Source: a virus. Taken from it: a stretch of DNA of 64,000 bases. The position numbers and the translations under genes are program-made. The notes below the pieces were generated by a model that worked only from the letters and a program-made list of their open reading frames with translations, was not told the DNA's origin and searched no databases. How positions within the stretch are numbered: position 1 is the first letter of the stretch; each line of letters starts with the position of its first letter. The stretch covers positions 1 through 64,000 of the IMG/VR virus record IMGVR_UViG_3300046169_000103. One strand, written 5' to 3'. Positions 1 to 64,000 of this stretch are shown in pieces.

Positions 1-44
1 TATTTTAACCAAACCAAACCAAAAATAATAACTAAATTATAATT

Positions 45-509
45 ATGAAAAAACACATATTCGGTACATTCATTCTTGCTAATAGAATGAATCTAAAAAG
101 AAAGATTCTTTTGATTGAATCAAAAGGAAATGAGGAAACAGAAAGATCATTGCTTGCGATTGATAGATTGAAAGAATTGCAATCTTCATTGAATGAAGCA
201 ATTGCATTAAAGAATGATGGGAAGCATGACATTGACGGGATTGCCCTTTCATCAGTAATTGAACAAAGGGAAGCAGATGTTTTAACTTTCCTTCAGGAAA
301 ACAAGATTTTCCCAAGTCAAAAAGGATTCGAGTCGATTTGCAATTATGCAGATCATTCAACGAATTTGCCTAAGGAATTTCCCAAGTTTGGAATTGATTT
401 TGTTTATTCAGATGAGCAGAAGAAAACCTTACAAGGTTTATTCTCTACTGATAAAGCTTGGCTTTCATCTGAAAAGGGGAATGAATCTGAGAAAGGAATT
501 TCTTTCTGA
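45..509 (+). CDS. hypothetical protein, A+T-rich block gene 1
   Basis: A 154-residue product of unknown function. It is rich in Lys, Glu and Leu and mostly predicted helical, with no recognisable enzyme motif and no signal peptide. The codons are clearly more A/T-rich than those of the genes after 1.7 kb. Its last 29 bases overlap the next gene in another frame, so the two products could be a translationally coupled pair or the halves of one frameshifted gene. No obvious Shine-Dalgarno precedes the ATG. Confidence 0.55.
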   Translation: MKKHIFGTFILANRMNLKRKILLIESKGNEETERSLLAIDRLKELQSSLNEAIALKNDGKHDIDGIALSSVIEQREADVLTFLQENKIFPSQKGFESICNYADHSTNLPKEFPKFGIDFVYSDEQKKTLQGLFSTDKAWLSSEKGNESEKGISF

Positions 510-801
510 ATTTCAATCTAAAGGTTCAATTGGAAGAAGATCATTCTCTATTTCAATGCATAATGGGAAAGCAAAAATCAAAGGGGGATATCAAATTGAA
601 TCTGAATTTGATGAAGATTTAGAGAAAAAATTCTTTGAAAGACAAAATCAAAAGAATCATTTTGGATTGCTTGCAAATACTGAAGAAAAACCGGTAGAGG
701 AAAAAACCTGCAAGGAATTGAGGCTAGAATGTAAAAGCTTAAATCTTTCATCAAAAGGAAAGAAATCTGAATTGATTGAACGAATTTCTGCAAACTCTTA
801 A
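481..801 (+). CDS. SAP-domain-like small protein
   Basis: A 106-residue product if started at the ATG at 481; a longer reading from 346 overlaps the previous gene too far to be credible. The last 35 or so residues (CKELRLECKSLNL, then SKGKKSELIERI) match the SAP helix-extension-helix motif, a small DNA-binding module. A basic middle part and an acidic stretch precede it. SAP motifs occur in phage and bacterial DNA-handling proteins, so a DNA-associated role is likely, but nothing shows which. It directly follows the gene at 45 and shares its A/T-rich codon use. A single-base frame change near 480 could fuse the two into one protein of about 255 residues. Confidence 0.5.
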   Translation: MNLRKEFLSEFQSKGSIGRRSFSISMHNGKAKIKGGYQIESEFDEDLEKKFFERQNQKNHFGLLANTEEKPVEEKTCKELRLECKSLNLSSKGKKSELIERISANS

Positions 802-1007
802 ATCTTAATATCTAATCTTTGTACATATGAAAACCAAACTTGGGAATATGACGCATTCAGAATGGCTTCGCCATAATGAAAAAGCTTGAACGCAAACAAA
901 ATCAAAAAAGAAGGCAAGTAATATGTACAAAGATAAGGATTCAAAGATGCAGATAATGAAAGAAGGAAAGGTTCTATAGAAGGTCAACGGCTAGATTGAT
1001 TGCGAGA

Positions 1008-1565
1008 ATGAGTAATCCATTACTCACCTTATTTCATGGCACATACATTCAAAAAGCAAGATGCAGAATTGTTTGCCATACATCAATCGGGACAAAAGTA
1101 ATTCTGCAAAGGAATAGAAGATTTGGGGAATTTAAAGTAGTAAATCAAAAGTTTGAAAATCTTACATTGAAAGAAACAGAAATTGAATGGAAGGAATGTC
1201 TTGCAACATTCAAAAGATTTTTTCCTGAGAGAATTGAAAAGGTAATTGACGAGAATACTTTACCCCAAGATTTGCCCTCTCATATGGTTACACATTGCAA
1301 AAATATCAAATCGACATTCAAGAAAATTGAATTCACTCCAATAGGGGGAAAGACTCAATCAATCGAATCAAATTCCTATTCCCCTATCTATGAAGATCAT
1401 GGCAAAAATAAAATTGGTAATGACATTGAACTTAATTTTACAAAAGTGAATGAATGCATTGAAAACCAAAAGGAAAAAAAATCTTTTGAATGTGCTAAGG
1501 ATTTCCAATTCATCAATCCCAATGGATCTGAAAAATCTTTTAAAGTTATCAATCAAATAAAGTAA
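1008..1565 (+). CDS. hypothetical protein, A+T-rich block gene 3
   Basis: A 185-residue product from the ATG at 1008; an in-frame TTG at 996 would add four residues. It is basic in the first half and Lys/Glu/Asn-rich in the second, with no recognised domain. Its stop codon lies inside the stem of the intrinsic terminator at 1561-1587, so it is the last gene of its transcript. The 200 bases before it (802-1007) hold only tiny reading frames, for example 26 codons from 876, which I do not call. Confidence 0.45.
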   Translation: MSNPLLTLFHGTYIQKARCRIVCHTSIGTKVILQRNRRFGEFKVVNQKFENLTLKETEIEWKECLATFKRFFPERIEKVIDENTLPQDLPSHMVTHCKNIKSTFKKIEFTPIGGKTQSIESNSYSPIYEDHGKNKIGNDIELNFTKVNECIENQKEKKSFECAKDFQFINPNGSEKSFKVINQIK

Positions 1566-1587
1566 GGTTAATCCCTTACTTTTTTTT
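1561..1587 (+). terminator. intrinsic terminator
   Basis: A perfect 7-bp inverted repeat, AGTAAGG and CCTTACT, with a 6-base loop, followed at once by a run of eight T. It ends the A+T-rich block; the stop codon of the gene at 1008 sits in the stem. Confidence 0.8.
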
Positions 1588-1615
1588 CGCCTTCCTATCA
1601 TTATTGCAACGCTTG

Positions 1616-1642
1616 GCACGGGTCTTTGGCTCGTGCTTTTTT
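1616..1642 (+). terminator. second intrinsic terminator
   Basis: GCACG and CGTGC arms with an 11-base loop, followed by six T. It lies 30 bases after the first terminator and in front of the next gene, so it isolates the block to its left from the early operon. Confidence 0.65.
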
Positions 1643-1683
1643 ATGCCTAATTAACTAACCCGCCCTCTGGAGGGGGCAATATT

Positions 1684-1875
1684 ATGATCAATCTTATAGA
1701 TAACCAAGGTAACCTTATAAACAATGAAAGGTTATCAGCAGATAAGAAGCACCCTTTGCTTAGAACCTTGTTTGAGTCCTACTCATTAGACTTCGGACGC
1801 ATCAAGGTAATGTATCCTAATGCGGTGCGAGTAGTTATAAATTTCAACGACAAGCGCCTAGACATAGCACTTTAA
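1684..1875 (+). CDS. small hypothetical protein
   Basis: A 63-residue product, unknown function. A strong GGAGGG ribosome-binding sequence lies about 10 bases before the ATG. It is embedded in an imperfect GC-rich hairpin (GCCCTC pairing with GAGGGGGC), which could mask the site. It is the first gene after the double terminator. Confidence 0.5.
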   Translation: MINLIDNQGNLINNERLSADKKHPLLRTLFESYSLDFGRIKVMYPNAVRVVINFNDKRLDIAL

Positions 1876-1971
1876 CATCCAAGACTTATGAAAATTACTT
1901 ATTAACTTCTTATATTATAATCTATGCATTGGGTCTTTTTGGCTCTTTGCTCTAACCTATGTGTACTTCTC

Positions 1972-2220
1972 ATGAAGACTCTCTCTTATCCCCCCTCTAA
2001 GCTATCTAAGCATATGACATATCTTATGTCCCATCAGGCTTCCAGTTCCTGGACTCCCGATGAGGATAGAATGAGCCGTGCGGTGCTGAATCGTTTAGCT
2101 GAAGCCCATGGCGTGATGGGTGGTGAAGACATGGATCCGATGGCAAGGGCTCGCTACTATTGCCTGTGTAAACAATCTCTCGATAATGGTTGTCTTTTAG
2201 TTTCTAAAAGCATGACCTAA
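1972..2220 (+). CDS. small hypothetical protein
   Basis: An 82-residue product from the ATG at 1972; an upstream in-frame ATG at 1924 would add a hydrophobic 16-residue leader. The C-terminal half contains a WTPDEDR segment and looks helical. No family recognised. Its stop overlaps the conserved promoter-like element at 2213. Confidence 0.45.
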   Translation: MKTLSYPPSKLSKHMTYLMSHQASSSWTPDEDRMSRAVLNRLAEAHGVMGGEDMDPMARARYYCLCKQSLDNGCLLVSKSMT

Positions 2221-2228
2221 TTTAATAC
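2213..2228 (+). promoter_or_regulatory. conserved TGACCTAA promoter-like element, copy 1
   Basis: Reads TGACCTAATTTAATAC, ending 18 bases before the ATG at 2247. It is the least symmetric of the eight copies. A small hairpin (CTTTTAG and CTAAAAG, 3-base loop) lies just before it at 2194-2210. Orientation agrees with the downstream gene. Confidence 0.5.
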
Positions 2229-2246
2229 ATCATAATATCAAATACT

Positions 2247-2624
2247 ATGGATAAAGAAAAATCAGTATATCAGCATGTCATTGATGGCACTGCTAATTTC
2301 CCGGGTCTAAAGTCACTTGGCTCATCCACTTATTGGGGTGGTTGCTATTGTGCTATTTGTGGGGACAGGGAATATCAAAAGGAAGAACCATACTACGCAG
2401 GACTTGTGCCTCGTCATGTGAGGTTCTGGGACTGCGATGACGGGTGGAAGTCAGGTGTGTTGTGCAAGCATTGCCTTGATGAAGTCGCACATCGTGGACC
2501 AAGGGATGATGACTATGCTAGTCAAGATGCTCGCACAAATGAGGATGCAGTCAATGAACTAGCAAGCCTCATGGGTGATGATGCCGATGGACTCCAATCA
2601 ATGTTGGAGGACTTTAATCTATGA
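2247..2624 (+). CDS. Cys-rich putative zinc-binding protein
   Basis: A 125-residue acidic protein. Cysteines at 33, 35 and 38 (CYCAIC) and at 63, 73 and 76 (CDD...CKHC) look like a treble-clef or zinc-ribbon type metal site, with an Asp/Glu-rich C-terminal third. Such small zinc proteins are common in phage early operons as adaptors or host-takeover factors; I do not recognise the specific family. It is the first gene behind promoter-like copy 1, and its stop overlaps the next ATG. Confidence 0.55.
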   Translation: MDKEKSVYQHVIDGTANFPGLKSLGSSTYWGGCYCAICGDREYQKEEPYYAGLVPRHVRFWDCDDGWKSGVLCKHCLDEVAHRGPRDDDYASQDARTNEDAVNELASLMGDDADGLQSMLEDFNL

Positions 2625-2920
2625 TGGAATCACCAGACAAATCACCAGACATATATGATGTTTATAGTGGTACGCATGACATAGATATACCACTGCATTT
2701 CACGCAAGAGGTTAACATATCTGATTCAGTTGTAGGCACTGAGCTATCCATCGCTACGCCCAAAAGTGCCACTACGCACTCTATTGTTACTATTATCTCT
2801 CATCTCGCAGATCAACTAGAGGATAGATTTGGTAGTGGGCATCAACGCAACAGGGCTAAGAAGTTAGTCAAACTATTGGACATGATCAAGAAGTATGAGG
2901 GGGTGACAGATGAGTACTAA
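2621..2920 (+). CDS. hypothetical protein
   Basis: A 99-residue product. The N-terminal half is Ser/Thr/Asp-rich and probably disordered; the C-terminal half is basic and helical. It overlaps both neighbours (ATGATG at 2621; the next start at 2910), so translation is probably coupled. Function unknown. Confidence 0.5.
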   Translation: MMESPDKSPDIYDVYSGTHDIDIPLHFTQEVNISDSVVGTELSIATPKSATTHSIVTIISHLADQLEDRFGSGHQRNRAKKLVKLLDMIKKYEGVTDEY

Positions 2921-3740
2921 ATCTACTATTTCTCTATCCATTGACCCTGACAATATACAGGGGAGTCTAGCTTACGATAAAGGCTATTCTAATGAATATG
3001 TTGAGATGTCATCTGTTCGCATAGGTAGGCTACACAAGGATAGAAATAATGTAGGTGTATGGGATGCTGTGGCTGTTGAGCGATTTGCTATGTTCTGTGC
3101 CGCCTGTGCAGGTAAGAATAGTCATCAACAATCAGCCAAACTAGATCGGTTTAGTGAAGACCTATTCGATGTAGTGCATGAATGGGTGGTGGATTACAAG
3201 GCTGAGCTTATCGATATCAACATAGAAGATATCGGTATGGTAAGCATGTTTGGCTTAATGCGTTCCATTGCTGGATATGACTATATATCCGAGGCGATTA
3301 AGCGTAGTAAGCTAGGCAAGTGGAATCTATTAGCTCCGGGCTTCAAGGCTATGGCTATGGATGACACATTTCCAGGTAAGATGGGCGATAGACTAGATAA
3401 GGTAGCTAAGTACTCAGGGTATGGGTTAAAGACTGCCTCCCTATTTAATATGCATGTCTTTCATGAGCCGTGTGCCTGCTTAGATACATATATACTTAGA
3501 TGGCTTGCTGGTGACACCATGTTCCATGATGCCCCAATAGATATACTGCCCCCTTCATACAAGGGTGTGCCACGCCAATCGATCAGTAATTGGGATGTAT
3601 ACAGCCGATGGGAGGATGCCTTCCTATCAGAGTGCGTGCGTCGTGGGATGTCCCCCCTTGAACTTGATAAACAAATATGGATACACGCCCGTATCAAAAC
3701 AGAAAAACCTAATAAAACACAGGAATTATGCCTAACTTAA
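2910..3740 (+). CDS. HhH-GPD-type DNA glycosylase-like protein
   Basis: A 276-residue protein. Residues about 165-200 read YSGYGLKTAS, then CLDTYILRWL. This matches the helix-hairpin-helix plus conserved Asp of the HhH-GPD base-excision superfamily (typical pattern GxGxKTA...xxDxHIxR). Lys174 sits where OGG1-type bifunctional glycosylase/lyases have their catalytic Lys, and Asp192 where the essential Asp lies. The rest of the chain is not familiar. The inferred role is excision of a modified or mismatched base from DNA. Possible targets are damaged bases, or bases of the host that are modified differently from the phage's own. It overlaps the preceding gene by 11 bases and lies in the same operon as a cytosine methyltransferase and a DpdA-like enzyme. 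The alternative is a catalytically inactive HhH DNA-binding protein. Confidence 0.55.
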   Translation: MSTKSTISLSIDPDNIQGSLAYDKGYSNEYVEMSSVRIGRLHKDRNNVGVWDAVAVERFAMFCAACAGKNSHQQSAKLDRFSEDLFDVVHEWVVDYKAELIDINIEDIGMVSMFGLMRSIAGYDYISEAIKRSKLGKWNLLAPGFKAMAMDDTFPGKMGDRLDKVAKYSGYGLKTASLFNMHVFHEPCACLDTYILRWLAGDTMFHDAPIDILPPSYKGVPRQSISNWDVYSRWEDAFLSECVRRGMSPLELDKQIWIHARIKTEKPNKTQELCLT

Positions 3741-3982
3741 CTATAGTTGGACTCGAGGATAGTTGCCACTCGGATTATCAATGCTTCGTCTTTGACGGAA
3801 TTAAATCAGCTGAGTCACCTGACATTGCTAAATTTATCACCCGATGGGTGGATGAGCAATTCTCACACCGCAAGACAATCCCACCTGTTGAGGGGGAAGA
3901 TTACCATGTGAATATCAGACACATCAATGCCATCACTGATGCCAGCACCCATGATGTGAAAGAACCGCACTTACATCTTTAA
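3728..3982 (+). CDS. hypothetical protein, probable N-terminal part of a frameshifted gene
   Basis: An 84-residue reading with normal codon use up to about residue 75. In the next frame the text continues as NRTYIFNHFWGSREES and IYRNVTLVNRALL. It then returns to the first frame as DQGIKHAKSWTTSALN, which runs into the gene at 4142. This suggests that 3728-4495 is a single gene of about 255 codons carrying two compensating frame changes. Function unknown. Confidence 0.45.
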   Translation: MPNLTIVGLEDSCHSDYQCFVFDGIKSAESPDIAKFITRWVDEQFSHRKTIPPVEGEDYHVNIRHINAITDASTHDVKEPHLHL

Positions 3983-4141
3983 CCACTTTTGGGGTTCCCG
4001 AGAGGAGTCTATTTATCGCAACGTGACGCTAGTTAATCGGGCGTTGTTATAGATCAAGGGATAAAGCATGCAAAGTCTTGGACTACGAGCGCCTTGAACC
4101 ATGCCAAACCTGCCCCATTTCACTTTACCACACCTACATTT
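3950..4141 (+). other. coding-like stretch hidden between two reading frames
   Basis: No start codon and no intact frame, yet two consecutive frames give protein-like text (see the entry at 3728). I see no RNA gene here. Short complementary words (CAACG and CGTTG, ACGC and GCGT) are present but not compelling. Best read as the interrupted middle of a gene spanning 3728-4495. Confidence 0.4.
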
Positions 4142-4495
4142 ATGACAATAGACGATATAAAACTAAAGGGTTTCGCAGGCTTAAGCTCTGTGGAAACAGA
4201 ACCAATGAAAACATCCGATGAGGATTCTGAATTCATGCGTGTAATGAGCAATGGTGAGTACCTTGCCCATATATGCCAATACACCAATCCAATGGTGGGT
4301 CCATTCATTATTCAAGCAATCAATGAATTCTGCGAGGCAACCATCAAGAAGGGGGATGAGCTTATTGCTAATGAGAAAAAGCAAGAGGAGGAAGGCGTAA
4401 TCAATCTCATGTCCAATGAGCTATGGGTTGAGGTAGCCAAGTGGCTACGCCTACAAAACTACTACCAATACGAGGAGGAAGCCAATGTCAGCTAA
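4142..4495 (+). CDS. hypothetical protein, probable C-terminal part of a frameshifted gene
   Basis: A 117-residue product from the ATG at 4142. It is acidic and helical with a Lys/Glu-rich segment near residue 80. The frame is open back to 4037, with only TTG starts there. Its stop overlaps the next gene by 11 bases. Function unknown; see the entry at 3728 for the likely fusion. Confidence 0.45.
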   Translation: MTIDDIKLKGFAGLSSVETEPMKTSDEDSEFMRVMSNGEYLAHICQYTNPMVGPFIIQAINEFCEATIKKGDELIANEKKQEEEGVINLMSNELWVEVAKWLRLQNYYQYEEEANVS

Positions 4496-4697
4496 ACCAG
4501 AAGATATACTATCCACACCTGCTCATGTCCGTGAGATGCAAGAGGAGGCAACTAAGAGCGAGGACGAGGAATGGGTGACTGTCGCATCAGGCAAGACTGA
4601 GCGTGAGCCAGTCAAGCAATCTAAGCGTATCAAACGGCTTACTCGTAGAAAAAACTACGGCACATGCCTTTCAACCATATCCCCTCACAGATCATGA
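4485..4697 (+). CDS. small charged hypothetical protein
   Basis: A 70-residue, strongly charged product, acidic then basic at the C-terminus. The start overlaps the previous gene and GGAGG lies 8 bases upstream. The last 17 residues overlap the ligase fragment in another frame, so the true end is uncertain. No family recognised. Confidence 0.45.
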   Translation: MSAKPEDILSTPAHVREMQEEATKSEDEEWVTVASGKTEREPVKQSKRIKRLTRRKNYGTCLSTISPHRS

Positions 4698-4921
4698 ACT
4701 ACGCAAGACCGGAATCAATGGGCTATATTCATGGCGAGAGTGACTTACTAAAGTGCCCGCCACGATTCTTAGCTGAATATAAATATAATGGATGGGCAAT
4801 AGGTGTATCCCCTAACAAGGTAGAGACTAGGCATGGTAAATCATTGCCTCCTATCATTGCCGATCAGTGCCGTGACAACATTGAAAAGTTGCGTGGTATG
4901 ATCGACTGGGATTTCTGCTAA
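4664..4921 (+). pseudogene. ATP-dependent DNA ligase-like, fragment 1 (nucleotide-binding part)
   Basis: 85 codons. Residues 37-44, AEYKYNGW, are nucleotidyltransferase motif I. Lys40 would be the adenylated lysine; the usual KxDG is here KxNG. The following segment (VETRHGKSLP) fits the strand after motif I. The frame stops at 4921 just as the sequence continues in the next frame with motif III-like HAELM. Together with fragments 2 and 3 this is a small covalent nucleotidyltransferase, most likely a DNA ligase sealing nicks in phage DNA. Whether the stop is real or a one-base extra T at 4911-4913 cannot be decided here. Confidence 0.5.
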
Positions 4922-4922
4922 T

Positions 4923-5165
4923 ATGGTCCACGCTGAATTGATGTGTATCACCGAGCGTGGGTGTCCAAAAGATACAATTATTGTTCATGATTGTATGGGT
5001 GGGTTCTCAAGTGAATGCACTCATTACGATAGAGTTTCTTTAATGTGGCTATCCACACCACTCGTGTTCCATGCAGGTAATCTATTAAAGCCTTATCTGC
5101 AGAGTGGTGAGCTACCCAATGGTTGGGAGGGGAGAGTGGCGGGGTCTGGCGGCCAAAGCGAGTAA
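4923..5165 (+). pseudogene. ATP-dependent DNA ligase-like, fragment 2
   Basis: 80 codons, one frame over from fragment 1. It begins MVHAELM, resembling ligase motif III (the DGEL element). The last 12 or so residues are out of frame: from about 5140 the frame one base back reads GVWRPKRVRYYEH and continues protein-like to about 5220. The switch lies in the G-rich run at 5128-5137. Confidence 0.45.
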
Positions 5166-5177
5166 GATATTACGAGC

Positions 5178-5378
5178 ATGATGACCACGGGCACTCCCCT
5201 AATCTTTCATCAGCACTCAAAGGAGCAGCTTAGGTTCAACGCACAATGCGGTGAGCATTTCTATGAGGGCTTTGTGTATAAAAAAATTAGTGCTCATTAC
5301 GGAGCACGAAATGCGTGGTTCAAGCAACGCATTCAAAATCAAATACTAAAATATAATAAGGAGGAAGTATATGCCTAA
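5178..5378 (+). pseudogene. ATP-dependent DNA ligase-like, fragment 3
   Basis: 66 codons; the useful part starts at about residue 16. EGFVYKK is motif IV and AWFKQRI is motif V of the ATP/NAD ligase-capping superfamily. Those two motifs in the right order and spacing, with motif I in fragment 1, are what identify the gene. It ends eight bases after the start of the next small gene, which has a strong AAGGAGG ribosome-binding site. Confidence 0.5.
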
Positions 5379-5576
5379 AACCAGATGTATTCGTTGTCGT
5401 CAGACAACCTAAAGGGGGTCGCCCAATGTTGGCGTACCCAGGAGCCGTATTCAACACTCACGCCAGAAGCTATTGATGCTATGCGTACGCATCGTGCATC
5501 TCTAGCTCAGTATTCCAAGAGGGATTCTTTGGAAGTGTATGTTCACAGAACAAATAACAAAAATCGTATCAGATGA
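5371..5576 (+). pseudogene. small CxxC protein, frame-disrupted
   Basis: A strong AAGGAGG lies 6 bases before the ATG at 5371. That frame starts MPKTRCIRCRQ (CxxC knuckle) but stops after 13 codons. The adjacent frame (ATG at 5385) carries the rest, with protein-like text TPEAIDAMRTHRASL and a basic C-terminus, ending at 5576. One missing base near 5400 would restore a product of about 68 residues. A small zinc-knuckle protein is likely; function unknown. Confidence 0.4.
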
Positions 5577-6037
5577 TTACAAAAACTGATCTATTACAAG
5601 AGTTTCAAAACTCCCTCATATGCGTGAAGTTATATGAGACTAGGATGCATGACCGATTGGATTTGATTAGGCATCTATCCTTGAATGGGTGGAAGATTCC
5701 AGCGTTTGATGTGCCTAATTGGTTAATAGATAATAACTTCTTGGAGCAAGATATCAGCATTGTATCCCTCAATGATCGTGGCGAAGAGTACCTCAAGATA
5801 CTTGAAACCGCAGAGGGTGACCGACCAGGTAGTATGTACTTCAATAGTACTGAAGCTGAGAAGAATAAGGAAGGTTCTATGTATGGGCATCCATTGTTCA
5901 GTGAATGCTCACTATATGAGGATGTTACCCACTCTACTCCTAGTTCTAAACTTAGCCTATATCTTAACCCCACTGGTAGAGCATTTGATGCTAAATGGGT
6001 AAAGTATGATGGTGGTACGGAGTACACACGAAAGTGA
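5573..6037 (+). CDS. hypothetical protein
   Basis: A 154-residue product whose ATG overlaps the preceding stop. The first 90 residues have alternating helices (DLLQEFQNSL, RLDLIRHLSL, then a VSLNDRGEEYL segment) reminiscent of a winged-helix fold, but no motif is decisive. Function unknown. Confidence 0.5.
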   Translation: MITKTDLLQEFQNSLICVKLYETRMHDRLDLIRHLSLNGWKIPAFDVPNWLIDNNFLEQDISIVSLNDRGEEYLKILETAEGDRPGSMYFNSTEAEKNKEGSMYGHPLFSECSLYEDVTHSTPSSKLSLYLNPTGRAFDAKWVKYDGGTEYTRK

Positions 6038-6054
6038 GTGCGGTAGTTAACATA

Positions 6055-6198
6055 ATGGATGGATCTGTTTCCATCACCCTGTCCCCTAAACAATTAGAAT
6101 CACTTCTCTATGATGGTGGGGATATCGTTGTGAAGGTTGATGTGGATGGTGCTGAGTCAGATATAACAATCAAGAAAGGAGAATGGAATGGGATATGA
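6055..6198 (+). CDS. very small hypothetical protein
   Basis: A 47-codon gene, MDGSVSITLSPKQLESLL onward, ending DITIKKGEWNGI. A GTG at 6034 overlapping the previous stop could be the start instead and adds seven residues. It fills what would otherwise be a gap, and its stop overlaps the next ATG by 11 bases. It has a beta-rich pattern; function unknown. Confidence 0.45.
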   Translation: MDGSVSITLSPKQLESLLYDGGDIVVKVDVDGAESDITIKKGEWNGI

Positions 6199-6373
6199 TG
6201 TTGAGGACCTAGCTAGGGATGCAATGCGTGTTCCTATCATTGCCGAACAAATCAATCAATCTGTCCAACAAATGGGCGAAGTTATAAATAAATTCGAAGA
6301 ATATCTAGATGCATCTGCACCTGTTATCTCGATTAAACATAAGGAGGAAAAAGAAAATGTCGACGAAGTCTAA
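6188..6373 (+). CDS. small helical hypothetical protein
   Basis: A 61-residue product, helical with Gln/Glu-rich heptad-like spacing around residues 18-42, and so possibly a coiled coil. AAAGGAG lies 7 bases before the ATG. Function unknown. Confidence 0.45.
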   Translation: MGYDVEDLARDAMRVPIIAEQINQSVQQMGEVINKFEEYLDASAPVISIKHKEEKENVDEV

Positions 6374-7013
6374 AGAGTGGCAATTATTCAAGAAATGCAG
6401 GGAGGATATTATGTCCAACTATACTAGACCTGAGCAGTCTGCTATGAAACAAAAGTGGACTGATGAATGTCTTGTGCCACTTGGATACAATCACGAGTTT
6501 GAGTTTGTTCGTTGCAAGGAGAAATCCGATGACGAAAAAGCCAAGCTATTCAATGAGTGGTCAGATATGTTCAGGGATGGCAAGTTCAACCCTGATCGTA
6601 AGACAAAAGTAACCAAGAAGGTAAAGCCTAAGCGTGGTGCATCATTGGATGACCTGAGCTTGGATGAACCTGTGGTCAATACGCCTGACACTACAAATAT
6701 TAAAGAACCAACCGAGGTTGATAAAGTTGTCGACCAACAGGTAAAGGAAATGCCTGACTTGGTTGAGCTTACTGAACAAAAACCTAAACCTAAACCAAAG
6801 GAGGATAAGGCTATGCCAAAATCAAAGAAAGAACTACTCCTCGAGGCAATCAGTGCCTTAGAGGAAGAAGAGAGTACCGGAATAACAGAGGAGCAAGTGG
6901 AGGAAATCTCCAAGCGTGTTGCTGTTAAAGTATTTACTGACCTATTTTCTGAGGTCAGTGAAACAATAACAAGCACTCTCTCTAGCTATGTGGAGGATAC
7001 AAAGAACCAATGA
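6357..7013 (+). CDS. hypothetical protein with Pro/Lys linker and coiled coil
   Basis: A 218-residue product from the ATG at 6357, chosen because AAGGAGG lies upstream; a start at 6309 would overlap the previous gene. It has an N-terminal basic helical part, then a Lys/Pro/Glu-rich linker, then a Leu/Glu-rich helical C-terminus. The layout resembles phage accessory DNA-binding or scaffold proteins but matches no named family that I know. Confidence 0.5.
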   Translation: MSTKSKEWQLFKKCREDIMSNYTRPEQSAMKQKWTDECLVPLGYNHEFEFVRCKEKSDDEKAKLFNEWSDMFRDGKFNPDRKTKVTKKVKPKRGASLDDLSLDEPVVNTPDTTNIKEPTEVDKVVDQQVKEMPDLVELTEQKPKPKPKEDKAMPKSKKELLLEAISALEEEESTGITEEQVEEISKRVAVKVFTDLFSEVSETITSTLSSYVEDTKNQ

Positions 7014-7153
7014 GAACTATGAGTGTGGACAAAATAGCTGAAAAACTAATGGACGAGACAGATTCCATGTGGCGCAAGAATGAACTCACTACCGAGGAAT
7101 ATTATGCAGCCCGTCACTTCATAAGGAGGTTTAAAGATGAAATTGGGAAGTAG
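7010..7153 (+). CDS. very small hypothetical protein
   Basis: 47 codons, MRTMSVDKIAEKLMDE onward, ending RRFKDEIGK. It is tightly packed: the ATG overlaps the previous stop and the end overlaps the next start by 17 bases. It looks like a single amphipathic helical protein. Function unknown. Confidence 0.45.
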   Translation: MRTMSVDKIAEKLMDETDSMWRKNELTTEEYYAARHFIRRFKDEIGK

Positions 7154-7337
7154 TGGTAATTTCAATCACCCGATGGGGGACTCTCCCCCTGACGATGACC
7201 GCTCGGACGAGGCAATAGACTCATGCCGTGAGTGGGTGAAGCATAAAGACGAAATGGAACAACTAGAGGTATATCTACTTAGTGATTTCGATATACATAA
7301 ACACCAAATAGAGGAAATAATATTACAAAATGATTAA
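7137..7337 (+). CDS. small acidic hypothetical protein
   Basis: A 66-residue acidic protein with a perfect AGGAGG 8 bases before the ATG. The N-terminus is Asp/Pro-rich and the rest helical. Function unknown. Confidence 0.45.
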   Translation: MKLGSSGNFNHPMGDSPPDDDRSDEAIDSCREWVKHKDEMEQLEVYLLSDFDIHKHQIEEIILQND

Positions 7338-7410
7338 AGAACTAATAACGACCCACAACCTTGGGCTTGATGTACGGATCAAAGATAATGCAAGGGAGGA
7401 TAACCAATGA
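7330..7410 (+). CDS. possible 26-residue peptide gene
   Basis: ATG at 7330 overlaps the previous stop and the TGA at 7408 overlaps the next ATG (ATGA at 7407). This arrangement is typical of a real coupled gene. The product, MIKELITTHNLGLDV onward, is too short to classify. Confidence 0.35.
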   Translation: MIKELITTHNLGLDVRIKDNAREDNQ

Positions 7411-7685
7411 GACTAATACAATTCCATATAGGGGGCGATGAGTGGTTTATAAACCCTGACAATATACTCCATGTTCATCAGTGTATGCTAGGGAATAGTA
7501 GTAAGAACAATACAACCATATCACTGGTAGACGAGTCATACATAACCGTCGACGAGACGCTCAAGACTGTAGTCGCTCGAATAAACAATCAGGAACTCAA
7601 TGTAGCCTATGACTGCATGGGTGAAATCGAGCGACTTAAGCAAAAGGTTAAGAACCTACAAAGTAGCACGCAACCCAGTGAATGA
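7407..7685 (+). CDS. hypothetical protein
   Basis: A 92-residue protein with GGGAGG before the ATG. The first 60 residues look like a small beta barrel (FHIGGDEWFINPDNI, then TISLVDESYITVDETL). The last 25 form a short coiled coil. There is a loose resemblance to FlbD-like small proteins, which I do not trust as homology. Confidence 0.5.
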   Translation: MRLIQFHIGGDEWFINPDNILHVHQCMLGNSSKNNTTISLVDESYITVDETLKTVVARINNQELNVAYDCMGEIERLKQKVKNLQSSTQPSE

Positions 7686-7688
7686 ATT

Positions 7689-9095
7689 ATGATATCTAAA
7701 AGAAAAATCGTAGCCGCTGACCTATTCTGTGGGGCAGGTGGTACTAGTGCGGGTCTTCGTGATGCCTGTAAACAACTCGGATATGATACTGAGTTGGTTG
7801 CGGTCAATCATTGGCCCGTAGCAATAGCAACGCATGAGGCATCCCATAGGTTTGCTCACCACTTATGTGAGAACCTAGATAATGTCGATCCACGCAAAGT
7901 ATTCCCTAGTGGTAAGATTGATCTGCTTGTCGCTTCCCCAGAGTGTACACATTTTAGTGTCGCTCGTGGCGGTAAGCCTAAGTCCGATCAGAGCCGTGCA
8001 AGTGGTTGGCATGTACTAAGATGGGCAGAAGCATTACGACCTGATGTTGTAATTGTGGAAAATGTCAAGGAGTGGGCATCATGGTCGCCCCTAGATGCTG
8101 ATGGTAACATCGATCCAGAATGTGAGAAAGGTTCTACCTTTCGTGGATGGGTAAGTGCCCTTGAGGGCTTAGGCTATACAGTAGAGTGGAAGGTACTATG
8201 TTGTGCTGACTATGGTGATGTCACTAGTCGCCAACGCTTATTCGTTATGGCTAAGCGTGGTGGCAAGATTGTTTGGCCCGACCCATCCCATGCCAAGCAA
8301 CCCGATATGTTTGTTCAACAAAAGTGGCGGTCTGCTCGTGAGATAATTGACTGGGATAATCAAGGTAAGTCAATATTCAATCGATCGAAACCCCTGTCGC
8401 AGAATACACTCAAGCGTATCGTTGCAGGGATTGAGAAGTTCTGCCCAGAGGTAAATGAATTCTTGGTGAAGATAAATGGCAACGATGCTGAGTCTATCAA
8501 GCATTCACCCAAGTCTGTTGAAGAACCATTGCGTACCATTACTGCCGGAGGTAAGCACTTCGCATTAGTGAAGACTAACTTTCTTGTACAGCTTAGTGGC
8601 ACAGGGGAATCACAGATTAAATCTACGGCACAGGATGCTGACCAACCACTCACTACTATACATGGAGGCAAGAAACATGGGTTGGTTCAGCTTGAACCAT
8701 TAGTGGTACAGATCGATAACCATTCAAGCAAGGGTCACAACTGTCGAACGACTGATGAACCAATCAGTACAGTAGTTTCCAAAGGCAGGCACTGCCTCGT
8801 GCAACCCTTCCTATCAAAATACTACGGCACTGGCGAAAATGTCTACTCGGTAGACGAACCTGTCCACACCCTAACCACTAAGGCACGACACGCATTGATC
8901 GAGCCGACTATGGAGCATGGTGTCTTGGATATTAAGTTCAGGATGCTAACCAATGATGAATTAGCCAAAGCCCATGGTATGGGAGACTTTGACTTCCAAG
9001 GCACATCTGCGGAAGTCACTAAACAAATCGGTAATAGTGTACCGAGAAACATGGCGAAGGCACTCTGCCACGCCCAACTAACCAACCTAAATTAA
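7689..9095 (+). CDS. C5 cytosine-specific DNA methyltransferase
   Basis: A 468-residue enzyme that transfers a methyl group from S-adenosylmethionine to cytosine C5. Motif I, DLFCGAGGTS, is at residues 11-20. The catalytic loop is SPECTHFS with Cys86; the classical PC is here EC, a variant usual in this phage branch. The ENV motif is at residues 124-126, SRQRLF follows, and the C-terminal motif is IGNSVP. Between 270 and 430 there are four imperfect repeats of the type EPLxTIxxxxKHxLV, which hold the target-recognition part. The protein looks complete. It probably protects phage DNA from host restriction or marks it for another step. It follows small genes and is followed three bases later by the next start. 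No partner restriction nuclease is visible, so it appears to be an orphan methyltransferase. Confidence 0.9.
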   Translation: MISKRKIVAADLFCGAGGTSAGLRDACKQLGYDTELVAVNHWPVAIATHEASHRFAHHLCENLDNVDPRKVFPSGKIDLLVASPECTHFSVARGGKPKSDQSRASGWHVLRWAEALRPDVVIVENVKEWASWSPLDADGNIDPECEKGSTFRGWVSALEGLGYTVEWKVLCCADYGDVTSRQRLFVMAKRGGKIVWPDPSHAKQPDMFVQQKWRSAREIIDWDNQGKSIFNRSKPLSQNTLKRIVAGIEKFCPEVNEFLVKINGNDAESIKHSPKSVEEPLRTITAGGKHFALVKTNFLVQLSGTGESQIKSTAQDADQPLTTIHGGKKHGLVQLEPLVVQIDNHSSKGHNCRTTDEPISTVVSKGRHCLVQPFLSKYYGTGENVYSVDEPVHTLTTKARHALIEPTMEHGVLDIKFRMLTNDELAKAHGMGDFDFQGTSAEVTKQIGNSVPRNMAKALCHAQLTNLN

Positions 9096-9097
9096 TT

Positions 9098-9781
9098 ATG
9101 CCATTAGGAGTAACTAGCGAAGAAGACACCCAGGTAGATGAGAACTATCCTTACTTACCTGTAGATGCGGATATTGAAGAAATAATCAAAGAAGAGATAT
9201 CTCACCGCATACATGTATGTAAAGAAATCGAAACACTAAATGGTGTTAAGAAAATGATCGATGGAAGTATCCATGAAATTGTTAACGAACATCTGTACGA
9301 GCATGAAACTGCAGATTCCCTACGTAATGGATACTTGGTTGAGGGCGAAGATGGTGAGGAAGTACAAATCCAAATCAGAAAGGCATATCGCTCCAAGAAG
9401 TGTGCAATCAAGCAGAAGAAGGGACAAGAACCTAAGGAAACTAACAAGGATATCATGGCACTAGCTGAGATATTTGAATTAAAGAAAAACAAGGACGGGA
9501 CATTCCCCTTCCCTGCCGGAACATTCCTGTACAGGGACACAATAGTAGTAGACCCAACCAAGGTTCACCCTGATATGTTTGAGGACTTCGTTAAAGATGT
9601 CCGTGCCCTCGGGGAAAAGTACAAGCAGGGAAAACTGAACCCAGTGAGTGAGGATACGGAATTAGTAGCATCACCCACATTCCACTTGGGTAGGCTAAAA
9701 CTATCCAAAGCAATCAACCTGAGGCTACATCAGTTGTTTCAGAATATAGCAATAAAACTAACAAATGAGGAGGAGAAATAA
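9098..9781 (+). CDS. hypothetical protein
   Basis: A 227-residue acidic, mostly helical protein. It lies directly behind the methyltransferase and shares the A of its stop (TAATG at 9781) with the next gene. A Lys-rich segment sits around residues 95-115. Unknown function; position suggests a role in the same DNA-processing operon. Confidence 0.55.
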   Translation: MPLGVTSEEDTQVDENYPYLPVDADIEEIIKEEISHRIHVCKEIETLNGVKKMIDGSIHEIVNEHLYEHETADSLRNGYLVEGEDGEEVQIQIRKAYRSKKCAIKQKKGQEPKETNKDIMALAEIFELKKNKDGTFPFPAGTFLYRDTIVVDPTKVHPDMFEDFVKDVRALGEKYKQGKLNPVSEDTELVASPTFHLGRLKLSKAINLRLHQLFQNIAIKLTNEEEK

Positions 9782-10350
9782 TGAAATCTACACTAGTTAA
9801 AATAACTCCAATAGGACATGACCCTGAGTTCATGGTAGTGACTACTGAGTCATCTGCCCATGAATTTATAAAGAGTTATGCCAAGGACAACGGATATCGA
9901 ATCGAAGAGCGTGCGTGTGCAAATAGATTCCAGTGCATACTACAGGACTTAAAGCGGATTGAGGAGACTCTAGAAAAATATGCTCCTGTCGTACTCAAAC
10001 TACCTGCACTCGATGGTGGCGAACCATACAACGACCATCTATCGCAATGCTTCTGGAATATTGAAACAGCTTGTGATGAGGAGGCAAGCGAAGTTGAGCA
10101 TGAATGGCTTGCCTCTGGGGAGCTTCCCACATTTGGAGAGTACACCAAGAATATGACGCTCGAGCAAATGATGGAGATGTACTACGACATAGATATTTGG
10201 GAAGCTGGTGACAAGGCTGAACTACCTCGCAAGGTATGGACATATAAGGATGTCGCTCATGCAGTAGATAACGCTGACTGGCTCCCTGACTTTGAAAAGA
10301 AGTTCAAGGAGTACCTAATAGAAAGGGAGTACATAAGAGATGACAGCTGA
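9781..10350 (+). CDS. hypothetical protein
   Basis: A 189-residue acidic protein with GAGGAGGAG before the ATG. Trp and Glu are frequent in the C-terminal half. No motif recognised. Its end overlaps the GP88-like gene by 11 bases. Confidence 0.55.
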   Translation: MKSTLVKITPIGHDPEFMVVTTESSAHEFIKSYAKDNGYRIEERACANRFQCILQDLKRIEETLEKYAPVVLKLPALDGGEPYNDHLSQCFWNIETACDEEASEVEHEWLASGELPTFGEYTKNMTLEQMMEMYYDIDIWEAGDKAELPRKVWTYKDVAHAVDNADWLPDFEKKFKEYLIEREYIRDDS

Positions 10351-11170
10351 TGTAACAAATAATAAACTACTACGCTTTCAGTTTGGTAACGCTAAACTAA
10401 GTAAGCTAATCGCCCACGTATCTCTACCTGCAGGCTTTACTTGCCCGGGTGCTAAAGAGTGCCTGACTTTTGCGAACCGCAAGACTCGCAAGCTCAAGGA
10501 TGGTCCTGATACTCAGTTCCGTTGTTATGCAGCCGGAATGGAAGCTAGGTCTCCTGCCTACCACGATATTGTTTGGCATAACTTTGACCTAATAAATCAG
10601 GTCAAAAATGATGAGGATGCATTGTTTGAGTTGTATGCTGAGAGTTTAGCAATGATTCCAAACGCACTAATTGTTCGTAGTGGTGTAAGTGGTGACTTCT
10701 TCACCCAAGAGCAAGCCAATGCAGTAATGAGACTAGCGGATGCAAATCCAAACATACTGTTTTATGCCTACACTAAATCAGTTCCATTCTTCGAGGAACA
10801 CTTGGATTGCGAAGGGAGGGTTAGGGATAACTTCATAGTTACCTGCTCTATCGGTGGCAAACATGATGAGGATGTGTACCGCAGGGAATACAAGTATGCA
10901 GTTGTGGTTAAGGATAAGGCGCACGCTGACCGACTTGGTCTTGAGTGTGACCATGATGACACTCTTGCAATGCAACCTGGTGCTAGTTTCGCTCAACCCA
11001 TTCATGGTGGTCAACCTGCTGGCAGTGAGTGGGGTCAATACTCACGCAAGAATGGATACAACAAATCTAAAAAAGACCCACTAATTGATGTAACAACCTA
11101 TAACATATGGAAGGAAGTAATACATGGCAGTACTAGACATACGACAAAGCGAGCCGTCTCAACCATCTGA
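10340..11170 (+). CDS. GP88-family phage protein
   Basis: A 276-residue protein. The N-terminal text NNKLLRFQFGNAKLSK, then HVSLPAGFTCPGAKECL, with the conserved Cys pair, matches the phage gene-product-88 family. That family is widespread in phages and its biochemical role is not settled as far as I know. Further conserved-looking parts are the RSGVSGDFFT segment and a SIGGKHDED segment. It overlaps the AAA gene by 47 bases in another frame. Confidence 0.6.
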   Translation: MTADVTNNKLLRFQFGNAKLSKLIAHVSLPAGFTCPGAKECLTFANRKTRKLKDGPDTQFRCYAAGMEARSPAYHDIVWHNFDLINQVKNDEDALFELYAESLAMIPNALIVRSGVSGDFFTQEQANAVMRLADANPNILFYAYTKSVPFFEEHLDCEGRVRDNFIVTCSIGGKHDEDVYRREYKYAVVVKDKAHADRLGLECDHDDTLAMQPGASFAQPIHGGQPAGSEWGQYSRKNGYNKSKKDPLIDVTTYNIWKEVIHGSTRHTTKRAVSTI

Positions 11171-11795
11171 GTTGATCGGTTCACAAATACAAAAGACAGC
11201 ATCTGCTTTATGGCAGAGCGCAGAGGACACACTATCGGGTGACGAAGAGTATCCGTTAGCTATTGTTCTTACAGGTGCGCCCGGTATCGGTAAGACCACG
11301 CTGGCTAATATGCTTGCGTTGAAGCTAACAGGTAGCAACTTCGCAGTTACTACCGAGAATGGTAAGGAGGTGGGTGTCGATCGGGTCAGGGATTTCATGG
11401 ACAACATGAACAACTCCACCCTGTTTTCTGTTACTGGTCATCAATGTTGGATTATCAACGAGGGTGATAACATAACAGAGGCTGGACAAGTTGCGTTCCT
11501 ATCATTACTCGACTCATGCCCGTCCAACTACCACATCATTCTCACATCCAACGAAGACTTAGATAATTGGAGTGAACGCTTTCAGACTAGGTTTGAAGTG
11601 TATAACATCCCATCCCCCGATGACGATGAAATCGCAAAGGGTCTAGAGGATAGACTGCGTCCCGAGAATATGACCCCTCAACTAGAGCAACTCTGGCCGA
11701 AAGTTGCACAGACTGCATCCGAGGGATGTGGTGGCAATGTCCGTCAGGCAATCATGGAGATACGAGCATGGAAGCGGAAGAACAGGATATCATAG
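11124..11795 (+). CDS. clamp-loader-like AAA ATPase
   Basis: A 223-residue P-loop ATPase. The Walker A GAPGIGKTT is at residues 51-59. The Walker B region reads CWIINEGDN, with the usual first Asp replaced by Asn112 but the catalytic Glu113 kept. The sensor-1 Asn is in LTSNED (residue 143) and an arginine-finger-like QTRF is at 154-157. The layout is that of replication factor C / DnaX small-subunit AAA modules. The predicted role is loading a sliding clamp or remodelling a protein on DNA. The lid domain is short, so it may work with host subunits. No clamp or polymerase gene is visible in this window. Confidence 0.65.
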   Translation: MAVLDIRQSEPSQPSELIGSQIQKTASALWQSAEDTLSGDEEYPLAIVLTGAPGIGKTTLANMLALKLTGSNFAVTTENGKEVGVDRVRDFMDNMNNSTLFSVTGHQCWIINEGDNITEAGQVAFLSLLDSCPSNYHIILTSNEDLDNWSERFQTRFEVYNIPSPDDDEIAKGLEDRLRPENMTPQLEQLWPKVAQTASEGCGGNVRQAIMEIRAWKRKNRIS

Positions 11796-12310
11796 AGGTA
11801 GATAAATCCATAATAGAAGGAAAAGGTTACACCTTTGATAAAAGTGTGCCAGGACATGGTGGGTACAAAGCCCAAGGGAAGCACCTGAAAAACTTTTACT
11901 CTGGAGAGTCAATATCAAAACCTAAGCCAACAGGTAAGGTGTATGAGAATGACGGGAAATACTACCTCGTCACAGGCTACAATGAGAATGAAGTGAAGGG
12001 GCAAGAAGTAGTTCCTTTGGAGCCTGGTATGCCTAGCCTTCACTATGGTGAATGGGCAGCCATTCAGACTTGGGTAGAAGGTTATGGCGAAATCAGTGAC
12101 GAGTTGGCTGAGTTAGCCATGAAGGTAGAGCAGTATTTCAAACAAGAAATAGGTAGGGGAAATGGGTACATAGGCGTGAGGTTTGAGTCACGCAAGCGGA
12201 TATATGTAACCACCCCAAGAAATGTAAAATTTGTAGCCAAGAAGCATGGGAATCAAATACAGGATGCATTCGCATGGGCTAACCCCGCACAGGAGGAAAT
12301 GAAATTATGA
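11768..12310 (+). CDS. hypothetical protein
   Basis: A 180-residue product from the ATG at 11768; a GTG or TTG start further up would overlap the AAA gene more. A Gly/Lys/Tyr-rich N-terminal region is followed by a compact domain with LHYGEWAAIQTWVEGYG. Function unknown. Its stop overlaps the next ATG. Confidence 0.5.
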   Translation: MEAEEQDIIEVDKSIIEGKGYTFDKSVPGHGGYKAQGKHLKNFYSGESISKPKPTGKVYENDGKYYLVTGYNENEVKGQEVVPLEPGMPSLHYGEWAAIQTWVEGYGEISDELAELAMKVEQYFKQEIGRGNGYIGVRFESRKRIYVTTPRNVKFVAKKHGNQIQDAFAWANPAQEEMKL

Positions 12311-13149
12311 AAATAATACAGACAAAAATAACGCCCTCGCAAGCAAGCGAGTTGTTAGGCAACAATCCAAACAACAGACTAGTGTCTCCTACTACCGTAA
12401 GGGATTATGTAAGAGACATGAAGGATCGGAAGTGGATGCCTAATGGAGAGACAATAAAGATATACAACGATACCAAGAATCGTAAGTTACCCATAACCAA
12501 GCATAGGTTAATTGATGGACAGCACAGGCTAACTGCTTGCGTAAAATCAAACATACCCCTTGATGCGGTTATTGCGGTTGTTGATAGCCCTGATGTCTTC
12601 AAGACTATTGATACAGGCAAGAAACGCAGCACAAAGGACTGCCTAGATATACTTGGCTTCACGAACACTGCCTGTCTGGCTGCTTCTTTAGCTTTGATCA
12701 AAAAAGTAGACACAACAGGGATATCTGCAGTTACTAAATCACCAGGAGGTGGATCAACATCTAAGGTTAGAAATCACGAGATTGAGCAACTTGCTGATGA
12801 ATATCCAACAATGCCGGAGTCTGTAGCATACGCAAACAGAGCGCGGACGCTACTAAAGACAAGACCTGCAACTATGTCAGTAATTCACTACAAGTTGTCT
12901 CAGGTCGATCAAGACCTAGCCGAGGAATTCTTAACTGCATTCCATGGTGGGGAAGGATTGAGCGGAACATCTCCAGTGCTTCATGCTAGAAATAGAATAA
13001 TTAAGCGACTTATGTCTGATAAGATTCTTACTCCATTCTATCTAATGAAGGTGGTGTTCACTGCTTGGAATCACTGGATTAGTGGCAATGAGATAACCAA
13101 GTTGCAGATTACCAATACTGAAAGCCTACCTAAACTAAAACACTCATAA
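12307..13149 (+). CDS. DGQHR/ParB-like domain protein
   Basis: A 280-residue protein. Residues 68-75, LIDGQHRL, are the hallmark of the DGQHR group of ParB/sulfiredoxin-like domains, which includes DndB and many phage ParB-like proteins. The N-terminal part (VRDYVRDMKDRKWMPNG) is typical of the fold; the C-terminal half is helical. ParB/Srx domains bind or cleave nucleotides or nucleic acids. The stop TAATG overlaps the start of the DpdA-like gene, so the two are almost certainly translated together. In bacterial 7-deazaguanine clusters the DpdA partner, DpdB, is from memory a related ParB/DndB-type protein. A partner role here is therefore an attractive inference, not shown by the sequence. 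Confidence 0.6.
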   Translation: MKIIQTKITPSQASELLGNNPNNRLVSPTTVRDYVRDMKDRKWMPNGETIKIYNDTKNRKLPITKHRLIDGQHRLTACVKSNIPLDAVIAVVDSPDVFKTIDTGKKRSTKDCLDILGFTNTACLAASLALIKKVDTTGISAVTKSPGGGSTSKVRNHEIEQLADEYPTMPESVAYANRARTLLKTRPATMSVIHYKLSQVDQDLAEEFLTAFHGGEGLSGTSPVLHARNRIIKRLMSDKILTPFYLMKVVFTAWNHWISGNEITKLQITNTESLPKLKHS

Positions 13150-14027
13150 TGAAAGAATACTATACAGGAATTGATGACCCTAAGCGTGCCATACTACTTA
13201 ATGAGCATAGAAATATTGAGTTAGGCTTCATGCTCTCTACTAATCGCATAAAGAGAAGGAAGAAAGAGATACTCAATAAGGGTAAGTGGATGCTCGACTC
13301 AGGGGCATTCACGCAGATTAAGGACAATGGTAAGTTCATCATTCCTGTTGAGAAGTATGTGGAAATCATCAAGCGACACGAGGATGAGAACCTAGTGTGT
13401 GCTGTCACTCAGGACTATATGTGTGAACCAGATATGTTAGAAATAACAGGCAAGACAGTCCGTGAGCATATCAGGATGACCGTCCAGAGATACTTCCGTA
13501 TTCTTAAGCTTATGAGAAAGCGTGGATGTAGCACAATGCTACTCCCTGTATTACAGGGCATGGAGGCACAGGACTACATCGAATGCTTGGACTTGTACGA
13601 GGAGGGGTGGCGAAAGCTGGAGAATAGGTATGGGTTTCTGTACAGATTCGGGGGTGAGCAATTCACCCGCCCTACTCGTATCGGTTTTGGATCTATGTGC
13701 AAACGCAATGGCAACCCTGGTCCTGTCGAATCAATACTTGATCAGATGGAGCATAGGCTAGGGAATTTTAAAATCCATCTATTCGGTTTTAAAACAACAG
13801 GCTTGAATATTAAGTGGGAGATTGCTTCACGCATCCACTCTGCCGACTCCTTTGCATATAGCATGAGAGACAGGAAATACAATGCACATGAAGCACCGGA
13901 AATTAATGTGAGAACTAATGACTCACGAGCCGAGCTTGCTATCGAACATGGTAGAAAGATGGCAAGACTCGTAGAGAAAACACAAACAACACTAAACCTA
14001 AACCTAGATTATGGAGTAACAATATGA
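13149..14027 (+). CDS. dpdA: DpdA-like DNA 7-deazaguanine transglycosylase
   Basis: A 292-residue protein related to queuine tRNA-ribosyltransferase (TGT) but of the phage DNA-modifying DpdA type. Visible family landmarks are MLDSGAFT at 48-55 (TGT DSGGF element), QDYMCEP at 88-94, PVLQG at 133-137, IGFGSMCKRN at 178-187, HLFGFKTTGL at 210-219 and SADSFAYS at 231-238. DpdA enzymes replace guanine in DNA with a 7-deazaguanine base such as preQ0, which makes DNA resistant to many restriction enzymes. None of the preQ0 genes (folE, queD, queE, queC) is in this window, so substrate must come from the host or from genes outside it. The coupled DGQHR gene upstream and overlapping gene downstream form a compact operon. 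A tRNA-acting TGT is much less likely, because the sequence follows the DpdA pattern and lacks the TGT zinc-site cysteines. Confidence 0.75.
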   Translation: MKEYYTGIDDPKRAILLNEHRNIELGFMLSTNRIKRRKKEILNKGKWMLDSGAFTQIKDNGKFIIPVEKYVEIIKRHEDENLVCAVTQDYMCEPDMLEITGKTVREHIRMTVQRYFRILKLMRKRGCSTMLLPVLQGMEAQDYIECLDLYEEGWRKLENRYGFLYRFGGEQFTRPTRIGFGSMCKRNGNPGPVESILDQMEHRLGNFKIHLFGFKTTGLNIKWEIASRIHSADSFAYSMRDRKYNAHEAPEINVRTNDSRAELAIEHGRKMARLVEKTQTTLNLNLDYGVTI

Positions 14028-14371
14028 GCGGAGAAGGTCATTATGCGTCCTTTAGGAGGACAGACGAAACACAGGAGGATAACGAAGATTTATGTAAAAT
14101 GTTCGAAAGACTCATCCTGACATCACCAGTAACTAAACACATGAAGTTCTACCCTGATTCTGTTGGGCAAGTTACGCTTTACGAAAAAGACGGAAGCGAT
14201 ACGCCTCAATGGCTAAAAGAACGCTTAGAAGATGGAGAATTTTGGTTTTACATTTCGACTTATGAATCGTGGTACGAAGACGCAGATATATACGAATCAG
14301 AGGACCGAGAGGATAGCTTTGTATCAATTGCTAAAAAATTCGCAGTAAATAACAACCTAAATATGGAGTAA
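14024..14371 (+). CDS. acidic hypothetical protein
   Basis: A 115-residue acidic, aromatic-rich product (FWFYISTYESWYEDAD). It overlaps the DpdA-like gene by four bases (ATGA). No family recognised; its coupling makes it a candidate accessory factor of the modification enzyme. Confidence 0.5.
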   Translation: MSGEGHYASFRRTDETQEDNEDLCKMFERLILTSPVTKHMKFYPDSVGQVTLYEKDGSDTPQWLKERLEDGEFWFYISTYESWYEDADIYESEDREDSFVSIAKKFAVNNNLNME

Positions 14372-14375
14372 CAGT

Positions 14376-14510
14376 ATGAGAGAGAAAGACCTCAAAAAAA
14401 TAATAGCAACAGACAGATATAACCTGCTCAGAGGCAAGGAAAGTCGAATCGGGTACTGGCTGAAGAAAATTAAATACAGAATAGAGTTATTTATTTCTGA
14501 CCTAATATAA
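14376..14510 (+). CDS. very small basic protein
   Basis: 44 codons, MREKDLKKIIATDRYN onward, starting 5 bases after the previous stop with GGAG upstream. It is basic, with an amphipathic or hydrophobic end (IELFISDLI). Promoter-like copy 2 lies inside its last codons. Confidence 0.4.
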   Translation: MREKDLKKIIATDRYNLLRGKESRIGYWLKKIKYRIELFISDLI

Positions 14511-14513
14511 TAG
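14498..14513 (+). promoter_or_regulatory. conserved TGACCTAA promoter-like element, copy 2
   Basis: TGACCTAATATAATAG, ending two bases before the helicase ATG at 14516. If it promotes transcription, the helicase message would be leaderless or nearly so, or start further downstream. Otherwise it is an operator. Confidence 0.6.
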
Positions 14514-14515
14514 AT

Positions 14516-17020
14516 ATGTCTAAACCAAGACCAAATGTATATCTGACCCCAACGGGGTCATTGCGGATAAATACCGATGGGATAACTAATTACTCCCTAG
14601 TATGGCGTTTACAGCAAGCACATGGCACAACTGCTATGGCTCTGACTACGAACAATTCCGACAGGATGTTGCTCAATACCATGCTCGAGGAGTACGAGAA
14701 GTATTCATCTAGTGGTAATGCAAGATTCATTGTTTCTCCTGAAGCAGCTGAGTCGATCGATGAAGCAATTACTGCAAGCTCTGAACCCATCCCCCCTATC
14801 CTGCCACTTAAACCCTACGAGAAACTGGGTGCCATCTCAGAGATTGGTAAGTTACAGGCACGGACATCCTTCGGTTCATCCGGTAATAATAAAGAACCAT
14901 ACATTATTAAGAACGAGATGTATGAATTCAATGTATCCACTCGTGACTACGAGAAGGAATACCCTCGCACCAAAATGCATGCCAAGAAGAAGACAGGCGA
15001 AACCTATACAATGGTGCATACCTGTCGACTTGAAGGCACTGACTCATCTTTTACATTCAGGGATGAGAATAGCGAGTGGTGGACATTCAGGGAGCATCCC
15101 GAGACTAGACTAGAATTGAGCGAGAAGAAACTCTGGGAGTACTTCCTTGAGCCGGAAATCGCATCAATCAAGGAACTCTATCCTGAAAAGTGGGAGGAGC
15201 ATAACGAGATGCTTGATATGCTTGAGGACTTGGGTGATGGCACTTGGAAATACTTCGAGGGTCAACGCAAGTTCCTCTCCTCCTTCTCCATGCTGGACTC
15301 TGGTCTGCTTGCTTGGGAGATGGGTGGTGGTAAGACCCTTGCCGCTTACTCAATGTTCTACCTCAAGAATGCTAAGCGTGCATTATTTATTGTACCCAAG
15401 GGCACTAGTGTGAGTGAGGATGGCAGAAAGGTTAAGTTTGATGATGTTCCTCAGTGGGTAGCCGAGGCACAAAAGTTCGCCCCTGATGTCCCTGTCCACA
15501 ATCTCTTTACTAAAGAACAATACGAGAATCTGCTAGACGAGCATGGTCAATTGCCCCGTGGTATATTCCTCACCTACCCTCATGCCCTGTTTAATAATGG
15601 TGGTGCATTTGAGAATATGCCAAAGACCAAGGCATGGAAGAATGAAGCAGGCGAGAAAAAGTTCTGCGAGAAGTATGGCATCGAATACAAGGAGGAGTTT
15701 GGCATTCGCTACACCACTGGTATCGGTGAGGAAATCAATGGCATACATTGCGTGGCTACTCCATCCCTTGCCACCCTGTGCCACCAGCAATTTGATATGG
15801 TGATGGTGGACGAAGCACACCTGATGTGCAACCCCCACTCTAATATCACCCGTGGTTTGCTCAGGATGCAACCTAAGTACAGGTATGCAATGACTGCTAC
15901 CCCTATCCCTAATTATGTTTACAATATCTTCCCCATCATGGGTTGGCTTGCCGTAGATAACTGGCGATTGGACAGGCGACGCTCACCAAGATGGCCTTTT
16001 GGATTGCAGGAGATTAGTAGATTTAAATCTGCCCATGTCTCCAAGGAGAGAGACTTAACCCAGGAAGAATTGGCAGAGAAGTTCGATGAGTCAAAACCAT
16101 CACCGAAAGATTCTGCCACCATTTCGCAGGTCCCCAATCTTCTCTATCTCATTCGTAAGACTTGTGGCTACATGTCTAAGAAGGATATCAATCCAGACAT
16201 AGTCAAATGTGACATAAATACTATCCGTGTCCCCATGGGTAGCCAGCAACATAAGTTGTATGCCCACTACCTCCAACGAAAGAATATTCCACTTGATAAT
16301 CCTATTGCGGTTGCAATGACTCAGCAGACCTACCTTAGATGTCTATGTGCTGATCCATTCGGTGTAGCATACAACAATGTAGAGGACAAGAAGGTGATGT
16401 CTAACTACAACCCCAAGACAGTCGCCACCCTCCAGATGATTGCCGACTACATCAACAAAGGTGAGCAAGTTGTGTATGTCGCTTTTAATAACGGTCAGAT
16501 TGATGAGATTCGTAAGCGTCTAGATATGGCAGATGTCAGGTACTCAATGATTCGTGGTGATGTCAAAGATCAGTCGAGTCAATCCGCTAGGTTTAAGCGT
16601 GGTGAAACCATGGTCATGCTGATGAATATATTCTGTGCCCAAGCCCACTCCTTTGAGAACTGCAAGCATATGATTATCGGTAGCCTTGAGTGGAGTTATG
16701 GTAAGTTCGCTCAGGCTTGCGGTAGAATTCATCGAATCAATAGCCCAGAGGATGTGGATGTAAATGTTATACTCCACGAACACACTATCGAGGAATTATT
16801 GTTCGAGAAGGTAGGCACTAAGGAAGATGCAGCTACCATCTGCATGAAAGCAGAGCATAGCAACAGTGATGTTAAGCCTGTCGACCCTAGTGAGTTGCTT
16901 GCTGAACACTTCGAGAACTTTCGATCCGGCAATCAGGATGTCATGGATGAAGAGGATTGCGAAAGACAATGGCCCGACCTGATGTACAAACTCAAAAACG
17001 GATGTGAAATAGCTTTATGA
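14516..17020 (+). CDS. SNF2/DEAH-type superfamily 2 helicase
   Basis: An 834-residue ATP-dependent DNA translocase or helicase. There is an N-terminal region of about 240 residues of unknown fold. The two RecA-like domains then follow: Walker A EMGGGKTL (about 268-275), motif II DEAH (about 431) and motif III TATPIPN. In the second domain motif VI reads QACGRIHRI (about 733). The organisation is that of SNF2-like and phage D6/UvsW-like helicases. Likely roles are replication-origin melting, recombination or chromatin-like remodelling of phage DNA. SNF2-type helicases also occur in bacterial Dpd modification clusters, which is relevant given the DpdA-like gene 0.5 kb upstream, but phage helicases of this kind are common without it. 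It overlaps the next gene by four bases. Confidence 0.85.
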   Translation: MSKPRPNVYLTPTGSLRINTDGITNYSLVWRLQQAHGTTAMALTTNNSDRMLLNTMLEEYEKYSSSGNARFIVSPEAAESIDEAITASSEPIPPILPLKPYEKLGAISEIGKLQARTSFGSSGNNKEPYIIKNEMYEFNVSTRDYEKEYPRTKMHAKKKTGETYTMVHTCRLEGTDSSFTFRDENSEWWTFREHPETRLELSEKKLWEYFLEPEIASIKELYPEKWEEHNEMLDMLEDLGDGTWKYFEGQRKFLSSFSMLDSGLLAWEMGGGKTLAAYSMFYLKNAKRALFIVPKGTSVSEDGRKVKFDDVPQWVAEAQKFAPDVPVHNLFTKEQYENLLDEHGQLPRGIFLTYPHALFNNGGAFENMPKTKAWKNEAGEKKFCEKYGIEYKEEFGIRYTTGIGEEINGIHCVATPSLATLCHQQFDMVMVDEAHLMCNPHSNITRGLLRMQPKYRYAMTATPIPNYVYNIFPIMGWLAVDNWRLDRRRSPRWPFGLQEISRFKSAHVSKERDLTQEELAEKFDESKPSPKDSATISQVPNLLYLIRKTCGYMSKKDINPDIVKCDINTIRVPMGSQQHKLYAHYLQRKNIPLDNPIAVAMTQQTYLRCLCADPFGVAYNNVEDKKVMSNYNPKTVATLQMIADYINKGEQVVYVAFNNGQIDEIRKRLDMADVRYSMIRGDVKDQSSQSARFKRGETMVMLMNIFCAQAHSFENCKHMIIGSLEWSYGKFAQACGRIHRINSPEDVDVNVILHEHTIEELLFEKVGTKEDAATICMKAEHSNSDVKPVDPSELLAEHFENFRSGNQDVMDEEDCERQWPDLMYKLKNGCEIAL

Positions 17021-17421
17021 TAACAAAGACAAAACCAAATGACCCGAGGTACGAACTTGACGAGAGTCGCTCGGTAGAGGTTTACAGAAACCTACATAAA
17101 CAATGCTACTCAATAAAACAGGACGGACTAGTTAAAGCCCATGCTGATGAGATATCACTTAAAAAATGCACATTCCATGTAAATGAAAAAGGTAGAGACA
17201 GGGTGCGTAAGACAAAACGCAAAGAGGTTCACGCTTGGGTAAAAGGCTTCCTATCAAAACTCTTCGATCTACCCATGGAATACAACCGAATCCATTACAA
17301 TCCTTATAAAACTGATGGCTTTATGCATAGGGTAGAAACTGGTGCTTTTAGCGCCACATTCTGCGAGATAGTTCAAGCTGATCGAGTCAGTCTTATACCA
17401 GGAGGAATTTATAAATCATGA
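17017..17421 (+). CDS. conserved phage hypothetical protein
   Basis: A 134-residue basic protein with the pattern VYRNLHKQCYSIKQDG, then KRKEVHAWVKGF. I recognise this from uncharacterised phage and prophage proteins but know no function. ATGA overlap with the helicase; CAGGAGG precedes the following gene. Confidence 0.55.
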   Translation: MITKTKPNDPRYELDESRSVEVYRNLHKQCYSIKQDGLVKAHADEISLKKCTFHVNEKGRDRVRKTKRKEVHAWVKGFLSKLFDLPMEYNRIHYNPYKTDGFMHRVETGAFSATFCEIVQADRVSLIPGGIYKS

Positions 17422-17762
17422 AAGATAAACTAAAACAGGTTATACCATACCTTGAGTATGTAGCTTCACCTGATACTGCGTATAACGAATATGACCCTGC
17501 CGACTACAAGCAGGGTAAACTACATAACCACTGTGGTTGTGTTGCATATGTGATACAAAAGTATTTCGGTGGAGAGATAGTGGTAATGAAAGGTCATTAC
17601 TGGAATAAAATAGATGGGGTGGGCTATGATGCCACGCATGAAAAGTTGGACTTTATGCCTCCCTATAGCGTGAGCCGTAAAGTACCTGAACGCAAAAAGG
17701 TGAATCCTAGATTCTCAACCTTTTACAATAGAGTGGAGTGGGCAATCAATGGCCAAGGATAA
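17418..17762 (+). CDS. YunG-like protein
   Basis: A 114-residue protein. The core HCGCVAYVIQKYFGG, then KGHYWNKIDG and YDATHEKLDF, is the pattern of the YunG family (Cys/His/Asn/Asp positions conserved). That family is found in Bacillus and many phages, with unknown biochemical role. The Cys...His...Asn arrangement looks like a papain-type active site, which is only an inference. It overlaps its neighbours on both sides. Confidence 0.6.
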   Translation: MKDKLKQVIPYLEYVASPDTAYNEYDPADYKQGKLHNHCGCVAYVIQKYFGGEIVVMKGHYWNKIDGVGYDATHEKLDFMPPYSVSRKVPERKKVNPRFSTFYNRVEWAINGQG

Positions 17763-18018
17763 ACCAGGAGCAGGATGGGGTACTGATTGCGAAGCGCAAC
17801 TAGAGTACGAGAACGATAATTACTACCTACTCACGTGGGATGACCCTTGCTGTATGGAAATCAGGAACACCAATCAAGTTATATCCGCTCTTGGTGTCAG
17901 TCTGGTAGAGGATGAATCCAAGTGGTATATGCATAACAAGGTTCATAGAGAAGGTACAGTCAACGAGAGATATCAAGGAATTATTGGACTGGCTCAACGC
18001 AGAGCAAGAAGGACCTGA
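17749..18018 (+). CDS. hypothetical protein, N-terminal part (frame-disrupted)
   Basis: 89 codons. The text is protein-like to about residue 76 (VNERYQ), then becomes Arg-rich nonsense. The next frame continues as ELLDWLNAEQEGPDR and on to 18100. Removing one G at 17979-17980 would give a single product of about 116 residues. Function unknown. Confidence 0.45.
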   Translation: MAKDKPGAGWGTDCEAQLEYENDNYYLLTWDDPCCMEIRNTNQVISALGVSLVEDESKWYMHNKVHREGTVNERYQGIIGLAQRRARRT

Positions 18019-18100
18019 CCGAGTGCCATCAGAAAACTTTATTACTGATGATTGTGGATATGTATGGATCAGGAGAATACTAACTAAATGCGAATTATGA
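17912..18100 (+). CDS. hypothetical protein, C-terminal part (frame-disrupted)
   Basis: A 62-codon frame of which the last 43 residues are credible (ELLDWLNAEQ through DDCGYVWIRRIL). It overlaps the previous frame by over 100 bases, far more than any other gene pair here. The join by one frame change is therefore the better model. Its end overlaps the next gene by four bases. Confidence 0.4.
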   Translation: MNPSGICITRFIEKVQSTRDIKELLDWLNAEQEGPDRVPSENFITDDCGYVWIRRILTKCEL

Positions 18101-18378
18101 GTGATATAGATACAGAAAAGAAATGGACGACCAAAGCAGCTAAGGCTTTGATTGGTAAAAAAATAGTTAAAGTTCAGTACATGACCAAGAAGAACGCTGG
18201 TGACCTAGATTGGTATCAGCGTCCACTTATGCTGAAACTTGATGATGGCTCACTTATATTCCCACAAGCAGATGACGAGGGGAATGATGGAGGAGCATTA
18301 GTTCATTATGACAAAGATAAGCTAGATAACGATAACCACGAGGATTTATATCCCGTATTATGGAGAGAAAAATTATGA
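18097..18378 (+). CDS. small hypothetical protein
   Basis: 93 residues from the ATG at 18097 (ATGA coupling); the alternative ATG at 18088 adds three. It has a beta-rich middle with an acidic C-terminal half. Function unknown. Confidence 0.5.
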   Translation: MSDIDTEKKWTTKAAKALIGKKIVKVQYMTKKNAGDLDWYQRPLMLKLDDGSLIFPQADDEGNDGGALVHYDKDKLDNDNHEDLYPVLWREKL

Positions 18379-18806
18379 AAATAGTAAAACAACACAAAAA
18401 TAGGAGCGCCCATTCTGAGGCGTTTGGAATATTCTCAGGCAAGACATTGGCTGATATTAAAATAGGTATTAACGAAACTGGATGCACTTATGGAGGTACG
18501 AACGATCAGATTGAGTATGTCAAGGTAGGTGATACTAGTCATGGTGCATTCTTATGGTTTGATGACATAGGAGAAGTCTCACGACTTGGTAGAAAGCTAG
18601 TGGAATATGCTGAAGAGTATGAGAGACGACAGGAGAATGTAGCAGATGGTGAAGGCTTTTTGCCCAAAGGAACTAACATTGATGACTGGATTGAGGAGGA
18701 GTCTGGCATTGAGGTGGCAGAAGCCAGGGAGGGCATACATAATGATTCTCCTATTTACGATGGTACTAACGAGGACGAGTGCGAGGAATACGCCAATAGA
18801 GATTGA
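18375..18806 (+). CDS. acidic hypothetical protein
   Basis: A 143-residue, strongly acidic protein from the ATG at 18375, overlapping the previous stop. Glu/Asp-rich C-terminal third. DNA-mimic or adaptor proteins often look like this, but nothing specific supports that here. It is the last gene before the integrase promoter region. Confidence 0.5.
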   Translation: MKIVKQHKNRSAHSEAFGIFSGKTLADIKIGINETGCTYGGTNDQIEYVKVGDTSHGAFLWFDDIGEVSRLGRKLVEYAEEYERRQENVADGEGFLPKGTNIDDWIEEESGIEVAEAREGIHNDSPIYDGTNEDECEEYANRD

Positions 18807-18807
18807 C

Positions 18808-18823
18808 TGACCTAACATATTAG
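18808..18823 (+). promoter_or_regulatory. conserved TGACCTAA promoter-like element, copy 3
   Basis: TGACCTAACATATTAG, 16 bases before the integrase start. It is immediately followed by the palindrome at 18823-18836, so the integrase probably has its own regulated promoter. Confidence 0.6.
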
Positions 18824-18836
18824 TACACAAGTGTAC
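18823..18836 (+). promoter_or_regulatory. palindromic operator-like site before the integrase
   Basis: GTACAC and GTGTAC arms separated by AA, two bases before the integrase ATG. A dimeric repressor could bind here and block integrase expression; an arm-type recombinase site is a less likely reading. Confidence 0.4.
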
Positions 18837-18838
18837 AC

Positions 18839-19894
18839 ATGAAGTTACTTAAAACCAAAACTGGTTACTCTGTGAGGTATAAGACGGAGTTTGGTATGAG
18901 AACTACCAGACTCTCGTCTACCTCAGAGAAGGATGCTCGTAAGGAAGTAAGGGATGCTAAGATTGCAGAGCTTGAAGCTGCAGCCAATGCCGGAGCATTA
19001 ACTATGGATGTCATCGCAAAGATGATGGCTGGACGAGTCATGACTTGTCAGGACGCTCTAGATGAGTGGAATGAGTGGCGTGAGTCCGAGGGCAAGTCTG
19101 CTAACACTATCAATAGTCAGACCGACTTCATTCATTTATTCTGCAAGGCACAGCACGGCATGGATAAACCTGTTAACACTATCACCCACAAGATGATATC
19201 GAAGTGGGTAAATAATCCAAAATCCAAGGTAGGTGTCTCCACTAGGAACGCATGGTTGTCCGCAATCTCCGCATTCCTATCATTCTGCTCAACTAGGCAA
19301 TACATCCCAAAGAACCCCGCTAGTATAGTATCGGTCAATATGGGCAAGCTATCCCATGAGCAAAAAGAGAAGAAAAGAGTAGTTCCCTTCACAGAGGAGG
19401 AGTACAAGAAGTTGTACAACAATGCCATTGACTGCTTTAAGAATGATGCAGTAGGTGAATTCTGGGTGGTTGCCTCTACCCTATCCTATTGGCTTGGATT
19501 GAGGCTTGGTGATATCATTAACCTTGAGTGGGATTCATTAGGTAAAACCCACATCACTGTTTGGACAGAAAAGAAAGATGCTAGGGTAAAACTACCAATC
19601 AATCATAAACTAACAGGGGGCAAGGCAATCAGTAAAGCCCTTGCTATGATTTCTTATGATGATGGCAAGTATGTGTTCTCGAAAGAGTATAGAGATAAGA
19701 TAAATGACCCTAAAAAACGCCACTACTTTAGTCAGCAGTTCAGGGAGTTAATGAATCGCCTAGACATAGAGGGCAAATCCTTTCATTGCTTCCGTCATGC
19801 TTTTGCTACTAGGCACAAGAATATGCCCCTAGAGGATGTAGCCAAGATGCTTGGTCATAAAAGCACCAAGACAACCAAGGGATATACCCACTAA
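18839..19894 (+). CDS. int: tyrosine recombinase / phage integrase
   Basis: A 351-residue site-specific recombinase. It has an N-terminal arm-binding-like part, a core-binding domain (about 70-165) and a catalytic domain (about 180-351). The catalytic set is complete: Arg222 in GLRLGD, Lys at 245-246 in TEKKDA, His316 and Arg319 in HCFRHAF, His340 in MLGHKS, and the nucleophile Tyr349 three residues from the end. It catalyses integration of the phage into the host chromosome, the main evidence that this element is temperate. It is the last gene of the rightward block and its stop overlaps the stop of the convergent gene. I cannot identify the attachment site; no tRNA gene or obvious core repeat is visible beside it. 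Confidence 0.9.
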   Translation: MKLLKTKTGYSVRYKTEFGMRTTRLSSTSEKDARKEVRDAKIAELEAAANAGALTMDVIAKMMAGRVMTCQDALDEWNEWRESEGKSANTINSQTDFIHLFCKAQHGMDKPVNTITHKMISKWVNNPKSKVGVSTRNAWLSAISAFLSFCSTRQYIPKNPASIVSVNMGKLSHEQKEKKRVVPFTEEEYKKLYNNAIDCFKNDAVGEFWVVASTLSYWLGLRLGDIINLEWDSLGKTHITVWTEKKDARVKLPINHKLTGGKAISKALAMISYDDGKYVFSKEYRDKINDPKKRHYFSQQFRELMNRLDIEGKSFHCFRHAFATRHKNMPLEDVAKMLGHKSTKTTKGYTH

Positions 19895-20133
19895 CTCTTC
19901 CGCTTAGGCTGAATACTCCTGTTCTTCTTTTTGCTTACGCAACGGACAGGACCACTTAGCTTGCCCTTGCGCTTGCCACGGACATGGTGTGCCTCTTTGC
20001 CCTTCGGGCATTTTGCCTTCTTGGCATCCTTGTTTCTTTTTGCCCTACGCTTTCTCTGCTCTTTAGTGCCATGGTAAGCATCGTATTCACTACCGGGTGC
20101 GCCTTTTTTATATACTCTTTTCTTTCTTGCCAT
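19891..20133 (-). CDS. small basic HNH-like protein
   Basis: An 80-residue, extremely basic protein. The pattern YDAYHGTKEQRKRRAKRN, then GKEAHHVRGKRKG and SKKKNRS, resembles small phage proteins built on a reduced HNH fold. The HH and the late Asn/Arg are kept, but the middle Asn of HNH is not evident. It may be a DNA-binding virion protein or a degenerate nuclease. Its start overlaps the stop of the phosphoesterase and its end is tail to tail with the integrase. Confidence 0.5.
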   Translation of the reverse strand: MARKKRVYKKGAPGSEYDAYHGTKEQRKRRAKRNKDAKKAKCPKGKEAHHVRGKRKGKLSGPVRCVSKKKNRSIQPKRKS

Positions 20134-21041
20134 TACTTTGCCCTCAATGCCTCAAGGATAGGTGTACATACTGTCTTTCCATCCTTGGATGTTTTACTTG
20201 CACTAAACCTTAACCACATAGCACCTGTTGGTTTTGGTGGTCCACCTCTCTCGATGTGCCAACCTCCATATCCATCCTTGTACTCTTCTTTATATGACGG
20301 AACCTTTAGGTGTAGTTGTTCGTCGTGATACACAGTGCCTTTATCAGTGAGCCGTATTCGTGGGATTGGGAATTGCCACTCGTTATGCGTGTGACCAGTA
20401 GCTACAATGTGAGCGTCAGGAAGATACACTGACTGCCTGTTAGTTTGTATCACGCCCTTGGTTACAGGTGCATCCCCTCCATACCCATGGTGATACCACA
20501 TATTTTTCGTCAAGCATTCACTAAAACAAATGATTTGAAACTTAATCCACCCACTAAATCCCCCTAATCTGATATTTGATCCATGCCTATCGTTAAGCAT
20601 GGTAACCAATCTTTCAGTTAGGTTTGTCTCATGTCTTTTGGAGATTGCAGTTTCGTGGTTACCTGGAGCCATGACTGCAAATAGATCCGCATATGGACCA
20701 TAGAAATCTGCGGCAGTACCAACAAGTTTATCAAGATAATCTCCCGTTTGGTGTTCAGGCTTCAAGTCTCTCTTGTCAGACCTTGGGTCATACTTGCCCT
20801 GCATTGCGCAGAATAAGTCACCCCCATCTATAATTACCGCATTTCGCTTTCGGGCTAACTCAAGATGCCTCTTCTCCATAAGGTTATCCGACTTTGGATT
20901 ATCGTGGTGTCTATCGAAGCTAAGTAATACCCAAAAGGAATCTTCGTCCTGAGTGCTTTTAAGTTGATGCTTGATAAAGTGTACATTTCGACCCTTCTCT
21001 ATTATTTGAGTAGATCCTGGCTTTAGCTTTTTAACTGGCAT
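20133..21041 (-). CDS. calcineurin-like metallophosphoesterase
   Basis: A 302-residue protein with the full metal-binding signature: SFDRHH (Asp43 and a His), DGGD (Asp75), APGNHE (127-130), a HHGYGG His and TGHTH (about 215-219). The family hydrolyses phosphodiesters in nucleic acids or nucleotides. In phages similar enzymes sit near virion or DNA-processing genes, and the exact substrate is unknown. Its start overlaps the stop of the giant virion gene by one base, and it is transcribed as the distal part of the late operon. Confidence 0.75.
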   Translation of the reverse strand: MPVKKLKPGSTQIIEKGRNVHFIKHQLKSTQDEDSFWVLLSFDRHHDNPKSDNLMEKRHLELARKRNAVIIDGGDLFCAMQGKYDPRSDKRDLKPEHQTGDYLDKLVGTAADFYGPYADLFAVMAPGNHETAISKRHETNLTERLVTMLNDRHGSNIRLGGFSGWIKFQIICFSECLTKNMWYHHGYGGDAPVTKGVIQTNRQSVYLPDAHIVATGHTHNEWQFPIPRIRLTDKGTVYHDEQLHLKVPSYKEEYKDGYGGWHIERGGPPKPTGAMWLRFSASKTSKDGKTVCTPILEALRAK

Positions 21042-24000
21042 TATAATGAAAGCGACCTTCTGATTAGTTCATCGTATGTCGCGGGTGTTAAGGGTTGTGC
21101 TTTCTTAAACTTCTTAGGCTTCGAGTCGTCCAGTATGTCCACATACTTCTCATGCATGTTCATGGCATTCACTAGTGGTTGTGATGCCTCCTTGTCATAT
21201 AGACCGAGGATGCTTGCCCACTCCTCGTCTGATAGTTTGTATCTCGATATTCCTGTTCTCAAATTTCTGCGCTTAAAAGCTTTAATGACGGCATCCTCAG
21301 GGTCTTTATCTCCCCTGTCGATAGATGCCTCTATTGCTTCTGCGTAAGCTATGTTAAACCCCTTGTAGTCATCTGCCTCAGCAGCACGCTCCATGCGCCT
21401 CACGGATGCACTGAACCTCGTCTTCCCGATACTGCCACCAACCATCGGTCTACTCTCAATTCCGAGAAGGTGAATTCCTGCACGAAGTTTGTGCCTATTC
21501 CCAATCTGATTACTGATCCGTCTTTCCTCGCTATCTAAACCAAGGAAATTTGCCATCAGGTTGTATTGCTGGAGTGGACCGTTCATTCCCATCGAGTACA
21601 TGAGCGGACGAACAACATTTGCGTAGTCCAAATCGAAATCCATATGGATCCAATTTCTCACTGCCCCACCGATGTTCGTTAATTGACTAGCAAGTAAAAT
21701 CCTAGAATCTAATGTGAACCCACGATTATAACTGTATGTATCAACACCATTGTACATAGTATTAGCAAAATCCAATGCCATGCCTCCGACATTTCCGGCT
21801 CTTGCTACACGCTCTAACATTGCCTTTAGGTTATTCGAAGGGTCTCCCTCTATGAATGGTCCAATCAATGGAATCATGGATGTTTTAGGTAAAGGGCGAA
21901 GTGGAGATGCTTTACCCATCAACTCTTCATCATACCAGTCCGACCAGAAAAATGTGTACGCAAGACCAAATGGAATCTTTAATGCCACAATTGTAGCAAG
22001 CATTAGAAGTGCAGCTTGGGCATCAACCTTTCCTGTCTTTTTATTACGAACGCCCTCATTCATTTGATTGACCTTTGTTAAAGCCCACTTCTGCAAAGGT
22101 GCAGCCCACCTGACATATGGGCTATTAAGAAAGGCAGGGGTTGTGGAAAATCCACCCTCAAGTGCGACCTCGTTCACCCCAATAAGTCCCGCTGTGATTA
22201 CTTGATCCTTTGTGAGGATACGCTTATCTCCTTTGTTCCTTCTCTCCATGTAGTCTCTTGCAAGATTTGATAGAGAACCCAAACCGTATGATTCTAAGTC
22301 TAGATTTAGAGTATCAAATGCAATCTTATCACTTAATATCTTCCCTAAATCCTCGCTGGTTACTTGGTAGTCATCGGGCAGTAATTGACCTCCATTTTCT
22401 GCTTGTAACTGATTTACCTCCTCGATGTAACTAGCAACCTCATGAACTAACTTAGAAACCATCCTCGCATTACCCACCGCAATGCTATGATTGGACAGTG
22501 AGCCAAAGTAAGAGAAAGGCTTTAATACAGATGTTCTAGTGCTGAATGGTGCGTATTTTCTTCTCCCCTCTGAATTCTTTACCTTCATCCCTCTTTGAGA
22601 ATCGTAATCAAGAAGAGTCTTAAATGGGCGAAGAATGTCATACCTGAAATCTTTTCCAAGAACCTGATTCTTTTTTACTGCCCCGCCACCTACATTTAGC
22701 ATATTTTTTCTAAACCCTGTATCATTCTCATGGGTATTGAAAAACAGAGGCATCAAAATATCTGCTTCGTAACTTTGAGTATTAATATCGATTCCAAAGT
22801 TTGCCATTATCCCACCAAATAATTCTCCGGCTGCAGTCCAACTGCTAAACAATTGGGTCGCAATTGCAGTCGCCCCAACCGCACCACCATACTTGGCATC
22901 AAAGTCCCATATGGACATTAGGTTAGTTATGCCACTCTTGGGTTGATTGAGGACAAAGTAGGCATTAAGTCCGAGTAATTCATAGAATATCTTCTCATCC
23001 TGAAATGGACCAAGGTCGCTTTCGAGGTATGCCCTTAAGTGCCCCATCGCTCCACCACTGTTTGTTTCACCACCCAGTATGCTTTTCATCTGGGATTCTG
23101 AATTCTTTAGATTCTGGAACTTTTCTTTCCCTGTAGCGCCTGGTATGTTAGCAAACTCTGGGTTGTCTTCTAATTCAATATACGCCTTTTGTTTTTGTTG
23201 GCGTGTAAACTTCTGCCTTCCTTTTGGGTTATTTATTGCACCAACATAAGTCGCTAAACTTCCAAACAGTGCCTGCTTACTTTTAAGATCGTCCTTTATT
23301 TGCCCCATCTTACTAGCTAAGATTTCAGCGTTCCTACCAAAGAATGCATTCTCCAGTGTCTTTGCTACTAATGCTGGAGATGTAACTTCATCGTAAGTGG
23401 TGTACTGTAAAAACTCCACGGGTATAATTGCATCCTGCGCCCTACTGTCCATTAAGTGCCCAGAAAGGGATATACTTGCATCCAAGCCCTTCTTTCCCTT
23501 GTCCTCCACATATTTGTTTAGGTTACTGAAGCTCCTTTTGTATTTCTTTAAAATTCCATATTTAAATTTAGCGAAATCTGACCTGTCCTTTTTATGCTCG
23601 AGTAGGTTATATACATTGTCCACCCAAGCATTGAAGGCCTCACTGCCGGTCATTCCATTTACGCCACTAAGGGCATCAACAAGTACATGTCTGGGAATCT
23701 TTAATCCCTCCTTGGGTTGATCAAAAAGTTCCCGAGGAGATGTGTTATTGATATAAGGAATCATGAACTTCTTCCAAACATAGTCATCAATCAACTGCTT
23801 GGACGATTCATCAAGGTTCTTTTCTTTTACCTGATTATCGAGCTCATTGGACTCCATTATCATTTTAAGACCATCCCAGGAGAACTCACTTGAATCCTCC
23901 GAGAACTGATTAGCCCAACCCTTTTCGGGTAGCTGAGTTATTATTGACTGTATTAAATCAGACCTTAAAGACCTAGGTACGGTGATATAACCACGAGTTA

Positions 24001-26215
24001 TTGCGTTACGGAAAAGGTAAGTCCCGTACTTTACCTCCTCACCCTTCCCGTCCTTTTCGACCTCAAACAGCCGATCCATATTATCCCGCATCCTAACATT
24101 CTCGTCTAGGACCTTTAATCCAAGTTTTTCTGCTAGGGTTCTATGGAACTCAGAACTTCTTTCATACTCGTTAAAAAGTTTATAAAGCGCATCTCTAGCA
24201 TTCTCACCTAGACTCTCGGAGGGAACTAACTTTGTTGCGTGATTCCACGCCTCTTTCTGAAATCTTTCCTTTTCTCCTGACAGTTGAGGTTGATCCTCAT
24301 TCCATTTAATGAGCGGCCCGATAACATTGTCCATGAATAAGTGACCTTCATTAAACCCAAAAGCCTCCCTAGCCTTATCGAATGCACTGTTCCAGTCTCG
24401 CGCAAGCCCCCTTGCCTCTGGGGCGTATTGCTTGTACCCCATTTCAAATCTCAGAATCATTTGAGATATATCACGACCAAGTTGTCCCGCATTTTGAAAT
24501 CTTTCACGAGCCGACTTTAGGGCATTCATCCTAAACATACCGCCAGTCTCGTACTGAGCATTCCATATCGTCATGGTCTCGGCATTCATGACCATCTGCT
24601 TCACAAAGCGATAGTCATTATCTTCCTGTACGGTTGGGTCTTTTAGGTATTTCTTATTTAATTGGATTGCTTCTTTTAATTCATTGAAGTTCTCAAACTG
24701 CATGAGATTGCTCATGCGAACCTTAATTTCAGACATTGTATACCTGCCATCAACCTTGGTCATGACAGGGAATCTGTCTCCATTATTCAATTGCTTAGCC
24801 GGGTTATGACCAAGAAGCATGCGAAGTCTCTGAGATTCTACATTAAATTCATTATATAATTCTTCGTATACAAATTGATTTTGTAGTGCTCTTTCTCTAT
24901 CTGCCTCTGCCTTGAGTAGTTCGATTCTGTCGTTGACGAACTGAGTTTGAATAAGCCTTTCAAGTTGACTTCCCTGCGGAAAGTAAGAGCTAGAATCTGA
25001 GGATGATAAAACTTTAAGCTCGCCCATGGTAGCACGAGAGAGACTCTGAAGTTTAGCATTCAACCCACGCCTACCTTGCACATCTTGACTCTGACTAAGT
25101 TTAGCTAAGTAAACTAAGTCTTTCCTAAGATTGATTACGGCAGAGACTATGATTGCCCGGTTCTTATTAGTGAAAGTCGGGCTGATGATTTCATATATCT
25201 TTATTGCACTTAAATCGTTTACATTACTAACCTTGCTGACCTCTAGTATTAGGTCAGATAACTTATTGGATGCTATCCCCCCACCACTTGCAGTGGATAC
25301 AATATTGTCTAGTGCTTTATGAAACTCAGCATCAGTCTTAGGTTTACCCGTGATATCCCTATATGCGTTCAGGATTATATCTGTTACTTCCTCTCCTGTT
25401 TCATCCACTACCGCTTGTGCAGTTGTGGATACCCTTGTATCTATTGCCCTTCTCGTCTCATCACCATATCTTGTACGATCAAAGAGATGGGCTTCATCAA
25501 GGATAGTACGCTCTTCAAACTTAGCAATACTGTCTGCAATACTACCTGGTCTTGTTGGGTCCAAACTAGCATCAATGTCCGCAGATTCTTTTTTAACATG
25601 AAACATCTGATTCTCGATCTTTCTCAGAGCATCTACCCTTGCTTGGTCTCTTGTGTTTTCAGAATTTTTATGAAGCTCGATTGTTTGATACTCCATTTCT
25701 TCCCCATACTTTTTGATCAGTTCATTGATCTGTTGAGTTGGAGTTTTTCCTTTCAGGAATGTGTTCCATATATCATCCACCGAAAGGTCGGGCGTATCAA
25801 GTATTCTCCTAATTTGCTGGGCAGCATAAGCAACAGGGATACTTGTTTCATTAACTGCAGCTGCAGTTGCTTTCCCTAATGCTATTGAGTTTTCTTCCGG
25901 CATCACATTCCCGTTTATTGGGGCGATTGGGTCGGACATGGACTGTGTGTCCATAAGGTTATCAATCCTTATTTGGGTTTTATTGAACACAACATAGACG
26001 GTGTCATTAATTGGATCAAAAGTGTTCTTTAGGATAACTCCATCATGCCCTTCCTTCTTGGCCTTATTGATTGCCTTAATGAAGTCGCCACGCTTTCTCC
26101 CTGAGCCCTTAAAATCTATAGTTTTTGGGTTCTCCATTACTAATGTAGCATCAACCACCCCAGCATCAGACTTATTTAAAAGAAGGTCTCCTGCCCAATT
26201 GAGTTCCTGGATCAT
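21041..26215 (-). CDS. giant virion polyvalent protein, C-terminal portion
   Basis: 1724 codons. The first 100 residues hold the second half of a phage-type ADP-ribosyltransferase domain: VVDATLVMENPKTIDF, GHDGVILKNTFD and VYVVFNKTQI. The rest is a long helical, partly Gly/Ala-rich chain with a hydrophobic segment near residue 1420 (AALLMLATIVALKIPF). This fits an ejected internal virion protein that crosses the host envelope with the DNA. The frame stays open upstream of the first Met (GEVAVKLVKDN), and the ADP-ribosyltransferase domain begins in the preceding fragment. The real gene therefore extends to 32971 with frame changes at about 26255, 27715, 28050 and 28235. Confidence 0.65.
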   Translation of the reverse strand: MIQELNWAGDLLLNKSDAGVVDATLVMENPKTIDFKGSGRKRGDFIKAINKAKKEGHDGVILKNTFDPINDTVYVVFNKTQIRIDNLMDTQSMSDPIAPINGNVMPEENSIALGKATAAAVNETSIPVAYAAQQIRRILDTPDLSVDDIWNTFLKGKTPTQQINELIKKYGEEMEYQTIELHKNSENTRDQARVDALRKIENQMFHVKKESADIDASLDPTRPGSIADSIAKFEERTILDEAHLFDRTRYGDETRRAIDTRVSTTAQAVVDETGEEVTDIILNAYRDITGKPKTDAEFHKALDNIVSTASGGGIASNKLSDLILEVSKVSNVNDLSAIKIYEIISPTFTNKNRAIIVSAVINLRKDLVYLAKLSQSQDVQGRRGLNAKLQSLSRATMGELKVLSSSDSSSYFPQGSQLERLIQTQFVNDRIELLKAEADRERALQNQFVYEELYNEFNVESQRLRMLLGHNPAKQLNNGDRFPVMTKVDGRYTMSEIKVRMSNLMQFENFNELKEAIQLNKKYLKDPTVQEDNDYRFVKQMVMNAETMTIWNAQYETGGMFRMNALKSARERFQNAGQLGRDISQMILRFEMGYKQYAPEARGLARDWNSAFDKAREAFGFNEGHLFMDNVIGPLIKWNEDQPQLSGEKERFQKEAWNHATKLVPSESLGENARDALYKLFNEYERSSEFHRTLAEKLGLKVLDENVRMRDNMDRLFEVEKDGKGEEVKYGTYLFRNAITRGYITVPRSLRSDLIQSIITQLPEKGWANQFSEDSSEFSWDGLKMIMESNELDNQVKEKNLDESSKQLIDDYVWKKFMIPYINNTSPRELFDQPKEGLKIPRHVLVDALSGVNGMTGSEAFNAWVDNVYNLLEHKKDRSDFAKFKYGILKKYKRSFSNLNKYVEDKGKKGLDASISLSGHLMDSRAQDAIIPVEFLQYTTYDEVTSPALVAKTLENAFFGRNAEILASKMGQIKDDLKSKQALFGSLATYVGAINNPKGRQKFTRQQKQKAYIELEDNPEFANIPGATGKEKFQNLKNSESQMKSILGGETNSGGAMGHLRAYLESDLGPFQDEKIFYELLGLNAYFVLNQPKSGITNLMSIWDFDAKYGGAVGATAIATQLFSSWTAAGELFGGIMANFGIDINTQSYEADILMPLFFNTHENDTGFRKNMLNVGGGAVKKNQVLGKDFRYDILRPFKTLLDYDSQRGMKVKNSEGRRKYAPFSTRTSVLKPFSYFGSLSNHSIAVGNARMVSKLVHEVASYIEEVNQLQAENGGQLLPDDYQVTSEDLGKILSDKIAFDTLNLDLESYGLGSLSNLARDYMERRNKGDKRILTKDQVITAGLIGVNEVALEGGFSTTPAFLNSPYVRWAAPLQKWALTKVNQMNEGVRNKKTGKVDAQAALLMLATIVALKIPFGLAYTFFWSDWYDEELMGKASPLRPLPKTSMIPLIGPFIEGDPSNNLKAMLERVARAGNVGGMALDFANTMYNGVDTYSYNRGFTLDSRILLASQLTNIGGAVRNWIHMDFDLDYANVVRPLMYSMGMNGPLQQYNLMANFLGLDSEERRISNQIGNRHKLRAGIHLLGIESRPMVGGSIGKTRFSASVRRMERAAEADDYKGFNIAYAEAIEASIDRGDKDPEDAVIKAFKRRNLRTGISRYKLSDEEWASILGLYDKEASQPLVNAMNMHEKYVDILDDSKPKKFKKAQPLTPATYDELIRRSLSL

Positions 26216-26226
26216 ATTATCCTTAA

Positions 26227-27729
26227 CTAACTTAACTGCAACCTCCCCGTGTTGCCTATAAGTCCAGCCTCGAATAACCTACTTGTTACAAAATCATAAC
26301 CTTTTTTCTGCTCAGGGTTTTGGCTTAAAGCGTTCCTGTAGTTGTCGTAAGATTCTCTGATCGGGGCTACATTAGATTGGACTGGTTCCTCTGCGTATAT
26401 ACCAATTTTCTCAATGAGTCTGCCAAGTAGACCCTTTGTTTGTGAATACTTACGGGCAGTCTTGATCTTCTTAGCAAAAAAGAATCCAAGCTTAGCTGAC
26501 TCCGCACCCGTGTATGAACCAAGCTTGGCTGGATCAAACCCTTCAATTGCAATAGTTCTAGCACTCTTTGATCCATGGAATGCATTTACCACAACTCTTG
26601 TGCTTAATTTTCTATACTCGGCATCCATTTGCCTGTTTAAGTCAAGCAATGCTTTTAAAGCACTACCATCCGCATCTATCCCTAGTGCTCTGAGTAACTT
26701 TAGGTAGGCACCGTATAGGGCATCCAATACGCTAGTAATAAATCCCTGACCATTCTTATCTACTCTTTGCTGAAGTTCTTTTGAGACTTTTATTCCTGCC
26801 AGGAATTCAGCAAAGCCTCTACTGTTCCATGCACGATTTAAAATCTCTCTGCGAGAGTTAGGATTAGATGCTAGGAATAAAGAGGAGAACTCAGTACCCT
26901 TTGCTTCTTCCCCAGCAACCCTTATGACTTCATCTATTAGGTCAATAGTTTCCTGTAGCTCACTCTTCTCCCCTCTTAGGGTTTTGGATTCATGAGCATG
27001 GAGAGCCTCCTCCATTGTTCCGTGCCACAACTCGTGCATGGCAACCAACATAAGAACATCTCTCTCCTTGTTTCCCGTAAGGGGAAAAGGTTTATCTATG
27101 ATGTCATTTTCACCCAAGTAAAAGTCTGGGTTAATTAAAACTGTAGGTCTTTCAAAATCAGGAATAAATTGACCACGAGTAATGAACACCAGGTGTAGGA
27201 GGGTATTTGTCTTGGTGTTATCGAATCTAATATTAGGTAGGTCTTGATTCTGCCTGCCCTCGAGCATTTGATTAAGTACCTGCACCATTTCAGCACCAAA
27301 CTTCTTACCTTCTGCGGTGCCCTTTTCATTGATTATATTATTAATCGACTCAAGTGCCATTCCGCTGAGGTTTGATCCGGGTAGGTTGCTTGGAAACACT
27401 TCCTCCATCGCCTGCGCATTCTTTATCTTCTGTTCGTCACTTACTGAAGCAATGTTAACGAGGTTGCTTTTCTGGGCCTTAGCTATCTCATCACCATGTG
27501 CAATTGATTGCTCTGTAACCTCAGGCATGATCGGTAGAGATTGACTACCGTATGGGTCTTGCATGTTAGAGACAGGAGGTTTGTTTGGTGCTGATGTTTT
27601 ATTACCTATTGCACCTGTAGCAACCTCTGCCTCTTCAAACTTGCTTTGCAATGTTGTGAGTGGGGCAGACTCTGGAAGCCCGAGGTGCTCTGCCATGAGC
27701 CGTGTAAAATGTATTCTTTTCTTGGGCAA
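26227..27729 (-). CDS. giant virion polyvalent protein, zincin and ADP-ribosyltransferase N-half fragment
   Basis: 500 codons from a TTG; no ATG is near, another sign that this is a fragment. Residues 229-240, VAMHELWHGTME, hold a HExxH zinc-peptidase motif. Residues 382-430 (NAFHGS, YTGAESAKLGFFFA, TARKYS) are the first half of an ADP-ribosyltransferase domain whose second half lies in the next fragment. Both domains are known from large polyvalent phage proteins, which are injected and act on host targets. The frame ends at the GGGG run around 26255; one added G would continue it into the 1724-codon part. Confidence 0.6.
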   Translation of the reverse strand: MPKKRIHFTRLMAEHLGLPESAPLTTLQSKFEEAEVATGAIGNKTSAPNKPPVSNMQDPYGSQSLPIMPEVTEQSIAHGDEIAKAQKSNLVNIASVSDEQKIKNAQAMEEVFPSNLPGSNLSGMALESINNIINEKGTAEGKKFGAEMVQVLNQMLEGRQNQDLPNIRFDNTKTNTLLHLVFITRGQFIPDFERPTVLINPDFYLGENDIIDKPFPLTGNKERDVLMLVAMHELWHGTMEEALHAHESKTLRGEKSELQETIDLIDEVIRVAGEEAKGTEFSSLFLASNPNSRREILNRAWNSRGFAEFLAGIKVSKELQQRVDKNGQGFITSVLDALYGAYLKLLRALGIDADGSALKALLDLNRQMDAEYRKLSTRVVVNAFHGSKSARTIAIEGFDPAKLGSYTGAESAKLGFFFAKKIKTARKYSQTKGLLGRLIEKIGIYAEEPVQSNVAPIRESYDNYRNALSQNPEQKKGYDFVTSRLFEAGLIGNTGRLQLS

Positions 27730-28240
27730 TACCTGTTTCCCTTGCGGAGTCTAAGAATTCTATAAATACATCAATTGTCTGCTCGGTAACTTCATTACCC
27801 TCCGCTTGAAGTATCTCATCAATGAGTTTATTTTTACTAGAGACCTTAGAGTTTTCCAGTGCGTTAAATGCAGGAAATCCATCCTCGCCAAATGCTTCAG
27901 ATATAGCAAGGAATGCATCCTGTATTTCTTTTGTTGCCTCATCTGGCCTTCTGATGGATTTAAGAATAGAAGAATAGGCAGATGAAAGTAAATCCTCCTG
28001 CGGTTGGGTTAATTCAGCATCATTTCCGATTACACTTCCTAGGTAGCTCCCTCAAATTCATTACGAACAGCAATCTGTAACTTCTGCCCATACTCTCGAC
28101 TCTCTATCTCGAATGCCTTATCTGCGTCCATGCTTACGGATGGACTTACTTGTGCTATTAATGCATCAATCGCACTTGGCTCATATGTATCAGCAATATG
28201 CTTAAGCATTGCAATTGCAGTATTTATAGAGCTCTGGTTC
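27715..28240 (-). pseudogene. giant virion polyvalent protein, disrupted linking segment
   Basis: No single intact frame, but continuous protein-like text across two frames. From about 28235 to 28050 it reads INTAIAMLKHIADTYEPS, then SVSMDADKAFEIESRE. From about 28050 to 27715 it reads SYLGSVIGNDAELTQPQ, then IDVFIEFLDSARETG. The joins lie beside CCC, GGG and AAAA runs. Changes are +1, -1, +1 and, at 26255, -1, so the flanking 1589- and 1724-codon parts are in the same frame. Confidence 0.55.
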
Positions 28241-31200
28241 GGGAACTTCTACATTTGCCAAGATTTCATGGAATGTCTGCAGTGTGCTTCTTTGATCTGG
28301 GCTCGAGCGTGGAATTGCAGACAAAACTTCAGGAACAGCACCAGTAGCTTCAATAAGATCCTCCCTTGTGGAGTTTACATCTACAACTTCGATTGCTAGG
28401 TCATAGACTACCTGGAGTTGATCGAGTGTAAAACTTGGGAAGAATACTTTTCTCCCAATCTCTATTGGATCAAGCCCTTCAAATGTTTCTATAACATCAT
28501 CGATTTCCGCAATTTCGCTTGGACTTTTTTCCTCACTTTTTAAATTACTTAGGCCATTATTATTTTCACCCTGGTCAGATGTTTGCTTAACTGCACCCTC
28601 TACTTCAAATTGTCTTTTCTTTTGTTCATACAAGGCATTGACCAATGCCTTTGCTACAGACTTTCTGTTTTGTTTGCTAATGACAGGCGCTCCATTCTTT
28701 TGTGCCGTTGAAAAGAATTGCTCTATTAGCCTGCTATCAATCTGTGGGCTTCCGTCCTCTGTCTCAACACCCTCGCCAATATTCAACAACTCTACAACTG
28801 AAGATAAATCTTCATCAGAGAGTTCACTCTTTTGCCTCTTCTTGTCCTGCAGTATGTCGTTAATTTTCCTGAGCACTGGCTCTATGCTTTGCTGTAGCTG
28901 CTCAACAACATCATCCACCTTCAGGTAGTGCCACGCTGGTCGGGAGCCTTCGGCTTTTATATATGCCCCAAGAGATTCCTTAACTACTAGAGTGCCTTCA
29001 GATTCATTAAAAAATACACCGCCCTCACCTTCTTCTTCATAAAATGTTTCAAAGTATAAATCATGCTCGTCCGTAATTACAGCCTCATCACTCTTATACT
29101 CATTAAGAAGTTCGTTCGCTCTTGGTAAATTAAGTGGGTCTGCGACATTGGTCTCAAAAACTTGAATAGAGTCCATCCAGTTTGTGTACTCGGCAAGACT
29201 ACTAAAGTTTATTCTTAACTTGCCCGGGCGAGCAGAAAATGCAGTAACCTCGATCGGCTTAAATCCACTCGGCAGGTTATCATAATTCAGTGTATGGGCG
29301 GTTGGTAGTGCGCTAATACTATCTACCTTCGGTCTCTTTAAGGAAAAGATTTGAAGTATTTTCTTTTTCTTTACTGCCTTTACTGACCTAACAAATACCT
29401 GACCTGTGGGTTCATGAAGAATTGCAATAACCGCCTTACTTTCATTTCCACTTGCGGTTTTATTTTCCCCTGGGAGGTCTTTCCTTTTCTTGTTCTCACT
29501 TACACTTCCTTTATAATCCACAAGGTTCTGTAATTCCTCGGACCTTTGGTCTCCAGTTATCTCATCTCTTTTTTTAACCTGAACATGGTTCTGTTCTTCT
29601 AGTAGGTTTGTCTCTTCTCCCTGAAATATCCAAACGCCATTACTTTCATCCAAGTCAATAGGTATTGGCTCAACTACGGATTCCTTCAGTGAGTAATTAA
29701 AAGATACTCCATCGAAGGTAACATCAATAATATACTCATCCTCAAATCTTACAGATGATACATCATACTCACTGTAAGACCCTCGCTGAATAAGCTGACC
29801 AATTGTTTCTGGACGATTTGCGTTTCCCCCCGGAAGACTTCCTTTATTAAACTTCCATCCATTCTCTTCTACTACGATTACAGATTTCCTAGAACCGTAC
29901 TGGACAACATATGTCCCTTCTTTTACTTCCGGCAAAGACTCCATGTCCTTACCTTGAGACTTAACATTCTCAGACTTATAGGCATCCACCTCCTTGGGTT
30001 TCTTTTTAACCTTAGATGTATCGATGTATACGTAATTTCTGCCTAATGTAAGAAAATCTTTCTCTGCCTCTTTTCGGGCATTAGAATCTTTTGGATCAAC
30101 CCCCCTTCTCCTTATCTCTTCCTCGATATATTGAACCCCAGGCCAGAATCTCCAATCAGGGTTATTCTCGAATTTTTGACTTGATCCTTGAAGTACTGCA
30201 TTGCCGGCAAATGTAGACTCCAGCAGGCCCCCTCTTGTATAAAATAAATCCCCGAGATGATACTCGGATAGTGGTGACTTCCCTTCACGAAAGGCTTTAT
30301 CTGATGACTTCTCCCTGATTGGTTTACCAAACCCTCTAGGGTCGCCTACTTTAATTGTGTACCCATCGGTAGATACTTGGACTGTGCCATTCTCTTGATC
30401 GATGCCTTCTATTGTCCACTCAGCATCTGAGAGTTCCGTAGGTAAACCAAATTCTGTTACTGCTTTATTAGCACCACTTGATGTTAGTTTAATTTTCTCA
30501 CCAACCTTATACGGATTCTTCTGCAAGTTTATTAACCTTGAATTCTTTAATTCCTCTTGCTTCTGAGTTTCTTTCTCCTGTGCTTGTTGATCAGCTTTAT
30601 CTCTAGCGGCAACCTTAGCCTTTTCAGCTTCCGCTTTAGTTTGCTCGGCTAATGCATCACCATTGGTCGGGCGACCCTGTGGATGTATTTTTTTATGAGC
30701 ACGACGAAACGCCTCAATAAAGGCATCCTTACCTGGCTGAGTTTCCGCTTTATCATAGTAATTAGAAACCCATTGATTGTATGCCTCAGTGGAAATACGC
30801 TTCTTGAGACCATCTGATATTGATCCATCTATAAGTCGTTCAGTTGTTAGGTCAGAATCGTATATGTCCCGTAATGCCCTATATGCACCTAAGTCACCCT
30901 TGGTTATCTTTGTGCCCGGTTGCTCGTTTAACTCTACTTCTGTCTCCCTTAACTCCTTTGATGTCTCGAGTCTTATTTCCTTTGTATCCGATTCCGAGGA
31001 TTTATCTTCCTTGGTTTTCTCCTGTGCGTCTTGCTTAAATTCGTCTACCACAGACCCTGATTCAGTCTGCCCCTCGGACTCAGGAAGTTGATTCGATTGC
31101 CCTACTGGGTCAGATGCAGACACTTCCTGCATTGCCTGTCTTCTATTTGCCCGTGTGACCACATTACTGCTCAGGTCTGAGTTAAGAGTAATAAGGGGCA

Positions 31201-32971
31201 TGGGTAGTGAAATCTCGACCTTTTTACCCTCCTCATTCTGGTAGGTAACTAATCCTCTGCCATCACCGACATTTCGGAGGAATGTAGCCTGCTGACCATT
31301 TGGCAGCACAACCGAGTTTCCCTCCTCTATAGTCTGCCTCTCAAATTGCCTCTTTGCTTTTTCCTCAATCTCTTTCCTTAGATCAGATCGGGTTGCCTGA
31401 TTTCTCAACCTAGCCTGAGCAACTGCATCATCATTATCCTGTCTTTGCCTCAGTCTTTTGGGTAGCTGTATTTCATTATCAAGCGCGGTAAGCATAACCC
31501 CTGCACCCCCACCACCAATAAGACCCATTGCCCCAGCATCCGCAAGTTGCCATACTTCTTCATCGGTTAGATCAAAACTAACTGAATCAACTAAGTCTCC
31601 TGCAAAGCTTTTCTTGTCCCCAAAGTAATGATTGTCCCCATCTTCTGCACCGCTTGCCTGCCTTATTTTAGCAAACTTTTCTGCGGTCATAGCAAGGAAT
31701 TCCTGGGTAGCCTCCGTGGCACCCTCGACCGCCATGCCCATTCCCATCGCTTTAATCAACGACTTCTTCACCATATTGTCTGCACGATCGATATCTATCT
31801 GAGACAATGAAGACAGCCTTTTCTTTGGATAGAATCTTTGTAAGACCTTACCCCCTACCTTGGATGGAAGAATTGAGTCAAGTGCACCAATGGCTGAGCC
31901 AAACAAGAAAGAATATCCAACCGCATCATCTGTTGGAATATAGTCCTCATGAGAAGTCGGAAGTCTTGTGTATGGTATTAGTGAGTTGTATACCTCTCCG
32001 ACTCCCATCGTTCCACTAGCGGCAGTTGCGCCAGCTATATTTCCCCAAGCCGAGGCATATGCTCGGGCGACCTTCTGGCCTTCTGACCCAAGAGCAGCAA
32101 ACGCTTTCCCTTTATCTGCTAGTAATGCAGACCTGTACGGAGATAAAGGACTAGAGCCGGACATAACGCTTGTCCGCTTGGTGACTCTTTTAATTTCTTT
32201 ATTAAGTGCCCGCCCTACTATTTTTTTCTGAAGCACCTCAGGTGCATATTTAAAGGCTTGCGGGGCCACTCTGCCCCCCAGGAAGCCACCTCCCATAATA
32301 GCGGCCATTGTTGGTATGACCTCACCCACTGCATTTAATCCAAAGTCTGCGGTGTTCTGGAGTTGGCTACCAAAAGACTGCTTTTTGCCTGTCAGTTTTC
32401 CACCATCGTCAAACCCTAAGGTAAATGGTTGAACTAAAGTGCCATCCCTTAAAGACTTTACTGGCCCCCCTGATCTACCTGCTTTCCCTAGTAGTGACTC
32501 ACCAATGGAGTCACTACCTGGGGTGGATATACCAGTGAAGTCGCCAACTGCCCCCACTCCGCTTGCGGTTATGCCGCCTGCAATATAAGCCCCTTTCTCA
32601 AATCCTTGAAATGGGACAGTGGTAAAATATAAATTACTATCGCCCCTATTAGCTTCCTGTTGTCCAATTTTTAATACCTGCTCTAAGGAACTGAACTCTT
32701 TTAATTTGCCTTCTCTCTGGACTATCTTCGCTAGGTCAATTAAAACATCTTTATCTGAAAGACCTTTGGTATTAACCCCTTTTTTCTCAAGGTGTTTTTT
32801 GTGATGGTCAAGCAATTGCAGTGCTTGTTGATTATCATCAACTACAGCTTTCTGATATGAAGTATCCCCATCTAAGGCTTGTTCAATTTCTTTCTTATTG
32901 TCTGTTCTAACAGAGAATAATCCATCAGGCTTTGAGTAATCAAAGTCCAGAATACTTTTTTCTTCGTCCAT
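28202..32971 (-). CDS. giant virion polyvalent protein, N-terminal portion
   Basis: 1589 codons. A Gly/Ala-rich stretch with several hydrophobic segments in the first 500 residues (AGGITASGVGAVGDFTG, IPTMAAIMGGGFLGG, AMGLIGGGGAGVML) suggests membrane insertion, as in ejected virion proteins. A charged coiled-coil region around 620-860 follows, then mixed domains with no named match. I looked for the motifs of N4-type virion RNA polymerase because of the size and did not find them. The last 10 residues are out of frame; the chain continues in the linking segment. Confidence 0.6.
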   Translation of the reverse strand: MDEEKSILDFDYSKPDGLFSVRTDNKKEIEQALDGDTSYQKAVVDDNQQALQLLDHHKKHLEKKGVNTKGLSDKDVLIDLAKIVQREGKLKEFSSLEQVLKIGQQEANRGDSNLYFTTVPFQGFEKGAYIAGGITASGVGAVGDFTGISTPGSDSIGESLLGKAGRSGGPVKSLRDGTLVQPFTLGFDDGGKLTGKKQSFGSQLQNTADFGLNAVGEVIPTMAAIMGGGFLGGRVAPQAFKYAPEVLQKKIVGRALNKEIKRVTKRTSVMSGSSPLSPYRSALLADKGKAFAALGSEGQKVARAYASAWGNIAGATAASGTMGVGEVYNSLIPYTRLPTSHEDYIPTDDAVGYSFLFGSAIGALDSILPSKVGGKVLQRFYPKKRLSSLSQIDIDRADNMVKKSLIKAMGMGMAVEGATEATQEFLAMTAEKFAKIRQASGAEDGDNHYFGDKKSFAGDLVDSVSFDLTDEEVWQLADAGAMGLIGGGGAGVMLTALDNEIQLPKRLRQRQDNDDAVAQARLRNQATRSDLRKEIEEKAKRQFERQTIEEGNSVVLPNGQQATFLRNVGDGRGLVTYQNEEGKKVEISLPMPLITLNSDLSSNVVTRANRRQAMQEVSASDPVGQSNQLPESEGQTESGSVVDEFKQDAQEKTKEDKSSESDTKEIRLETSKELRETEVELNEQPGTKITKGDLGAYRALRDIYDSDLTTERLIDGSISDGLKKRISTEAYNQWVSNYYDKAETQPGKDAFIEAFRRAHKKIHPQGRPTNGDALAEQTKAEAEKAKVAARDKADQQAQEKETQKQEELKNSRLINLQKNPYKVGEKIKLTSSGANKAVTEFGLPTELSDAEWTIEGIDQENGTVQVSTDGYTIKVGDPRGFGKPIREKSSDKAFREGKSPLSEYHLGDLFYTRGGLLESTFAGNAVLQGSSQKFENNPDWRFWPGVQYIEEEIRRRGVDPKDSNARKEAEKDFLTLGRNYVYIDTSKVKKKPKEVDAYKSENVKSQGKDMESLPEVKEGTYVVQYGSRKSVIVVEENGWKFNKGSLPGGNANRPETIGQLIQRGSYSEYDVSSVRFEDEYIIDVTFDGVSFNYSLKESVVEPIPIDLDESNGVWIFQGEETNLLEEQNHVQVKKRDEITGDQRSEELQNLVDYKGSVSENKKRKDLPGENKTASGNESKAVIAILHEPTGQVFVRSVKAVKKKKILQIFSLKRPKVDSISALPTAHTLNYDNLPSGFKPIEVTAFSARPGKLRINFSSLAEYTNWMDSIQVFETNVADPLNLPRANELLNEYKSDEAVITDEHDLYFETFYEEEGEGGVFFNESEGTLVVKESLGAYIKAEGSRPAWHYLKVDDVVEQLQQSIEPVLRKINDILQDKKRQKSELSDEDLSSVVELLNIGEGVETEDGSPQIDSRLIEQFFSTAQKNGAPVISKQNRKSVAKALVNALYEQKKRQFEVEGAVKQTSDQGENNNGLSNLKSEEKSPSEIAEIDDVIETFEGLDPIEIGRKVFFPSFTLDQLQVVYDLAIEVVDVNSTREDLIEATGAVPEVLSAIPRSSPDQRSTLQTFHEILANVEVPEPELYKYCNCNA

Positions 32972-32982
32972 TCCTTTAAGTA

Positions 32983-34761
32983 TTATCTAGGTAAAGAATC
33001 TACATAACCTGTACTACCTTTCGGTCGACCATCTTGAGGGGCAATCGATGGGACAGCCATCATGCCCTGAAGTAGTGGTAATAAATCTTGGGACTCCTCT
33101 GCGGTAAGCTCTCTATACCCCTTGTTTGATCCACCCTCCATAGGGATAAAGTTTACTCCCCCCTTAGTTAGTAAGTCTGAGTTAATTGAGTCCGCACCAG
33201 CAAGTGGTTGATTTACCGAATTCATTCCCCCTGTGTTTCTGTCATGGTAATGACGCTTACTTTCCACGCCTAGATTCCACCCACTTACTCCACTGAATTT
33301 ATTATCTCCACCTCCTACGGTAATATAAAATCCACCATTTGCTTTTTGGAAAATAGTACCGGGCTTAAACCTAAGGATTTGCTCATCATACTGAACAGGT
33401 CTCGGCTGAACGCTTCCTCTTAATGAGGGATATTGCTGAAACAGATTTTGCAGACTTGCTCTGCCTGTAGCTATATTATTCATAAGGGCACCATAAGTGC
33501 CATCCGACTGCATTAATGCAGATATCCTAGTCTCGCTATCTTTATCTTCCTGAATCAGGCCACCTTGATAAGTTGCCAGTCTTTCAGCAAAAGCACTTTG
33601 ACCGTTGGCTTTTTGATCCATCTTCATCAACTCCTCGTACTTTTGATCCAATGGATCATCATCGTCATTAAACTCCTTTAGCTCAATACCAAGTGTTGCT
33701 TGTGCGTGATTTACATACCACTCTTTAAATTCCTGAGTCTCTCTTCCATTCGCATCAGCATATGGATATAGTTGATTGATTGCCTTGATTCTTGTTGGGC
33801 CCTGTATATCCCTCATTGCATTGAGGTTACGAGACAACTCAACTTGCATGCCTTGAGCAGCCCCGAACATAGGTCTAGCAGACAACTCGCCAAGCAGGTG
33901 GGTGGTTACCTCCGGGGAATAATTCTTTGCATTTACAAACATATCCTCAGACGGAAAGGCTTCCTTGAGATAAGGATCGGACCTGTACATTTTTCTGCGC
34001 TTGTCGTCATCTATTTTTGCCAATATTTCTTTATTAAAGAAAGCAGAAGCAAACTGCTGGTTGCTTGATAAAAATTTTGCCTGATCCTGTGGTACGCCAG
34101 CATTTATTAATGCCGTCTCGATTCCGGGCTTCATTTCATTCCATTGCTGATTGCGCTCCTCTCGCTCTTTTTCTTGTATTAAAGCCTCGTTAATTTTTAG
34201 CTGATTTAAATCTGTAGTTAAACCCTTATTCACTATATCAGCAGTCGATGAGCTAATACTAAGTGCGTTAATAGTGTCTTTCGTTTCTTGATCCTTGAGG
34301 TCTTGCTCTCTCTGCTCACGCTCACCTAGCATACTCATCGCCTTCTTTACCCAAGCAGGGTCTTTCCTAAGGTCACCACCCGGGTCTAGGGTTTCCAGTA
34401 TTCCTTCAGAAGCATCAGCTCCATATATTTCGTTCATTTGAACGACTGCAGCATTGGCATCAGATTCCTTTCTGGACTTTAAAGCATCACGCTTTTGATT
34501 CTGTGCTTTTACTTGAGCAACCGCACCAAATGCAGACGCAATCCCACCCATTATTCCTGTTGGGTCTGCCATAGTTGCAGCTCCAAGATAGGCAAGCTTG
34601 GGGTCATCGATATCAGGATCCATTGAAAGCTTAGACAAACTACTGCCCAATGCCATGCGTTGTCTCGCATTTCTACTATCCTGATTGGATTTCTTTTCCT
34701 CTTCTCTGCGAAGAGCATAATTCAGGTTTCTTTGCCCTTCTGCTCCAATTACTTTTGCCAT
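32983..34761 (-). CDS. putative ejection/internal virion protein
   Basis: A 592-residue protein, largely helical with Gln/Glu/Lys-rich coiled-coil segments around 150-210. The middle is Gly/Asn-rich and the C-terminal domain ends in GSTGYVDSLPR. It lies between two other ejection-type genes, with the next gene starting 12 bases after its stop. Position and composition support an internal core protein; no enzymatic motif is seen. Confidence 0.55.
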   Translation of the reverse strand: MAKVIGAEGQRNLNYALRREEEKKSNQDSRNARQRMALGSSLSKLSMDPDIDDPKLAYLGAATMADPTGIMGGIASAFGAVAQVKAQNQKRDALKSRKESDANAAVVQMNEIYGADASEGILETLDPGGDLRKDPAWVKKAMSMLGEREQREQDLKDQETKDTINALSISSSTADIVNKGLTTDLNQLKINEALIQEKEREERNQQWNEMKPGIETALINAGVPQDQAKFLSSNQQFASAFFNKEILAKIDDDKRRKMYRSDPYLKEAFPSEDMFVNAKNYSPEVTTHLLGELSARPMFGAAQGMQVELSRNLNAMRDIQGPTRIKAINQLYPYADANGRETQEFKEWYVNHAQATLGIELKEFNDDDDPLDQKYEELMKMDQKANGQSAFAERLATYQGGLIQEDKDSETRISALMQSDGTYGALMNNIATGRASLQNLFQQYPSLRGSVQPRPVQYDEQILRFKPGTIFQKANGGFYITVGGGDNKFSGVSGWNLGVESKRHYHDRNTGGMNSVNQPLAGADSINSDLLTKGGVNFIPMEGGSNKGYRELTAEESQDLLPLLQGMMAVPSIAPQDGRPKGSTGYVDSLPR

Positions 34762-34762
34762 C

Positions 34763-36163
34763 TTACACTCCTCTACTAAGTGTGGTTGTCATGCCTTTGG
34801 GTGCAGTCCCTGTACCCCCACCCATTCCATTTGGAAACATTGCATTCGCCATGAGGTAGGTACTGACTCCACCCGAGATTCCTTGCATTGCACTTCCGAG
34901 GAAGCTTTCTTTCACAGGAGCCGTGTAGGATGGGACACTTACTTCTGGAGTCCTACCCTGACCAATTTGCATACCTGCATTCCTAATGGATCGATTGGTT
35001 GCATCTTGTCCTGCATATACCGTATTAAGTCCAGCAGTTGCGTTGTTAGATACTGTATTTAACGCTCCTGATATTTGTGCTCCATCTTTTCTATTCGCAA
35101 GATTCTGCTCATATAGTGCCATGTCAGATACCGCATCTTGCTCTCTTGCGTTCGCAAGTCTCTTCGCAGTACCAGTTGCAATTAAGTCAGCATCAGTTGC
35201 ATTATTAAGAAATACTCTGTTGGCATCTGTGGCATTATCAAGATATGCCGTGCCTAAGTCTAATGCATTGGCTTCATAAACATCAGCCGCATCTTGCGCA
35301 TTAAGAGTCCTGTTGTTGGCTGCATTTATACCTGCTCGCGCTAATGCCTGCATATTCACTTCTTGCATCCGTGCCAGTGAGTTGGCAGATTGTCCAATTA
35401 TACCACTTCTTCCTGTAAAGTCTTGCCTAGCTGCATTCCTTTGGCCCTCATTAAGAATTGCTTGCGCCTCTGCTTGTGATGCAGAAAGTCTTGCCTGCTG
35501 AACCTCATCAAGCCCCATCATTCTAGCACCTGCACTCAAGTCCGCACCAGTTAATCGAGCATCTCCCATAGCTTGAGCACCTGTAAACCGAGCATCTGAC
35601 TTGCCTTGAAGTCCGGCAACCTGAGCTGAATTGACACCCCCAATCCCCTGCTCACGAGTATTAAGAATAGTATCTAAATATCCACGACCTTCAGCCAGCT
35701 CGGTGCCATCGTATACATTATTTACTGCTTGTAGGTATCCCTGCTCTGATGGTGCGAGTCCTTGTCTGATTTGTTGAACTCTATTGAACTCACCCATACC
35801 ATCGTAGCTTTCCTTTAGTCCACCATAGGATGATTGGTAGTCCTCTGCCATCTCTCCCTCAAGCTCGGACAGATATAGAGGAAGTACCGCAGACTTCTTT
35901 GCCGACCCATCAGGATTAAACATACTCAGGTCTTCATTATAATTAGAAGACCCAGGTCTGGCAGTCAGCTCATCATATGTCGCACCCATAGCCGCACCAC
36001 GAGATTGATAGTATCTCTCCATCTCCATCGCATTTGCCTCTGCCGCTATAGCCGCATTAGCATCGTTTTGACTATTCTGTGCCTTACGCGCACTTCTTCC
36101 AGACAGGTAGGATGCTCCTCCCATTGCTACTCCACCAATAATTGCTGCTGCTATAAATGCCAT
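34763..36163 (-). CDS. putative ejection/internal virion protein with N-terminal membrane helix
   Basis: A 466-residue protein. The N-terminus MAFIAAAIIGGVAMGGASYLSG is a Gly-rich hydrophobic segment. It is followed by a long Ala/Gln/Asn-rich helical body with repeated words (LTGADLSAGAR, ARFTGAQAMGDAR) and a second hydrophobic stretch near 430. This is the usual shape of short-tailed phage ejection proteins that form a trans-envelope channel. Its ATG overlaps the stop of the cupin-like gene by one base. Confidence 0.6.
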   Translation of the reverse strand: MAFIAAAIIGGVAMGGASYLSGRSARKAQNSQNDANAAIAAEANAMEMERYYQSRGAAMGATYDELTARPGSSNYNEDLSMFNPDGSAKKSAVLPLYLSELEGEMAEDYQSSYGGLKESYDGMGEFNRVQQIRQGLAPSEQGYLQAVNNVYDGTELAEGRGYLDTILNTREQGIGGVNSAQVAGLQGKSDARFTGAQAMGDARLTGADLSAGARMMGLDEVQQARLSASQAEAQAILNEGQRNAARQDFTGRSGIIGQSANSLARMQEVNMQALARAGINAANNRTLNAQDAADVYEANALDLGTAYLDNATDANRVFLNNATDADLIATGTAKRLANAREQDAVSDMALYEQNLANRKDGAQISGALNTVSNNATAGLNTVYAGQDATNRSIRNAGMQIGQGRTPEVSVPSYTAPVKESFLGSAMQGISGGVSTYLMANAMFPNGMGGGTGTAPKGMTTTLSRGV

Positions 36164-36624
36164 TAATTTTCCTCCATTAATAATTTAAGGTCGTGCTCAG
36201 ATATCTCTGGGTCTTCAAAGTTCTTTGCGATTACTTCCTCTTCCACTTTTTCTACATCTGTCTCTTTAGTTGCATGTACAGTAACAAAAGTACAAGGGGT
36301 GTGGGTGTAGATTATTCTTTGAGTACCTGGTAAGGTTATGTCGTAGTGGGGAGCAGTGAAGGTATCCTTCCCGTGCTCCGATAGAATGGATAGTTTTCCG
36401 CTGAGTAAAAAGAATGGGTGTTTCTTCTTGTGAATCTTAGTAACACAAAACTCATGAGCCGGAAACCTTACTTCTCTAATGTATAATCCATCTGCGAAAG
36501 TATGAGTAAGTGGATTATGCTCATCCACTTCATCCCCAGTCATCACATCATCATGCTCAATAAATTCACGATGAAACTCAGTTATAGAGTTACGGAATTC
36601 CTTCCTCTCAGCCAATGAATTCAT
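36163..36624 (-). CDS. cupin-like protein
   Basis: A 153-residue protein. The stretch FADGLYIREVRFPA, then TKIHKKKHPFFLLSGKL and PGTQRIIYTHTP, has the strand, His and Gly spacing of a cupin beta-barrel. Similar small cupin proteins lie beside tail or ejection genes in many marine phages; their role is not known. It is the first gene behind promoter-like copy 4 and leads the ejection-protein operon. Confidence 0.55.
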   Translation of the reverse strand: MNSLAERKEFRNSITEFHREFIEHDDVMTGDEVDEHNPLTHTFADGLYIREVRFPAHEFCVTKIHKKKHPFFLLSGKLSILSEHGKDTFTAPHYDITLPGTQRIIYTHTPCTFVTVHATKETDVEKVEEEVIAKNFEDPEISEHDLKLLMEEN

Positions 36625-36627
36625 GAA

Positions 36628-36643
36628 CTAATATATGAGGTCA
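36628..36643 (-). promoter_or_regulatory. conserved TGACCTAA promoter-like element, copy 4
   Basis: On the minus strand TGACCTCATATATTAG, three bases before the ATG at 36624. The preceding bases contain an imperfect inverted repeat of ACTTTACTTAG-like words (about 36646-36675) that could also end the upstream fibre transcript. Confidence 0.6.
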
Positions 36644-36694
36644 TAACTTACTTTAAGTTACTACTAAGTAAAGTTCAATAAGTAATAATGTTCA

Positions 36695-37657
36695 CTACTT
36701 GTAAAACCTGTAAGGTAGCTCACCAGCCATGAACGGTTGGCTTTGATTGCGATACCAAACTCCGTGGTTACCTGGAGCTAATTCCATTAAGTGAAAACCT
36801 GCAATCTTTCCCGGCGCATAATAACCCTCGTACAGCATTTTCGAGGGATTCATCCACCTTGGTTGTGTCAATTTTAGATAGTAATGACTATAGTACGAGA
36901 GATATACGTTCTGCTTGAGGCCATCATCCAAAATAGTATGTGGATGTACCCAATCCCCATCAGGGGATGTCTCGCCCTCAAAAGTTCGTCGGCTTTTGGG
37001 AAGCTCCAAGCCTAGGTGATTTGGGGTTACCCCAAGGTTCCACTGTGAGTGAGTTGGGTTTGTAATATTATAGGATTCGGGTCGTGCCCAACAATCATAC
37101 CAACCAAAATCAACATTACTTCCTGAAAACTTCCATTGTAACCAACCGTTCGCATCTTCCCTGAAGTCTATTCTGTCTACTCCATTAGATAGGGGTGAGT
37201 CAGTCCAAGTGGGTGTTCCAAATGCGGGAGGATCTGAGACCCCATCAGGGAAATACTCGGGTTGAGGCCCTATCCAATGTTCCGCTGGATAATTGGCTTC
37301 TGGATATTCAGCACCACCCATCCAGCTTGCATATCCTTTATTTGTAGAAGCTGGTTGGAATGAATCTGTCGATGACCAGTATCCATGACCTATCCTAAAA
37401 TAACTGTCATTCTCTGCTCTCCTGCAAAAAAACCTTTCAGATGATTCAAAATTTGTAGAACCCTCAGATTCCATCTCGCCGGAAATAAGCCATGTTTGTA
37501 AATCACCTTCCCCGGTCATTAATTTACTAGCAAGTCCCCGTTGCGCGGTTGCAGCTTCAGGTATTCTTATATCTACCCCTTCTATTGCCACACTATCCGC
37601 TACAAGGGTATTATGAGATGCATCATGTCCCCTTACTGTTACTGTTGCATTACTCAT
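36695..37657 (-). CDS. putative tail fibre/adhesin protein
   Basis: A 320-residue protein, rich in Trp, Tyr, Pro and Gly, with a beta-sandwich-like composition (for example HGYWSSTDSFQ, GWYDCWARPESYN). No catalytic motif. It overlaps the previous fibre gene by four bases. Probably a receptor-binding or decoration subunit; the family is not recognised. Confidence 0.5.
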   Translation of the reverse strand: MSNATVTVRGHDASHNTLVADSVAIEGVDIRIPEAATAQRGLASKLMTGEGDLQTWLISGEMESEGSTNFESSERFFCRRAENDSYFRIGHGYWSSTDSFQPASTNKGYASWMGGAEYPEANYPAEHWIGPQPEYFPDGVSDPPAFGTPTWTDSPLSNGVDRIDFREDANGWLQWKFSGSNVDFGWYDCWARPESYNITNPTHSQWNLGVTPNHLGLELPKSRRTFEGETSPDGDWVHPHTILDDGLKQNVYLSYYSHYYLKLTQPRWMNPSKMLYEGYYAPGKIAGFHLMELAPGNHGVWYRNQSQPFMAGELPYRFYK

Positions 37658-38511
37658 ATTTTCTTAATTGGATAAATTGCAATTTGACCTGGAAATACTA
37701 CATTGCCTGCGGCAGCTATATGTTCTGCTGTAGCTCCGTTATTTACAACATATAGAGCAGACGTGTCGAAACTCGAATTGGTGATGCTATTTGTCGTGTG
37801 AGCGTACACGGAGCTGATGGCGTACTCGTCTAAATGCTCTTCAGGAAGGCCACTATGTGACCAACAATTTTCAGGATGTATGTAACTTCTATAATTCTGA
37901 TTAGACACTCCCCCAAGGGCGTACCCGTAGTTTGTCAGCTGCTCATCTAGTGTATGCTGGGATGTGCCGTCACTATATCCCATTAAATGCTTGTGGAGTT
38001 TAAGCTTAACCGATGAATCAGAAGAGGATTTATATGGGGATGCGTCTCGGTAATACCACTTTATGTATCCCACACATATATCCGTTTTAAATAAATCTGA
38101 TAAAGCTGCAGGTGTATAATCTAAAGGTCTCTCTGCATCAAGTGTACTACTAGGGCCAAAACTTGTTACAAATGTATCACTAGACCCATAACAATAAAAT
38201 TCATGCACTAGGGTTTGCGCTGAAGAGCGACCTAATAAATTACTCTCCTCTACCGTTCTCTCCTCGGCTGGTAGGAAATTAACATACCTAACAATATAGT
38301 GTTCATTATCATACCTGTAACTTTCTAAATCCGCATAACCATCACACCTTGCTTGGCTGAAATGGTAATCTGCAGGTAAATTAGCGGCAGCGTATACAGA
38401 AATATCCGCATGGTCAGAACCTGATGGCATCATATTTTCAGGACCGCCATTCAATGACCAAGACCAATGGTCGCAGTTACGGGAGGTTACATTTATTCTG
38501 TGGGTGCTCAT
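37654..38511 (-). CDS. putative tail fibre/adhesin protein
   Basis: A 285-residue protein, Ser/Tyr/Thr/His-rich and beta-type. The C-terminus (YVVNNGATAEHIAAAGN, then PGQIAIYPIKK) resembles the compact C-terminal tip that many fibre subunits share. Coupled to the next gene by overlap. Function inferred from position. Confidence 0.5.
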   Translation of the reverse strand: MSTHRINVTSRNCDHWSWSLNGGPENMMPSGSDHADISVYAAANLPADYHFSQARCDGYADLESYRYDNEHYIVRYVNFLPAEERTVEESNLLGRSSAQTLVHEFYCYGSSDTFVTSFGPSSTLDAERPLDYTPAALSDLFKTDICVGYIKWYYRDASPYKSSSDSSVKLKLHKHLMGYSDGTSQHTLDEQLTNYGYALGGVSNQNYRSYIHPENCWSHSGLPEEHLDEYAISSVYAHTTNSITNSSFDTSALYVVNNGATAEHIAAAGNVVFPGQIAIYPIKKI

Positions 38512-38514
38512 GAA

Positions 38515-38751
38515 TTAAATCACCGCAAAGCAAGACGAGACTCTTGCAGATAAATAATCAGATCGAGATGATGTATGAACAATTCTTAATTGATTATTCA
38601 AAATGTATGCATATGCCATGAGTGTGCTATACGGGCCTGTACCAGCTGCGAAAGCCCCAATGGAATCTAAACTCCTATTATAGTCAGGGATAACAGGAAC
38701 ATCCCAACCAATCTTCATGGCATGATAATGTCGGTCTTCATTGAGGGGCAA
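38515..38751 (-). CDS. tail protein, C-terminal part of a frame-disrupted gene
   Basis: 78 codons from a TTG. The text is continuous with the gene just upstream if one C is removed from the CCCC run near 38764: VRP, then DSDLPLNEDRHYHAMK. The combined product would be about 183 residues. The ending (YLSARVSSCFAVI) is fibre-tip-like. Confidence 0.45.
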   Translation of the reverse strand: MPLNEDRHYHAMKIGWDVPVIPDYNRSLDSIGAFAAGTGPYSTLMAYAYILNNQLRIVHTSSRSDYLSARVSSCFAVI

Positions 38752-39067
38752 GTCGGAGTCGGGGCCGCACTATGGTTTTGGCCAAGCTTGCATTTACCAG
38801 TCTGTAGGTTTTGCCGGGCAGTACAGTAATGGACCCAGCTTGGTTTAAAGTAGAGGCATGACCCGACATACTAGTACTTCCCGAGTATATACCCGTAGTA
38901 TTAAATGTGTTAAAAATAAGCTCGGCTGAACTGAAATCGAACTGACTACCTTCAAGATATTTTGTAACATGTCCATCACCACTTGGAATAGCAGCTACTA
39001 TTTTAGCAGTGCTTACTTCAGTAGAAGTGGCTTTGTCTGTAATTTCTGATATTTTTTTTGTGCTCAT
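38738..39067 (-). CDS. tail protein, N-terminal part of a frame-disrupted gene
   Basis: 109 codons. It begins STKKISEITDKATST, a typical phage tail-module start, then has a small beta-rich domain ending LPGKTYRLVNAS. The last 10 residues (Arg/Leu/Pro) are probably out of frame; see the entry at 38515. Confidence 0.45.
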   Translation of the reverse strand: MSTKKISEITDKATSTEVSTAKIVAAIPSGDGHVTKYLEGSQFDFSSAELIFNTFNTTGIYSGSTSMSGHASTLNQAGSITVLPGKTYRLVNASLAKTIVRPRLRLAPQ

Positions 39068-39069
39068 AT

Positions 39070-39576
39070 TTATTCCTGTTCTAAGTATTCTCCTGATTCT
39101 GTTGTTAGAAATTCACCGACTTCTGTTAATATTCCATCATTTGTGGGCACTAATTCCACCACACTTGTTATCTCAATAAATGGTGTGGCTACTGATACTG
39201 TGTCTGTTGTAGTGCCTCTGACATCATCGCCAATATAGCCTTTGAATGTCACATCCCATATTCCATCAGAATCCACACCAACTACTCCACTATAGGAAGT
39301 ACTTCCATCAGTAATAAATACCTCACCGCCATCATTATTATCTGACTGCCTTATTGCCTGGATACTCCACTTAGTGAAACCACCAATACGGTCACCACTG
39401 ATTTGATAAGTTACTTCCTTGGTTATCGGATCGTAAGTTGCAGTACCTGTGAACTGTATTGTCTTTTCCCAAATAGTAACTCCATTGAGTATAAGATAGT
39501 CAAGGTCATGAGTCTGACCGCCATCCACCCATTTTACTGAGTTGGTATCACCTAAAGCTATATTTAAGTTAGGCAT
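39070..39576 (-). CDS. putative virion/tail protein
   Basis: A 168-residue beta-rich protein. The start PNLNIALGDTNSVKW and the end LTEVGEFLTTESGEYLEQE are typical of small tail proteins that carry an Ig-like domain. It overlaps the previous gene by eight bases. Function inferred from position. Confidence 0.5.
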   Translation of the reverse strand: MPNLNIALGDTNSVKWVDGGQTHDLDYLILNGVTIWEKTIQFTGTATYDPITKEVTYQISGDRIGGFTKWSIQAIRQSDNNDGGEVFITDGSTSYSGVVGVDSDGIWDVTFKGYIGDDVRGTTTDTVSVATPFIEITSVVELVPTNDGILTEVGEFLTTESGEYLEQE

Positions 39577-39877
39577 TTGCTGATGTAATTACTAATGTTT
39601 TAGTATCCGCATTATACTCGAATACAGGTATATTGGCGGTATTTGCCTGAATCTTACCGTCGAGTGTATTTAAGTCGTCGATAATTGTAGTGATTGAATC
39701 CTCCTTGGTATCGTCCTTATCAATCAGTTTATTTACACGATCAGTAATATTGATAAAGTTATACTCCGCATCCTGCTGAGCTATTGGTCCACCCGAGAAC
39801 TCTCTAAGTACAACAGAGTCTGTAGCACTGGGCGTAGGAGCCGTGCCAAGATTGAGAAGTAGTTTATCTACTGACAT
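39569..39877 (-). CDS. small tail fibre protein
   Basis: A 102-residue protein. Its C-terminus VFEYNADTKTLVITSA matches the YDATTKTLSIT and YDSSSKTLTIS endings of the genes at 46480 and 49442. These four or so strands are a shared fibre end module. A coiled-coil-like stretch precedes it (VNKLIDKDDTKEDSITTIIDDL). Confidence 0.5.
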   Translation of the reverse strand: MSVDKLLLNLGTAPTPSATDSVVLREFSGGPIAQQDAEYNFINITDRVNKLIDKDDTKEDSITTIIDDLNTLDGKIQANTANIPVFEYNADTKTLVITSANA

Positions 39878-39881
39878 CGCT

Positions 39882-40442
39882 CTATGCAGATAGTCCTGCG
39901 TTAAAGTCTGCTAAATCACCAAGTGCTTGAGTAGATGCTCGGGTTCCAATCAATACATCATTAACCGCAATCTTACCCAAGGATACTGTGTCTACATTCG
40001 TGCCTGACCCATCTGCTGAAGTTGTACCAAATTCAAATCTGTCATTAGTTTCCTCAAACAAAAATGTGGCATTATCTACTCCTGACTTACGCTCAAATAA
40101 TAATCCGGAATCAGGTGCATCACTACTTGCCTCCTTTGCCCCTTTATTGAGAACTAAAATATTATCTTCAATTGTCGTATTAGCAGTAGAGATTGAAGTT
40201 GTCGTTCCATTTACCGTTAAGTTCCCACCCACCGTAAAATTACTACTAGTGGATGCCTCCCCATAAATGGTTAGAGACTTAGCCTCACCTGACCCTGCTC
40301 CACCAACAGTTACATTCTGCTTGAAATCATTTGTACCTGTCCAGGTGTTATTAGCGGATTTAAGTGCCGTTATTGCGCTTGCTATGTTATTTTTGGTCGC
40401 TTGACCAATCTTGTAGAATATTGAGGTTGTGTCTGCTGGCAT
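39882..40442 (-). CDS. tail fibre protein, beta-helical module
   Basis: A 186-residue protein. The segment NLTVNGTTTSIST, then TIEDNILVLNKG, SGLLFERKSG and NDRFEFGTT, is a widespread phage fibre module. It is a diverged copy of the C-terminal 110 residues of the 660-residue protein at 50069. The N-terminus TSIFYKIGQATKNNI resembles SSILYQIGQAVKAAG inside the 670-residue protein at 43746 and may be an assembly tag. Confidence 0.55.
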   Translation of the reverse strand: MPADTTSIFYKIGQATKNNIASAITALKSANNTWTGTNDFKQNVTVGGAGSGEAKSLTIYGEASTSSNFTVGGNLTVNGTTTSISTANTTIEDNILVLNKGAKEASSDAPDSGLLFERKSGVDNATFLFEETNDRFEFGTTSADGSGTNVDTVSLGKIAVNDVLIGTRASTQALGDLADFNAGLSA

Positions 40443-40485
40443 TGTATTAGTTGGTTAAGTAGTTGAAATCTCTGGAAACCAATCA

Positions 40486-40698
40486 TCAGTTGCGGTTTCT
40501 ATGGCGTATCCAAATGTTCCAAGGTTCGCGGCATACAGGCACGATATACTTGCTGTCTGTTATGCGTTGTTGCTCTTCTGCCCAGGCAGTGGTTTGTGAC
40601 TTGTAGTCACCACTAGGGACATTATTCATACAAGCATTGAAGCAGTTTGCTAAACATTCATCTGACTCAGCTTTAGTATCTAAAATATAGTACTTCAT
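40486..40698 (-). CDS. small phage protein (MKYYILDT type)
   Basis: 70 residues from the ATG at 40698, chosen because it makes an ATGA overlap with the esterase-fibre stop at 40695; a longer start at 40752 overlaps that gene. Begins [20 protein letters not shown] and ends in an Arg/Trp-rich tail. I know similar short proteins next to fibre genes, function unknown. Confidence 0.5.
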
Positions 40699-42797
40699 GG
40701 TGCAGTTGATTTGTATGGGTGATTTGTAGGCAATACGGAAGTTATGCCCCATTTGTGTGCTAAATATCCCTCAACCTTTAACTTTTCTTCTTCAGGGAGT
40801 TTTCTAGCAAATGAAATAATCTCACATATTGGTCCTCGCCAATTACGATGCCCCAAACGCCTGTCATTACCTATGCAATAACCATTCACGCCCACAGGGT
40901 AATTAGAAGAAAGTGAAATAAGATTAGTTGAAGCTAAAGTGGGCAAGACATCACTTGTAGTACTTTCAAATCCATTTATGAAAAGATTATCACCCCAGCC
41001 TGTACCGTACAGGTGTTTAGTATTTTTACGTCCTTGGATGCCATTATCTGAACCTGTATTAATAGTACCTGTAAACAAACCTACGAAGTCAGGAAAAGTT
41101 TCTGCGCTATAATCCCATCGAGATACTATATAAGTGTCCTGCCAGTTTGCAACTGCTGGGGTCGGGGAGTACATATCCCTACCACCGCCTTCCATCCTGA
41201 TTGCATTTAATCCATTTACTGAAAGCATTCCGGTGGCTAGTTGCTTGCTACTTGACGGCTGAATTGCGTGATGCCCATTACCACTTTTATCATTCCATTG
41301 ACTAACCCTCCTGGTTGCTAAGCCATTATCAGTGATTGTTGTTTCATCACTAGCATCTAACCATAGGAGAGGTTCCGTTGGGACATATGTCAAGTTACCC
41401 TCTATGATGTCATCCATTCTAGTTGCCGCAGCATAGCCGACACCCACATATGCTTCGGTCTGCCAATGTACTCCATCATACTTACCACCGCCATTCGGTC
41501 CCGACCAATCCATTAAATGCTCCCATGGAGCTACCTCAATAAACTCAACATATGCATCTGCATCAGCTACCTCAGACTGTGCGTCCTGTATCTCTGACAT
41601 TCCAGAAGTAGATACAGAATTTAAACCATTAGCATCATCAGCAACTCTGTTATCAACCTCAATTACACAAACAGGTAATTCAGGCGCGTTTACATGAGTG
41701 CGAACATCAGTAATTAAAGTCTGTAATTTAAGTTTATAATCTGCTTTTGCGTTGGCATTACTGGGTTCCCTATCTGATTCGCCCTGCCACCACACGAACC
41801 CTTTCCATTCAAGCGTGTACCCTATGTTAGTAGCCCAAGTGATTGCATTGTCTATGGATGCAGTTAATTTATCCCAGTTATTTCTATTACCACTACCAAC
41901 CTCGGCAACACTTTGAGTTTTATCCCAAGTGTCAATTGAGGAGCCACCAGAGGAGTACTTAACCAGGAATTGTTTCTTAACTCTTACATGGTCAAGTCCA
42001 TCTAAGAAAGAAGCTTCTATTCCGTGCGAACCTCCAGGATTGAGAGAGCCGGGTGTACCCGACTGGTCGGAGCTATGATTATTTGAAAATAAAATATCAC
42101 TTCTTGTGTCACTTAATGTTCCCTCGCCATCAAGCTGAGTATAACTAGAAAGGTTGCTTGCACTTGCTGTACCTCCTGCATTTGACTGACCTGAGAGAAT
42201 GTAAACTTCTACCACTCTATCTGCTACCAATGTATCATCAGATAACTTCAACCACCTTCCGTCCTTAAAGTAAGTGTGGGCAGATATTGTGGTGTCGAAT
42301 GCTATAGTTCCATTAGATGCACTTCCTGGCAATTCTTCTGTAGTGTAGCCTTCAATTGAAGTCCCATCCTGTCCGGCAGGACCTGCGGGACCTTGTGGCC
42401 CAACCTCTCCGTCCTGACCATCTTGTCCATTCTGACCATCTTGACCATCTTGACCATCTGCCCCGTCTTGCCCTGCGGGTCCTTGTGCACCATCTGCACC
42501 ATCTGCACCATCAGCACCATCAACCCCGTTCGTGCCATCGATTCCATTAGAGCCATCTGCACCGTCTTGTCCTGCGGGTCCCTGTGCTCCGTCTTGTCCA
42601 TCCTGCCCTGCTGGTCCCTGTGCTCCGTCTGCCCCTGCTGGCCCAGCGGGTCCTTGGTCGCCTGTATCTCCTTTGTCGCCCTTATCTCCTTGTGTGCCAC
42701 TACCTATATTGCCAAGGCTAACCTTAGTTGCATACAAATCAAACTCTGAGCGAAGAACTTCCCCGAGCTTAAATAAATCTGTTTCGTTAGTACTCAT
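40695..42797 (-). CDS. tail fibre with collagen stalk, SGNH esterase and LamG-like domain
   Basis: A 700-residue protein. The order is a short N-terminal anchor (1-32), a collagen-like Gly-X-Y stalk (about 36-145), an SGNH/SASA-type carbohydrate esterase (about 190-450) and a C-terminal LamG-like domain (about 455-700). Esterase landmarks are [10 protein letters not shown] with the nucleophile Ser, the SSGGSSID block, WWQGESD and DGVHW with the Asp/His pair. LamG landmarks are [20 protein letters not shown] and GYLAHKWG. The predicted job is binding host surface polysaccharide and removing acetyl groups during adsorption. The LamG signature is typical of Planctomycetota/Verrucomicrobiota proteins. 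It is coupled by overlap to both neighbours. Confidence 0.75.
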
Positions 42798-43753
42798 TCA
42801 AGTAAATCGGCGGTGGTCCCAGAGGCAGGGAAGTAATCATCATGCATACCTGCGTATTTATTCTGAAGGTAATTTTTAACTAGATTGATTTCCCCAATAG
42901 GAAGTAGAGAGTCGAACCAAATGACCTCATACATAGTCATCGCATAAGCATGACCTAATTGCCGAATGTCACCACTAGCAGTGCTTGAGATAGTAAGTGG
43001 GGTTTTAGTTGTATCTGTCCTAGCATCTGCCCTCCACACCTTACCACTATTCCCACTTCGCCCACCAATAAATAAGGCGGGCCCAGTTCCACTAGTTGCA
43101 CTCCCCCAATAAGTAGTGCTAAGACCATAGTTAGCAGCCATTGTGGTGCCGAAAAACTTCTGACCACTACTAGATTTATACCAGTCATTATAAGTGTGGG
43201 GGGTTATGTATTGTTGGGCATTATTAGCGGCTATGACCCAAAATAAAGTACCATCCCCATCTATATATTCCGGTGCTGAACCAACTGTTCCACCACTATG
43301 GTTATTTGGATTTGAATTATTTTTAAAAAAGGTACTTGATAACTTAACCCCACCTAAGCCGGCACCTAGTCTACTTGCTTCCCAGTTGGAATAAGCTGTG
43401 TTACTTGATTGGACATAGTAAGCATGATTCGCATGAGTCCTGTCGCTCCACACAGGGATATGGTCACCATCACTTAAATCAGTCCTAGTTACGCCATCGA
43501 CATGCTGGGAATCAAAATGCAATATTGGCGAAGTGGCCAAATAATAGTTTGCATCGGTATTGCTGTATATACCTTGAGCGTAATGAAGCTCATCCTCCCC
43601 TCCCGTGGATTGAGTCACTGAATCCCTATTGTATACTTGCCACAAAGAGCCGTCCCAAATGATTACCCTATTGGTGTCCGTTTCTAAATACATATCGCCC
43701 TGCTCGGGGGATTCAGGTCGATTCTCAGAAGTTGTTGTTAATAGCTTACTCAT
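42794..43753 (-). CDS. tail fibre/adhesin with LamG-like domain
   Basis: A 319-residue protein. The N-terminal 45 residues are a tail-module start ([29 protein letters not shown]). The rest is a LamG/concanavalin-like domain ([38 protein letters not shown]) related to the C-terminal domain of the 700-residue protein. Likely glycan binding. No esterase motif. Confidence 0.55.
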
Positions 43754-45758
43754 CTTGATAATGACTCCACTTATTGAAGCCGTTGTTGTTTAATATATAT
43801 AAATCATTCGTGTCGGTTCCGTATGCAATTGTGCCAGTGTCGTCACCTGTTCTGCCTATAATATTTTCTTCGGTATCAAATACAGATATTTTGAATGTTT
43901 GTGGCTGTGGATCATCATCATTGTCATTGTCATTGTCATTGTCATTAGAACCATCATCACCACCACTAAATGATTGTTGAAAATCGGCAAATGTTCCAGT
44001 TGCCCCGCCAGTGCCAGAACCACCACCACTTTGACCAGCTGCCTTAACTGCTTGTCCGATCTGATAAAGTATACTACTCGTGTCTATGCCTGTGTCATTA
44101 CCACCTGTGTCAGTAGGTTCTTCAGTGGTATTTAATACTAAAATATCAAGCTGGGCAGAGGTGGACCCATAGCTATTAGTTCTTGTGACTGTAGCAGTTT
44201 GAGCAACACTCACAGTTACATTTTTGTATCCTGGAACTTCCTGAGTTGTTCCTACAATGTAGTTACCAGAAAGCGTAAGTGGAGACATTAAATTTGTAAC
44301 AGTTGTAGTCCAATCACCACCAGAAGGAGATACCTCATGATTGACTGCCGTGTTCTCATTTACAATTAGGTCAGGAACACTAAAGGCAGCAGGTGGAGAA
44401 CCCGCAACTTCCTTAACTATCTCATAATCAATACCTCTTGTGTTCGCACCGCTAAAGTAAACATGCCTATACGCATCACCTTCTCTTTTAATTAAGAACC
44501 TACCATTAGGGTTGTCTACATTAACGGCTACATAGTATTCCCCTTGATAAAAAGTTGACTGCCCTGACTGGTTACTAAAGGTCTGGAGTACTCTTATAAT
44601 GTCGCCACTTACAAGCTCATCATTAGGAGCAGTAGTATACGCATCAAGCTCCTCCTTTGTCTGCGTGTAAGTTCCATCGTGCGGAAAATAGTCAATAGTG
44701 TCATCTACTCCATCAGAATCAGAGTCTGTAACAAACTCCCACAAATCACCCTCAATCGACATGGATATATTTCTTAAGCCACCACTTACATTTACCTGGA
44801 ATGTAGTAGTGCCAATTGAGGATATTTGAGTGATTGTACCCTGTGGTGTTACATCCCCATTGGCCCAAGTTTTTCCAGTGAGGAATCTTATCTGAGCGCC
44901 CACTACAAACTCGTCAGAGATTACCGTTACTGAACGAGTTACTGCATTTGATGCATTCCCTGCAGCATCAGTATAATTGTATGTAATAGTATATGTACCG
45001 ACCGTGGAGGTATCCACTGAACCTGAGGCAGTAGCATCACCCGCTCCATCTACATTATCTGTCCATGTAGCCCCTTGCTCGGTGTATGTGGCTCCTTCGG
45101 TAAGTGTGATTTCTGCATCCCCTGTTAACGATATGATGGGCTTCTCTGTGTCTGATTCACCAGTGTCGCCCGCTATAGTTTGAAAGTGGGGGGTGGTGAG
45201 ACCCTGTGTTGCTTGATACCTATACACACCATGTGCCCAAGCACCCCCAATACCTTGGTAATCACCTGCGGGGCCAGAGATAGAATTATCCCCCTTAATG
45301 GAATACCATGCTTCTGAGTTCGGCCCATTCGCAGAGCCGTCACCCGAGTAATTAAATACCGCATATATCGTCCAGTTGGTGTTATTAATCGAAGATATTT
45401 TATTAAGTGATACATCGATTGATATCTCGCCAGACATATCGGAACTTACATTACAAATGTAGTCCCCTCCCCAACTCGAAGGATGAGAAGAATATGCCGA
45501 TGTGGTGAAGTTGTGACCGGAGTTTCGGTCAGCTCCCATAAGCATTGCTAGACGAAACTTCTGTCCAGTTTTTACGTAGTCATACTCCTCAGGAAGAACA
45601 ATTATCGTATTTATATCTCCATAGTTGCGTACCAATAACAGGTTGCTTGAAAATTGGGCGATATTACTAGCGCCAATAGAATAAGTTCCATTAGTTAAAC
45701 TATGCCCTGTCGTAAGCTTAACTATTGTGGATGGAAAATTTTGGTACGTGTCACTCAT
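43746..45758 (-). CDS. large tail adhesin with Ig-like and TSP3-like modules
   Basis: A 670-residue protein. The N-terminal 200 residues form a beta-rich adhesin-like domain. Residues about 205-282 are a DUF5011/HYR-like Ig fold (ITLTEGATYTEQGATWTDN, GTYTITYNYTDAAGN), a module usual in bacterial surface proteins. DSDSDGVDDTIDYFP (about 344) is a thrombospondin type-3-like calcium loop. A Gly-rich hinge and a (Asn-Asp) tract follow, encoded by a hexanucleotide repeat at 43920-43943. The C-terminus ends in NDLYILNNNGFNKWSH. Probably a host-attachment fibre. Domain shuffling from bacterial surface proteins is the obvious inference. Confidence 0.6.
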   Translation of the reverse strand: MSDTYQNFPSTIVKLTTGHSLTNGTYSIGASNIAQFSSNLLLVRNYGDINTIIVLPEEYDYVKTGQKFRLAMLMGADRNSGHNFTTSAYSSHPSSWGGDYICNVSSDMSGEISIDVSLNKISSINNTNWTIYAVFNYSGDGSANGPNSEAWYSIKGDNSISGPAGDYQGIGGAWAHGVYRYQATQGLTTPHFQTIAGDTGESDTEKPIISLTGDAEITLTEGATYTEQGATWTDNVDGAGDATASGSVDTSTVGTYTITYNYTDAAGNASNAVTRSVTVISDEFVVGAQIRFLTGKTWANGDVTPQGTITQISSIGTTTFQVNVSGGLRNISMSIEGDLWEFVTDSDSDGVDDTIDYFPHDGTYTQTKEELDAYTTAPNDELVSGDIIRVLQTFSNQSGQSTFYQGEYYVAVNVDNPNGRFLIKREGDAYRHVYFSGANTRGIDYEIVKEVAGSPPAAFSVPDLIVNENTAVNHEVSPSGGDWTTTVTNLMSPLTLSGNYIVGTTQEVPGYKNVTVSVAQTATVTRTNSYGSTSAQLDILVLNTTEEPTDTGGNDTGIDTSSILYQIGQAVKAAGQSGGGSGTGGATGTFADFQQSFSGGDDGSNDNDNDNDNDDDPQPQTFKISVFDTEENIIGRTGDDTGTIAYGTDTNDLYILNNNGFNKWSHYQDE
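43920..43943. repeat. hexanucleotide microsatellite (ATTGTC)4
   Basis: Four exact ATTGTC units on the + strand, flanked by ATC repeats. On the coding strand they specify alternating Asn-Asp between the Gly-rich hinge and the C-terminal domain of the 670-residue adhesin. Length changes would keep the frame. Confidence 0.8.
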
Positions 45759-46437
45759 CCGTAAAAGTAGCCTCTATATAAAGATTGTTATCTAGTTCCA
45801 GATTAAGCATTGGATACTCGCTAGTGTCCTCGCCCTCCCACTTTAAAAATTGATACCCAGATAGAGGCTTCGCCTCGATAATTAAGATAGATCCACCAGG
45901 ATACTCAGAGGTTTGATTCTTAGGTACAGATTTACCAAACTTGCCCATAGGTAAGTCATACTCCACTCCACCTATAGATACCTTATCTAGGGCTGAGGCT
46001 ATATACTCGCTACCACGATTGAATTCATTTTCGGCAATAGTGAAGGTCTCAAGCACGCCAAAGCTTTCACCAATACCTACTGAACCTTGTTGAATAACAC
46101 ATTCGATCGAAGCTAACCCCCCTGATCTACTAGCAATATGTGCAAAGAAAATTGGAGTGTCCTCATTTAGTCCCGCTACAAAGTTCTCAAATCCATTATG
46201 AACAATTGCGGTTCTGCTATGGGTGTACTCCAGTGCGTGTTTCAGGGAGTCTACTTCTATATCAAATACTGTTCCGTCATGAACGAAGCTACCTGACTTT
46301 TCAGGAAACGCCATGAGTGTTGCATCTGTAACAAATCCTGCACTTATAATATCAGCCAAGGAACTTCTCTTAAGGTAAGAGTCTATATCCCCTGCATCAA
46401 AATCTGCTTCGGAAAGTTCGTTAATCTGTAAAGCCAT
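45751..46437 (-). CDS. putative tail protein
   Basis: A 228-residue protein. Its C-terminal 40 residues (GYQFLKWEGEDTSEYPML, then LYIEATFTDE) form a beta-repeat of the type found in bacterial surface proteins. The N-terminal part is acidic and helical (LQINELSEADFDAGDID). It is the first gene behind promoter-like copy 8, and overlaps the 670-residue adhesin by eight bases. Confidence 0.5.
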   Translation of the reverse strand: MALQINELSEADFDAGDIDSYLKRSSLADIISAGFVTDATLMAFPEKSGSFVHDGTVFDIEVDSLKHALEYTHSRTAIVHNGFENFVAGLNEDTPIFFAHIASRSGGLASIECVIQQGSVGIGESFGVLETFTIAENEFNRGSEYIASALDKVSIGGVEYDLPMGKFGKSVPKNQTSEYPGGSILIIEAKPLSGYQFLKWEGEDTSEYPMLNLELDNNLYIEATFTDE

Positions 46438-46440
46438 GAC

Positions 46441-46456
46441 CTAATTTATTATGTCA
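46441..46456 (-). promoter_or_regulatory. conserved TGACCTAA promoter-like element, copy 8 (variant)
   Basis: On the minus strand TGACATAATAAATTAG, followed by GTC and the ATG at 46437, exactly the spacing of copy 4. A TTGACT hexamer lies 17 bases before CATAAT, so this copy also reads as a conventional -35/-10 promoter. Confidence 0.6.
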
Positions 46457-46479
46457 ATTGTAAAAGTGCGAGTCAATAT

Positions 46480-47142
46480 TCATGTATTTGTAATACTGAG
46501 TGTCTTAGTGGTTGCGTCATAACTGTATACAGGCTTGTTCGATAAATCCTGATAATTACCACTAAACAAAGAGGGCTTATCACTTAAGTCATTGTAACTA
46601 CCACTAAACAAAGAGGGCTTATCGTTAAGGTCACCGTAATCACCACTAGTTGCTACTGAGTGAAATCCTGATGTTTGACTAGCAGGAACGGTATATGCAC
46701 TAAGAGCCGTGTCCTCTACATTCCCTAAGCCTACCTGGGCCTTAGTAATAGCATGAGGATTATCAGTCCTCCCAGTATGAGCATCTATAGCTTCGGTTAA
46801 AGAAGAGTCTAAGTCCCTGATAATTGCCTGAAGTGATGCATCAAGTTCATTACGTGAGCGCCGCTGTCGCTCTGCTTCAGCACTAAGCTCGCCATCTGCA
46901 ACCTCCTTTGCTTCAGCCACTTGATAACTAACCACCATCTGAGTAAGCCTCTCGAGGTTCTCGTGCACGCTACCCCACCACTCCTTCATCTTAATATGGT
47001 ACTTGTCTGATTCCGTAGGGTCTTGATTGATCAAAAACTCAGGAAGCATGGGCACTTCATCGGGGCCCAAAAAATCTGGCTCCTTACTTATTCTAGCGAT
47101 ACCAGAACCAACAACTGACGCAGCTACACTATTACCAATCAT
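46480..47142 (-). CDS. tail fibre protein with tandem 14-residue repeats
   Basis: A 220-residue protein. A helical N-terminal part is followed by the fibre motif NPHAITKAQVGLGNVED. Three tandem copies of SGxYxDLxDKPSLF come next, then the YDATTKTLSIT ending. The repeat is exact over 25 bp at DNA level (46557 and 46599). Receptor-fibre family; it overlaps the nozzle gene by four bases. Confidence 0.6.
   Translation of the reverse strand: MIGNSVAASVVGSGIARISKEPDFLGPDEVPMLPEFLINQDPTESDKYHIKMKEWWGSVHENLERLTQMVVSYQVAEAKEVADGELSAEAERQRRSRNELDASLQAIIRDLDSSLTEAIDAHTGRTDNPHAITKAQVGLGNVEDTALSAYTVPASQTSGFHSVATSGDYGDLNDKPSLFSGSYNDLSDKPSLFSGNYQDLSNKPVYSYDATTKTLSITNT
46557..46623. repeat. 25-bp direct repeat with 42-bp period
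   Basis: The 25-bp word beginning TACCACTAAACAAAGAG occurs exactly at 46557-46581 and 46599-46623, one 14-codon repeat apart, inside the fibre gene at 46480. It is a substrate for repeat gain or loss without frame change. Confidence 0.75.
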
Positions 47143-49442
47143 CCTTGATTAGTAGCAGTCTGGGATAGCTTGGAGTCTACCCCGCTTACCTCAAATGTTC
47201 TACCGATCAGCTTTACTGGGTTGTCCTTACCTTCAACTATTATTGCATCACGGAAATATGGTCCCCTTAAGTAAAGAGGAATCATGTTCTCGGAACGAGG
47301 GTCACTCAGTAGGGTTTCTGCTTCTATCCTTTCGCCCGTACTAAACTCATACTCGCCATCTTCATTCAGTTCTACATCAGTGATATCATCGACGGTTGCC
47401 TGAGATGTTGGAACCACAGATATCCTTACCTTAACCTGAGCCTCTGAGGATGTTCCGTATAGTGTATTTTCGGCTACATGCAGTGCATACGACCTAACAT
47501 CCTTATCATTAAACTGGTCAGTAAAATCAATGAGTCCACTCTGCAGGACGGATTTATACTCATTACCATACCGATTGTATACCTGATAGCCATCTGGGCC
47601 CTTACCATATCTGACCATAAAATGATAAATATCCTCTCCATCAGAATCAAAAGCACTGATATTTTTAACCTTATCACTTAAAGCAAAAACTACCCACCTA
47701 TGCTCCACCTTCTTACTTGTCCATGGCCTAATAATCTGGCAACCCGCAGTAAAAACCTGATCTATCTCAGATACGGTATTATTTTCGTAATCAAAAGCAA
47801 ATGTCTCATTTGGTGTACAGAAAAAGACCTCTCTTGTTTCGCTATTGTCTACAGTGAAAACAGATTCAGCAGTCTCCCCACTTAAGTCTTCCCAGAACCT
47901 AGTCCCCTTCTCCATGGGTTGAAGTAGCTTAGGTTGAGAAGCAGCTCTATCCACTTGGTATATGCCATTAAACCCCATAAACACATGAAACCTCCCAGCA
48001 ACATCAATCAATGTGTTCCTTAGGTCTACAACTCGTGGACCAGTGTACCTCCTTTCAAACTGAAAAACCTCTTCCGTATTGACTCGTATTGCAGTCATGT
48101 AACCAGTATCCCGGTAGATCATTAACCGATCTACTAGATTTTTCATTTTTAGGATGCGACTACCGTCATCAACTAAATCTACAACACTTGTTTTTCTTCC
48201 TATTGAATCGAGTCTTACCATGTAGCCAGTGACAGAATTCACAACAGGAGTAGCAAGTTCGTCATCAGTGATTGAAGATTCTGCATTTACGGGATTTCCG
48301 TCCTTGTCGACAATCGAGTATGTCTGAGTGCCATCTCCATTATCAGTCACGCTCCCAATACTAATTCTTGAATATGTTAAATCAGAAGAACTATAACCCA
48401 GAACATTCCCAACATCATTTCCATCTATCTCTGCAATGGTTTGTCCGGCGCCAACTATCAATACTTCTTCTCCTATGGGAAATGTAATATATGGGTGATT
48501 ATTCTGAGTGTCATAACCACCATCCAGTTCAGTCCTTAGCGGGTATTTGGATATAAATTGATTTGTATCTTTCTGCATGGTTCCGTAAAGAGCCGTGCCA
48601 TACCTCATGCCTTCGCCTGCGTAACTCCAAACAATTGAGTACGCACTACGATTAACCTTAGTTTCCCCAATCTTATATGACTCGCTATCAAGCACAGCTC
48701 CGTACGGGTCATCGCCCTTCATCCAATCAACCCAGTCATCTGCTCTGATTTGCTGGATATCTGCAAGCATTAAGAAACCATTAAACTCCGCTATAGTCCC
48801 AACTGCGGCAACCCTATACGCAGGGTTCTCCCTAAGCTCTAATAAAGGAATAACTGCTTCCCACTCCTCCCTGTAAACAACTGGCAAATCTTTGCCATTA
48901 TTTAAATATAGAGTACTGTTAACTACCGCACTTTCCCAGTTAATCGCTTCGTTAGCAAAGTACTCAGTTTCTACTGGCTCATCAATATGATGGAATCCGC
49001 TTCCTATCACTTGCCATCTAAAATCCGCTGGGGGTTCTGCTATGTAACCTTCCTCAAAGTAGGGACCAGGTGCCCAGTCTGCTGGTGCATTTTTATTAAT
49101 ATACTCAGTGTTCTGATCGTGCTTATATCTGTATATCGTATCTCCTGCTATAATGACCAAGCATGAAATATTATCTCCCGACCTAAATTGACATATCAAT
49201 CTTATTGGATGATCTGTGGGTAGATTTGCGAAAAGCTGGGGGAATGCCTCGAGTATTTTACCGGAAGGCTTAAATACATCCCACCCTTCTCGTCTTGCCT
49301 CACCTTCCTGATGCCTCCTAAAGTTTAACTTTTTCGTGTAATGCTCTCCGGAGGCACTCTCGCCCGACAAGTTCTCAAGCAACGCACCACCCATCATGGG
49401 CTTTAGTGTGCGGTTTATAAACTTTTTGGTCTTGCTTGGCAT
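47139..49442 (-). CDS. putative tail nozzle/hub protein
   Basis: A 767-residue beta-rich protein. The N-terminus has KLNFRRHQEGEARREGW, and FNGFLMLADI and similar repeated strand patterns resemble the beta-propeller tail nozzles of short-tailed phages (T7 gp12, P22 gp10 type). Its size and its place between the adaptor and the fibres agree. No enzymatic motif. The identification rests on pattern and position. Confidence 0.5.
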   Translation of the reverse strand: MPSKTKKFINRTLKPMMGGALLENLSGESASGEHYTKKLNFRRHQEGEARREGWDVFKPSGKILEAFPQLFANLPTDHPIRLICQFRSGDNISCLVIIAGDTIYRYKHDQNTEYINKNAPADWAPGPYFEEGYIAEPPADFRWQVIGSGFHHIDEPVETEYFANEAINWESAVVNSTLYLNNGKDLPVVYREEWEAVIPLLELRENPAYRVAAVGTIAEFNGFLMLADIQQIRADDWVDWMKGDDPYGAVLDSESYKIGETKVNRSAYSIVWSYAGEGMRYGTALYGTMQKDTNQFISKYPLRTELDGGYDTQNNHPYITFPIGEEVLIVGAGQTIAEIDGNDVGNVLGYSSSDLTYSRISIGSVTDNGDGTQTYSIVDKDGNPVNAESSITDDELATPVVNSVTGYMVRLDSIGRKTSVVDLVDDGSRILKMKNLVDRLMIYRDTGYMTAIRVNTEEVFQFERRYTGPRVVDLRNTLIDVAGRFHVFMGFNGIYQVDRAASQPKLLQPMEKGTRFWEDLSGETAESVFTVDNSETREVFFCTPNETFAFDYENNTVSEIDQVFTAGCQIIRPWTSKKVEHRWVVFALSDKVKNISAFDSDGEDIYHFMVRYGKGPDGYQVYNRYGNEYKSVLQSGLIDFTDQFNDKDVRSYALHVAENTLYGTSSEAQVKVRISVVPTSQATVDDITDVELNEDGEYEFSTGERIEAETLLSDPRSENMIPLYLRGPYFRDAIIVEGKDNPVKLIGRTFEVSGVDSKLSQTATNQG

Positions 49443-50065
49443 TAGCTGGAAATAGTTAAAGTCTTACTGGATGAATCGTAACTAAATGTAGCGCCAACAT
49501 CACCCTTATCACCTTTATCACCTTTAATCCCCTGAATTCCTTGGTCTCCTTGGTCTCCCTTTATACCCTGGATGCCTTGGTCTCCGTCATCTCCCTTTAA
49601 GCCCGGTATTCCTTGGATTCCTTGGTCGCCCGTGTCTCCCTTATCTCCCTTGTCGCCACGAGGTATCGTCAGAACACCACTTGTTGAATTGTAGTTAGCA
49701 CTAGTTCCTGATGCTCCAGTAGATGCTGTTAAGCCCGTAATTGAGTTGGCTGCAGCTTGTGCGTCATTCTTTGCGGATACTGCAGTTTGTGCATCAGTTG
49801 ATGCATGACCTGCTTGAGTGGATGCAGTTGAGGCAGACTGAGCCGCAGCTTGAGCTGATGCTTCAGCATCTATAGTGTCTCCTAATGCATCCTTTAAGGA
49901 ATTATTACCCTGTCCTACTAAGTTAACTTTTCCCCTTAGTAGATCAAAGTTTGCATTTACCTCTGCATTAGTAAGAGGACTAGTGCCTCTAATTTTAATC
50001 TTTGTCTCATTATGAGTAAAGGTGCTGTTGTTATCTAAATCTGTATAATCTGCTGGGAGTGACAT
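49442..50065 (-). CDS. tail fibre protein with collagen-like stalk
   Basis: A 207-residue protein. Residues 1-60 form an N-terminal attachment part (NNSTFTHNETKIKIRG, NAEVNANFDLLRGKV), followed by an Ala/Gln/Ser-rich helix. About 18 Gly-X-Y triplets ([16 protein letters not shown] and similar) follow, then FSYDSSSKTLTISS. Trimeric fibre. It shares one base with the following gene. Confidence 0.65.
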   Translation of the reverse strand: MSLPADYTDLDNNSTFTHNETKIKIRGTSPLTNAEVNANFDLLRGKVNLVGQGNNSLKDALGDTIDAEASAQAAAQSASTASTQAGHASTDAQTAVSAKNDAQAAANSITGLTASTGASGTSANYNSTSGVLTIPRGDKGDKGDTGDQGIQGIPGLKGDDGDQGIQGIKGDQGDQGIQGIKGDKGDKGDVGATFSYDSSSKTLTISS

Positions 50066-50068
50066 ATC

Positions 50069-52051
50069 TTATCCTTGTTGCGAGTATGAATCCTCTATGA
50101 ATGCAATTGTTTTAATCACAACTGTATCCCCTGAGACTATCTCTGCTTTCCATCTGCCTGTGGTTTCATCAAAAAATAATCGTGCATTACTTTTATCTCC
50201 ACGCTCCACCTCAATACCTGACTGCAAATTGCTGGCAGGGTTACCTGTTTGATTCTTATTAAGGACAACCATATTGTCCTCAATTTCAAGGTTAGTAGTG
50301 TCTATGGATGTTGTCGTGCCATTTACAGTCAGGTTTCCACTTATGGTGGTATTACCATTTACCGATAAGTCGGAATTGGCCGAAGATGTTCCTATGGTTG
50401 TGCCTTTAAGATTTGAGTGACCAGTCACACTCAAGTTGTCATCTATTGTAACTTTGGCTCCTGTTTTTCCTGCAAGTGTTAAATCGCCATCAGTTGCGGT
50501 GATATTCCCTGCTACTTGTAATTTATCATTTACTTGAACATCTCCCCCGACCGCACTGTTTGAATCACCTTCGAGTATTAAATTACCCGTGAGTGCTTTA
50601 ACCGTATTGTTTGGACGGATTGTACCATAAACTACTAAGTCTGCCCCTGCTCCCGTTTCTGGTCCACCAATGGTGGTATCATTCGATACCTTTAGCTCAT
50701 CATTGATGTGAACAAGAAAATTGCCATCCTTACCTTTTAGCTCAAGGTTTCCATCAGTGGCTTGTATTAGTCCCTGAACACTTAATTCTCCACCTATCGT
50801 AAGGTCACCACTAATTCCTGATGAACCCGACTCTATATTGCTAAGTCTATCGTGGATATCCTTCTGGGTGATTAAGCCTGTGCTACCAGTTCCGGATGCG
50901 GGCAAACTACCAACATGAACCGTTCTGAATATTTCTAAAAGTTCCTGTATTTTAGCTTCCGTTTCAGCACGAGTAAATGCATCAAAGTCACCTAGCTCAA
51001 CTGCATGTGGGTTTGCCGTATCTGCTAGGTGGGTATTAAGAAGTTCAAGAACATTTACATTAGGTACATTAGGAAGTCCAATTGCAGCACCATTAAGTCC
51101 GATTATTGTACCTGTGAATGTTGGGTTATTTAATGTAGCATCATTAAGTATTCCCTCCCTTGATAAGTTTTCCACATCACCGAGCCCTACATCTGCCTTG
51201 GTCACCCCGTGTGGATTAGTGGCATCGATGTGAGTCTGGAGTCCAGTAGTTGATCCATCTGCAATCTTTTGATCTACTTCTGCCTTTGTGTATTTATCCA
51301 GATCGGTAATATTTGCCTCCGTGTGCGTGTGCGTCGGAACTGATCCATCACTAACCACTCCAGCGAAAAGAGAATCGACCTCTGCCTTAGTGTACTTGTC
51401 TAAGTCTGTTATTTGACTCTCGTTATGAGTATGGGTGGCTTCAGCCTTACCCTGAAGCAATATGGTAGCAGTGGCAGACTCCAAGTAGTTCTTTAAGTCT
51501 GATATATCTGACTCAGTATGATTATGGGTGGCATTTGCCTTACCTGATATTTGGGATTCTAAATCACTCCTAGTGGAGGCTACCAAGCTTGCATCATTAG
51601 CATTATCAAGAGCAGTTTGGAGGCCACTAATATCTGATATATCATGACCATGAGACTCCACCGAGTAATTAGCAATAAGTGCATCCACCTCCGACTGACT
51701 GTAAACAACATCAAGTAGGTCGGTGATATTAGATGCTAGGTGAGTATGACCAACATCAGACTTTCCTGCCAAGAAGCCACCAAGGTCTGCAGTTAGTAAG
51801 TAGTCCTGGAGAGTGGTATCATTAAGTTCCTCAATAGAGGAAACCCTGAGACCCATGGCATCAACAAGTGTCTTTAGTGCGACACCCTGACGAGCCGACA
51901 ATGCCTGTACATCTGAATCAGTGCTAAGGTTGTCTGCTACCTCCTCCTCTATACCTAGAAGGGAATCTATGAGAATTCCAAATTGTGCCTGAGTGGGCGT
52001 ATCCCCACTTTCAAAGAAACTTTTTAAGGTCTGCTTGTCTTCTATTGTCAT
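50069..52051 (-). CDS. long tail fibre protein with HxH repeats
   Basis: A 660-residue fibre. The N-terminus TIEDKQTLKSFFESGDTP is an attachment module. Residues about 95-290 hold repeats of the type GKxxATHxHxExxIxDLxxYTKAEVD with five His-x-His pairs, which in T4-like fibres bind iron on the trimer axis. NPHGVTKADVGLGDVEN follows. The second half is a repetitive beta-helical shaft (GDLTIGGELSVQG and similar). The C-terminal 110 residues (NLTVNGTTTSIDT onward) are the same module as the protein at 39882. Confidence 0.7.
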   Translation of the reverse strand: MTIEDKQTLKSFFESGDTPTQAQFGILIDSLLGIEEEVADNLSTDSDVQALSARQGVALKTLVDAMGLRVSSIEELNDTTLQDYLLTADLGGFLAGKSDVGHTHLASNITDLLDVVYSQSEVDALIANYSVESHGHDISDISGLQTALDNANDASLVASTRSDLESQISGKANATHNHTESDISDLKNYLESATATILLQGKAEATHTHNESQITDLDKYTKAEVDSLFAGVVSDGSVPTHTHTEANITDLDKYTKAEVDQKIADGSTTGLQTHIDATNPHGVTKADVGLGDVENLSREGILNDATLNNPTFTGTIIGLNGAAIGLPNVPNVNVLELLNTHLADTANPHAVELGDFDAFTRAETEAKIQELLEIFRTVHVGSLPASGTGSTGLITQKDIHDRLSNIESGSSGISGDLTIGGELSVQGLIQATDGNLELKGKDGNFLVHINDELKVSNDTTIGGPETGAGADLVVYGTIRPNNTVKALTGNLILEGDSNSAVGGDVQVNDKLQVAGNITATDGDLTLAGKTGAKVTIDDNLSVTGHSNLKGTTIGTSSANSDLSVNGNTTISGNLTVNGTTTSIDTTNLEIEDNMVVLNKNQTGNPASNLQSGIEVERGDKSNARLFFDETTGRWKAEIVSGDTVVIKTIAFIEDSYSQQG

Positions 52052-52053
52052 GT

Positions 52054-52770
52054 CTATCCTATAGTGAACCCACCAGAACCAATACCAGTAGATTGACTCT
52101 GTGCATGATCTATTGCGGTGGTATGATTAAAGTCTTTCCATACTCTATGTAACTCCTGTCTCTGCTTATTATACATGTCTATGTAAGACTTATATAAACC
52201 AACATCCTTATCCACTTCTCGGTTTAAGTGCGCTTTAATGTAATCAGCAACTGCCTTAGCTGATGAATCATCATATATAACTAAATCATCCGGGTCATAG
52301 CTCTGCTTTATCCCAGTCCAGTAAATATACAGTTTTTGGTCATCAACCAAAGGGGAGCACAAGTATAGCTTGCCATCACCAAAAGTCACCCTTCCCGCAT
52401 ATCCACTATTCCTGGTCGGGCATCCATCAATAACACGGAATCGAGAACCCCATGGAACAATCTCTACATAAGAAAACCACCTTTGGGAATCATCATCGCC
52501 TTTAAGCCCAGAGACTACAACAGAATCTATAGTTGCATGAGTAGGCGTAAACTGCACCTCTGATGAATTATTACCCGTTGGAACAGGTAGCATGTCACTT
52601 GCAAAAAATGTATTAACATTCCTAGCTTTAAATGCATCGATATAATCCTGAAGATTTACAACAGCACTAACCATTAATTGATTAATATATTTTTGGATTC
52701 CCCTGCCCTTACGATCTGCATCCACCAAGAGGTTCACCCTTACTTTATCCTGAAACTCTGACCACTTCAT
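52054..52770 (-). CDS. probable head-tail adaptor protein
   Basis: A 238-residue protein with helical N-terminus (WSEFQDKVRVNLLVDADRK, INQLMVSAVVNLQDYIDAF), a beta-rich middle and a helical C-terminus. This matches the general shape of adaptor proteins that sit under the portal (SU10/P22 gp4-like). The identification is by shape and neighbourhood only. It overlaps the membrane-protein gene by four bases. Confidence 0.45.
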   Translation of the reverse strand: MKWSEFQDKVRVNLLVDADRKGRGIQKYINQLMVSAVVNLQDYIDAFKARNVNTFFASDMLPVPTGNNSSEVQFTPTHATIDSVVVSGLKGDDDSQRWFSYVEIVPWGSRFRVIDGCPTRNSGYAGRVTFGDGKLYLCSPLVDDQKLYIYWTGIKQSYDPDDLVIYDDSSAKAVADYIKAHLNREVDKDVGLYKSYIDMYNKQRQELHRVWKDFNHTTAIDHAQSQSTGIGSGGFTIG

Positions 52771-53231
52771 CGTCTACCCCCTGGAGTGAAATAAAACCCG
52801 ACAATCATCGGTAATACTACGGAGCACTCGAATAAACAGAGATGTCCTGTTGTAATGACCAGAGAGGCTTGCTCTGCTGGAAAACTGATGAGCCCGAAAA
52901 GAATTTCCGTTCTTCCTTCTCCTGTGATGTTGGTAGAACTAAGGATTGGGACTGATGGATAAATTGCTGTGAGGCATGTGACGAAGGTGATTGCCCCCAT
53001 CCCCATGAATGCGAGCATCCGGCGTGTAGCCCTAGTGAAAGCACCGCCATCACCACTATTAAGACTTTCTTGAAATTTAAGAGCGAATTCATTGTTTCTT
53101 GCCTCCCTCGCCATCTCTAGTTCGTATTTCTGTTGGCGTGTGTCGTTGATGGCACCAAACACACCCTTGAGGACACTTCCCATAGCAGCCGAACCGCCCC
53201 CTGTTAAAAATAATGTAAGTAATTCGAACAT
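52767..53231 (-). CDS. membrane protein, possible 3-TM holin-like protein
   Basis: A 154-residue protein. It has a short N-terminal hydrophobic stretch (LLTLFLTGGGSAAMGSVL), a charged helix (KYELEMAREARNNEFA), then two hydrophobic segments (MLAFMGMGAITFVTCLTAI, CLFECSVVLPMIVGFYF). The order resembles three-TM phage holins of the gene-transfer-agent type. With the 54-residue membrane protein at 55652 it is one of two lysis candidates; no endolysin is recognised nearby. First gene behind promoter-like copy 5. Confidence 0.45.
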   Translation of the reverse strand: MFELLTLFLTGGGSAAMGSVLKGVFGAINDTRQQKYELEMAREARNNEFALKFQESLNSGDGGAFTRATRRMLAFMGMGAITFVTCLTAIYPSVPILSSTNITGEGRTEILFGLISFPAEQASLVITTGHLCLFECSVVLPMIVGFYFTPGGRR

Positions 53232-53237
53232 AGTGAT

Positions 53238-53253
53238 ATATTATATTAGGTCA
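53238..53253 (-). promoter_or_regulatory. conserved TGACCTAA promoter-like element, copy 5
   Basis: On the minus strand TGACCTAATATAATAT, six bases before the ATG at 53231. A second partial copy (TTGACCTAG) lies 11 bases further upstream, giving tandem TGACCTA words. Confidence 0.6.
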
Positions 53254-53257
53254 TAAA

Positions 53258-54022
53258 CTAGGTCAATGAATAGTAATTTTGCCAATCACTGAATATCTGA
53301 TCAACCGATTCACTTGGGATAACAAAGTCAGCAATCATCATTTCAAATATTTTACCCTTAAAATTATTGGATGAACTTCTGCCAATATAAACTTCATCAA
53401 TGGTATCAATTGGTACTTTTCTTAAACTTCTTCCACTAAACCCAGATGCGTTTCTTATTGATATGGTGCTAGAAAAGTTACCCGAGTACCCTGAATAGGT
53501 TATATCGGGGCTATCCATCCCACCAAACAATTGATCAATATCGGTGGTTTTATAGTTATCAAACCTCATGTATGCGGACCCGATATCAAAGCAAAGCTCG
53601 TGGGTTGAATTAGATGCAGAGAATATTGGTGCTCTTTTAGCGTCATCCGCAGGGTCGCATATTGCCAAAACTCCTACATCGCTTTGCATGGAACTTGATA
53701 TATCAACTTCACCAAATGCACCCCCGCCCATATTTAAGTAGTAACCCTTGGTTGGGTCATAACCCACGATGGCATCCCCCTGAATTACTACATTAGTTGG
53801 CGTATGGTCGTACCTGACCTTCTGGTCGAATATCTTGACCACGCTTTCACCCACACTATCAGCCAAGTCAGACTCATAAATATCGCCACCCGTAACCTCA
53901 AACAGTGGGCCATTATAGCCCTCCCTGATTGATCTATTTAAAGAGAAAGCAACAAGTGGCTTCCGTGTTATTGCATCAACAGGAAGGTTGTAATCAGCAG
54001 ACTCAGTAACATAGCCAAGCAT
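53258..54022 (-). CDS. hypothetical virion protein
   Basis: A 254-residue beta-rich protein with a concanavalin-like pattern: SIRNASGFSGRSLRKVP, then YIGRSSSNNFKGKIFEMMIAD, the usual end of a LamG-type sandwich. It belongs to a run of three overlapping structural genes of unknown role. It overlaps its upstream neighbour by one base. Confidence 0.5.
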   Translation of the reverse strand: MLGYVTESADYNLPVDAITRKPLVAFSLNRSIREGYNGPLFEVTGGDIYESDLADSVGESVVKIFDQKVRYDHTPTNVVIQGDAIVGYDPTKGYYLNMGGGAFGEVDISSSMQSDVGVLAICDPADDAKRAPIFSASNSTHELCFDIGSAYMRFDNYKTTDIDQLFGGMDSPDITYSGYSGNFSSTISIRNASGFSGRSLRKVPIDTIDEVYIGRSSSNNFKGKIFEMMIADFVIPSESVDQIFSDWQNYYSLT

Positions 54023-54681
54023 TATGCAGTCAGGTCACCAATCGCATACCAACTACTGTTGTGCCTATACACATGACAGGCAGAGTATGGTTGGGATAAT
54101 CCTGTTCCCTTAGCCTTTAATTGCCCTTGGTCGGGTACGAGAGTCGTAAACTTACCCTCTAGGCAATTTACTACCTCAAAGAAGAAACCATCAGGTATTC
54201 CTGTCGATGGAAGAGTTAAAGTGACAGAAGCACCAGTTGGTTCAATATTCAGAATCTTGGACTTATCACCTAATGATATAATTTTATCACCAGTTACCGT
54301 CTCGATAGATCTGTCATAGGAAATGCTCCCTGACATACCTCCGGATGCCACCAAACTGCCCTTAATCTCTACATCCTCGTAGAAAGTTGCCGAGTCTGCA
54401 TAGATGTCATACTCGTTGGCAACTACAGGTAGTCTTATGGCGTTTGCATACGGATGTATACTAACATCCAAGTAAGGTCTGAACCTTGAGCCATTCAGGG
54501 TGTTACTCCAAATCGTAGAATCTAAATGCGTACCTCCACCTTGATAGTTTTGTTGAATGGAATCAAGCACACCATCACTCAGTTCGCCCGGTGAGTTTAA
54601 ATTACTCTCCTGTGTCTCATTAGAGATTCCCGCATTAAGTCCAAGAATCTGAGTGTTGGTTTGCTGTACAGGACTAATCAT
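54022..54681 (-). CDS. hypothetical virion protein
   Basis: A 219-residue protein. The C-terminal half (ILNIEPTGASVTLTLPS, GFFFEVVNCLEGKFTTL, AIGDLTA) has the small beta-sandwich pattern seen in fibre and decoration proteins. The N-terminal part is Asn/Gln-rich. Function unknown. Confidence 0.5.
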   Translation of the reverse strand: MISPVQQTNTQILGLNAGISNETQESNLNSPGELSDGVLDSIQQNYQGGGTHLDSTIWSNTLNGSRFRPYLDVSIHPYANAIRLPVVANEYDIYADSATFYEDVEIKGSLVASGGMSGSISYDRSIETVTGDKIISLGDKSKILNIEPTGASVTLTLPSTGIPDGFFFEVVNCLEGKFTTLVPDQGQLKAKGTGLSQPYSACHVYRHNSSWYAIGDLTA

Positions 54682-55655
54682 GACTGTGCGTAAAATCCTG
54701 AAATAAATATTGGGTCTTCAGTATCTGCGTACCCCCCTACTGAAGAGCCGAGATTCCTAATCATAATCTCATCGCATGAATTCACTACTGGATAGGTTAC
54801 TGATGAACCCGATATTATATGTTCAAAGTTTAGACTACTGTTGTTGAGTTTATAAAACAGGAACTGGTCTACTATAGAATCCACACACTCAGCACCAACC
54901 CTCCACGAGGAGTAGCTTAGCAGTACATTACTGATATTTGGTTCAGTACCTGTGCTTATTAACTGCCTTCCATTACCTTGGTATGCATATGCCTTATACA
55001 GTCCACTTGAAGGCGCGAATACTATTTCCAGTCTTATCTCATCAGACTCGACCTTAATGTCAGAATCATACTCTCCGTCTGGTGTCTTAATTCCAAAGAC
55101 TCCATCTTTGGTGTAGATGCCTAGCTTTAAGTCCTTGCCTGAATCATAAATTCCTAGCCCAATATTTAGCTCTCTGGTTCTTGGACGGAAAAGGCATGCA
55201 ATCTTACTTCCATCATTAGCTTGAGGGGCTTGCTTAGTTAGTTTTCCACTAATAAAAACAGAGCGTCTCCCCTGAAGTACACCCAATACAGGACTTCGCA
55301 ATTCATCATTCCGATCATCAGGGGTGGTTGTTCCATTTCCCTCCCAACCATCAACTCCATTTACAGAGCGACCATCCTCAAAAGGTGCATTATCAAAATT
55401 ACCTAAAACCACTTCATCCCATGTCTTGGATACCGCAATTTCATATTGAGTATTATTTGTGAGACGAACTTCACTTGCCTCATTATAAGGAAGCTTAGCA
55501 TACTTATCGTCACACATGACATTAAATGTACCAAACCCAGAAGGTGACTGAGTCACCATCATGCGACCATGATTGCTTACCAGGATAGGTGCATCAGAGT
55601 CTTGAATAGTGGGGTACTTAGGTGGATATCCGTCTTGCTCCCTTAATGTATTCAT
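54678..55655 (-). CDS. hypothetical virion protein with LamG-like fold
   Basis: A 325-residue beta-rich protein. Residues about 80-260 (SVFISGKLTKQ, GLGIYDSGKDLKLGIYTKD, LEIVFAPSSGLYKAYAYQG) look like a jelly-roll/LamG sandwich, so probably a surface or tail decoration protein. ATGA overlap with the small membrane protein upstream. Confidence 0.5.
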   Translation of the reverse strand: MNTLREQDGYPPKYPTIQDSDAPILVSNHGRMMVTQSPSGFGTFNVMCDDKYAKLPYNEASEVRLTNNTQYEIAVSKTWDEVVLGNFDNAPFEDGRSVNGVDGWEGNGTTTPDDRNDELRSPVLGVLQGRRSVFISGKLTKQAPQANDGSKIACLFRPRTRELNIGLGIYDSGKDLKLGIYTKDGVFGIKTPDGEYDSDIKVESDEIRLEIVFAPSSGLYKAYAYQGNGRQLISTGTEPNISNVLLSYSSWRVGAECVDSIVDQFLFYKLNNSSLNFEHIISGSSVTYPVVNSCDEIMIRNLGSSVGGYADTEDPIFISGFYAQS

Positions 55656-55816
55656 TTCTTCAATAAGTTATAGATTTTAATGGATGTCCAAATGCAGGTA
55701 AGGAAAAGAAGGGCAATAGAAAGAATTGCTTCAATACTAGTTAGGGACACAACGCCAAGAACGCCAGTATTCACACCAAGTACCGGAACTAATTCCTGAA
55801 TATCTTCCTTGGTCAT
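55652..55816 (-). CDS. small single-span membrane protein, holin candidate
   Basis: 54 residues: a short charged N-terminus (MTKEDIQELVPVLGV), one hydrophobic span of about 20 residues (SIEAILSIALLFLTCIWTSI) and a basic tail (KIYNLLKK). This is the classic form of a small class III-like holin, which forms the lysis pore in the inner membrane. ATGA overlaps on both sides show it is translated with its neighbours. Confidence 0.5.
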   Translation of the reverse strand: MTKEDIQELVPVLGVNTGVLGVVSLTSIEAILSIALLFLTCIWTSIKIYNLLKK

Positions 55817-56202
55817 TTCTTACCTTTCTTGGCTCTTGCCCTTGGCTTTGGTTTTGGCTTTTCCTCAATTTCCCTAACTTCAATCTCTTCAACTTCCACA
55901 AACTCCGCATCCACTGCTTTTTCCTTGTACTCTGCGTGGACTGGTTTCGTAGGATCCATCGAAACTTGGATAGTTTTGTAATTTTGATTCTCGCTCTTTT
56001 TTTTTACAACTTGGGCGTAAAACTCTTCATCAATCTCACGCACTTGCATCGGATTAACTTCAAGTATGTCCTTAGCGAGTTCATCATTGCATCGAAAAAC
56101 ACCAACCCACCCAAATACGGTCTGGACTGCTTCAAATTTGTAGTACTCCCTACCCTTTCCTTTATATTCTTGAGTAGCATTATCAGTATATAAATATTTC
56201 AT
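55813..56202 (-). CDS. hypothetical protein with charged C-terminal tail
   Basis: A 129-residue protein. A compact N-terminal domain (MKYLYTDNATQEYKG, VFGWVGVFRCNDELAKDILEV) is followed by a long Glu/Lys/Pro-rich tail ending RARAKKGKK. The start codon lies directly behind the terminator of the capsid gene with no ribosome-binding sequence. It may be a capsid decoration or head-completion protein; not recognised. Confidence 0.45.
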   Translation of the reverse strand: MKYLYTDNATQEYKGKGREYYKFEAVQTVFGWVGVFRCNDELAKDILEVNPMQVREIDEEFYAQVVKKKSENQNYKTIQVSMDPTKPVHAEYKEKAVDAEFVEVEEIEVREIEEKPKPKPRARAKKGKK

Positions 56203-56206
56203 GTGT

Positions 56207-56248
56207 AAAAATAAGGAGGGAGGCCCCGCATACGCAGTGCCCCCCTCC
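56207..56248 (-). terminator. intrinsic terminator behind the capsid gene
   Basis: On the minus strand a strong GC-rich hairpin: GGAGGG and CCCTCC outer arms with further pairing inside, and a GTAT tip. TTATTTTT follows. It lies between the capsid stop and the next ATG and probably limits, without abolishing, read-through into the tail genes. Confidence 0.75.
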
Positions 56249-56285
56249 TATTAGTTAACTATGGAACGAACGAAGAGGGACTACC

Positions 56286-58070
56286 TTAGAATGTCAAGCT
56301 AGGCTCCGCATCGCTGAAGTTCTGAATAACAAGGTGACGCTGTGGGCGGTCAAGCATTGTTGTCCAGGTAGTTGAGCGAAGTGAGTACTCCTTGATTACT
56401 GCATTCATCCGGCAACGGTATGCATCCATAACCTCAGGGGATGGATTGCGACGAGTCACCGAGTTAGTTCCTGCAACACCAATACGGATGTCGGACCAGT
56501 CAAGTAACCACAAGGCGCGTGAGCGGGACTTGAAGTCATTGTTGGTTCCGTCACTCGATGGAGTTGCGGAGATAAGGTCATCAAAGTACTGGTCGTGGAA
56601 CACGGCCAACTGAATTCCAACTTCAGGAATGTCATACTTGTTGTAGTTGAAAAGCATGATTCCGTCATGAGTGACTTTACCATTAATCTCAACATTACGA
56701 GTGACTTCCCAGTTGTACTTCTGTCTGTAGTACTGATTCATCTTGGAGAAGATGCTATTCGCAGTGATGCGGTCAGTCATAACATCGATAACCGAGATGG
56801 AATCACCATCAGCTTCACGATTCCGTTTAAGGTAGTAGAGCTGTTGGAATAAGTAATCCAGATCAAGAGCTTGACCCTGACGGTCAACAATACGATTAGA
56901 ATCAGCAAGTTGAGTGTGAAGACCAAGAGCGTTGGACTTGTACTCAAGTACACAATCAGAGCCGTAAGAAGCAGAACCGTCACGACTACCCTCTGGGTCA
57001 ACAACCGCAGGAAGATTCATGTAAGTCTCAGGAGTCTGATTTTCATTGATTCTCTGACCATACCATACTGAACGCATCCATGCTTCGTCAGATAACTGAG
57101 ATGCACGTTTGTTCTGTTCAGCGATTGGCTGATATACAAAGTTCTGAAGGAATGGATTAACCTTACCGCTCATGATGGAATCAAGAGTAGCTTTGTACTG
57201 ATCATCAACAACACGAGATTCACGACTGGTTTGCAACCAGTTTACGATGAGTTGATTGGAAAGATCGGAAGGTTGGTTGTGGCACCATTCTTCGTAATCA
57301 TTAACAGAATTTGCTCCAGTTTGAACAACACCAACCCCGAATTGATAAGCTTCTTTTTCCTCAGCACTCAAAGCGTTGTAACCACCAGCTGTGATATTTG
57401 GCTCAAGTGTAATAGTTGCTTTAGTTCCGGAACCGTCAGTTGCATCAACTGCACTTACAATCTTGTACACCAAGTCTTTAGTTTTCTTCGTGTCAACATC
57501 CCAAGAGGATACAAGAAGGGTGCTACCTGGTAAGAAGTAACGATTGATAAGCTTGATGTCAGTTGCCCATGGAGAGTCTCCAACATCTACAGAACATTCC
57601 CATAGTCCTGGGTGGTTTCCACCTTGTCCAGCAGTTGCGGAAGCTTGCCCTCCAGAACCAGCAAAGTAATTACTGTTAATGTAGGAGCGTTGACGACGCT
57701 GAATGTAAGGAAGAATAAGAGACTGTGTCTCGACCTTCTGTTGATTAAGTAAAGGTTTGATATTTGTAATACTACTACGCAACAAAGTTGGTAGACCTTT
57801 TTCCTGAACTCCGAGGATTTTTGCTTCTGCTGCGGATGCTATTACCCGAGCGAGGTCAATTTCCTTGTTCCCAAGGCCCTCAAATTCCGCAGGGGTCATA
57901 CCCTTAATGGATGCGTTAGTAAGTGTACAACCTGTCGATCCGTCTACTTTTACGATTCGAGGCAGGAAGTTTCCTGTAGCCCCATCAATCGCACCGGTCT
58001 CTTTATAAAGAGTGCCGTTCGAAGACGCAGATGGCTGCGCTAATTGCGAGTTATCGAATGGATTTGCCAT
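56286..58070 (-). CDS. major capsid protein
   Basis: A 594-residue protein, identified by position (behind portal and scaffold-like genes, own promoter and terminator) and by a C-terminal region typical of HK97-like capsid proteins. That region reads LWLLDWSDIRIGVAGTN, YRCRMNAVIKEYSLRS and MLDRPQRHLVIQNFS. The N-terminal 150 residues (KEIDLARVIASAAEAKI, LPTLLRSSITNIKPLL) form a helical arm. It builds the icosahedral shell. I see no internal protease gene nearby. Confidence 0.7.
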   Translation of the reverse strand: MANPFDNSQLAQPSASSNGTLYKETGAIDGATGNFLPRIVKVDGSTGCTLTNASIKGMTPAEFEGLGNKEIDLARVIASAAEAKILGVQEKGLPTLLRSSITNIKPLLNQQKVETQSLILPYIQRRQRSYINSNYFAGSGGQASATAGQGGNHPGLWECSVDVGDSPWATDIKLINRYFLPGSTLLVSSWDVDTKKTKDLVYKIVSAVDATDGSGTKATITLEPNITAGGYNALSAEEKEAYQFGVGVVQTGANSVNDYEEWCHNQPSDLSNQLIVNWLQTSRESRVVDDQYKATLDSIMSGKVNPFLQNFVYQPIAEQNKRASQLSDEAWMRSVWYGQRINENQTPETYMNLPAVVDPEGSRDGSASYGSDCVLEYKSNALGLHTQLADSNRIVDRQGQALDLDYLFQQLYYLKRNREADGDSISVIDVMTDRITANSIFSKMNQYYRQKYNWEVTRNVEINGKVTHDGIMLFNYNKYDIPEVGIQLAVFHDQYFDDLISATPSSDGTNNDFKSRSRALWLLDWSDIRIGVAGTNSVTRRNPSPEVMDAYRCRMNAVIKEYSLRSTTWTTMLDRPQRHLVIQNFSDAEPSLTF

Positions 58071-58098
58071 TTTATATGTTTGGTTTGATTAATGTGAA

Positions 58099-58114
58099 CT
58101 AAGAATTTAGGTCA
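58099..58114 (-). promoter_or_regulatory. conserved TGACCTAA promoter-like element, copy 6
   Basis: On the minus strand TGACCTAAATTCTTAG, 28 bases before the capsid ATG at 58070, upstream of an A+T-rich leader. Together with the terminator at 56207-56248 it makes the capsid gene a single-gene transcription unit. Confidence 0.6.
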
Positions 58115-58269
58115 TCTTTTCTGATAATAACCTACAAATCCCACCAAACGGATAATTCGCTAAATTTTTCTAATTTTTTTTACTTTTCTGTAAATTTTAG
58201 ATTTCTTTTTCTTTTTAAAATTAAGTTTTAAGACTTAAAAGATAATAGCAGGTGTTCAATGAAAAGGGA

Positions 58270-58293
58270 TAAAACACGGCATAACCCATACCG
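58270..58293 (-). terminator. possible weak terminator behind the scaffold gene
   Basis: On the minus strand CGGTAT and ATGCCG arms (one G-T pair) with a GGGTT loop, followed by GTGTTTT. It lies in the 273-base gap between scaffold stop (58344) and capsid start. The rest of that gap is A+T-rich leader plus promoter-like copy 6; no gene is evident in it. Confidence 0.4.
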
Positions 58294-58343
58294 CAAAAAG
58301 ACCTCCGTTCGTATTCATCATACGACTCTATGCCCTGCTAAAA

Positions 58344-59654
58344 TTATAAACCTAGAGCGGATAAAACTGGATTCTTTGCTTGAGTTGATTCCGCTTGTGG
58401 TGTTGCCATACTTGGCCCCCGCCTTGGTTGAGGCTTAACAGGCTTGGGTGTAGGTGCTTGCTGAGTAGGAACAGGCTGTCTGCCTGACTTTGTGTACCCA
58501 GATTTCCTCAGCTTAGCCTCAAAGGCATTCAACTCCTGAGTAATATATTTCTTAGCAGAACTGTTTGCATGATCAACTATCTCCTCATGTGTCAATGTGT
58601 AAGCTTTAGATTTCTCCTTATGTGACAAGCTATGATAATCAGCAAGGCTCACAAACTTCCTTCCGTCCTTTTCGGGCATACTTGACTCAAGTTGATCAAG
58701 AAACCCAGCTAACCTTACATGGTCACGGTTGGATGGGTCGTAATTTGCGAGACCATTAGATATCTCATGAAATGCAAACATAGTTTTCTGGTGAGTGGTA
58801 ACTACCCTGTCCACTATTTCGTACTCTACAGGGTTGCTTTCATATGCGGATTCAGCACCCTCACTATCCATTTTCTCACGAATAAATTCAGGCACCATGT
58901 CTTTTATGTCTGACATCGTCTTCTGCTTTAAAGAATCCACCACTGGCTTGACCTGAGACTTGCGTTGATCCTCCTTAATTGCATCCAATTCAGGCTTGAG
59001 TTCATCCATCGCTTCCTGCTTTGCGAGTCTCCTCGTCCTAAGCTCAACTACACGCTCTAAGTCGTCCTGGGTGAATTTAGGCTTTTTTCTCTTTAGGAAT
59101 TTCTGATAGTCATGATCAGTATCATCAAGAGACGCATCAGGGTCATCCTGTAATCTCGTATCTAGATATTCTTTCTGGTCTTTAAAGAACTGAATATACT
59201 CCGACCTCTTTCCTTTATATTCCTCAAAGTTTTGCTCTGCGAAATCAACAAGTTGAAGTCTTTTATTCTGCTCGGGGGTCAACCAACTTAATTCATCCTC
59301 GGATTGCTTTACGGGCTCAGGTTCTTTCTCGAGTTCCTGCTCGGGCTCTATGATACTTTGAGGCTCCACTTCCTTGAAGAGAGATTTATCAAGCTTGGAT
59401 AGAGACTCCTCAACTTCCTCCTCCTGCACTGGAGTCTCTTCCTTTGCATCTTGAGTAGTTTCTTCGGATTGCTCGTTATTCTGGTTAGCTAATTCAATCG
59501 CATCCGACAATCCGTATACACTTAATTCCCCTGACTCCTGTGGTTGCTCCTCTTGTGGTTGCTCCTCCGGTGGTTCAGCAGAGTCTACTTTCTCAAATAG
59601 TGCTGACATTAAGGACGAGCCAACATTTTCGTTCTGTTCCTGTTCTTCGCTCAT
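58344..59654 (-). CDS. putative scaffold protein
   Basis: A 436-residue protein. The first 130 residues are very Glu/Gln/Pro-rich and disordered, the middle is charged coiled coil (LERVVELRTRRLAKQEAMDEL), and the C-terminal 50 residues are Pro/Gln/Lys-rich. Acidic, helical and unstructured composition directly between portal and capsid genes is the usual scaffold profile. It would shape the procapsid and leave on maturation. Confidence 0.65.
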   Translation of the reverse strand: MSEEQEQNENVGSSLMSALFEKVDSAEPPEEQPQEEQPQESGELSVYGLSDAIELANQNNEQSEETTQDAKEETPVQEEEVEESLSKLDKSLFKEVEPQSIIEPEQELEKEPEPVKQSEDELSWLTPEQNKRLQLVDFAEQNFEEYKGKRSEYIQFFKDQKEYLDTRLQDDPDASLDDTDHDYQKFLKRKKPKFTQDDLERVVELRTRRLAKQEAMDELKPELDAIKEDQRKSQVKPVVDSLKQKTMSDIKDMVPEFIREKMDSEGAESAYESNPVEYEIVDRVVTTHQKTMFAFHEISNGLANYDPSNRDHVRLAGFLDQLESSMPEKDGRKFVSLADYHSLSHKEKSKAYTLTHEEIVDHANSSAKKYITQELNAFEAKLRKSGYTKSGRQPVPTQQAPTPKPVKPQPRRGPSMATPQAESTQAKNPVLSALGL

Positions 59655-59656
59655 AG

Positions 59657-61951
59657 TTATCTAGTTGGTGGTTGTTCTACTCCTGCCACTTCCTGAGGTG
59701 GCATTCCTGGTTGAAATTGTCCCTGTGGTGGTCTTTGTACTTGAGGTTGAGGTTGTTGTGCTAGCGCACCCTTGATTGTTTGCACCTCTTGATTCATGCC
59801 TTGGATAATTTGTGTAATTTGAGGAACAGTCTGCTTGAGTTGCTCCACAAATTGAGAGTTTGCAAGAGATAGATCCTCTTGAGTGTCAGTTTCCACATTG
59901 AGGTCATAAGCTGCACCTGAGAGACGAAATATTTCATTCATAATCTCAAGAACCTTCTCCGTGCCTACTGCCTGCATAATTGGCTGAACTGAAACTATCT
60001 GTTGAAGTAGTCCCGCTAGAGTCTGCGCAGATTGCGTATTAACTGCTCTTTCCGCACCATCCCTTGATGAGAAATTATACTCATGTAGAAGTACATCGGG
60101 CGTTCCTATTACTGTCCTCTTTGCCTGAGGGTTTAAGTAGTCAGAACTCGACCCATATGGTGCCTCCTGGAATCCAGCATTCTTTACAATCTCTTTAGTG
60201 TATCTTCCTTGTACGGGAACCCGAAACTCCTCATCACTGCAGGAAACCAAATGCTCGAATAACATCTTCTTTGCTCCTGCACGAAGCTCATCAATACCTT
60301 CTGATATGAATGAATAAATTGCCTGCGTAGTTGTTGCTATCTCCGTTACCTCTGTAGCAGATATCTCACGAGGAGCAGGTTGCCCCAGTTCCTGTGGCGA
60401 TAGTATGAGTAGTCTTTCTACTAAGTTGAGTAGCTGTGTAGTAGACTGAATAGCTTGATTTACTGATGCCGCCATCTCACTTTGTACCTCTATTACTGAT
60501 ACAAAATCTTTAGCATTTAAACCTAGGTCTGCCATCTTAGCACCAGAGTAGAATAACGCATGAGGTTTTGTGTACATCGTACCCTCATTCATTGCATCCT
60601 GAATATATGCCTTAACATCATCATCTAATGCATCCTGATCGATAGCGAAGATTTTCATCATGCTAATCTTCATATCATGGAGCATTTTATTCATGATATT
60701 ATTCATCTGATCCTGAAATGGCATCAATTCATGTGCTACAGAAATGTTTACCATTCTTGCATCATTCTGATTCAATCCACCATATATAGCGGGTATACTT
60801 GGAAGAAACTCAGCGTGTAGCACTGTATTGTCACTAGCTACTACCATTTTCATCCATACATCATGAGGATAATCCCCTATACCCTCTTCTGCCGGATTTA
60901 TCCTACAGAAGTAATTGGATAGAAATATACCTTTATCCTCATCCTCAGAGCCGTAAACACCAGTGTTTGCAGTTCTGTCATTCTTCATAGCCCACTCCGA
61001 TTTCCTGTTAGGAAACCTCATAGTCTCTGGGTCTAAGTAATAACTAAAGAACTCTTTATGGGAGTCGTATGCACCAAAAAGGTTGCTATTAAATGAAATA
61101 TCATCCGTGTTCCAATAACCGGGATTGTCAGAGATATCTTCAAACTTTAATACATCCCAATAGCCAATCCAGTCAGGACCGTTGTCTGTATTAATATCAG
61201 CAAGAGGTTTTGATTGGTCATGCATGATTCTGGTTGGGTGAGGTTTAACAAAGTCTACACCCTCCCTGCATACATAACTTTCTATACCTTCGGCCTTCAT
61301 CTTGTTATGCCTCCAAGTAGTTGCCCTAGTCCAAGCACTCTCGGGAAACATTACAACAAAACCGTACATAAACATATCCCGAATACCCTGACCAAAAAGA
61401 TGCCTATAATTAAACTGGTCACACATCATCTCTACCCTCTGGGATAATACATCTGCCCTCAACTTATCCTCAGCAGAAGTACCACGAGGTTCATACTTAA
61501 AATATGGAAAAAGATTAGAGAATCTTGATACCTGTGCCGCCACCCTTCGGGTCACATAGGATCGTATGATGTTAACAGAAACCTCATACAACCTAAGTAG
61601 GTTTATGTTTTTTAATGTACCTTCATCATTATACTCACAAAATTGATCTGCAGTCCCTATTCCCTCAAGGCACTCTGCGGTGTCCTCTATAGATATTTTA
61701 CCTTGTGCATACTGTAATAACGGAATGGTTGACTTATTAATTGGTAGCGAATCCCAAGCTAAATCTACCGACATAAAAAGATTACTATTCTTAGCAGAAT
61801 GAAATATCCCCTGGCGCACACGAGACTCAATTTGGTCTTCGAACTTTGAACGAATCCTGAAATTATCTGACGATTCATCGGTTTCTGTGAATATTTCACG
61901 CAACCTATCGTGCGTGCATCCGTATCTTTTAAGTATGTCTAAGTCTACCAT
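59657..61951 (-). CDS. portal protein
   Basis: A 764-residue protein of the size class of short-tailed-phage (P22-type) portals. It is recognised mainly by place (terminase, two small genes, portal, scaffold, capsid) and by long helical segments in the middle. Those include MAASVNQAIQSTTQLLNLVERLL and EVTEIATTTQAIYSFISEGIDEL. The C-terminus is Pro/Gln-rich and probably disordered. It forms the dodecameric DNA channel at the head vertex. It overlaps the preceding small gene by 23 bases. Confidence 0.7.
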   Translation of the reverse strand: MVDLDILKRYGCTHDRLREIFTETDESSDNFRIRSKFEDQIESRVRQGIFHSAKNSNLFMSVDLAWDSLPINKSTIPLLQYAQGKISIEDTAECLEGIGTADQFCEYNDEGTLKNINLLRLYEVSVNIIRSYVTRRVAAQVSRFSNLFPYFKYEPRGTSAEDKLRADVLSQRVEMMCDQFNYRHLFGQGIRDMFMYGFVVMFPESAWTRATTWRHNKMKAEGIESYVCREGVDFVKPHPTRIMHDQSKPLADINTDNGPDWIGYWDVLKFEDISDNPGYWNTDDISFNSNLFGAYDSHKEFFSYYLDPETMRFPNRKSEWAMKNDRTANTGVYGSEDEDKGIFLSNYFCRINPAEEGIGDYPHDVWMKMVVASDNTVLHAEFLPSIPAIYGGLNQNDARMVNISVAHELMPFQDQMNNIMNKMLHDMKISMMKIFAIDQDALDDDVKAYIQDAMNEGTMYTKPHALFYSGAKMADLGLNAKDFVSVIEVQSEMAASVNQAIQSTTQLLNLVERLLILSPQELGQPAPREISATEVTEIATTTQAIYSFISEGIDELRAGAKKMLFEHLVSCSDEEFRVPVQGRYTKEIVKNAGFQEAPYGSSSDYLNPQAKRTVIGTPDVLLHEYNFSSRDGAERAVNTQSAQTLAGLLQQIVSVQPIMQAVGTEKVLEIMNEIFRLSGAAYDLNVETDTQEDLSLANSQFVEQLKQTVPQITQIIQGMNQEVQTIKGALAQQPQPQVQRPPQGQFQPGMPPQEVAGVEQPPTR

Positions 61952-62249
61952 TTTTTAGTGCCCCTGATAATACATTTGGAATGGTGTCATTTACGAAATC
62001 CCCAATGACTTGATCCTCCAAAATAGTTAAAAGGATACATGCTGGCATAGATATCCCCCTTCTTGCTAGTTGTCTGAAAAAAGTATCCTCGTTTATCCCA
62101 AGAAGTGCCGCCAGTTCCTGTTCCGTAATTCGAAGAAAACCACAGATTCTTTTTACCCTTCTTTCGTTCCATTTGTCCTGTAGGTTTAACCTTTTATAGT
62201 GAATTTCTATAGCAACCGCAGATGGTGCTTTGACTGACTCCTTAGCCAT
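61929..62249 (-). CDS. helix-turn-helix protein, possible small terminase or packaging regulator
   Basis: A 106-residue basic protein. RICGFLRITEQELAALLGI, then NEDTFFRQLARRGIS, is a clear helix-turn-helix. Placed between large terminase and portal, it could be a small terminase subunit or a late-gene regulator. It is shorter than most small terminases. It overlaps both neighbours. Confidence 0.5.
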   Translation of the reverse strand: MAKESVKAPSAVAIEIHYKRLNLQDKWNERRVKRICGFLRITEQELAALLGINEDTFFRQLARRGISMPACILLTILEDQVIGDFVNDTIPNVLSGALKNGRLRHT

Positions 62250-62529
62250 TAATCATGCTTCTTAAAATTCCTCCAGGAATCTCAGACTCCGGTTCGAGGT
62301 CATCATCTTCTTCGATTTCCTCATTAGAGTCATTCTGGTCATCTATATCTGATGACATTCGTCGTACATCCTCTACTGGCATACGCACTGTTCCAGCTAT
62401 TCTCTTGTCCGATTTCTCTGAAATTAATACTTGGAGTGTTACCTCTACAGTTTGACCTTCAGCCACATTTGCAAATGCATTTTGAGTAGCTTCGTCATCC
62501 GTTGTGTCCAAAAGTAATGTGTTTGCCAT
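62242..62529 (-). CDS. small acidic hypothetical protein
   Basis: A 95-residue acidic protein (MANTLLLDTTDDEATQN; poly-Glu/Asp stretch near residue 75). First gene behind promoter-like copy 7. Its 3-prime end overlaps the helix-turn-helix gene by eight bases. Unknown, possibly packaging-associated. Confidence 0.5.
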   Translation of the reverse strand: MANTLLLDTTDDEATQNAFANVAEGQTVEVTLQVLISEKSDKRIAGTVRMPVEDVRRMSSDIDDQNDSNEEIEEDDDLEPESEIPGGILRSMING

Positions 62530-62538
62530 ATATAGAAT

Positions 62539-62554
62539 CTAATATTTTAGGTCA
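62539..62554 (-). promoter_or_regulatory. conserved TGACCTAA promoter-like element, copy 7
   Basis: On the minus strand TGACCTAAAATATTAG, nine bases before the ATG at 62529. It separates the terminase from the portal-scaffold unit. Confidence 0.6.
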
Positions 62555-62559
62555 TAAAA

Positions 62560-64000
62560 TCAAGCATTGATTTCCATTATACTTGTTTTACTACCAACCT
62601 GAGTAAATGCACCTGGTCCTGCATCGTAATATATAATTGGATAGGTTAGTGCATCGTGGGCATGAACATAGATGCTCCTTCTTGGTTTAAATCCTATATT
62701 AGGATCATATGTCTTCCTTGATTGCTCGGAAACTAAGTTAAAGAACATCTTCTTTAAGTGAGTGCAAGAGCCGGACAGAATAAACTCCTCGTTCTGTAAT
62801 TTTGCTACGAGTAGCCTAACCCTCGCCTCTACTGAACCACTAAACTTTGGTGCTGCCTTCAACTTTATTGGCTCTAGTCCATCAAAGTGTTCCACCCTAC
62901 TTATTGATATATGCTCTATATCTTTAACATCATAACTTCCTGTTTTTGCCCGAAACTGATTAAAGGCAGAGTTATCTGATATATGTATAAAGTTAAATTC
63001 ATGGTCACACTCTTTATTCCAGAACATCATCTTCCTCATGACCTCAGGAACTAGAACGGTATAGGGAATATGTTTGTTTACATGTACAATCTCATCGAAT
63101 ACCAACCACACAGGTTTACCCTTCATTATTATATTCTGCATGAAAATTATGGCATTATTAACAGAACCTGGGTCCCACCCACATATAATCGGATATCTTG
63201 TAGATGGTATTAACCTTTGCTTCTCACTGCCCATTATATGGACACCTTCAATAAAGTAGGGCTTATAAATTGCGTCACCAGCAGGTCTATCAATCCATTC
63301 ACCACGAACCATACGTGCTTCCTCGATGGGGTCGGATGATACTGCCTCCATAATTCGGTCATAGTAGCCGGGAGGTAAGTGCTTGATGTTATCCTCAATC
63401 TTTAGGTGGCGAACAAAATAGTCCTTATTATATTTGCCATTCTTACCTAATGGTTTTTCAAAAAACCTCTTATAAACCCAATGAGATGGCCCATCAGGGT
63501 TACAAGCTGCGGTGTATTGCATGGGAGAATCAATACCGGGTCTTCGACCCAACTGTTGCACTACCGCATCAAAATAGTCAGGTGTATCCAAGTTGGTCAA
63601 CTCATCCACAAATACATAACTTGGCTCAAAACCTTTAATCCTGTCTTTAATGAATGCACCATAAGGAACAGAGATGAGCACAACCCTACTTGTCCCGCCA
63701 AATCTATTACCTACATCTATATATAAGTTTTTCTGTGAGTCTTGCCTCTCTCCTGACACATGCATACCTATACCATCTTCCCATAACGGCATGATTTCAG
63801 TCTGTAACTTATGCCACACCCCTCCCATAGTTGCCTGTGAGCGAATACCTACTATCAGAACTGCTAGTGCATTGAAGTTCTCCCATAGGTGGCGAACGAG
63901 TTTATGACCACCAAGAATATAGGTTTTTCCTGTACCACGCTCGCCATAAGCAAGTATGTAAAGAGCCGAACTATCAAACATCTCCTGCTGGGTGGGGGTT
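62560..64000 (-). CDS. terminase large subunit (5-prime end outside the window)
   Basis: At least 480 residues; the frame is open past the right edge (TPTQQEM before the first internal Met at 63981). The ATPase part has Walker A YGERGTGKTY and Walker B YVFVDEL about 105 residues on. The nuclease part has acidic residues in CGWDPGSVNNA, ISDNSAFN and HAHDAL. It is the packaging motor and headful or site-specific cutter of phage DNA. The gene is intact as far as visible. Confidence 0.85.
   Translation of the reverse strand, partial: TPTQQEMFDSSALYILAYGERGTGKTYILGGHKLVRHLWENFNALAVLIVGIRSQATMGGVWHKLQTEIMPLWEDGIGMHVSGERQDSQKNLYIDVGNRFGGTSRVVLISVPYGAFIKDRIKGFEPSYVFVDELTNLDTPDYFDAVVQQLGRRPGIDSPMQYTAACNPDGPSHWVYKRFFEKPLGKNGKYNKDYFVRHLKIEDNIKHLPPGYYDRIMEAVSSDPIEEARMVRGEWIDRPAGDAIYKPYFIEGVHIMGSEKQRLIPSTRYPIICGWDPGSVNNAIIFMQNIIMKGKPVWLVFDEIVHVNKHIPYTVLVPEVMRKMMFWNKECDHEFNFIHISDNSAFNQFRAKTGSYDVKDIEHISISRVEHFDGLEPIKLKAAPKFSGSVEARVRLLVAKLQNEEFILSGSCTHLKKMFFNLVSEQSRKTYDPNIGFKPRRSIYVHAHDALTYPIIYYDAGPGAFTQVGSKTSIMEINA

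Follow-up and report, generated by a model that had tools for sequence, protein, structure and literature searches.

Operator sets that span a whole phage genome are known from a few cultured phages (P1, L5, SPbeta). According to the cited sections of PMC9283540, L5 and the cluster A phages carry more than 20 asymmetric 13-bp sites, bound by a monomeric repressor and located in promoters and short intergenic gaps, and one repressor is proposed, in sections of PMC9283540 and PMC6550527, to stop both initiation and elongation. Repressors of the L5 type combine helix-turn-helix and stoperator domains. P1 C1 is described with 22 asymmetric 17-bp operators, ATTGCTCTAATAAATTT, dispersed over the genome and controlling lytic functions (sections of PMC8546580). 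Dyad boxes of host LexA precede many genes of the SPbeta prophage (sections of PMC8270828), and the small controller protein C.Kpn2I is presented as an elongation roadblock (PMC6237814).

Here we analyzed a window of 64,000 bases (bases 1-64000 of the 65,923-base virus record G000), in which an element of an uncultured marine phage recurs about a dozen times and would fit a binding site for an off switch acting across the phage better than a new kind of promoter. As in L5, to the extent that the cited sections describe it, many copies lie across the phage genome, inside and outside promoters; here 12 are strong, fewer than the more than 20 of L5. Unlike the L5 site, which those sections present as 13 bp long, asymmetric and orientation-dependent, the element is a 20-bp dyad with both halves conserved, and four extra sites lie inside coding sequence, whereas the non-promoter sites of L5 are placed in short intergenic gaps. 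The P1 C1 operators are likewise dispersed over the phage genome but are given in the cited sections as 17-bp and asymmetric (ATTGCTCTAATAAATTT), while ours is a symmetric 20-bp dyad in both the logo and the dyad counts; the CTAATAAATT run common to the P1 operators and the element is probably a chance similarity. The set would work much as those of L5, P1 and SPbeta do, but we assigned it to none of the three; symmetry was tested and fits neither L5 nor P1. SPbeta resembles it in carrying dyad boxes upstream of genes and differs, in the sections cited, in its host binder, sequence and centre length; C.Kpn2I, as described, acts at one locus, unlike the phage-wide set seen here. The operator set proposed here belongs to a family of uncultured marine phages, on which our searches of the open-licence literature listed nothing.

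A preliminary description, made from the sequence alone, had reported a 16-base element just before eight start codons. All eight sites were found, each oriented like its gene and 2-28 bases upstream of the ATG (16-mer starts 2213+, 14498+, 18808+, 36628-, 46441-, 53238-, 58099- and 62539-). At up to three mismatches the 16-mer has 17 matches, overlapping matches on opposite strands being scored separately, compared with a mean of 0.93 and a maximum of 4 in 100 dinucleotide shuffles. The palindrome had been placed in the last 12 bases of the 16-mer, but the symmetric unit is 20 bp long, TGACCTAAT..ATTAGGTCA, and at gene-proximal sites from seven phage records it reads TRACCTAATAWATTAGRTCA, with the core TGACCT-N8-AGGTCA. 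The logo (47 sites listed, 29 left once near-copies were dropped) limits the information to these 20 positions, with flat flanks lacking a fixed second box. It is partly circular because its sites were picked by resemblance; a matrix from relatives, spacer and half-site counts and an ab initio search are more independent tests.

In ten phage records, some of them so closely related that part of the places are not independent, the core occurs 36 times at up to one mismatch, as against 0-5 times for other spacers from 0 to 20, and perfect dyads number 20 versus 0-1 for each of 179 permuted half-sites. G000 alone has three TGACCT dyads, just one more than the shuffle maximum of two. An ab initio motif search of upstream regions returned the element as top motif in G000 and the distant G016, and not as top motif in G015 or G010. 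Of the two half-sites, the right one is the weaker, most of all in G015/G016, where sites are nearly directional and intragenic perfect dyads are absent; a search for a dyad set of their own in G010 and in G015/G016 found none. Four perfect dyads with a spacer of 10, TGACCT-N10-AGGTCA, were also seen (G008 21911, G001 8673, G006 4755 and G003 3298), and in all four phages they fall at a single orthologous position that lies upstream of the fibre operon. An RNA hairpin at the start codon was considered and set aside, as in the 47 listed sites the A at position 17 mostly faces a C at position 4, giving no pairing, and where position 2 differs, position 19 seldom changes to match (both judged by eye, with no covariance tool).

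With the relatives' matrix (14 training sites, none from G000), the 12 top-ranked sites in G000 are the earlier eight and four intragenic ones at 6938, 10585, 25237 and 26925. Their scores run from 26.9 to 14.8 and the next match reaches 10.7; controls gave one to four matches of at least 9 in eight Markov shuffles and three in the reversed sequence. When G000 sites were included in a second matrix run, single shuffles scored up to 15.2 in G000 and 18.8 in G001, so the weakest sites lack significance by score alone. The sites, selected in advance of the test, are spaced over the record more evenly than random (CV 0.44; 0.4% of 20,000 random draws were equally even).

Eight sites stand at gene starts. 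On the plus strand, 2213..2232 (TGACCTAATTTAATACATCA) precedes the ATG at 2247 of a 125-aa early gene, with a site placed alike ahead of different first genes in G001, G006 and G008; 14498..14517 precedes the ATG at 14516 of an SNF2-type helicase gene; and 18808..18827 precedes the ATG at 18839 of a tyrosine recombinase gene, as it also does in G008. On the minus strand, sites lie at 36624..36643 before the ATG at 36624, at 46437..46456 (TGACATAATAAATTAGGTCA) before the ATG at 46437, as in G001 and G004, at 53234..53253 before the ATG at 53231, at 58095..58114 before the ATG at 58070 of a 594-aa gene following a 436-aa gene, and at 62535..62554 (TGACCTAAAATATTAGATTC) between the terminase stop and the ATG at 62529. 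A second TGACCTA copy is present 12 bases upstream of the 53234 site (53234-53266, minus strand), also in G001, G004, G006 and G009, and provides a TTGACC box.

We scored sigma70-type promoters with a frequency matrix, allowing the start from 45 bases before the ATG to one base past its A, at 45 of the 47 sites (two had no clear ATG). Ten of the 45, and one of the eight in the window, scored better than 95% of flank shuffles. These ten best-scoring sites belong to four orthologous groups, have predicted starts 0-4 bases before the ATG and place the -10 at element position 4, 9, 11 or 14; at some gene starts an ordinary predicted TTGA-16..18-TANNNT promoter lies beneath the dyad, at differing phases. 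A predicted promoter at 46448..46476 (minus strand) pairs a -35 TTGACT (46476-46471) with a -10 CATAAT (46453-46448) over a 17-base spacer and was also scored in G001 and G009. The one predicted at 53240..53266 (minus strand) has a -35 TTGACC (53266-53261), a spacer of 15 and a -10 TATAAT, its relatives scoring with a spacer of 17. At 62536..62563 (minus strand) a possible promoter, weak by score (shuffle p 0.35), combines a -35 TTGATT (62563-62558), which overlaps the terminase stop codon, with a spacer of 16 and a -10 TAGATT (62541-62536). Most copies were first described as lacking a -35 at 17 bases; whether they do hinges on the position chosen for the -10. A clear -35 stands at 46441, a fair one at 53238 and a low-scoring one at 62539, and none is convincing at 2213, 14498, 18808, 36628 and 58099. 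L045 and L048, two relatives that lack the element, show TTGATT-17-TAAAAT and TTGACA-17-TAGATT, respectively, in the post-terminase gap near the ATG (by eye); boxes are less clear in L046, L047 and L027.

A Shine-Dalgarno match of at least 4 precedes none of the eight element genes of the window, versus 44 of 68 others (p 0.0006), and 6/30 versus 147/311 in six phages pooled, with single relatives mixed and the opposite trend in G008 (3/5) and G006 (2/4). From the promoter scores and the boxes of L045 and L048 we infer that the element overlies promoters of host type whose mRNAs would be leaderless or almost so. Such a geometry offers a testable model for silencing early and late genes in these phages.

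Four copies lie inside genes. Perfect dyads occur at 6938..6957 (TGACCTATTTTCTGAGGTCA), within ORF 6309-7013 and with the same codons in the G001 and G008 orthologues; at 10585..10604 (TGACCTAATAAATCAGGTCA), within the GP88-family gene 10340-11170 and kept in G008; and at 25237..25256, within a 1724-aa gene (21041-26215, minus strand), with the same peptide context at G008 46550 and G017 94. The weakest site, a dyad with one mismatch at 26925..26944, falls within ORF 26227-27729 (minus strand) and has a similar peptide context at G008 52943. Related phages have their intragenic copies at matching positions. For a DUF2800-family gene, compared over ten sequences of which two are 96% identical in codons, the dyad codons rank first of 278 seven-codon windows, with a synonymous identity of 0.88 versus 0.52. 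Matching copies are found in three further genes: in a 234-aa gene G000 and G008 share the dyad codons although the proteins are 28% identical, and in the giant gene the dyad stands at two matching peptide contexts. Every intragenic site with its frame worked out is read as D-L-x-x-x-V; of the two alternative frames, one is unavailable since its TGA would be a stop codon.

The preliminary description had named equally good matches at random intragenic places as a result that would speak against its reading. Good intragenic matches do exist, so that this test came out positive, but those tested are conserved, not random; as intragenic matches under selection, they favor operators. Coding-sequence sites held by synonymous constraint also suggest a sequence-based route to possible roadblock operators. 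The three giant late genes (1724, 500 and 1589 aa; 21041-32971, minus strand) correspond to parts of one 5397-aa G008 protein (42417-58610), whose 4105-aa relative in G015 carries an ADP-ribosyltransferase domain of polyvalent proteins.

We further investigated how far the element extends among relatives. A terminase search gave 20 virus loci. In 19 of these, all but L027, the element sits in the gap that follows the terminase stop, ahead of the next gene. When 13 of these loci were scanned over their whole records, matches were found in 12, and none in G010, the record of L027. A strong site was sought in G010, L045, L046 and L048 without success; in L047 a single related dyad stands in the post-terminase gap, scoring 16.8 versus at most 10.0 in the four shuffles of L047. 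In two records whose relationship rests on the tyrosine recombinase (35% identity), TAACCTAATAAATTAGAT occurs, likewise before ATGs. Of three proteins compared with 50,697 phage records, two found no match and the third, the terminase, matched TP-84 weakly. No near DNA match was found for the first 25 kb.

Just beyond the window, at record bases 65,713-65,762 (L029), lies a tRNA 3' half that is probably the attachment site. Its last 38 bases recur with one or two mismatches, never exactly, in 12 of 288 genomes from the phylum of a Verrucomicrobia MAG that holds a relative, compared with none at up to two mismatches in 200 and 247 genomes of two other phyla, and the matching gene is tRNA-Phe in both genomes checked. 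A terminase search of 387 genomes of the MAG's phylum returned nothing beyond the MAG already holding the relative. These matches make Verrucomicrobiota the likely host.

Taken together, symmetry, variable phase and intragenic copies point to steric operators of a dimeric protein. With moderate confidence, we favor reading the element as the operator family of a putative dimeric DNA-binding protein that blocks initiation at gene starts and elongation inside genes. The binder would most likely be a repressor, and is more likely phage-encoded than host-encoded. At gene starts, where the element would span the core of host-sigma70-type promoters for leaderless or nearly leaderless mRNAs, the bound protein would block initiation; inside genes it would act as a roadblock to elongation. 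With about twelve sites, one per few kilobases, a single protein could silence both early and late regions, either as long as the phage is a prophage or during a defined stage of infection. The operator and the possible dimeric repressor of the preliminary description agree with the 20-bp dyad, with its variable phase relative to sigma70-type promoters and with the conserved intragenic copies. That the set amounts to an independently evolved stoperator-like system, in which a dimeric phage protein would halt initiation at leaderless promoters and elongation across the genome from evenly spread symmetric sites, some under synonymous constraint, seems to us unlikely.

The other option raised at the outset, an unusual sigma factor or phage-specific promoter, is not supported. 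The element would then be a promoter core that host RNA polymerase reads with the help of a sigma-like factor or an activator from the phage, transcripts starting at the downstream edge of the element. The placement of the window's eight sites just before ATGs, gene-oriented and with at least two bases between 16-mer and ATG, would suit this, as would the nearly directional sites of G015/G016 and the five of eight window sites without a convincing sigma70 promoter. Against it stand the conserved intragenic dyads away from starts, the symmetric logo with its flat flanks, and the predicted sigma70-type promoters, whose phase relative to the element varies over four orthologous groups and which recur as ordinary promoters in two element-free relatives. 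An RNA polymerase gene was found neither by Pfam (one scan covering the best 25 of 38 families) nor by PDB sequence searches nor by a catalytic-motif scan of large proteins, in records that may be incomplete. A promoter core seems unlikely to us, and a phage-encoded activator may yet be involved.

A host regulator such as LexA might instead bind the sites and silence the prophage. E. coli LexA boxes likewise have an N8 centre. Host LexA boxes in SPbeta set a precedent (sections of PMC8270828). Yet of the 12 genomes with the tRNA match, all from the likely host phylum, one has the perfect dyad and two have the reversed control. The published Verrucomicrobia LexA box reportedly differs from the element as well, and we consider a host regulator very improbable. 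Alternatively, the sites might bind an architectural protein for the condensation, partition or preparation of phage DNA, and their overlap with promoters would then be secondary. This would fit the more even than random spread and the symmetric intragenic copies but does not account for eight of 12 sites lying gene-oriented no more than 28 bases from a start codon, and we consider it very improbable.

For the dimeric protein of the operator reading, one candidate is a Cro-like helix-turn-helix (HTH) protein of 106 aa (61929-62249, minus strand), encoded by the second gene behind the 62535 site. Pfam Xre-like-HTH matches it at E 3.5e-4 and 21.2 bits, below the cut-off of 25.8, and its model is helical and confident (pLDDT 84.7), with weak, mostly Cro-like fold matches. 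Among these is the C.Kpn2I structure (Z 6.2), a fold common to many Cro-like proteins. Foldseek gave no PDB match with E below 2.4 and one viral protein at E 5.9e-4. The candidate recognition helix reads TF.(R/K)QL in the TGACCT phages and differs in G015 and G010. By tblastn the protein is present in every one of the 13 phage records and 24 loci searched, and its candidacy is weakened because phages without the element encode it too; its place in a late operon also makes it less apt as a lysogeny repressor. If it does bind, the set could serve a shutdown of late transcription before DNA packaging, beyond a prophage role.

Other candidates include the N-terminal ribbon-helix-helix (RHH) part of the replication protein, which is conserved in element phages, and the proteins of a likely lysogeny module. 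The latter comprises divergent small genes by the integrase in G003 (11890-12497) and G008 (9039-9678), of which reading suggests one to be RHH-like and the other wHTH-like. The module proteins are less favored as binder, since phages that share the element have either of two wHTH forms and differ in their RHH. The module region has other palindromes (TATCGCATATGCGATA in G008), and the module is absent from the G000 record.

Several further features of the window were seen. The integrase-like tyrosine recombinase (18839-19894, plus strand) is distant from the tRNA end, beside which relatives carry another tyrosine integrase, giving two recombinases per phage. G+C is lower (0.33) in bases 1-2000, where ORFs 45-509 and 346-801 overlap, the second with a SAP domain; since ORF 45-509 matches a 259-aa G008 protein, the gene may be frameshifted in G000. 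A tail-region protein (40695-42797, minus strand) combines collagen-like repeats with a sialic acid-specific acetylesterase-like domain. Finally, 13149-14027 (plus strand) is a queuine tRNA-ribosyltransferase-like gene (PHROG), and one DpdA member in the Pfam scan of G008 proteins makes 7-deazaguanine DNA modification possible.

What the first reader, a model, noticed from the sequence alone, without database searches (positions are those of the whole stretch)
12307..14371. Coupled DGQHR protein and DpdA-like enzyme: a candidate DNA guanine-modification unit without preQ0 genes in sight
The 292-residue protein carries the landmarks of phage DpdA DNA transglycosylases. It is translationally coupled to a DGQHR/ParB-like gene on one side and an acidic small gene on the other. 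Bacterial Dpd systems pair DpdA with a ParB/DndB-like protein (from memory), so this could be a minimal phage version. With no folE, queD, queE or queC in 64 kb the phage may use host preQ0 or a salvaged base, which would be unusual.
Basis: partly seen in the sequence, partly recalled or inferred. Interest (0 to 1): 0.7.

Follow-up and report, generated by a model that had tools for sequence, protein, structure and literature searches.

The report
Solitary phage DpdA DNA-base exchanger
The virus carries an intact-looking enzyme of a known kind that swaps guanine in DNA for a modified base, probably supplied by its bacterial host; such solitary enzymes are common in phages, and the neighbouring ParB-like gene appears to be a chance neighbour rather than a partner.

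Summary
The 292-aa protein is a genuine member of the phage DpdA family (Pfam PF23859, E 2.5e-27). Its predicted fold matches tRNA-guanine transglycosylase and the solved DNA preQ0 insertase DpdA (Z about 18.5), and all expected active-site residues are invariant in 54 homologues. The gene is under strong purifying selection.

(1) The DGQHR-DpdA 'unit' is not conserved. A sister phage (85% identical DpdA) has other genes on both sides, and its DGQHR gene lies about 20 kb away. No other locus of 81 viral DpdA, 80 viral DGQHR or 35 bacterial-genome DpdA loci holds both. The acidic gene has no homologue in related genomes. (2) DpdA without preQ0 genes is not unusual: it is the largest known class of DpdA phages (PMC6884629).

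No FolE, QueD, QueE, QueC or YhhQ was found in the 65.9-kb record. Best reading: a solitary DpdA that inserts host-made preQ0 (or a relative) into phage DNA. DNA modification itself is unproven; the tested DpdA-only mycobacteriophage, Orion, had none. One new support: in 8 scattered DpdA-only loci the preQ0 transporter YhhQ sits right beside dpdA.

The parts
13149..14027 (+). dpdA-like gene, 292 aa, long form of the solitary phage DpdA family
   Evidence: Pfam PF23859 E 2.5e-27; PHROG 1279; TGT/DpdA fold, Z 18.5 to 7ui4; 85% identical orthologue, dN/dS 0.067
13296..13298 (+). codon of Asp50 in DSGAF, counterpart by motif of the TGT general acid/base Asp (Z. mobilis D102)
   Evidence: Invariant in 54 of 54 homologues; same DSGAF aligned in CAjan DpdA
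13410..13415 (+). codons of Gln88-Asp89 (QDYMCEP motif), likely base-recognition Asp (Z. mobilis D156 position)
   Evidence: Invariant in 54 of 54; assignment by motif order, inference
13554..13559 (+). codons of Gln136-Gly137 (LQG), likely base recognition (Z. mobilis Q203-G204)
   Evidence: Invariant in 54 of 54; assignment by motif order, inference
13845..13847 (+). codon of Asp233 (SADSFAY), likely nucleophile (Z. mobilis D280 position)
   Evidence: Invariant in 54 of 54; aligns with CDSSSW of CAjan DpdA
12307..13149 (+). DGQHR gene, 280 aa, ParB/Srx-like N-terminal domain plus helical C-terminal part; neighbour, not shown to be a partner
   Evidence: PHROG 5931 E 1.5e-47; fold matches ParB, Noc, KorB, PadC, Srx over residues 1-108, Z up to 7.6; linkage to dpdA not conserved
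14024..14371 (+). small acidic gene, 115 aa; neighbour specific to this phage
   Evidence: No family hit above cut-off; no homologue in 8 related viral records
11124..11795 (+). clamp-loader-like AAA ATPase, conserved in the wider neighbourhood of dpdA in this lineage
   Evidence: PHROG 5846; near DpdA in L002, L011/L012, L014, L019/L040, L020
14516..17020 (+). SNF2-type helicase, conserved in the wider neighbourhood of dpdA in this lineage
   Evidence: Pfam SNF2-rel_dom E 2e-15; near DpdA in L002, L011/L012, L013, L014, L019/L040, L020, L023, L084

Best explanation
The gene at 13149-14027 is a solitary ('DpdA-only') phage DNA-guanine transglycosylase. It is a TIM-barrel enzyme of the TGT superfamily. 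Like TGT, it would attack C1' of a deoxyguanosine with Asp233, expel guanine, and accept a 7-deazaguanine base deprotonated by Asp50, leaving a modified base in the phage DNA that hinders host restriction enzymes. As the virus record has no preQ0 synthesis genes and no preQ0 transporter, the base would have to be preQ0 (or a relative) made or taken up by the host. The DGQHR gene is an independent ParB/Srx-fold gene that lies beside dpdA by gene shuffling. Shown: family, fold, residue conservation, purifying selection, missing synthesis genes, lack of conserved linkage. Inferred: catalysis, DNA as substrate, preQ0 as the base, protection from restriction.
For: PF23859 DpdA and PHROG 1279 matches. 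AlphaFold model pLDDT 86, pTM 0.86. Foldseek top hits are TGT, and VIA-align Z is 18.6 to archaeosine TGT 1iq8 and 18.5 to DNA preQ0 insertase DpdA 7ui4. D50, Q88, D89, Q136, H210 and D233 are invariant in 54 homologues. Profile alignment to CAjan DpdA, which is essential for dPreQ0 in CAjan DNA (PMC6884629), E 1.6e-6 with DSGAF, HxFG and DS motifs matched. dN/dS 0.067; 85% identity to the sister phage, the highest of 12 genes compared. No QueC, YhhQ, QueD, radical SAM or FolE in the record. YhhQ lies beside dpdA in 8 loci of the family, scattered on the tree, which fits a salvaged 7-deazaguanine as substrate.
Against: No DNA chemistry is available. Orion, a mycobacteriophage that encodes only DpdA, had no detectable 7-deazaguanine, though its host also lacks preQ0 genes (PMC6884629). 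Experimentally proven CAjan DpdA does not match PF23859, so the two branches are distant. The host is unknown, and QueC presence in bacteria carrying related dpdA genes (19 of 32 over cut-off) is no higher than in the control set (9 of 14). No YhhQ in this lineage.
Confidence: 0.6

Rival explanations
1. The DpdA-like protein keeps the fold but does not modify phage DNA in practice: either it has diverged to another substrate such as tRNA, or it is idle in hosts without preQ0.
For: Orion, a DpdA-only mycobacteriophage, had no modification by mass spectrometry, and the authors note that solitary DpdAs may have functionally diverged (PMC6884629). CAjan-type DpdA is very distant.
Against: Strong purifying selection and invariant catalytic residues. 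Orion's host makes no preQ0, so that test cannot separate inactivity from lack of substrate. Solitary DpdA of Salmonella phage 7-11 goes with trace dADG, but that protein is not of this Pfam branch. Recurrent YhhQ beside dpdA in other members.
Confidence: 0.25
2. DGQHR protein and DpdA form a minimal Dpd-like modification unit, with the DGQHR protein guiding or regulating base insertion.
For: Adjacent, same strand, stop/start overlap TAATG. ParB/Srx-like fold. A DGQHR homologue is present somewhere in 4 of 9 records of the long-form lineage, the window's own included.
Against: Linkage in 0 of 81 other viral DpdA loci, 0 of 80 DGQHR loci and 0 of 35 bacterial-genome DpdA loci. In the sister phage other genes are coupled to dpdA at the same kind of junctions, and DGQHR is about 20 kb away beside DnaB-like and SSB-like genes. 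In isolate phages the DGQHR gene sits in early or recombination regions. No PADLOC or NCBIfam match.
Confidence: 0.06
3. DpdA inserts a base that is then altered by another product of the operon, such as the GP88-family protein, giving a different final base.
For: GP88 (10340-11170) is nearly as conserved as DpdA between the two sister phages, 83% against 85%, and has a Cys-containing motif (sequence).
Against: GP88 relatives occur in Synechococcus and Streptomyces phages and near DpdA in only 3 of 81 other viral loci, two of them with identical scores and so probably near-copies. No radical SAM family match in the genome.
Confidence: 0.05

Closest known systems
Solitary DpdA of Mycobacterium phages (PF23859; Pops, TClif/Shandong1)
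   Same: Same Pfam family (E 2.5e-27), 29-32% identity, same invariant motifs; DpdA-only mycobacteriophages such as Orion carry no preQ0 genes (PMC6884629)
   Different: Window protein belongs to a long-form group (insert near residues 150-175 and C-terminal extension), lies in a replication-type operon and is in an uncultured virus with an unknown host
CAjan/9g-type phage DpdA with full preQ0 cluster
   Same: TGT-like catalytic motifs align; same expected reaction
   Different: No PF23859 match for CAjan DpdA; CAjan carries folE, queD, queE, queC and a preQ0 transporter, the window none
Bacterial Dpd restriction-modification system (DpdA 7ui4, DpdB and others)
   Same: DpdA fold, Z 18.5
   Different: No Dpd match in PADLOC for the DpdA or DGQHR proteins; no multigene dpd cluster seen
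Sinorhizobium phage phiLM21 DpdA (gp25) with YhhQ-like gp26
   Same: 33% identical DpdA, best-scoring named isolate
   Different: Has a preQ0-transporter homologue directly downstream; window lacks one

Membership tests
Phage DpdA family (PF23859 / PHROG 1279) | Match to the family profile over the curated cut-off | tested here: met
   96 bits against a cut-off of 27, residues 27-271; PHROG 1279 130 bits
Phage DpdA family (PF23859 / PHROG 1279) | TGT-superfamily fold with the two catalytic Asp and base-binding residues | tested here: met
   (fold); D50, D89, Q136 and D233 invariant in 54 rows; roles assigned by motif order to TGT from established knowledge
Phage DpdA family (PF23859 / PHROG 1279) | Insertion of 7-deazaguanine into DNA | not testable with these tools
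   Needs LC-MS/MS of DNA; reported for CAjan and 9g type DpdA, not found for Orion (PMC6884629)
Phage 7-deazaguanine pathway with own preQ0 synthesis | FolE, QueD, QueE, QueC in the genome | tested here: not met
   No PF01227, PF01242, PF04055 or PF06508 match in the 65.9-kb record; record may lack a piece
Bacterial Dpd system | DpdA and DpdB of the bacterial type | tested here: inconclusive
   No Dpd match for P0001 or P0002 in PADLOC at E up to 1 and no NCBIfam match; presence of DpdA/DpdB models in these libraries was not checked
DndB/DpdB (DGQHR) family | Full-length match beyond the DGQHR motif | tested here: inconclusive
   Only PHROG 5931 (unknown function) matches well; N-terminal 108 residues resemble ParB/Srx; no direct DndB or DpdB comparison was run
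Minimal DGQHR-DpdA unit | Linkage conserved in relatives | tested here: not met
   0 of 81 viral DpdA, 0 of 80 DGQHR, 0 of 35 bacterial loci; sister phage unlinked

The most novel reading that the evidence does not exclude
The long-form DpdA lineage inserts a host-derived 7-deazaguanine that is further changed or targeted by phage partners (DGQHR or GP88), i.e. a minimal modification system without its own base synthesis and with a new final base.
Probability: 0.06. Interest if true: 0.6.

Novelty: new member of a known kind. Interest (0 to 1): 0.27.

Why it matters
Solitary DpdAs are the most common form among phages surveyed, yet it is largely unknown whether they modify DNA. This phage and its sister give a clean long-form pair under strong selection. 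The recurrent dpdA-yhhQ neighbours found here point to salvage of host or environmental preQ0 and name loci (phiLM21, Microvirga, Rhodobacteraceae) where that can be tested directly.

Tried and rejected
A DGQHR-DpdA unit: rejected by the linkage counts. DGQHR close relatives by single-sequence scan of viral contigs: none found, so an alignment was used. Host preQ0 ability as a discriminator: QueC in 19 of 32 bacterial carriers over cut-off against 9 of 14 controls, uninformative. Host from isolate relatives: terminase and helicase have no close cultured relatives. preQ1 riboswitch or other RNA families in the window: none at gathering threshold. Direct profile alignment of DpdA to E. coli TGT by sequence: no useful signal, so fold comparison was used. 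PDB by sequence: nothing meaningful. The DpdA tree has long branches and many weak forks and is only a rough guide.

Full report
Observation. The three + strand ORFs exist exactly as listed: 12307-13149, 13149-14027 and 14024-14371. The junctions are ATGA, TAATG and ATGA, and dpdA has no clear Shine-Dalgarno sequence of its own. Overlaps of one base to a few dozen occur along most of this operon (starts at 9781, 10340, 11124, 11726, 17017, 17418), so coupling is the local norm. The window is 64,000 of a 65,923-base virus record. It has a tyrosine integrase at 18839-19894, terminase and tail-fibre genes, and no tRNA.

Identity of the 292-aa protein. It matches Pfam DpdA PF23859 at E 2.5e-27 and PHROG 1279 (queuine tRNA-ribosyltransferase) at E 1.2e-37. 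In isolate phages its best matches are Sinorhizobium phage phiLM21, Mycobacterium phages, Rhizobium and Microcystis phages, at 29-34% identity; 398 records match in all. An AlphaFold2 model on 54 homologues has pLDDT 86 and pTM 0.86. Its Foldseek top hits are tRNA-guanine transglycosylases, and VIA-align gives Z 18.6 to archaeosine TGT and Z 18.5 to the DNA preQ0 insertase DpdA, 7ui4. Asp50 (DSGAF), Gln88-Asp89, Gln136-Gly137, Gly179, Gly181, His210 and Asp233 are invariant in all 54. The roles given to them rest on motif order compared with TGT, from established knowledge. CAjan DpdA, required for dPreQ0 in that phage (PMC6884629), aligns by profile with the DSGAF, HxFG and DS motifs in register, but it is too distant to match PF23859.

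Selection and context. A sister virus (L002, 63.8 kb) encodes an 85% identical DpdA. Of 12 gene pairs compared, DpdA is the most conserved (85%; GP88 83%, integrase 79%, others 29-68%), with dN/dS 0.067. In both viruses dpdA lies between the clamp-loader-like AAA gene and the SNF2-like helicase. The AAA and helicase genes are also found, in varying order, near dpdA in the other long-form (about 290-aa) members. The genes directly beside dpdA differ: in L002 an 85-aa gene upstream and a 127-aa gene downstream take the places of the DGQHR and acidic genes, joined by the same kind of overlaps.

Is there a DGQHR-DpdA unit? The evidence says no. The DGQHR homologue of the sister phage lies about 20 kb from its dpdA, beside DnaB-like and SSB-like genes (function read from sequence, inference). 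In two other long-form records it lies tens of kilobases away. A model of the DGQHR family found no member in 81 other viral DpdA loci (up to 10 kb each side) or in 35 DpdA loci of bacterial genomes (up to 5 kb each side), and a DpdA model found none in 80 viral DGQHR loci (up to 6 kb each side). In isolate phages the DGQHR gene sits in early or recombination regions. Its model shows a ParB/Srx-like N-terminal domain (residues 1-108; Z up to 7.6 to PadC, ParB, Noc, KorB, Srx) and a helical remainder. The acidic gene has no homologue in eight related records.

preQ0 genes. No QueC, QueD, radical SAM (QueE), FolE or YhhQ match was found in the record or in its long-form relatives, while the control genomes rang. 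This is not unusual. In the 2019 survey 76 phages encoded DpdA alone, the largest class, and the authors already proposed host preQ0 or uptake (PMC6884629). They found no 7-deazaguanine in Orion, whose host makes none, and a trace of dADG in Salmonella phage 7-11.

A supporting lead. A YhhQ/Vut_1-type preQ0 transporter gene lies on the same strand directly beside dpdA (from overlapping to 374 bases apart) in eight loci: L003, L021, L033, L079, phiLM21 gp26, and bacterial loci L126, L128 and L133. They are scattered on a rough DpdA tree that needs eight changes for the label. No YhhQ hit near a PF23859-type dpdA lies elsewhere, and none occurs in the 80 DGQHR loci. The survey reported YhhQ in some phages without correlation to a group. 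Repeated pairing fits the idea that solitary DpdAs use a salvaged 7-deazaguanine. The window's lineage lacks this gene.

Verdict. New member of a known kind: a solitary phage DpdA, very likely an active TGT-like enzyme by conservation, with DNA modification by host preQ0 the likeliest but unproven function. The proposed coupling and the claim of unusualness do not stand.

Noticed in passing
L003, L021, L033, L079, L004, L126, L128, L133: A YhhQ/Vut_1 preQ0-transporter-like gene lies directly beside a DpdA-only gene in eight loci scattered over the DpdA tree.
   Followed up: partly
window 10340-11170: GP88-family protein (PF17338) with a C-x5-C...CYA motif, 83% conserved with the sister phage, second only to DpdA among genes compared; function unknown.
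   Followed up: partly
window 2910-3740: 276-aa protein with a helix-hairpin-helix glycosylase-like motif; weak match to 8-oxoguanine glycosylase (E 0.013), no Pfam hit.
   Followed up: partly
L002 10879-11262: 127-aa protein coupled to dpdA in the sister phage that resembles uracil-DNA glycosylases by eye; homologues near DpdA in L020 and L084, but no meaningful PDB or Pfam match.
   Followed up: partly
window 7689-9095: C5-cytosine DNA methyltransferase upstream in the same operon, so the phage may carry two kinds of DNA modification.
   Followed up: no
window around 20100: Strand and GC-skew switch between a rightward early arm and a leftward structural arm, next to the integrase gene.
   Followed up: no
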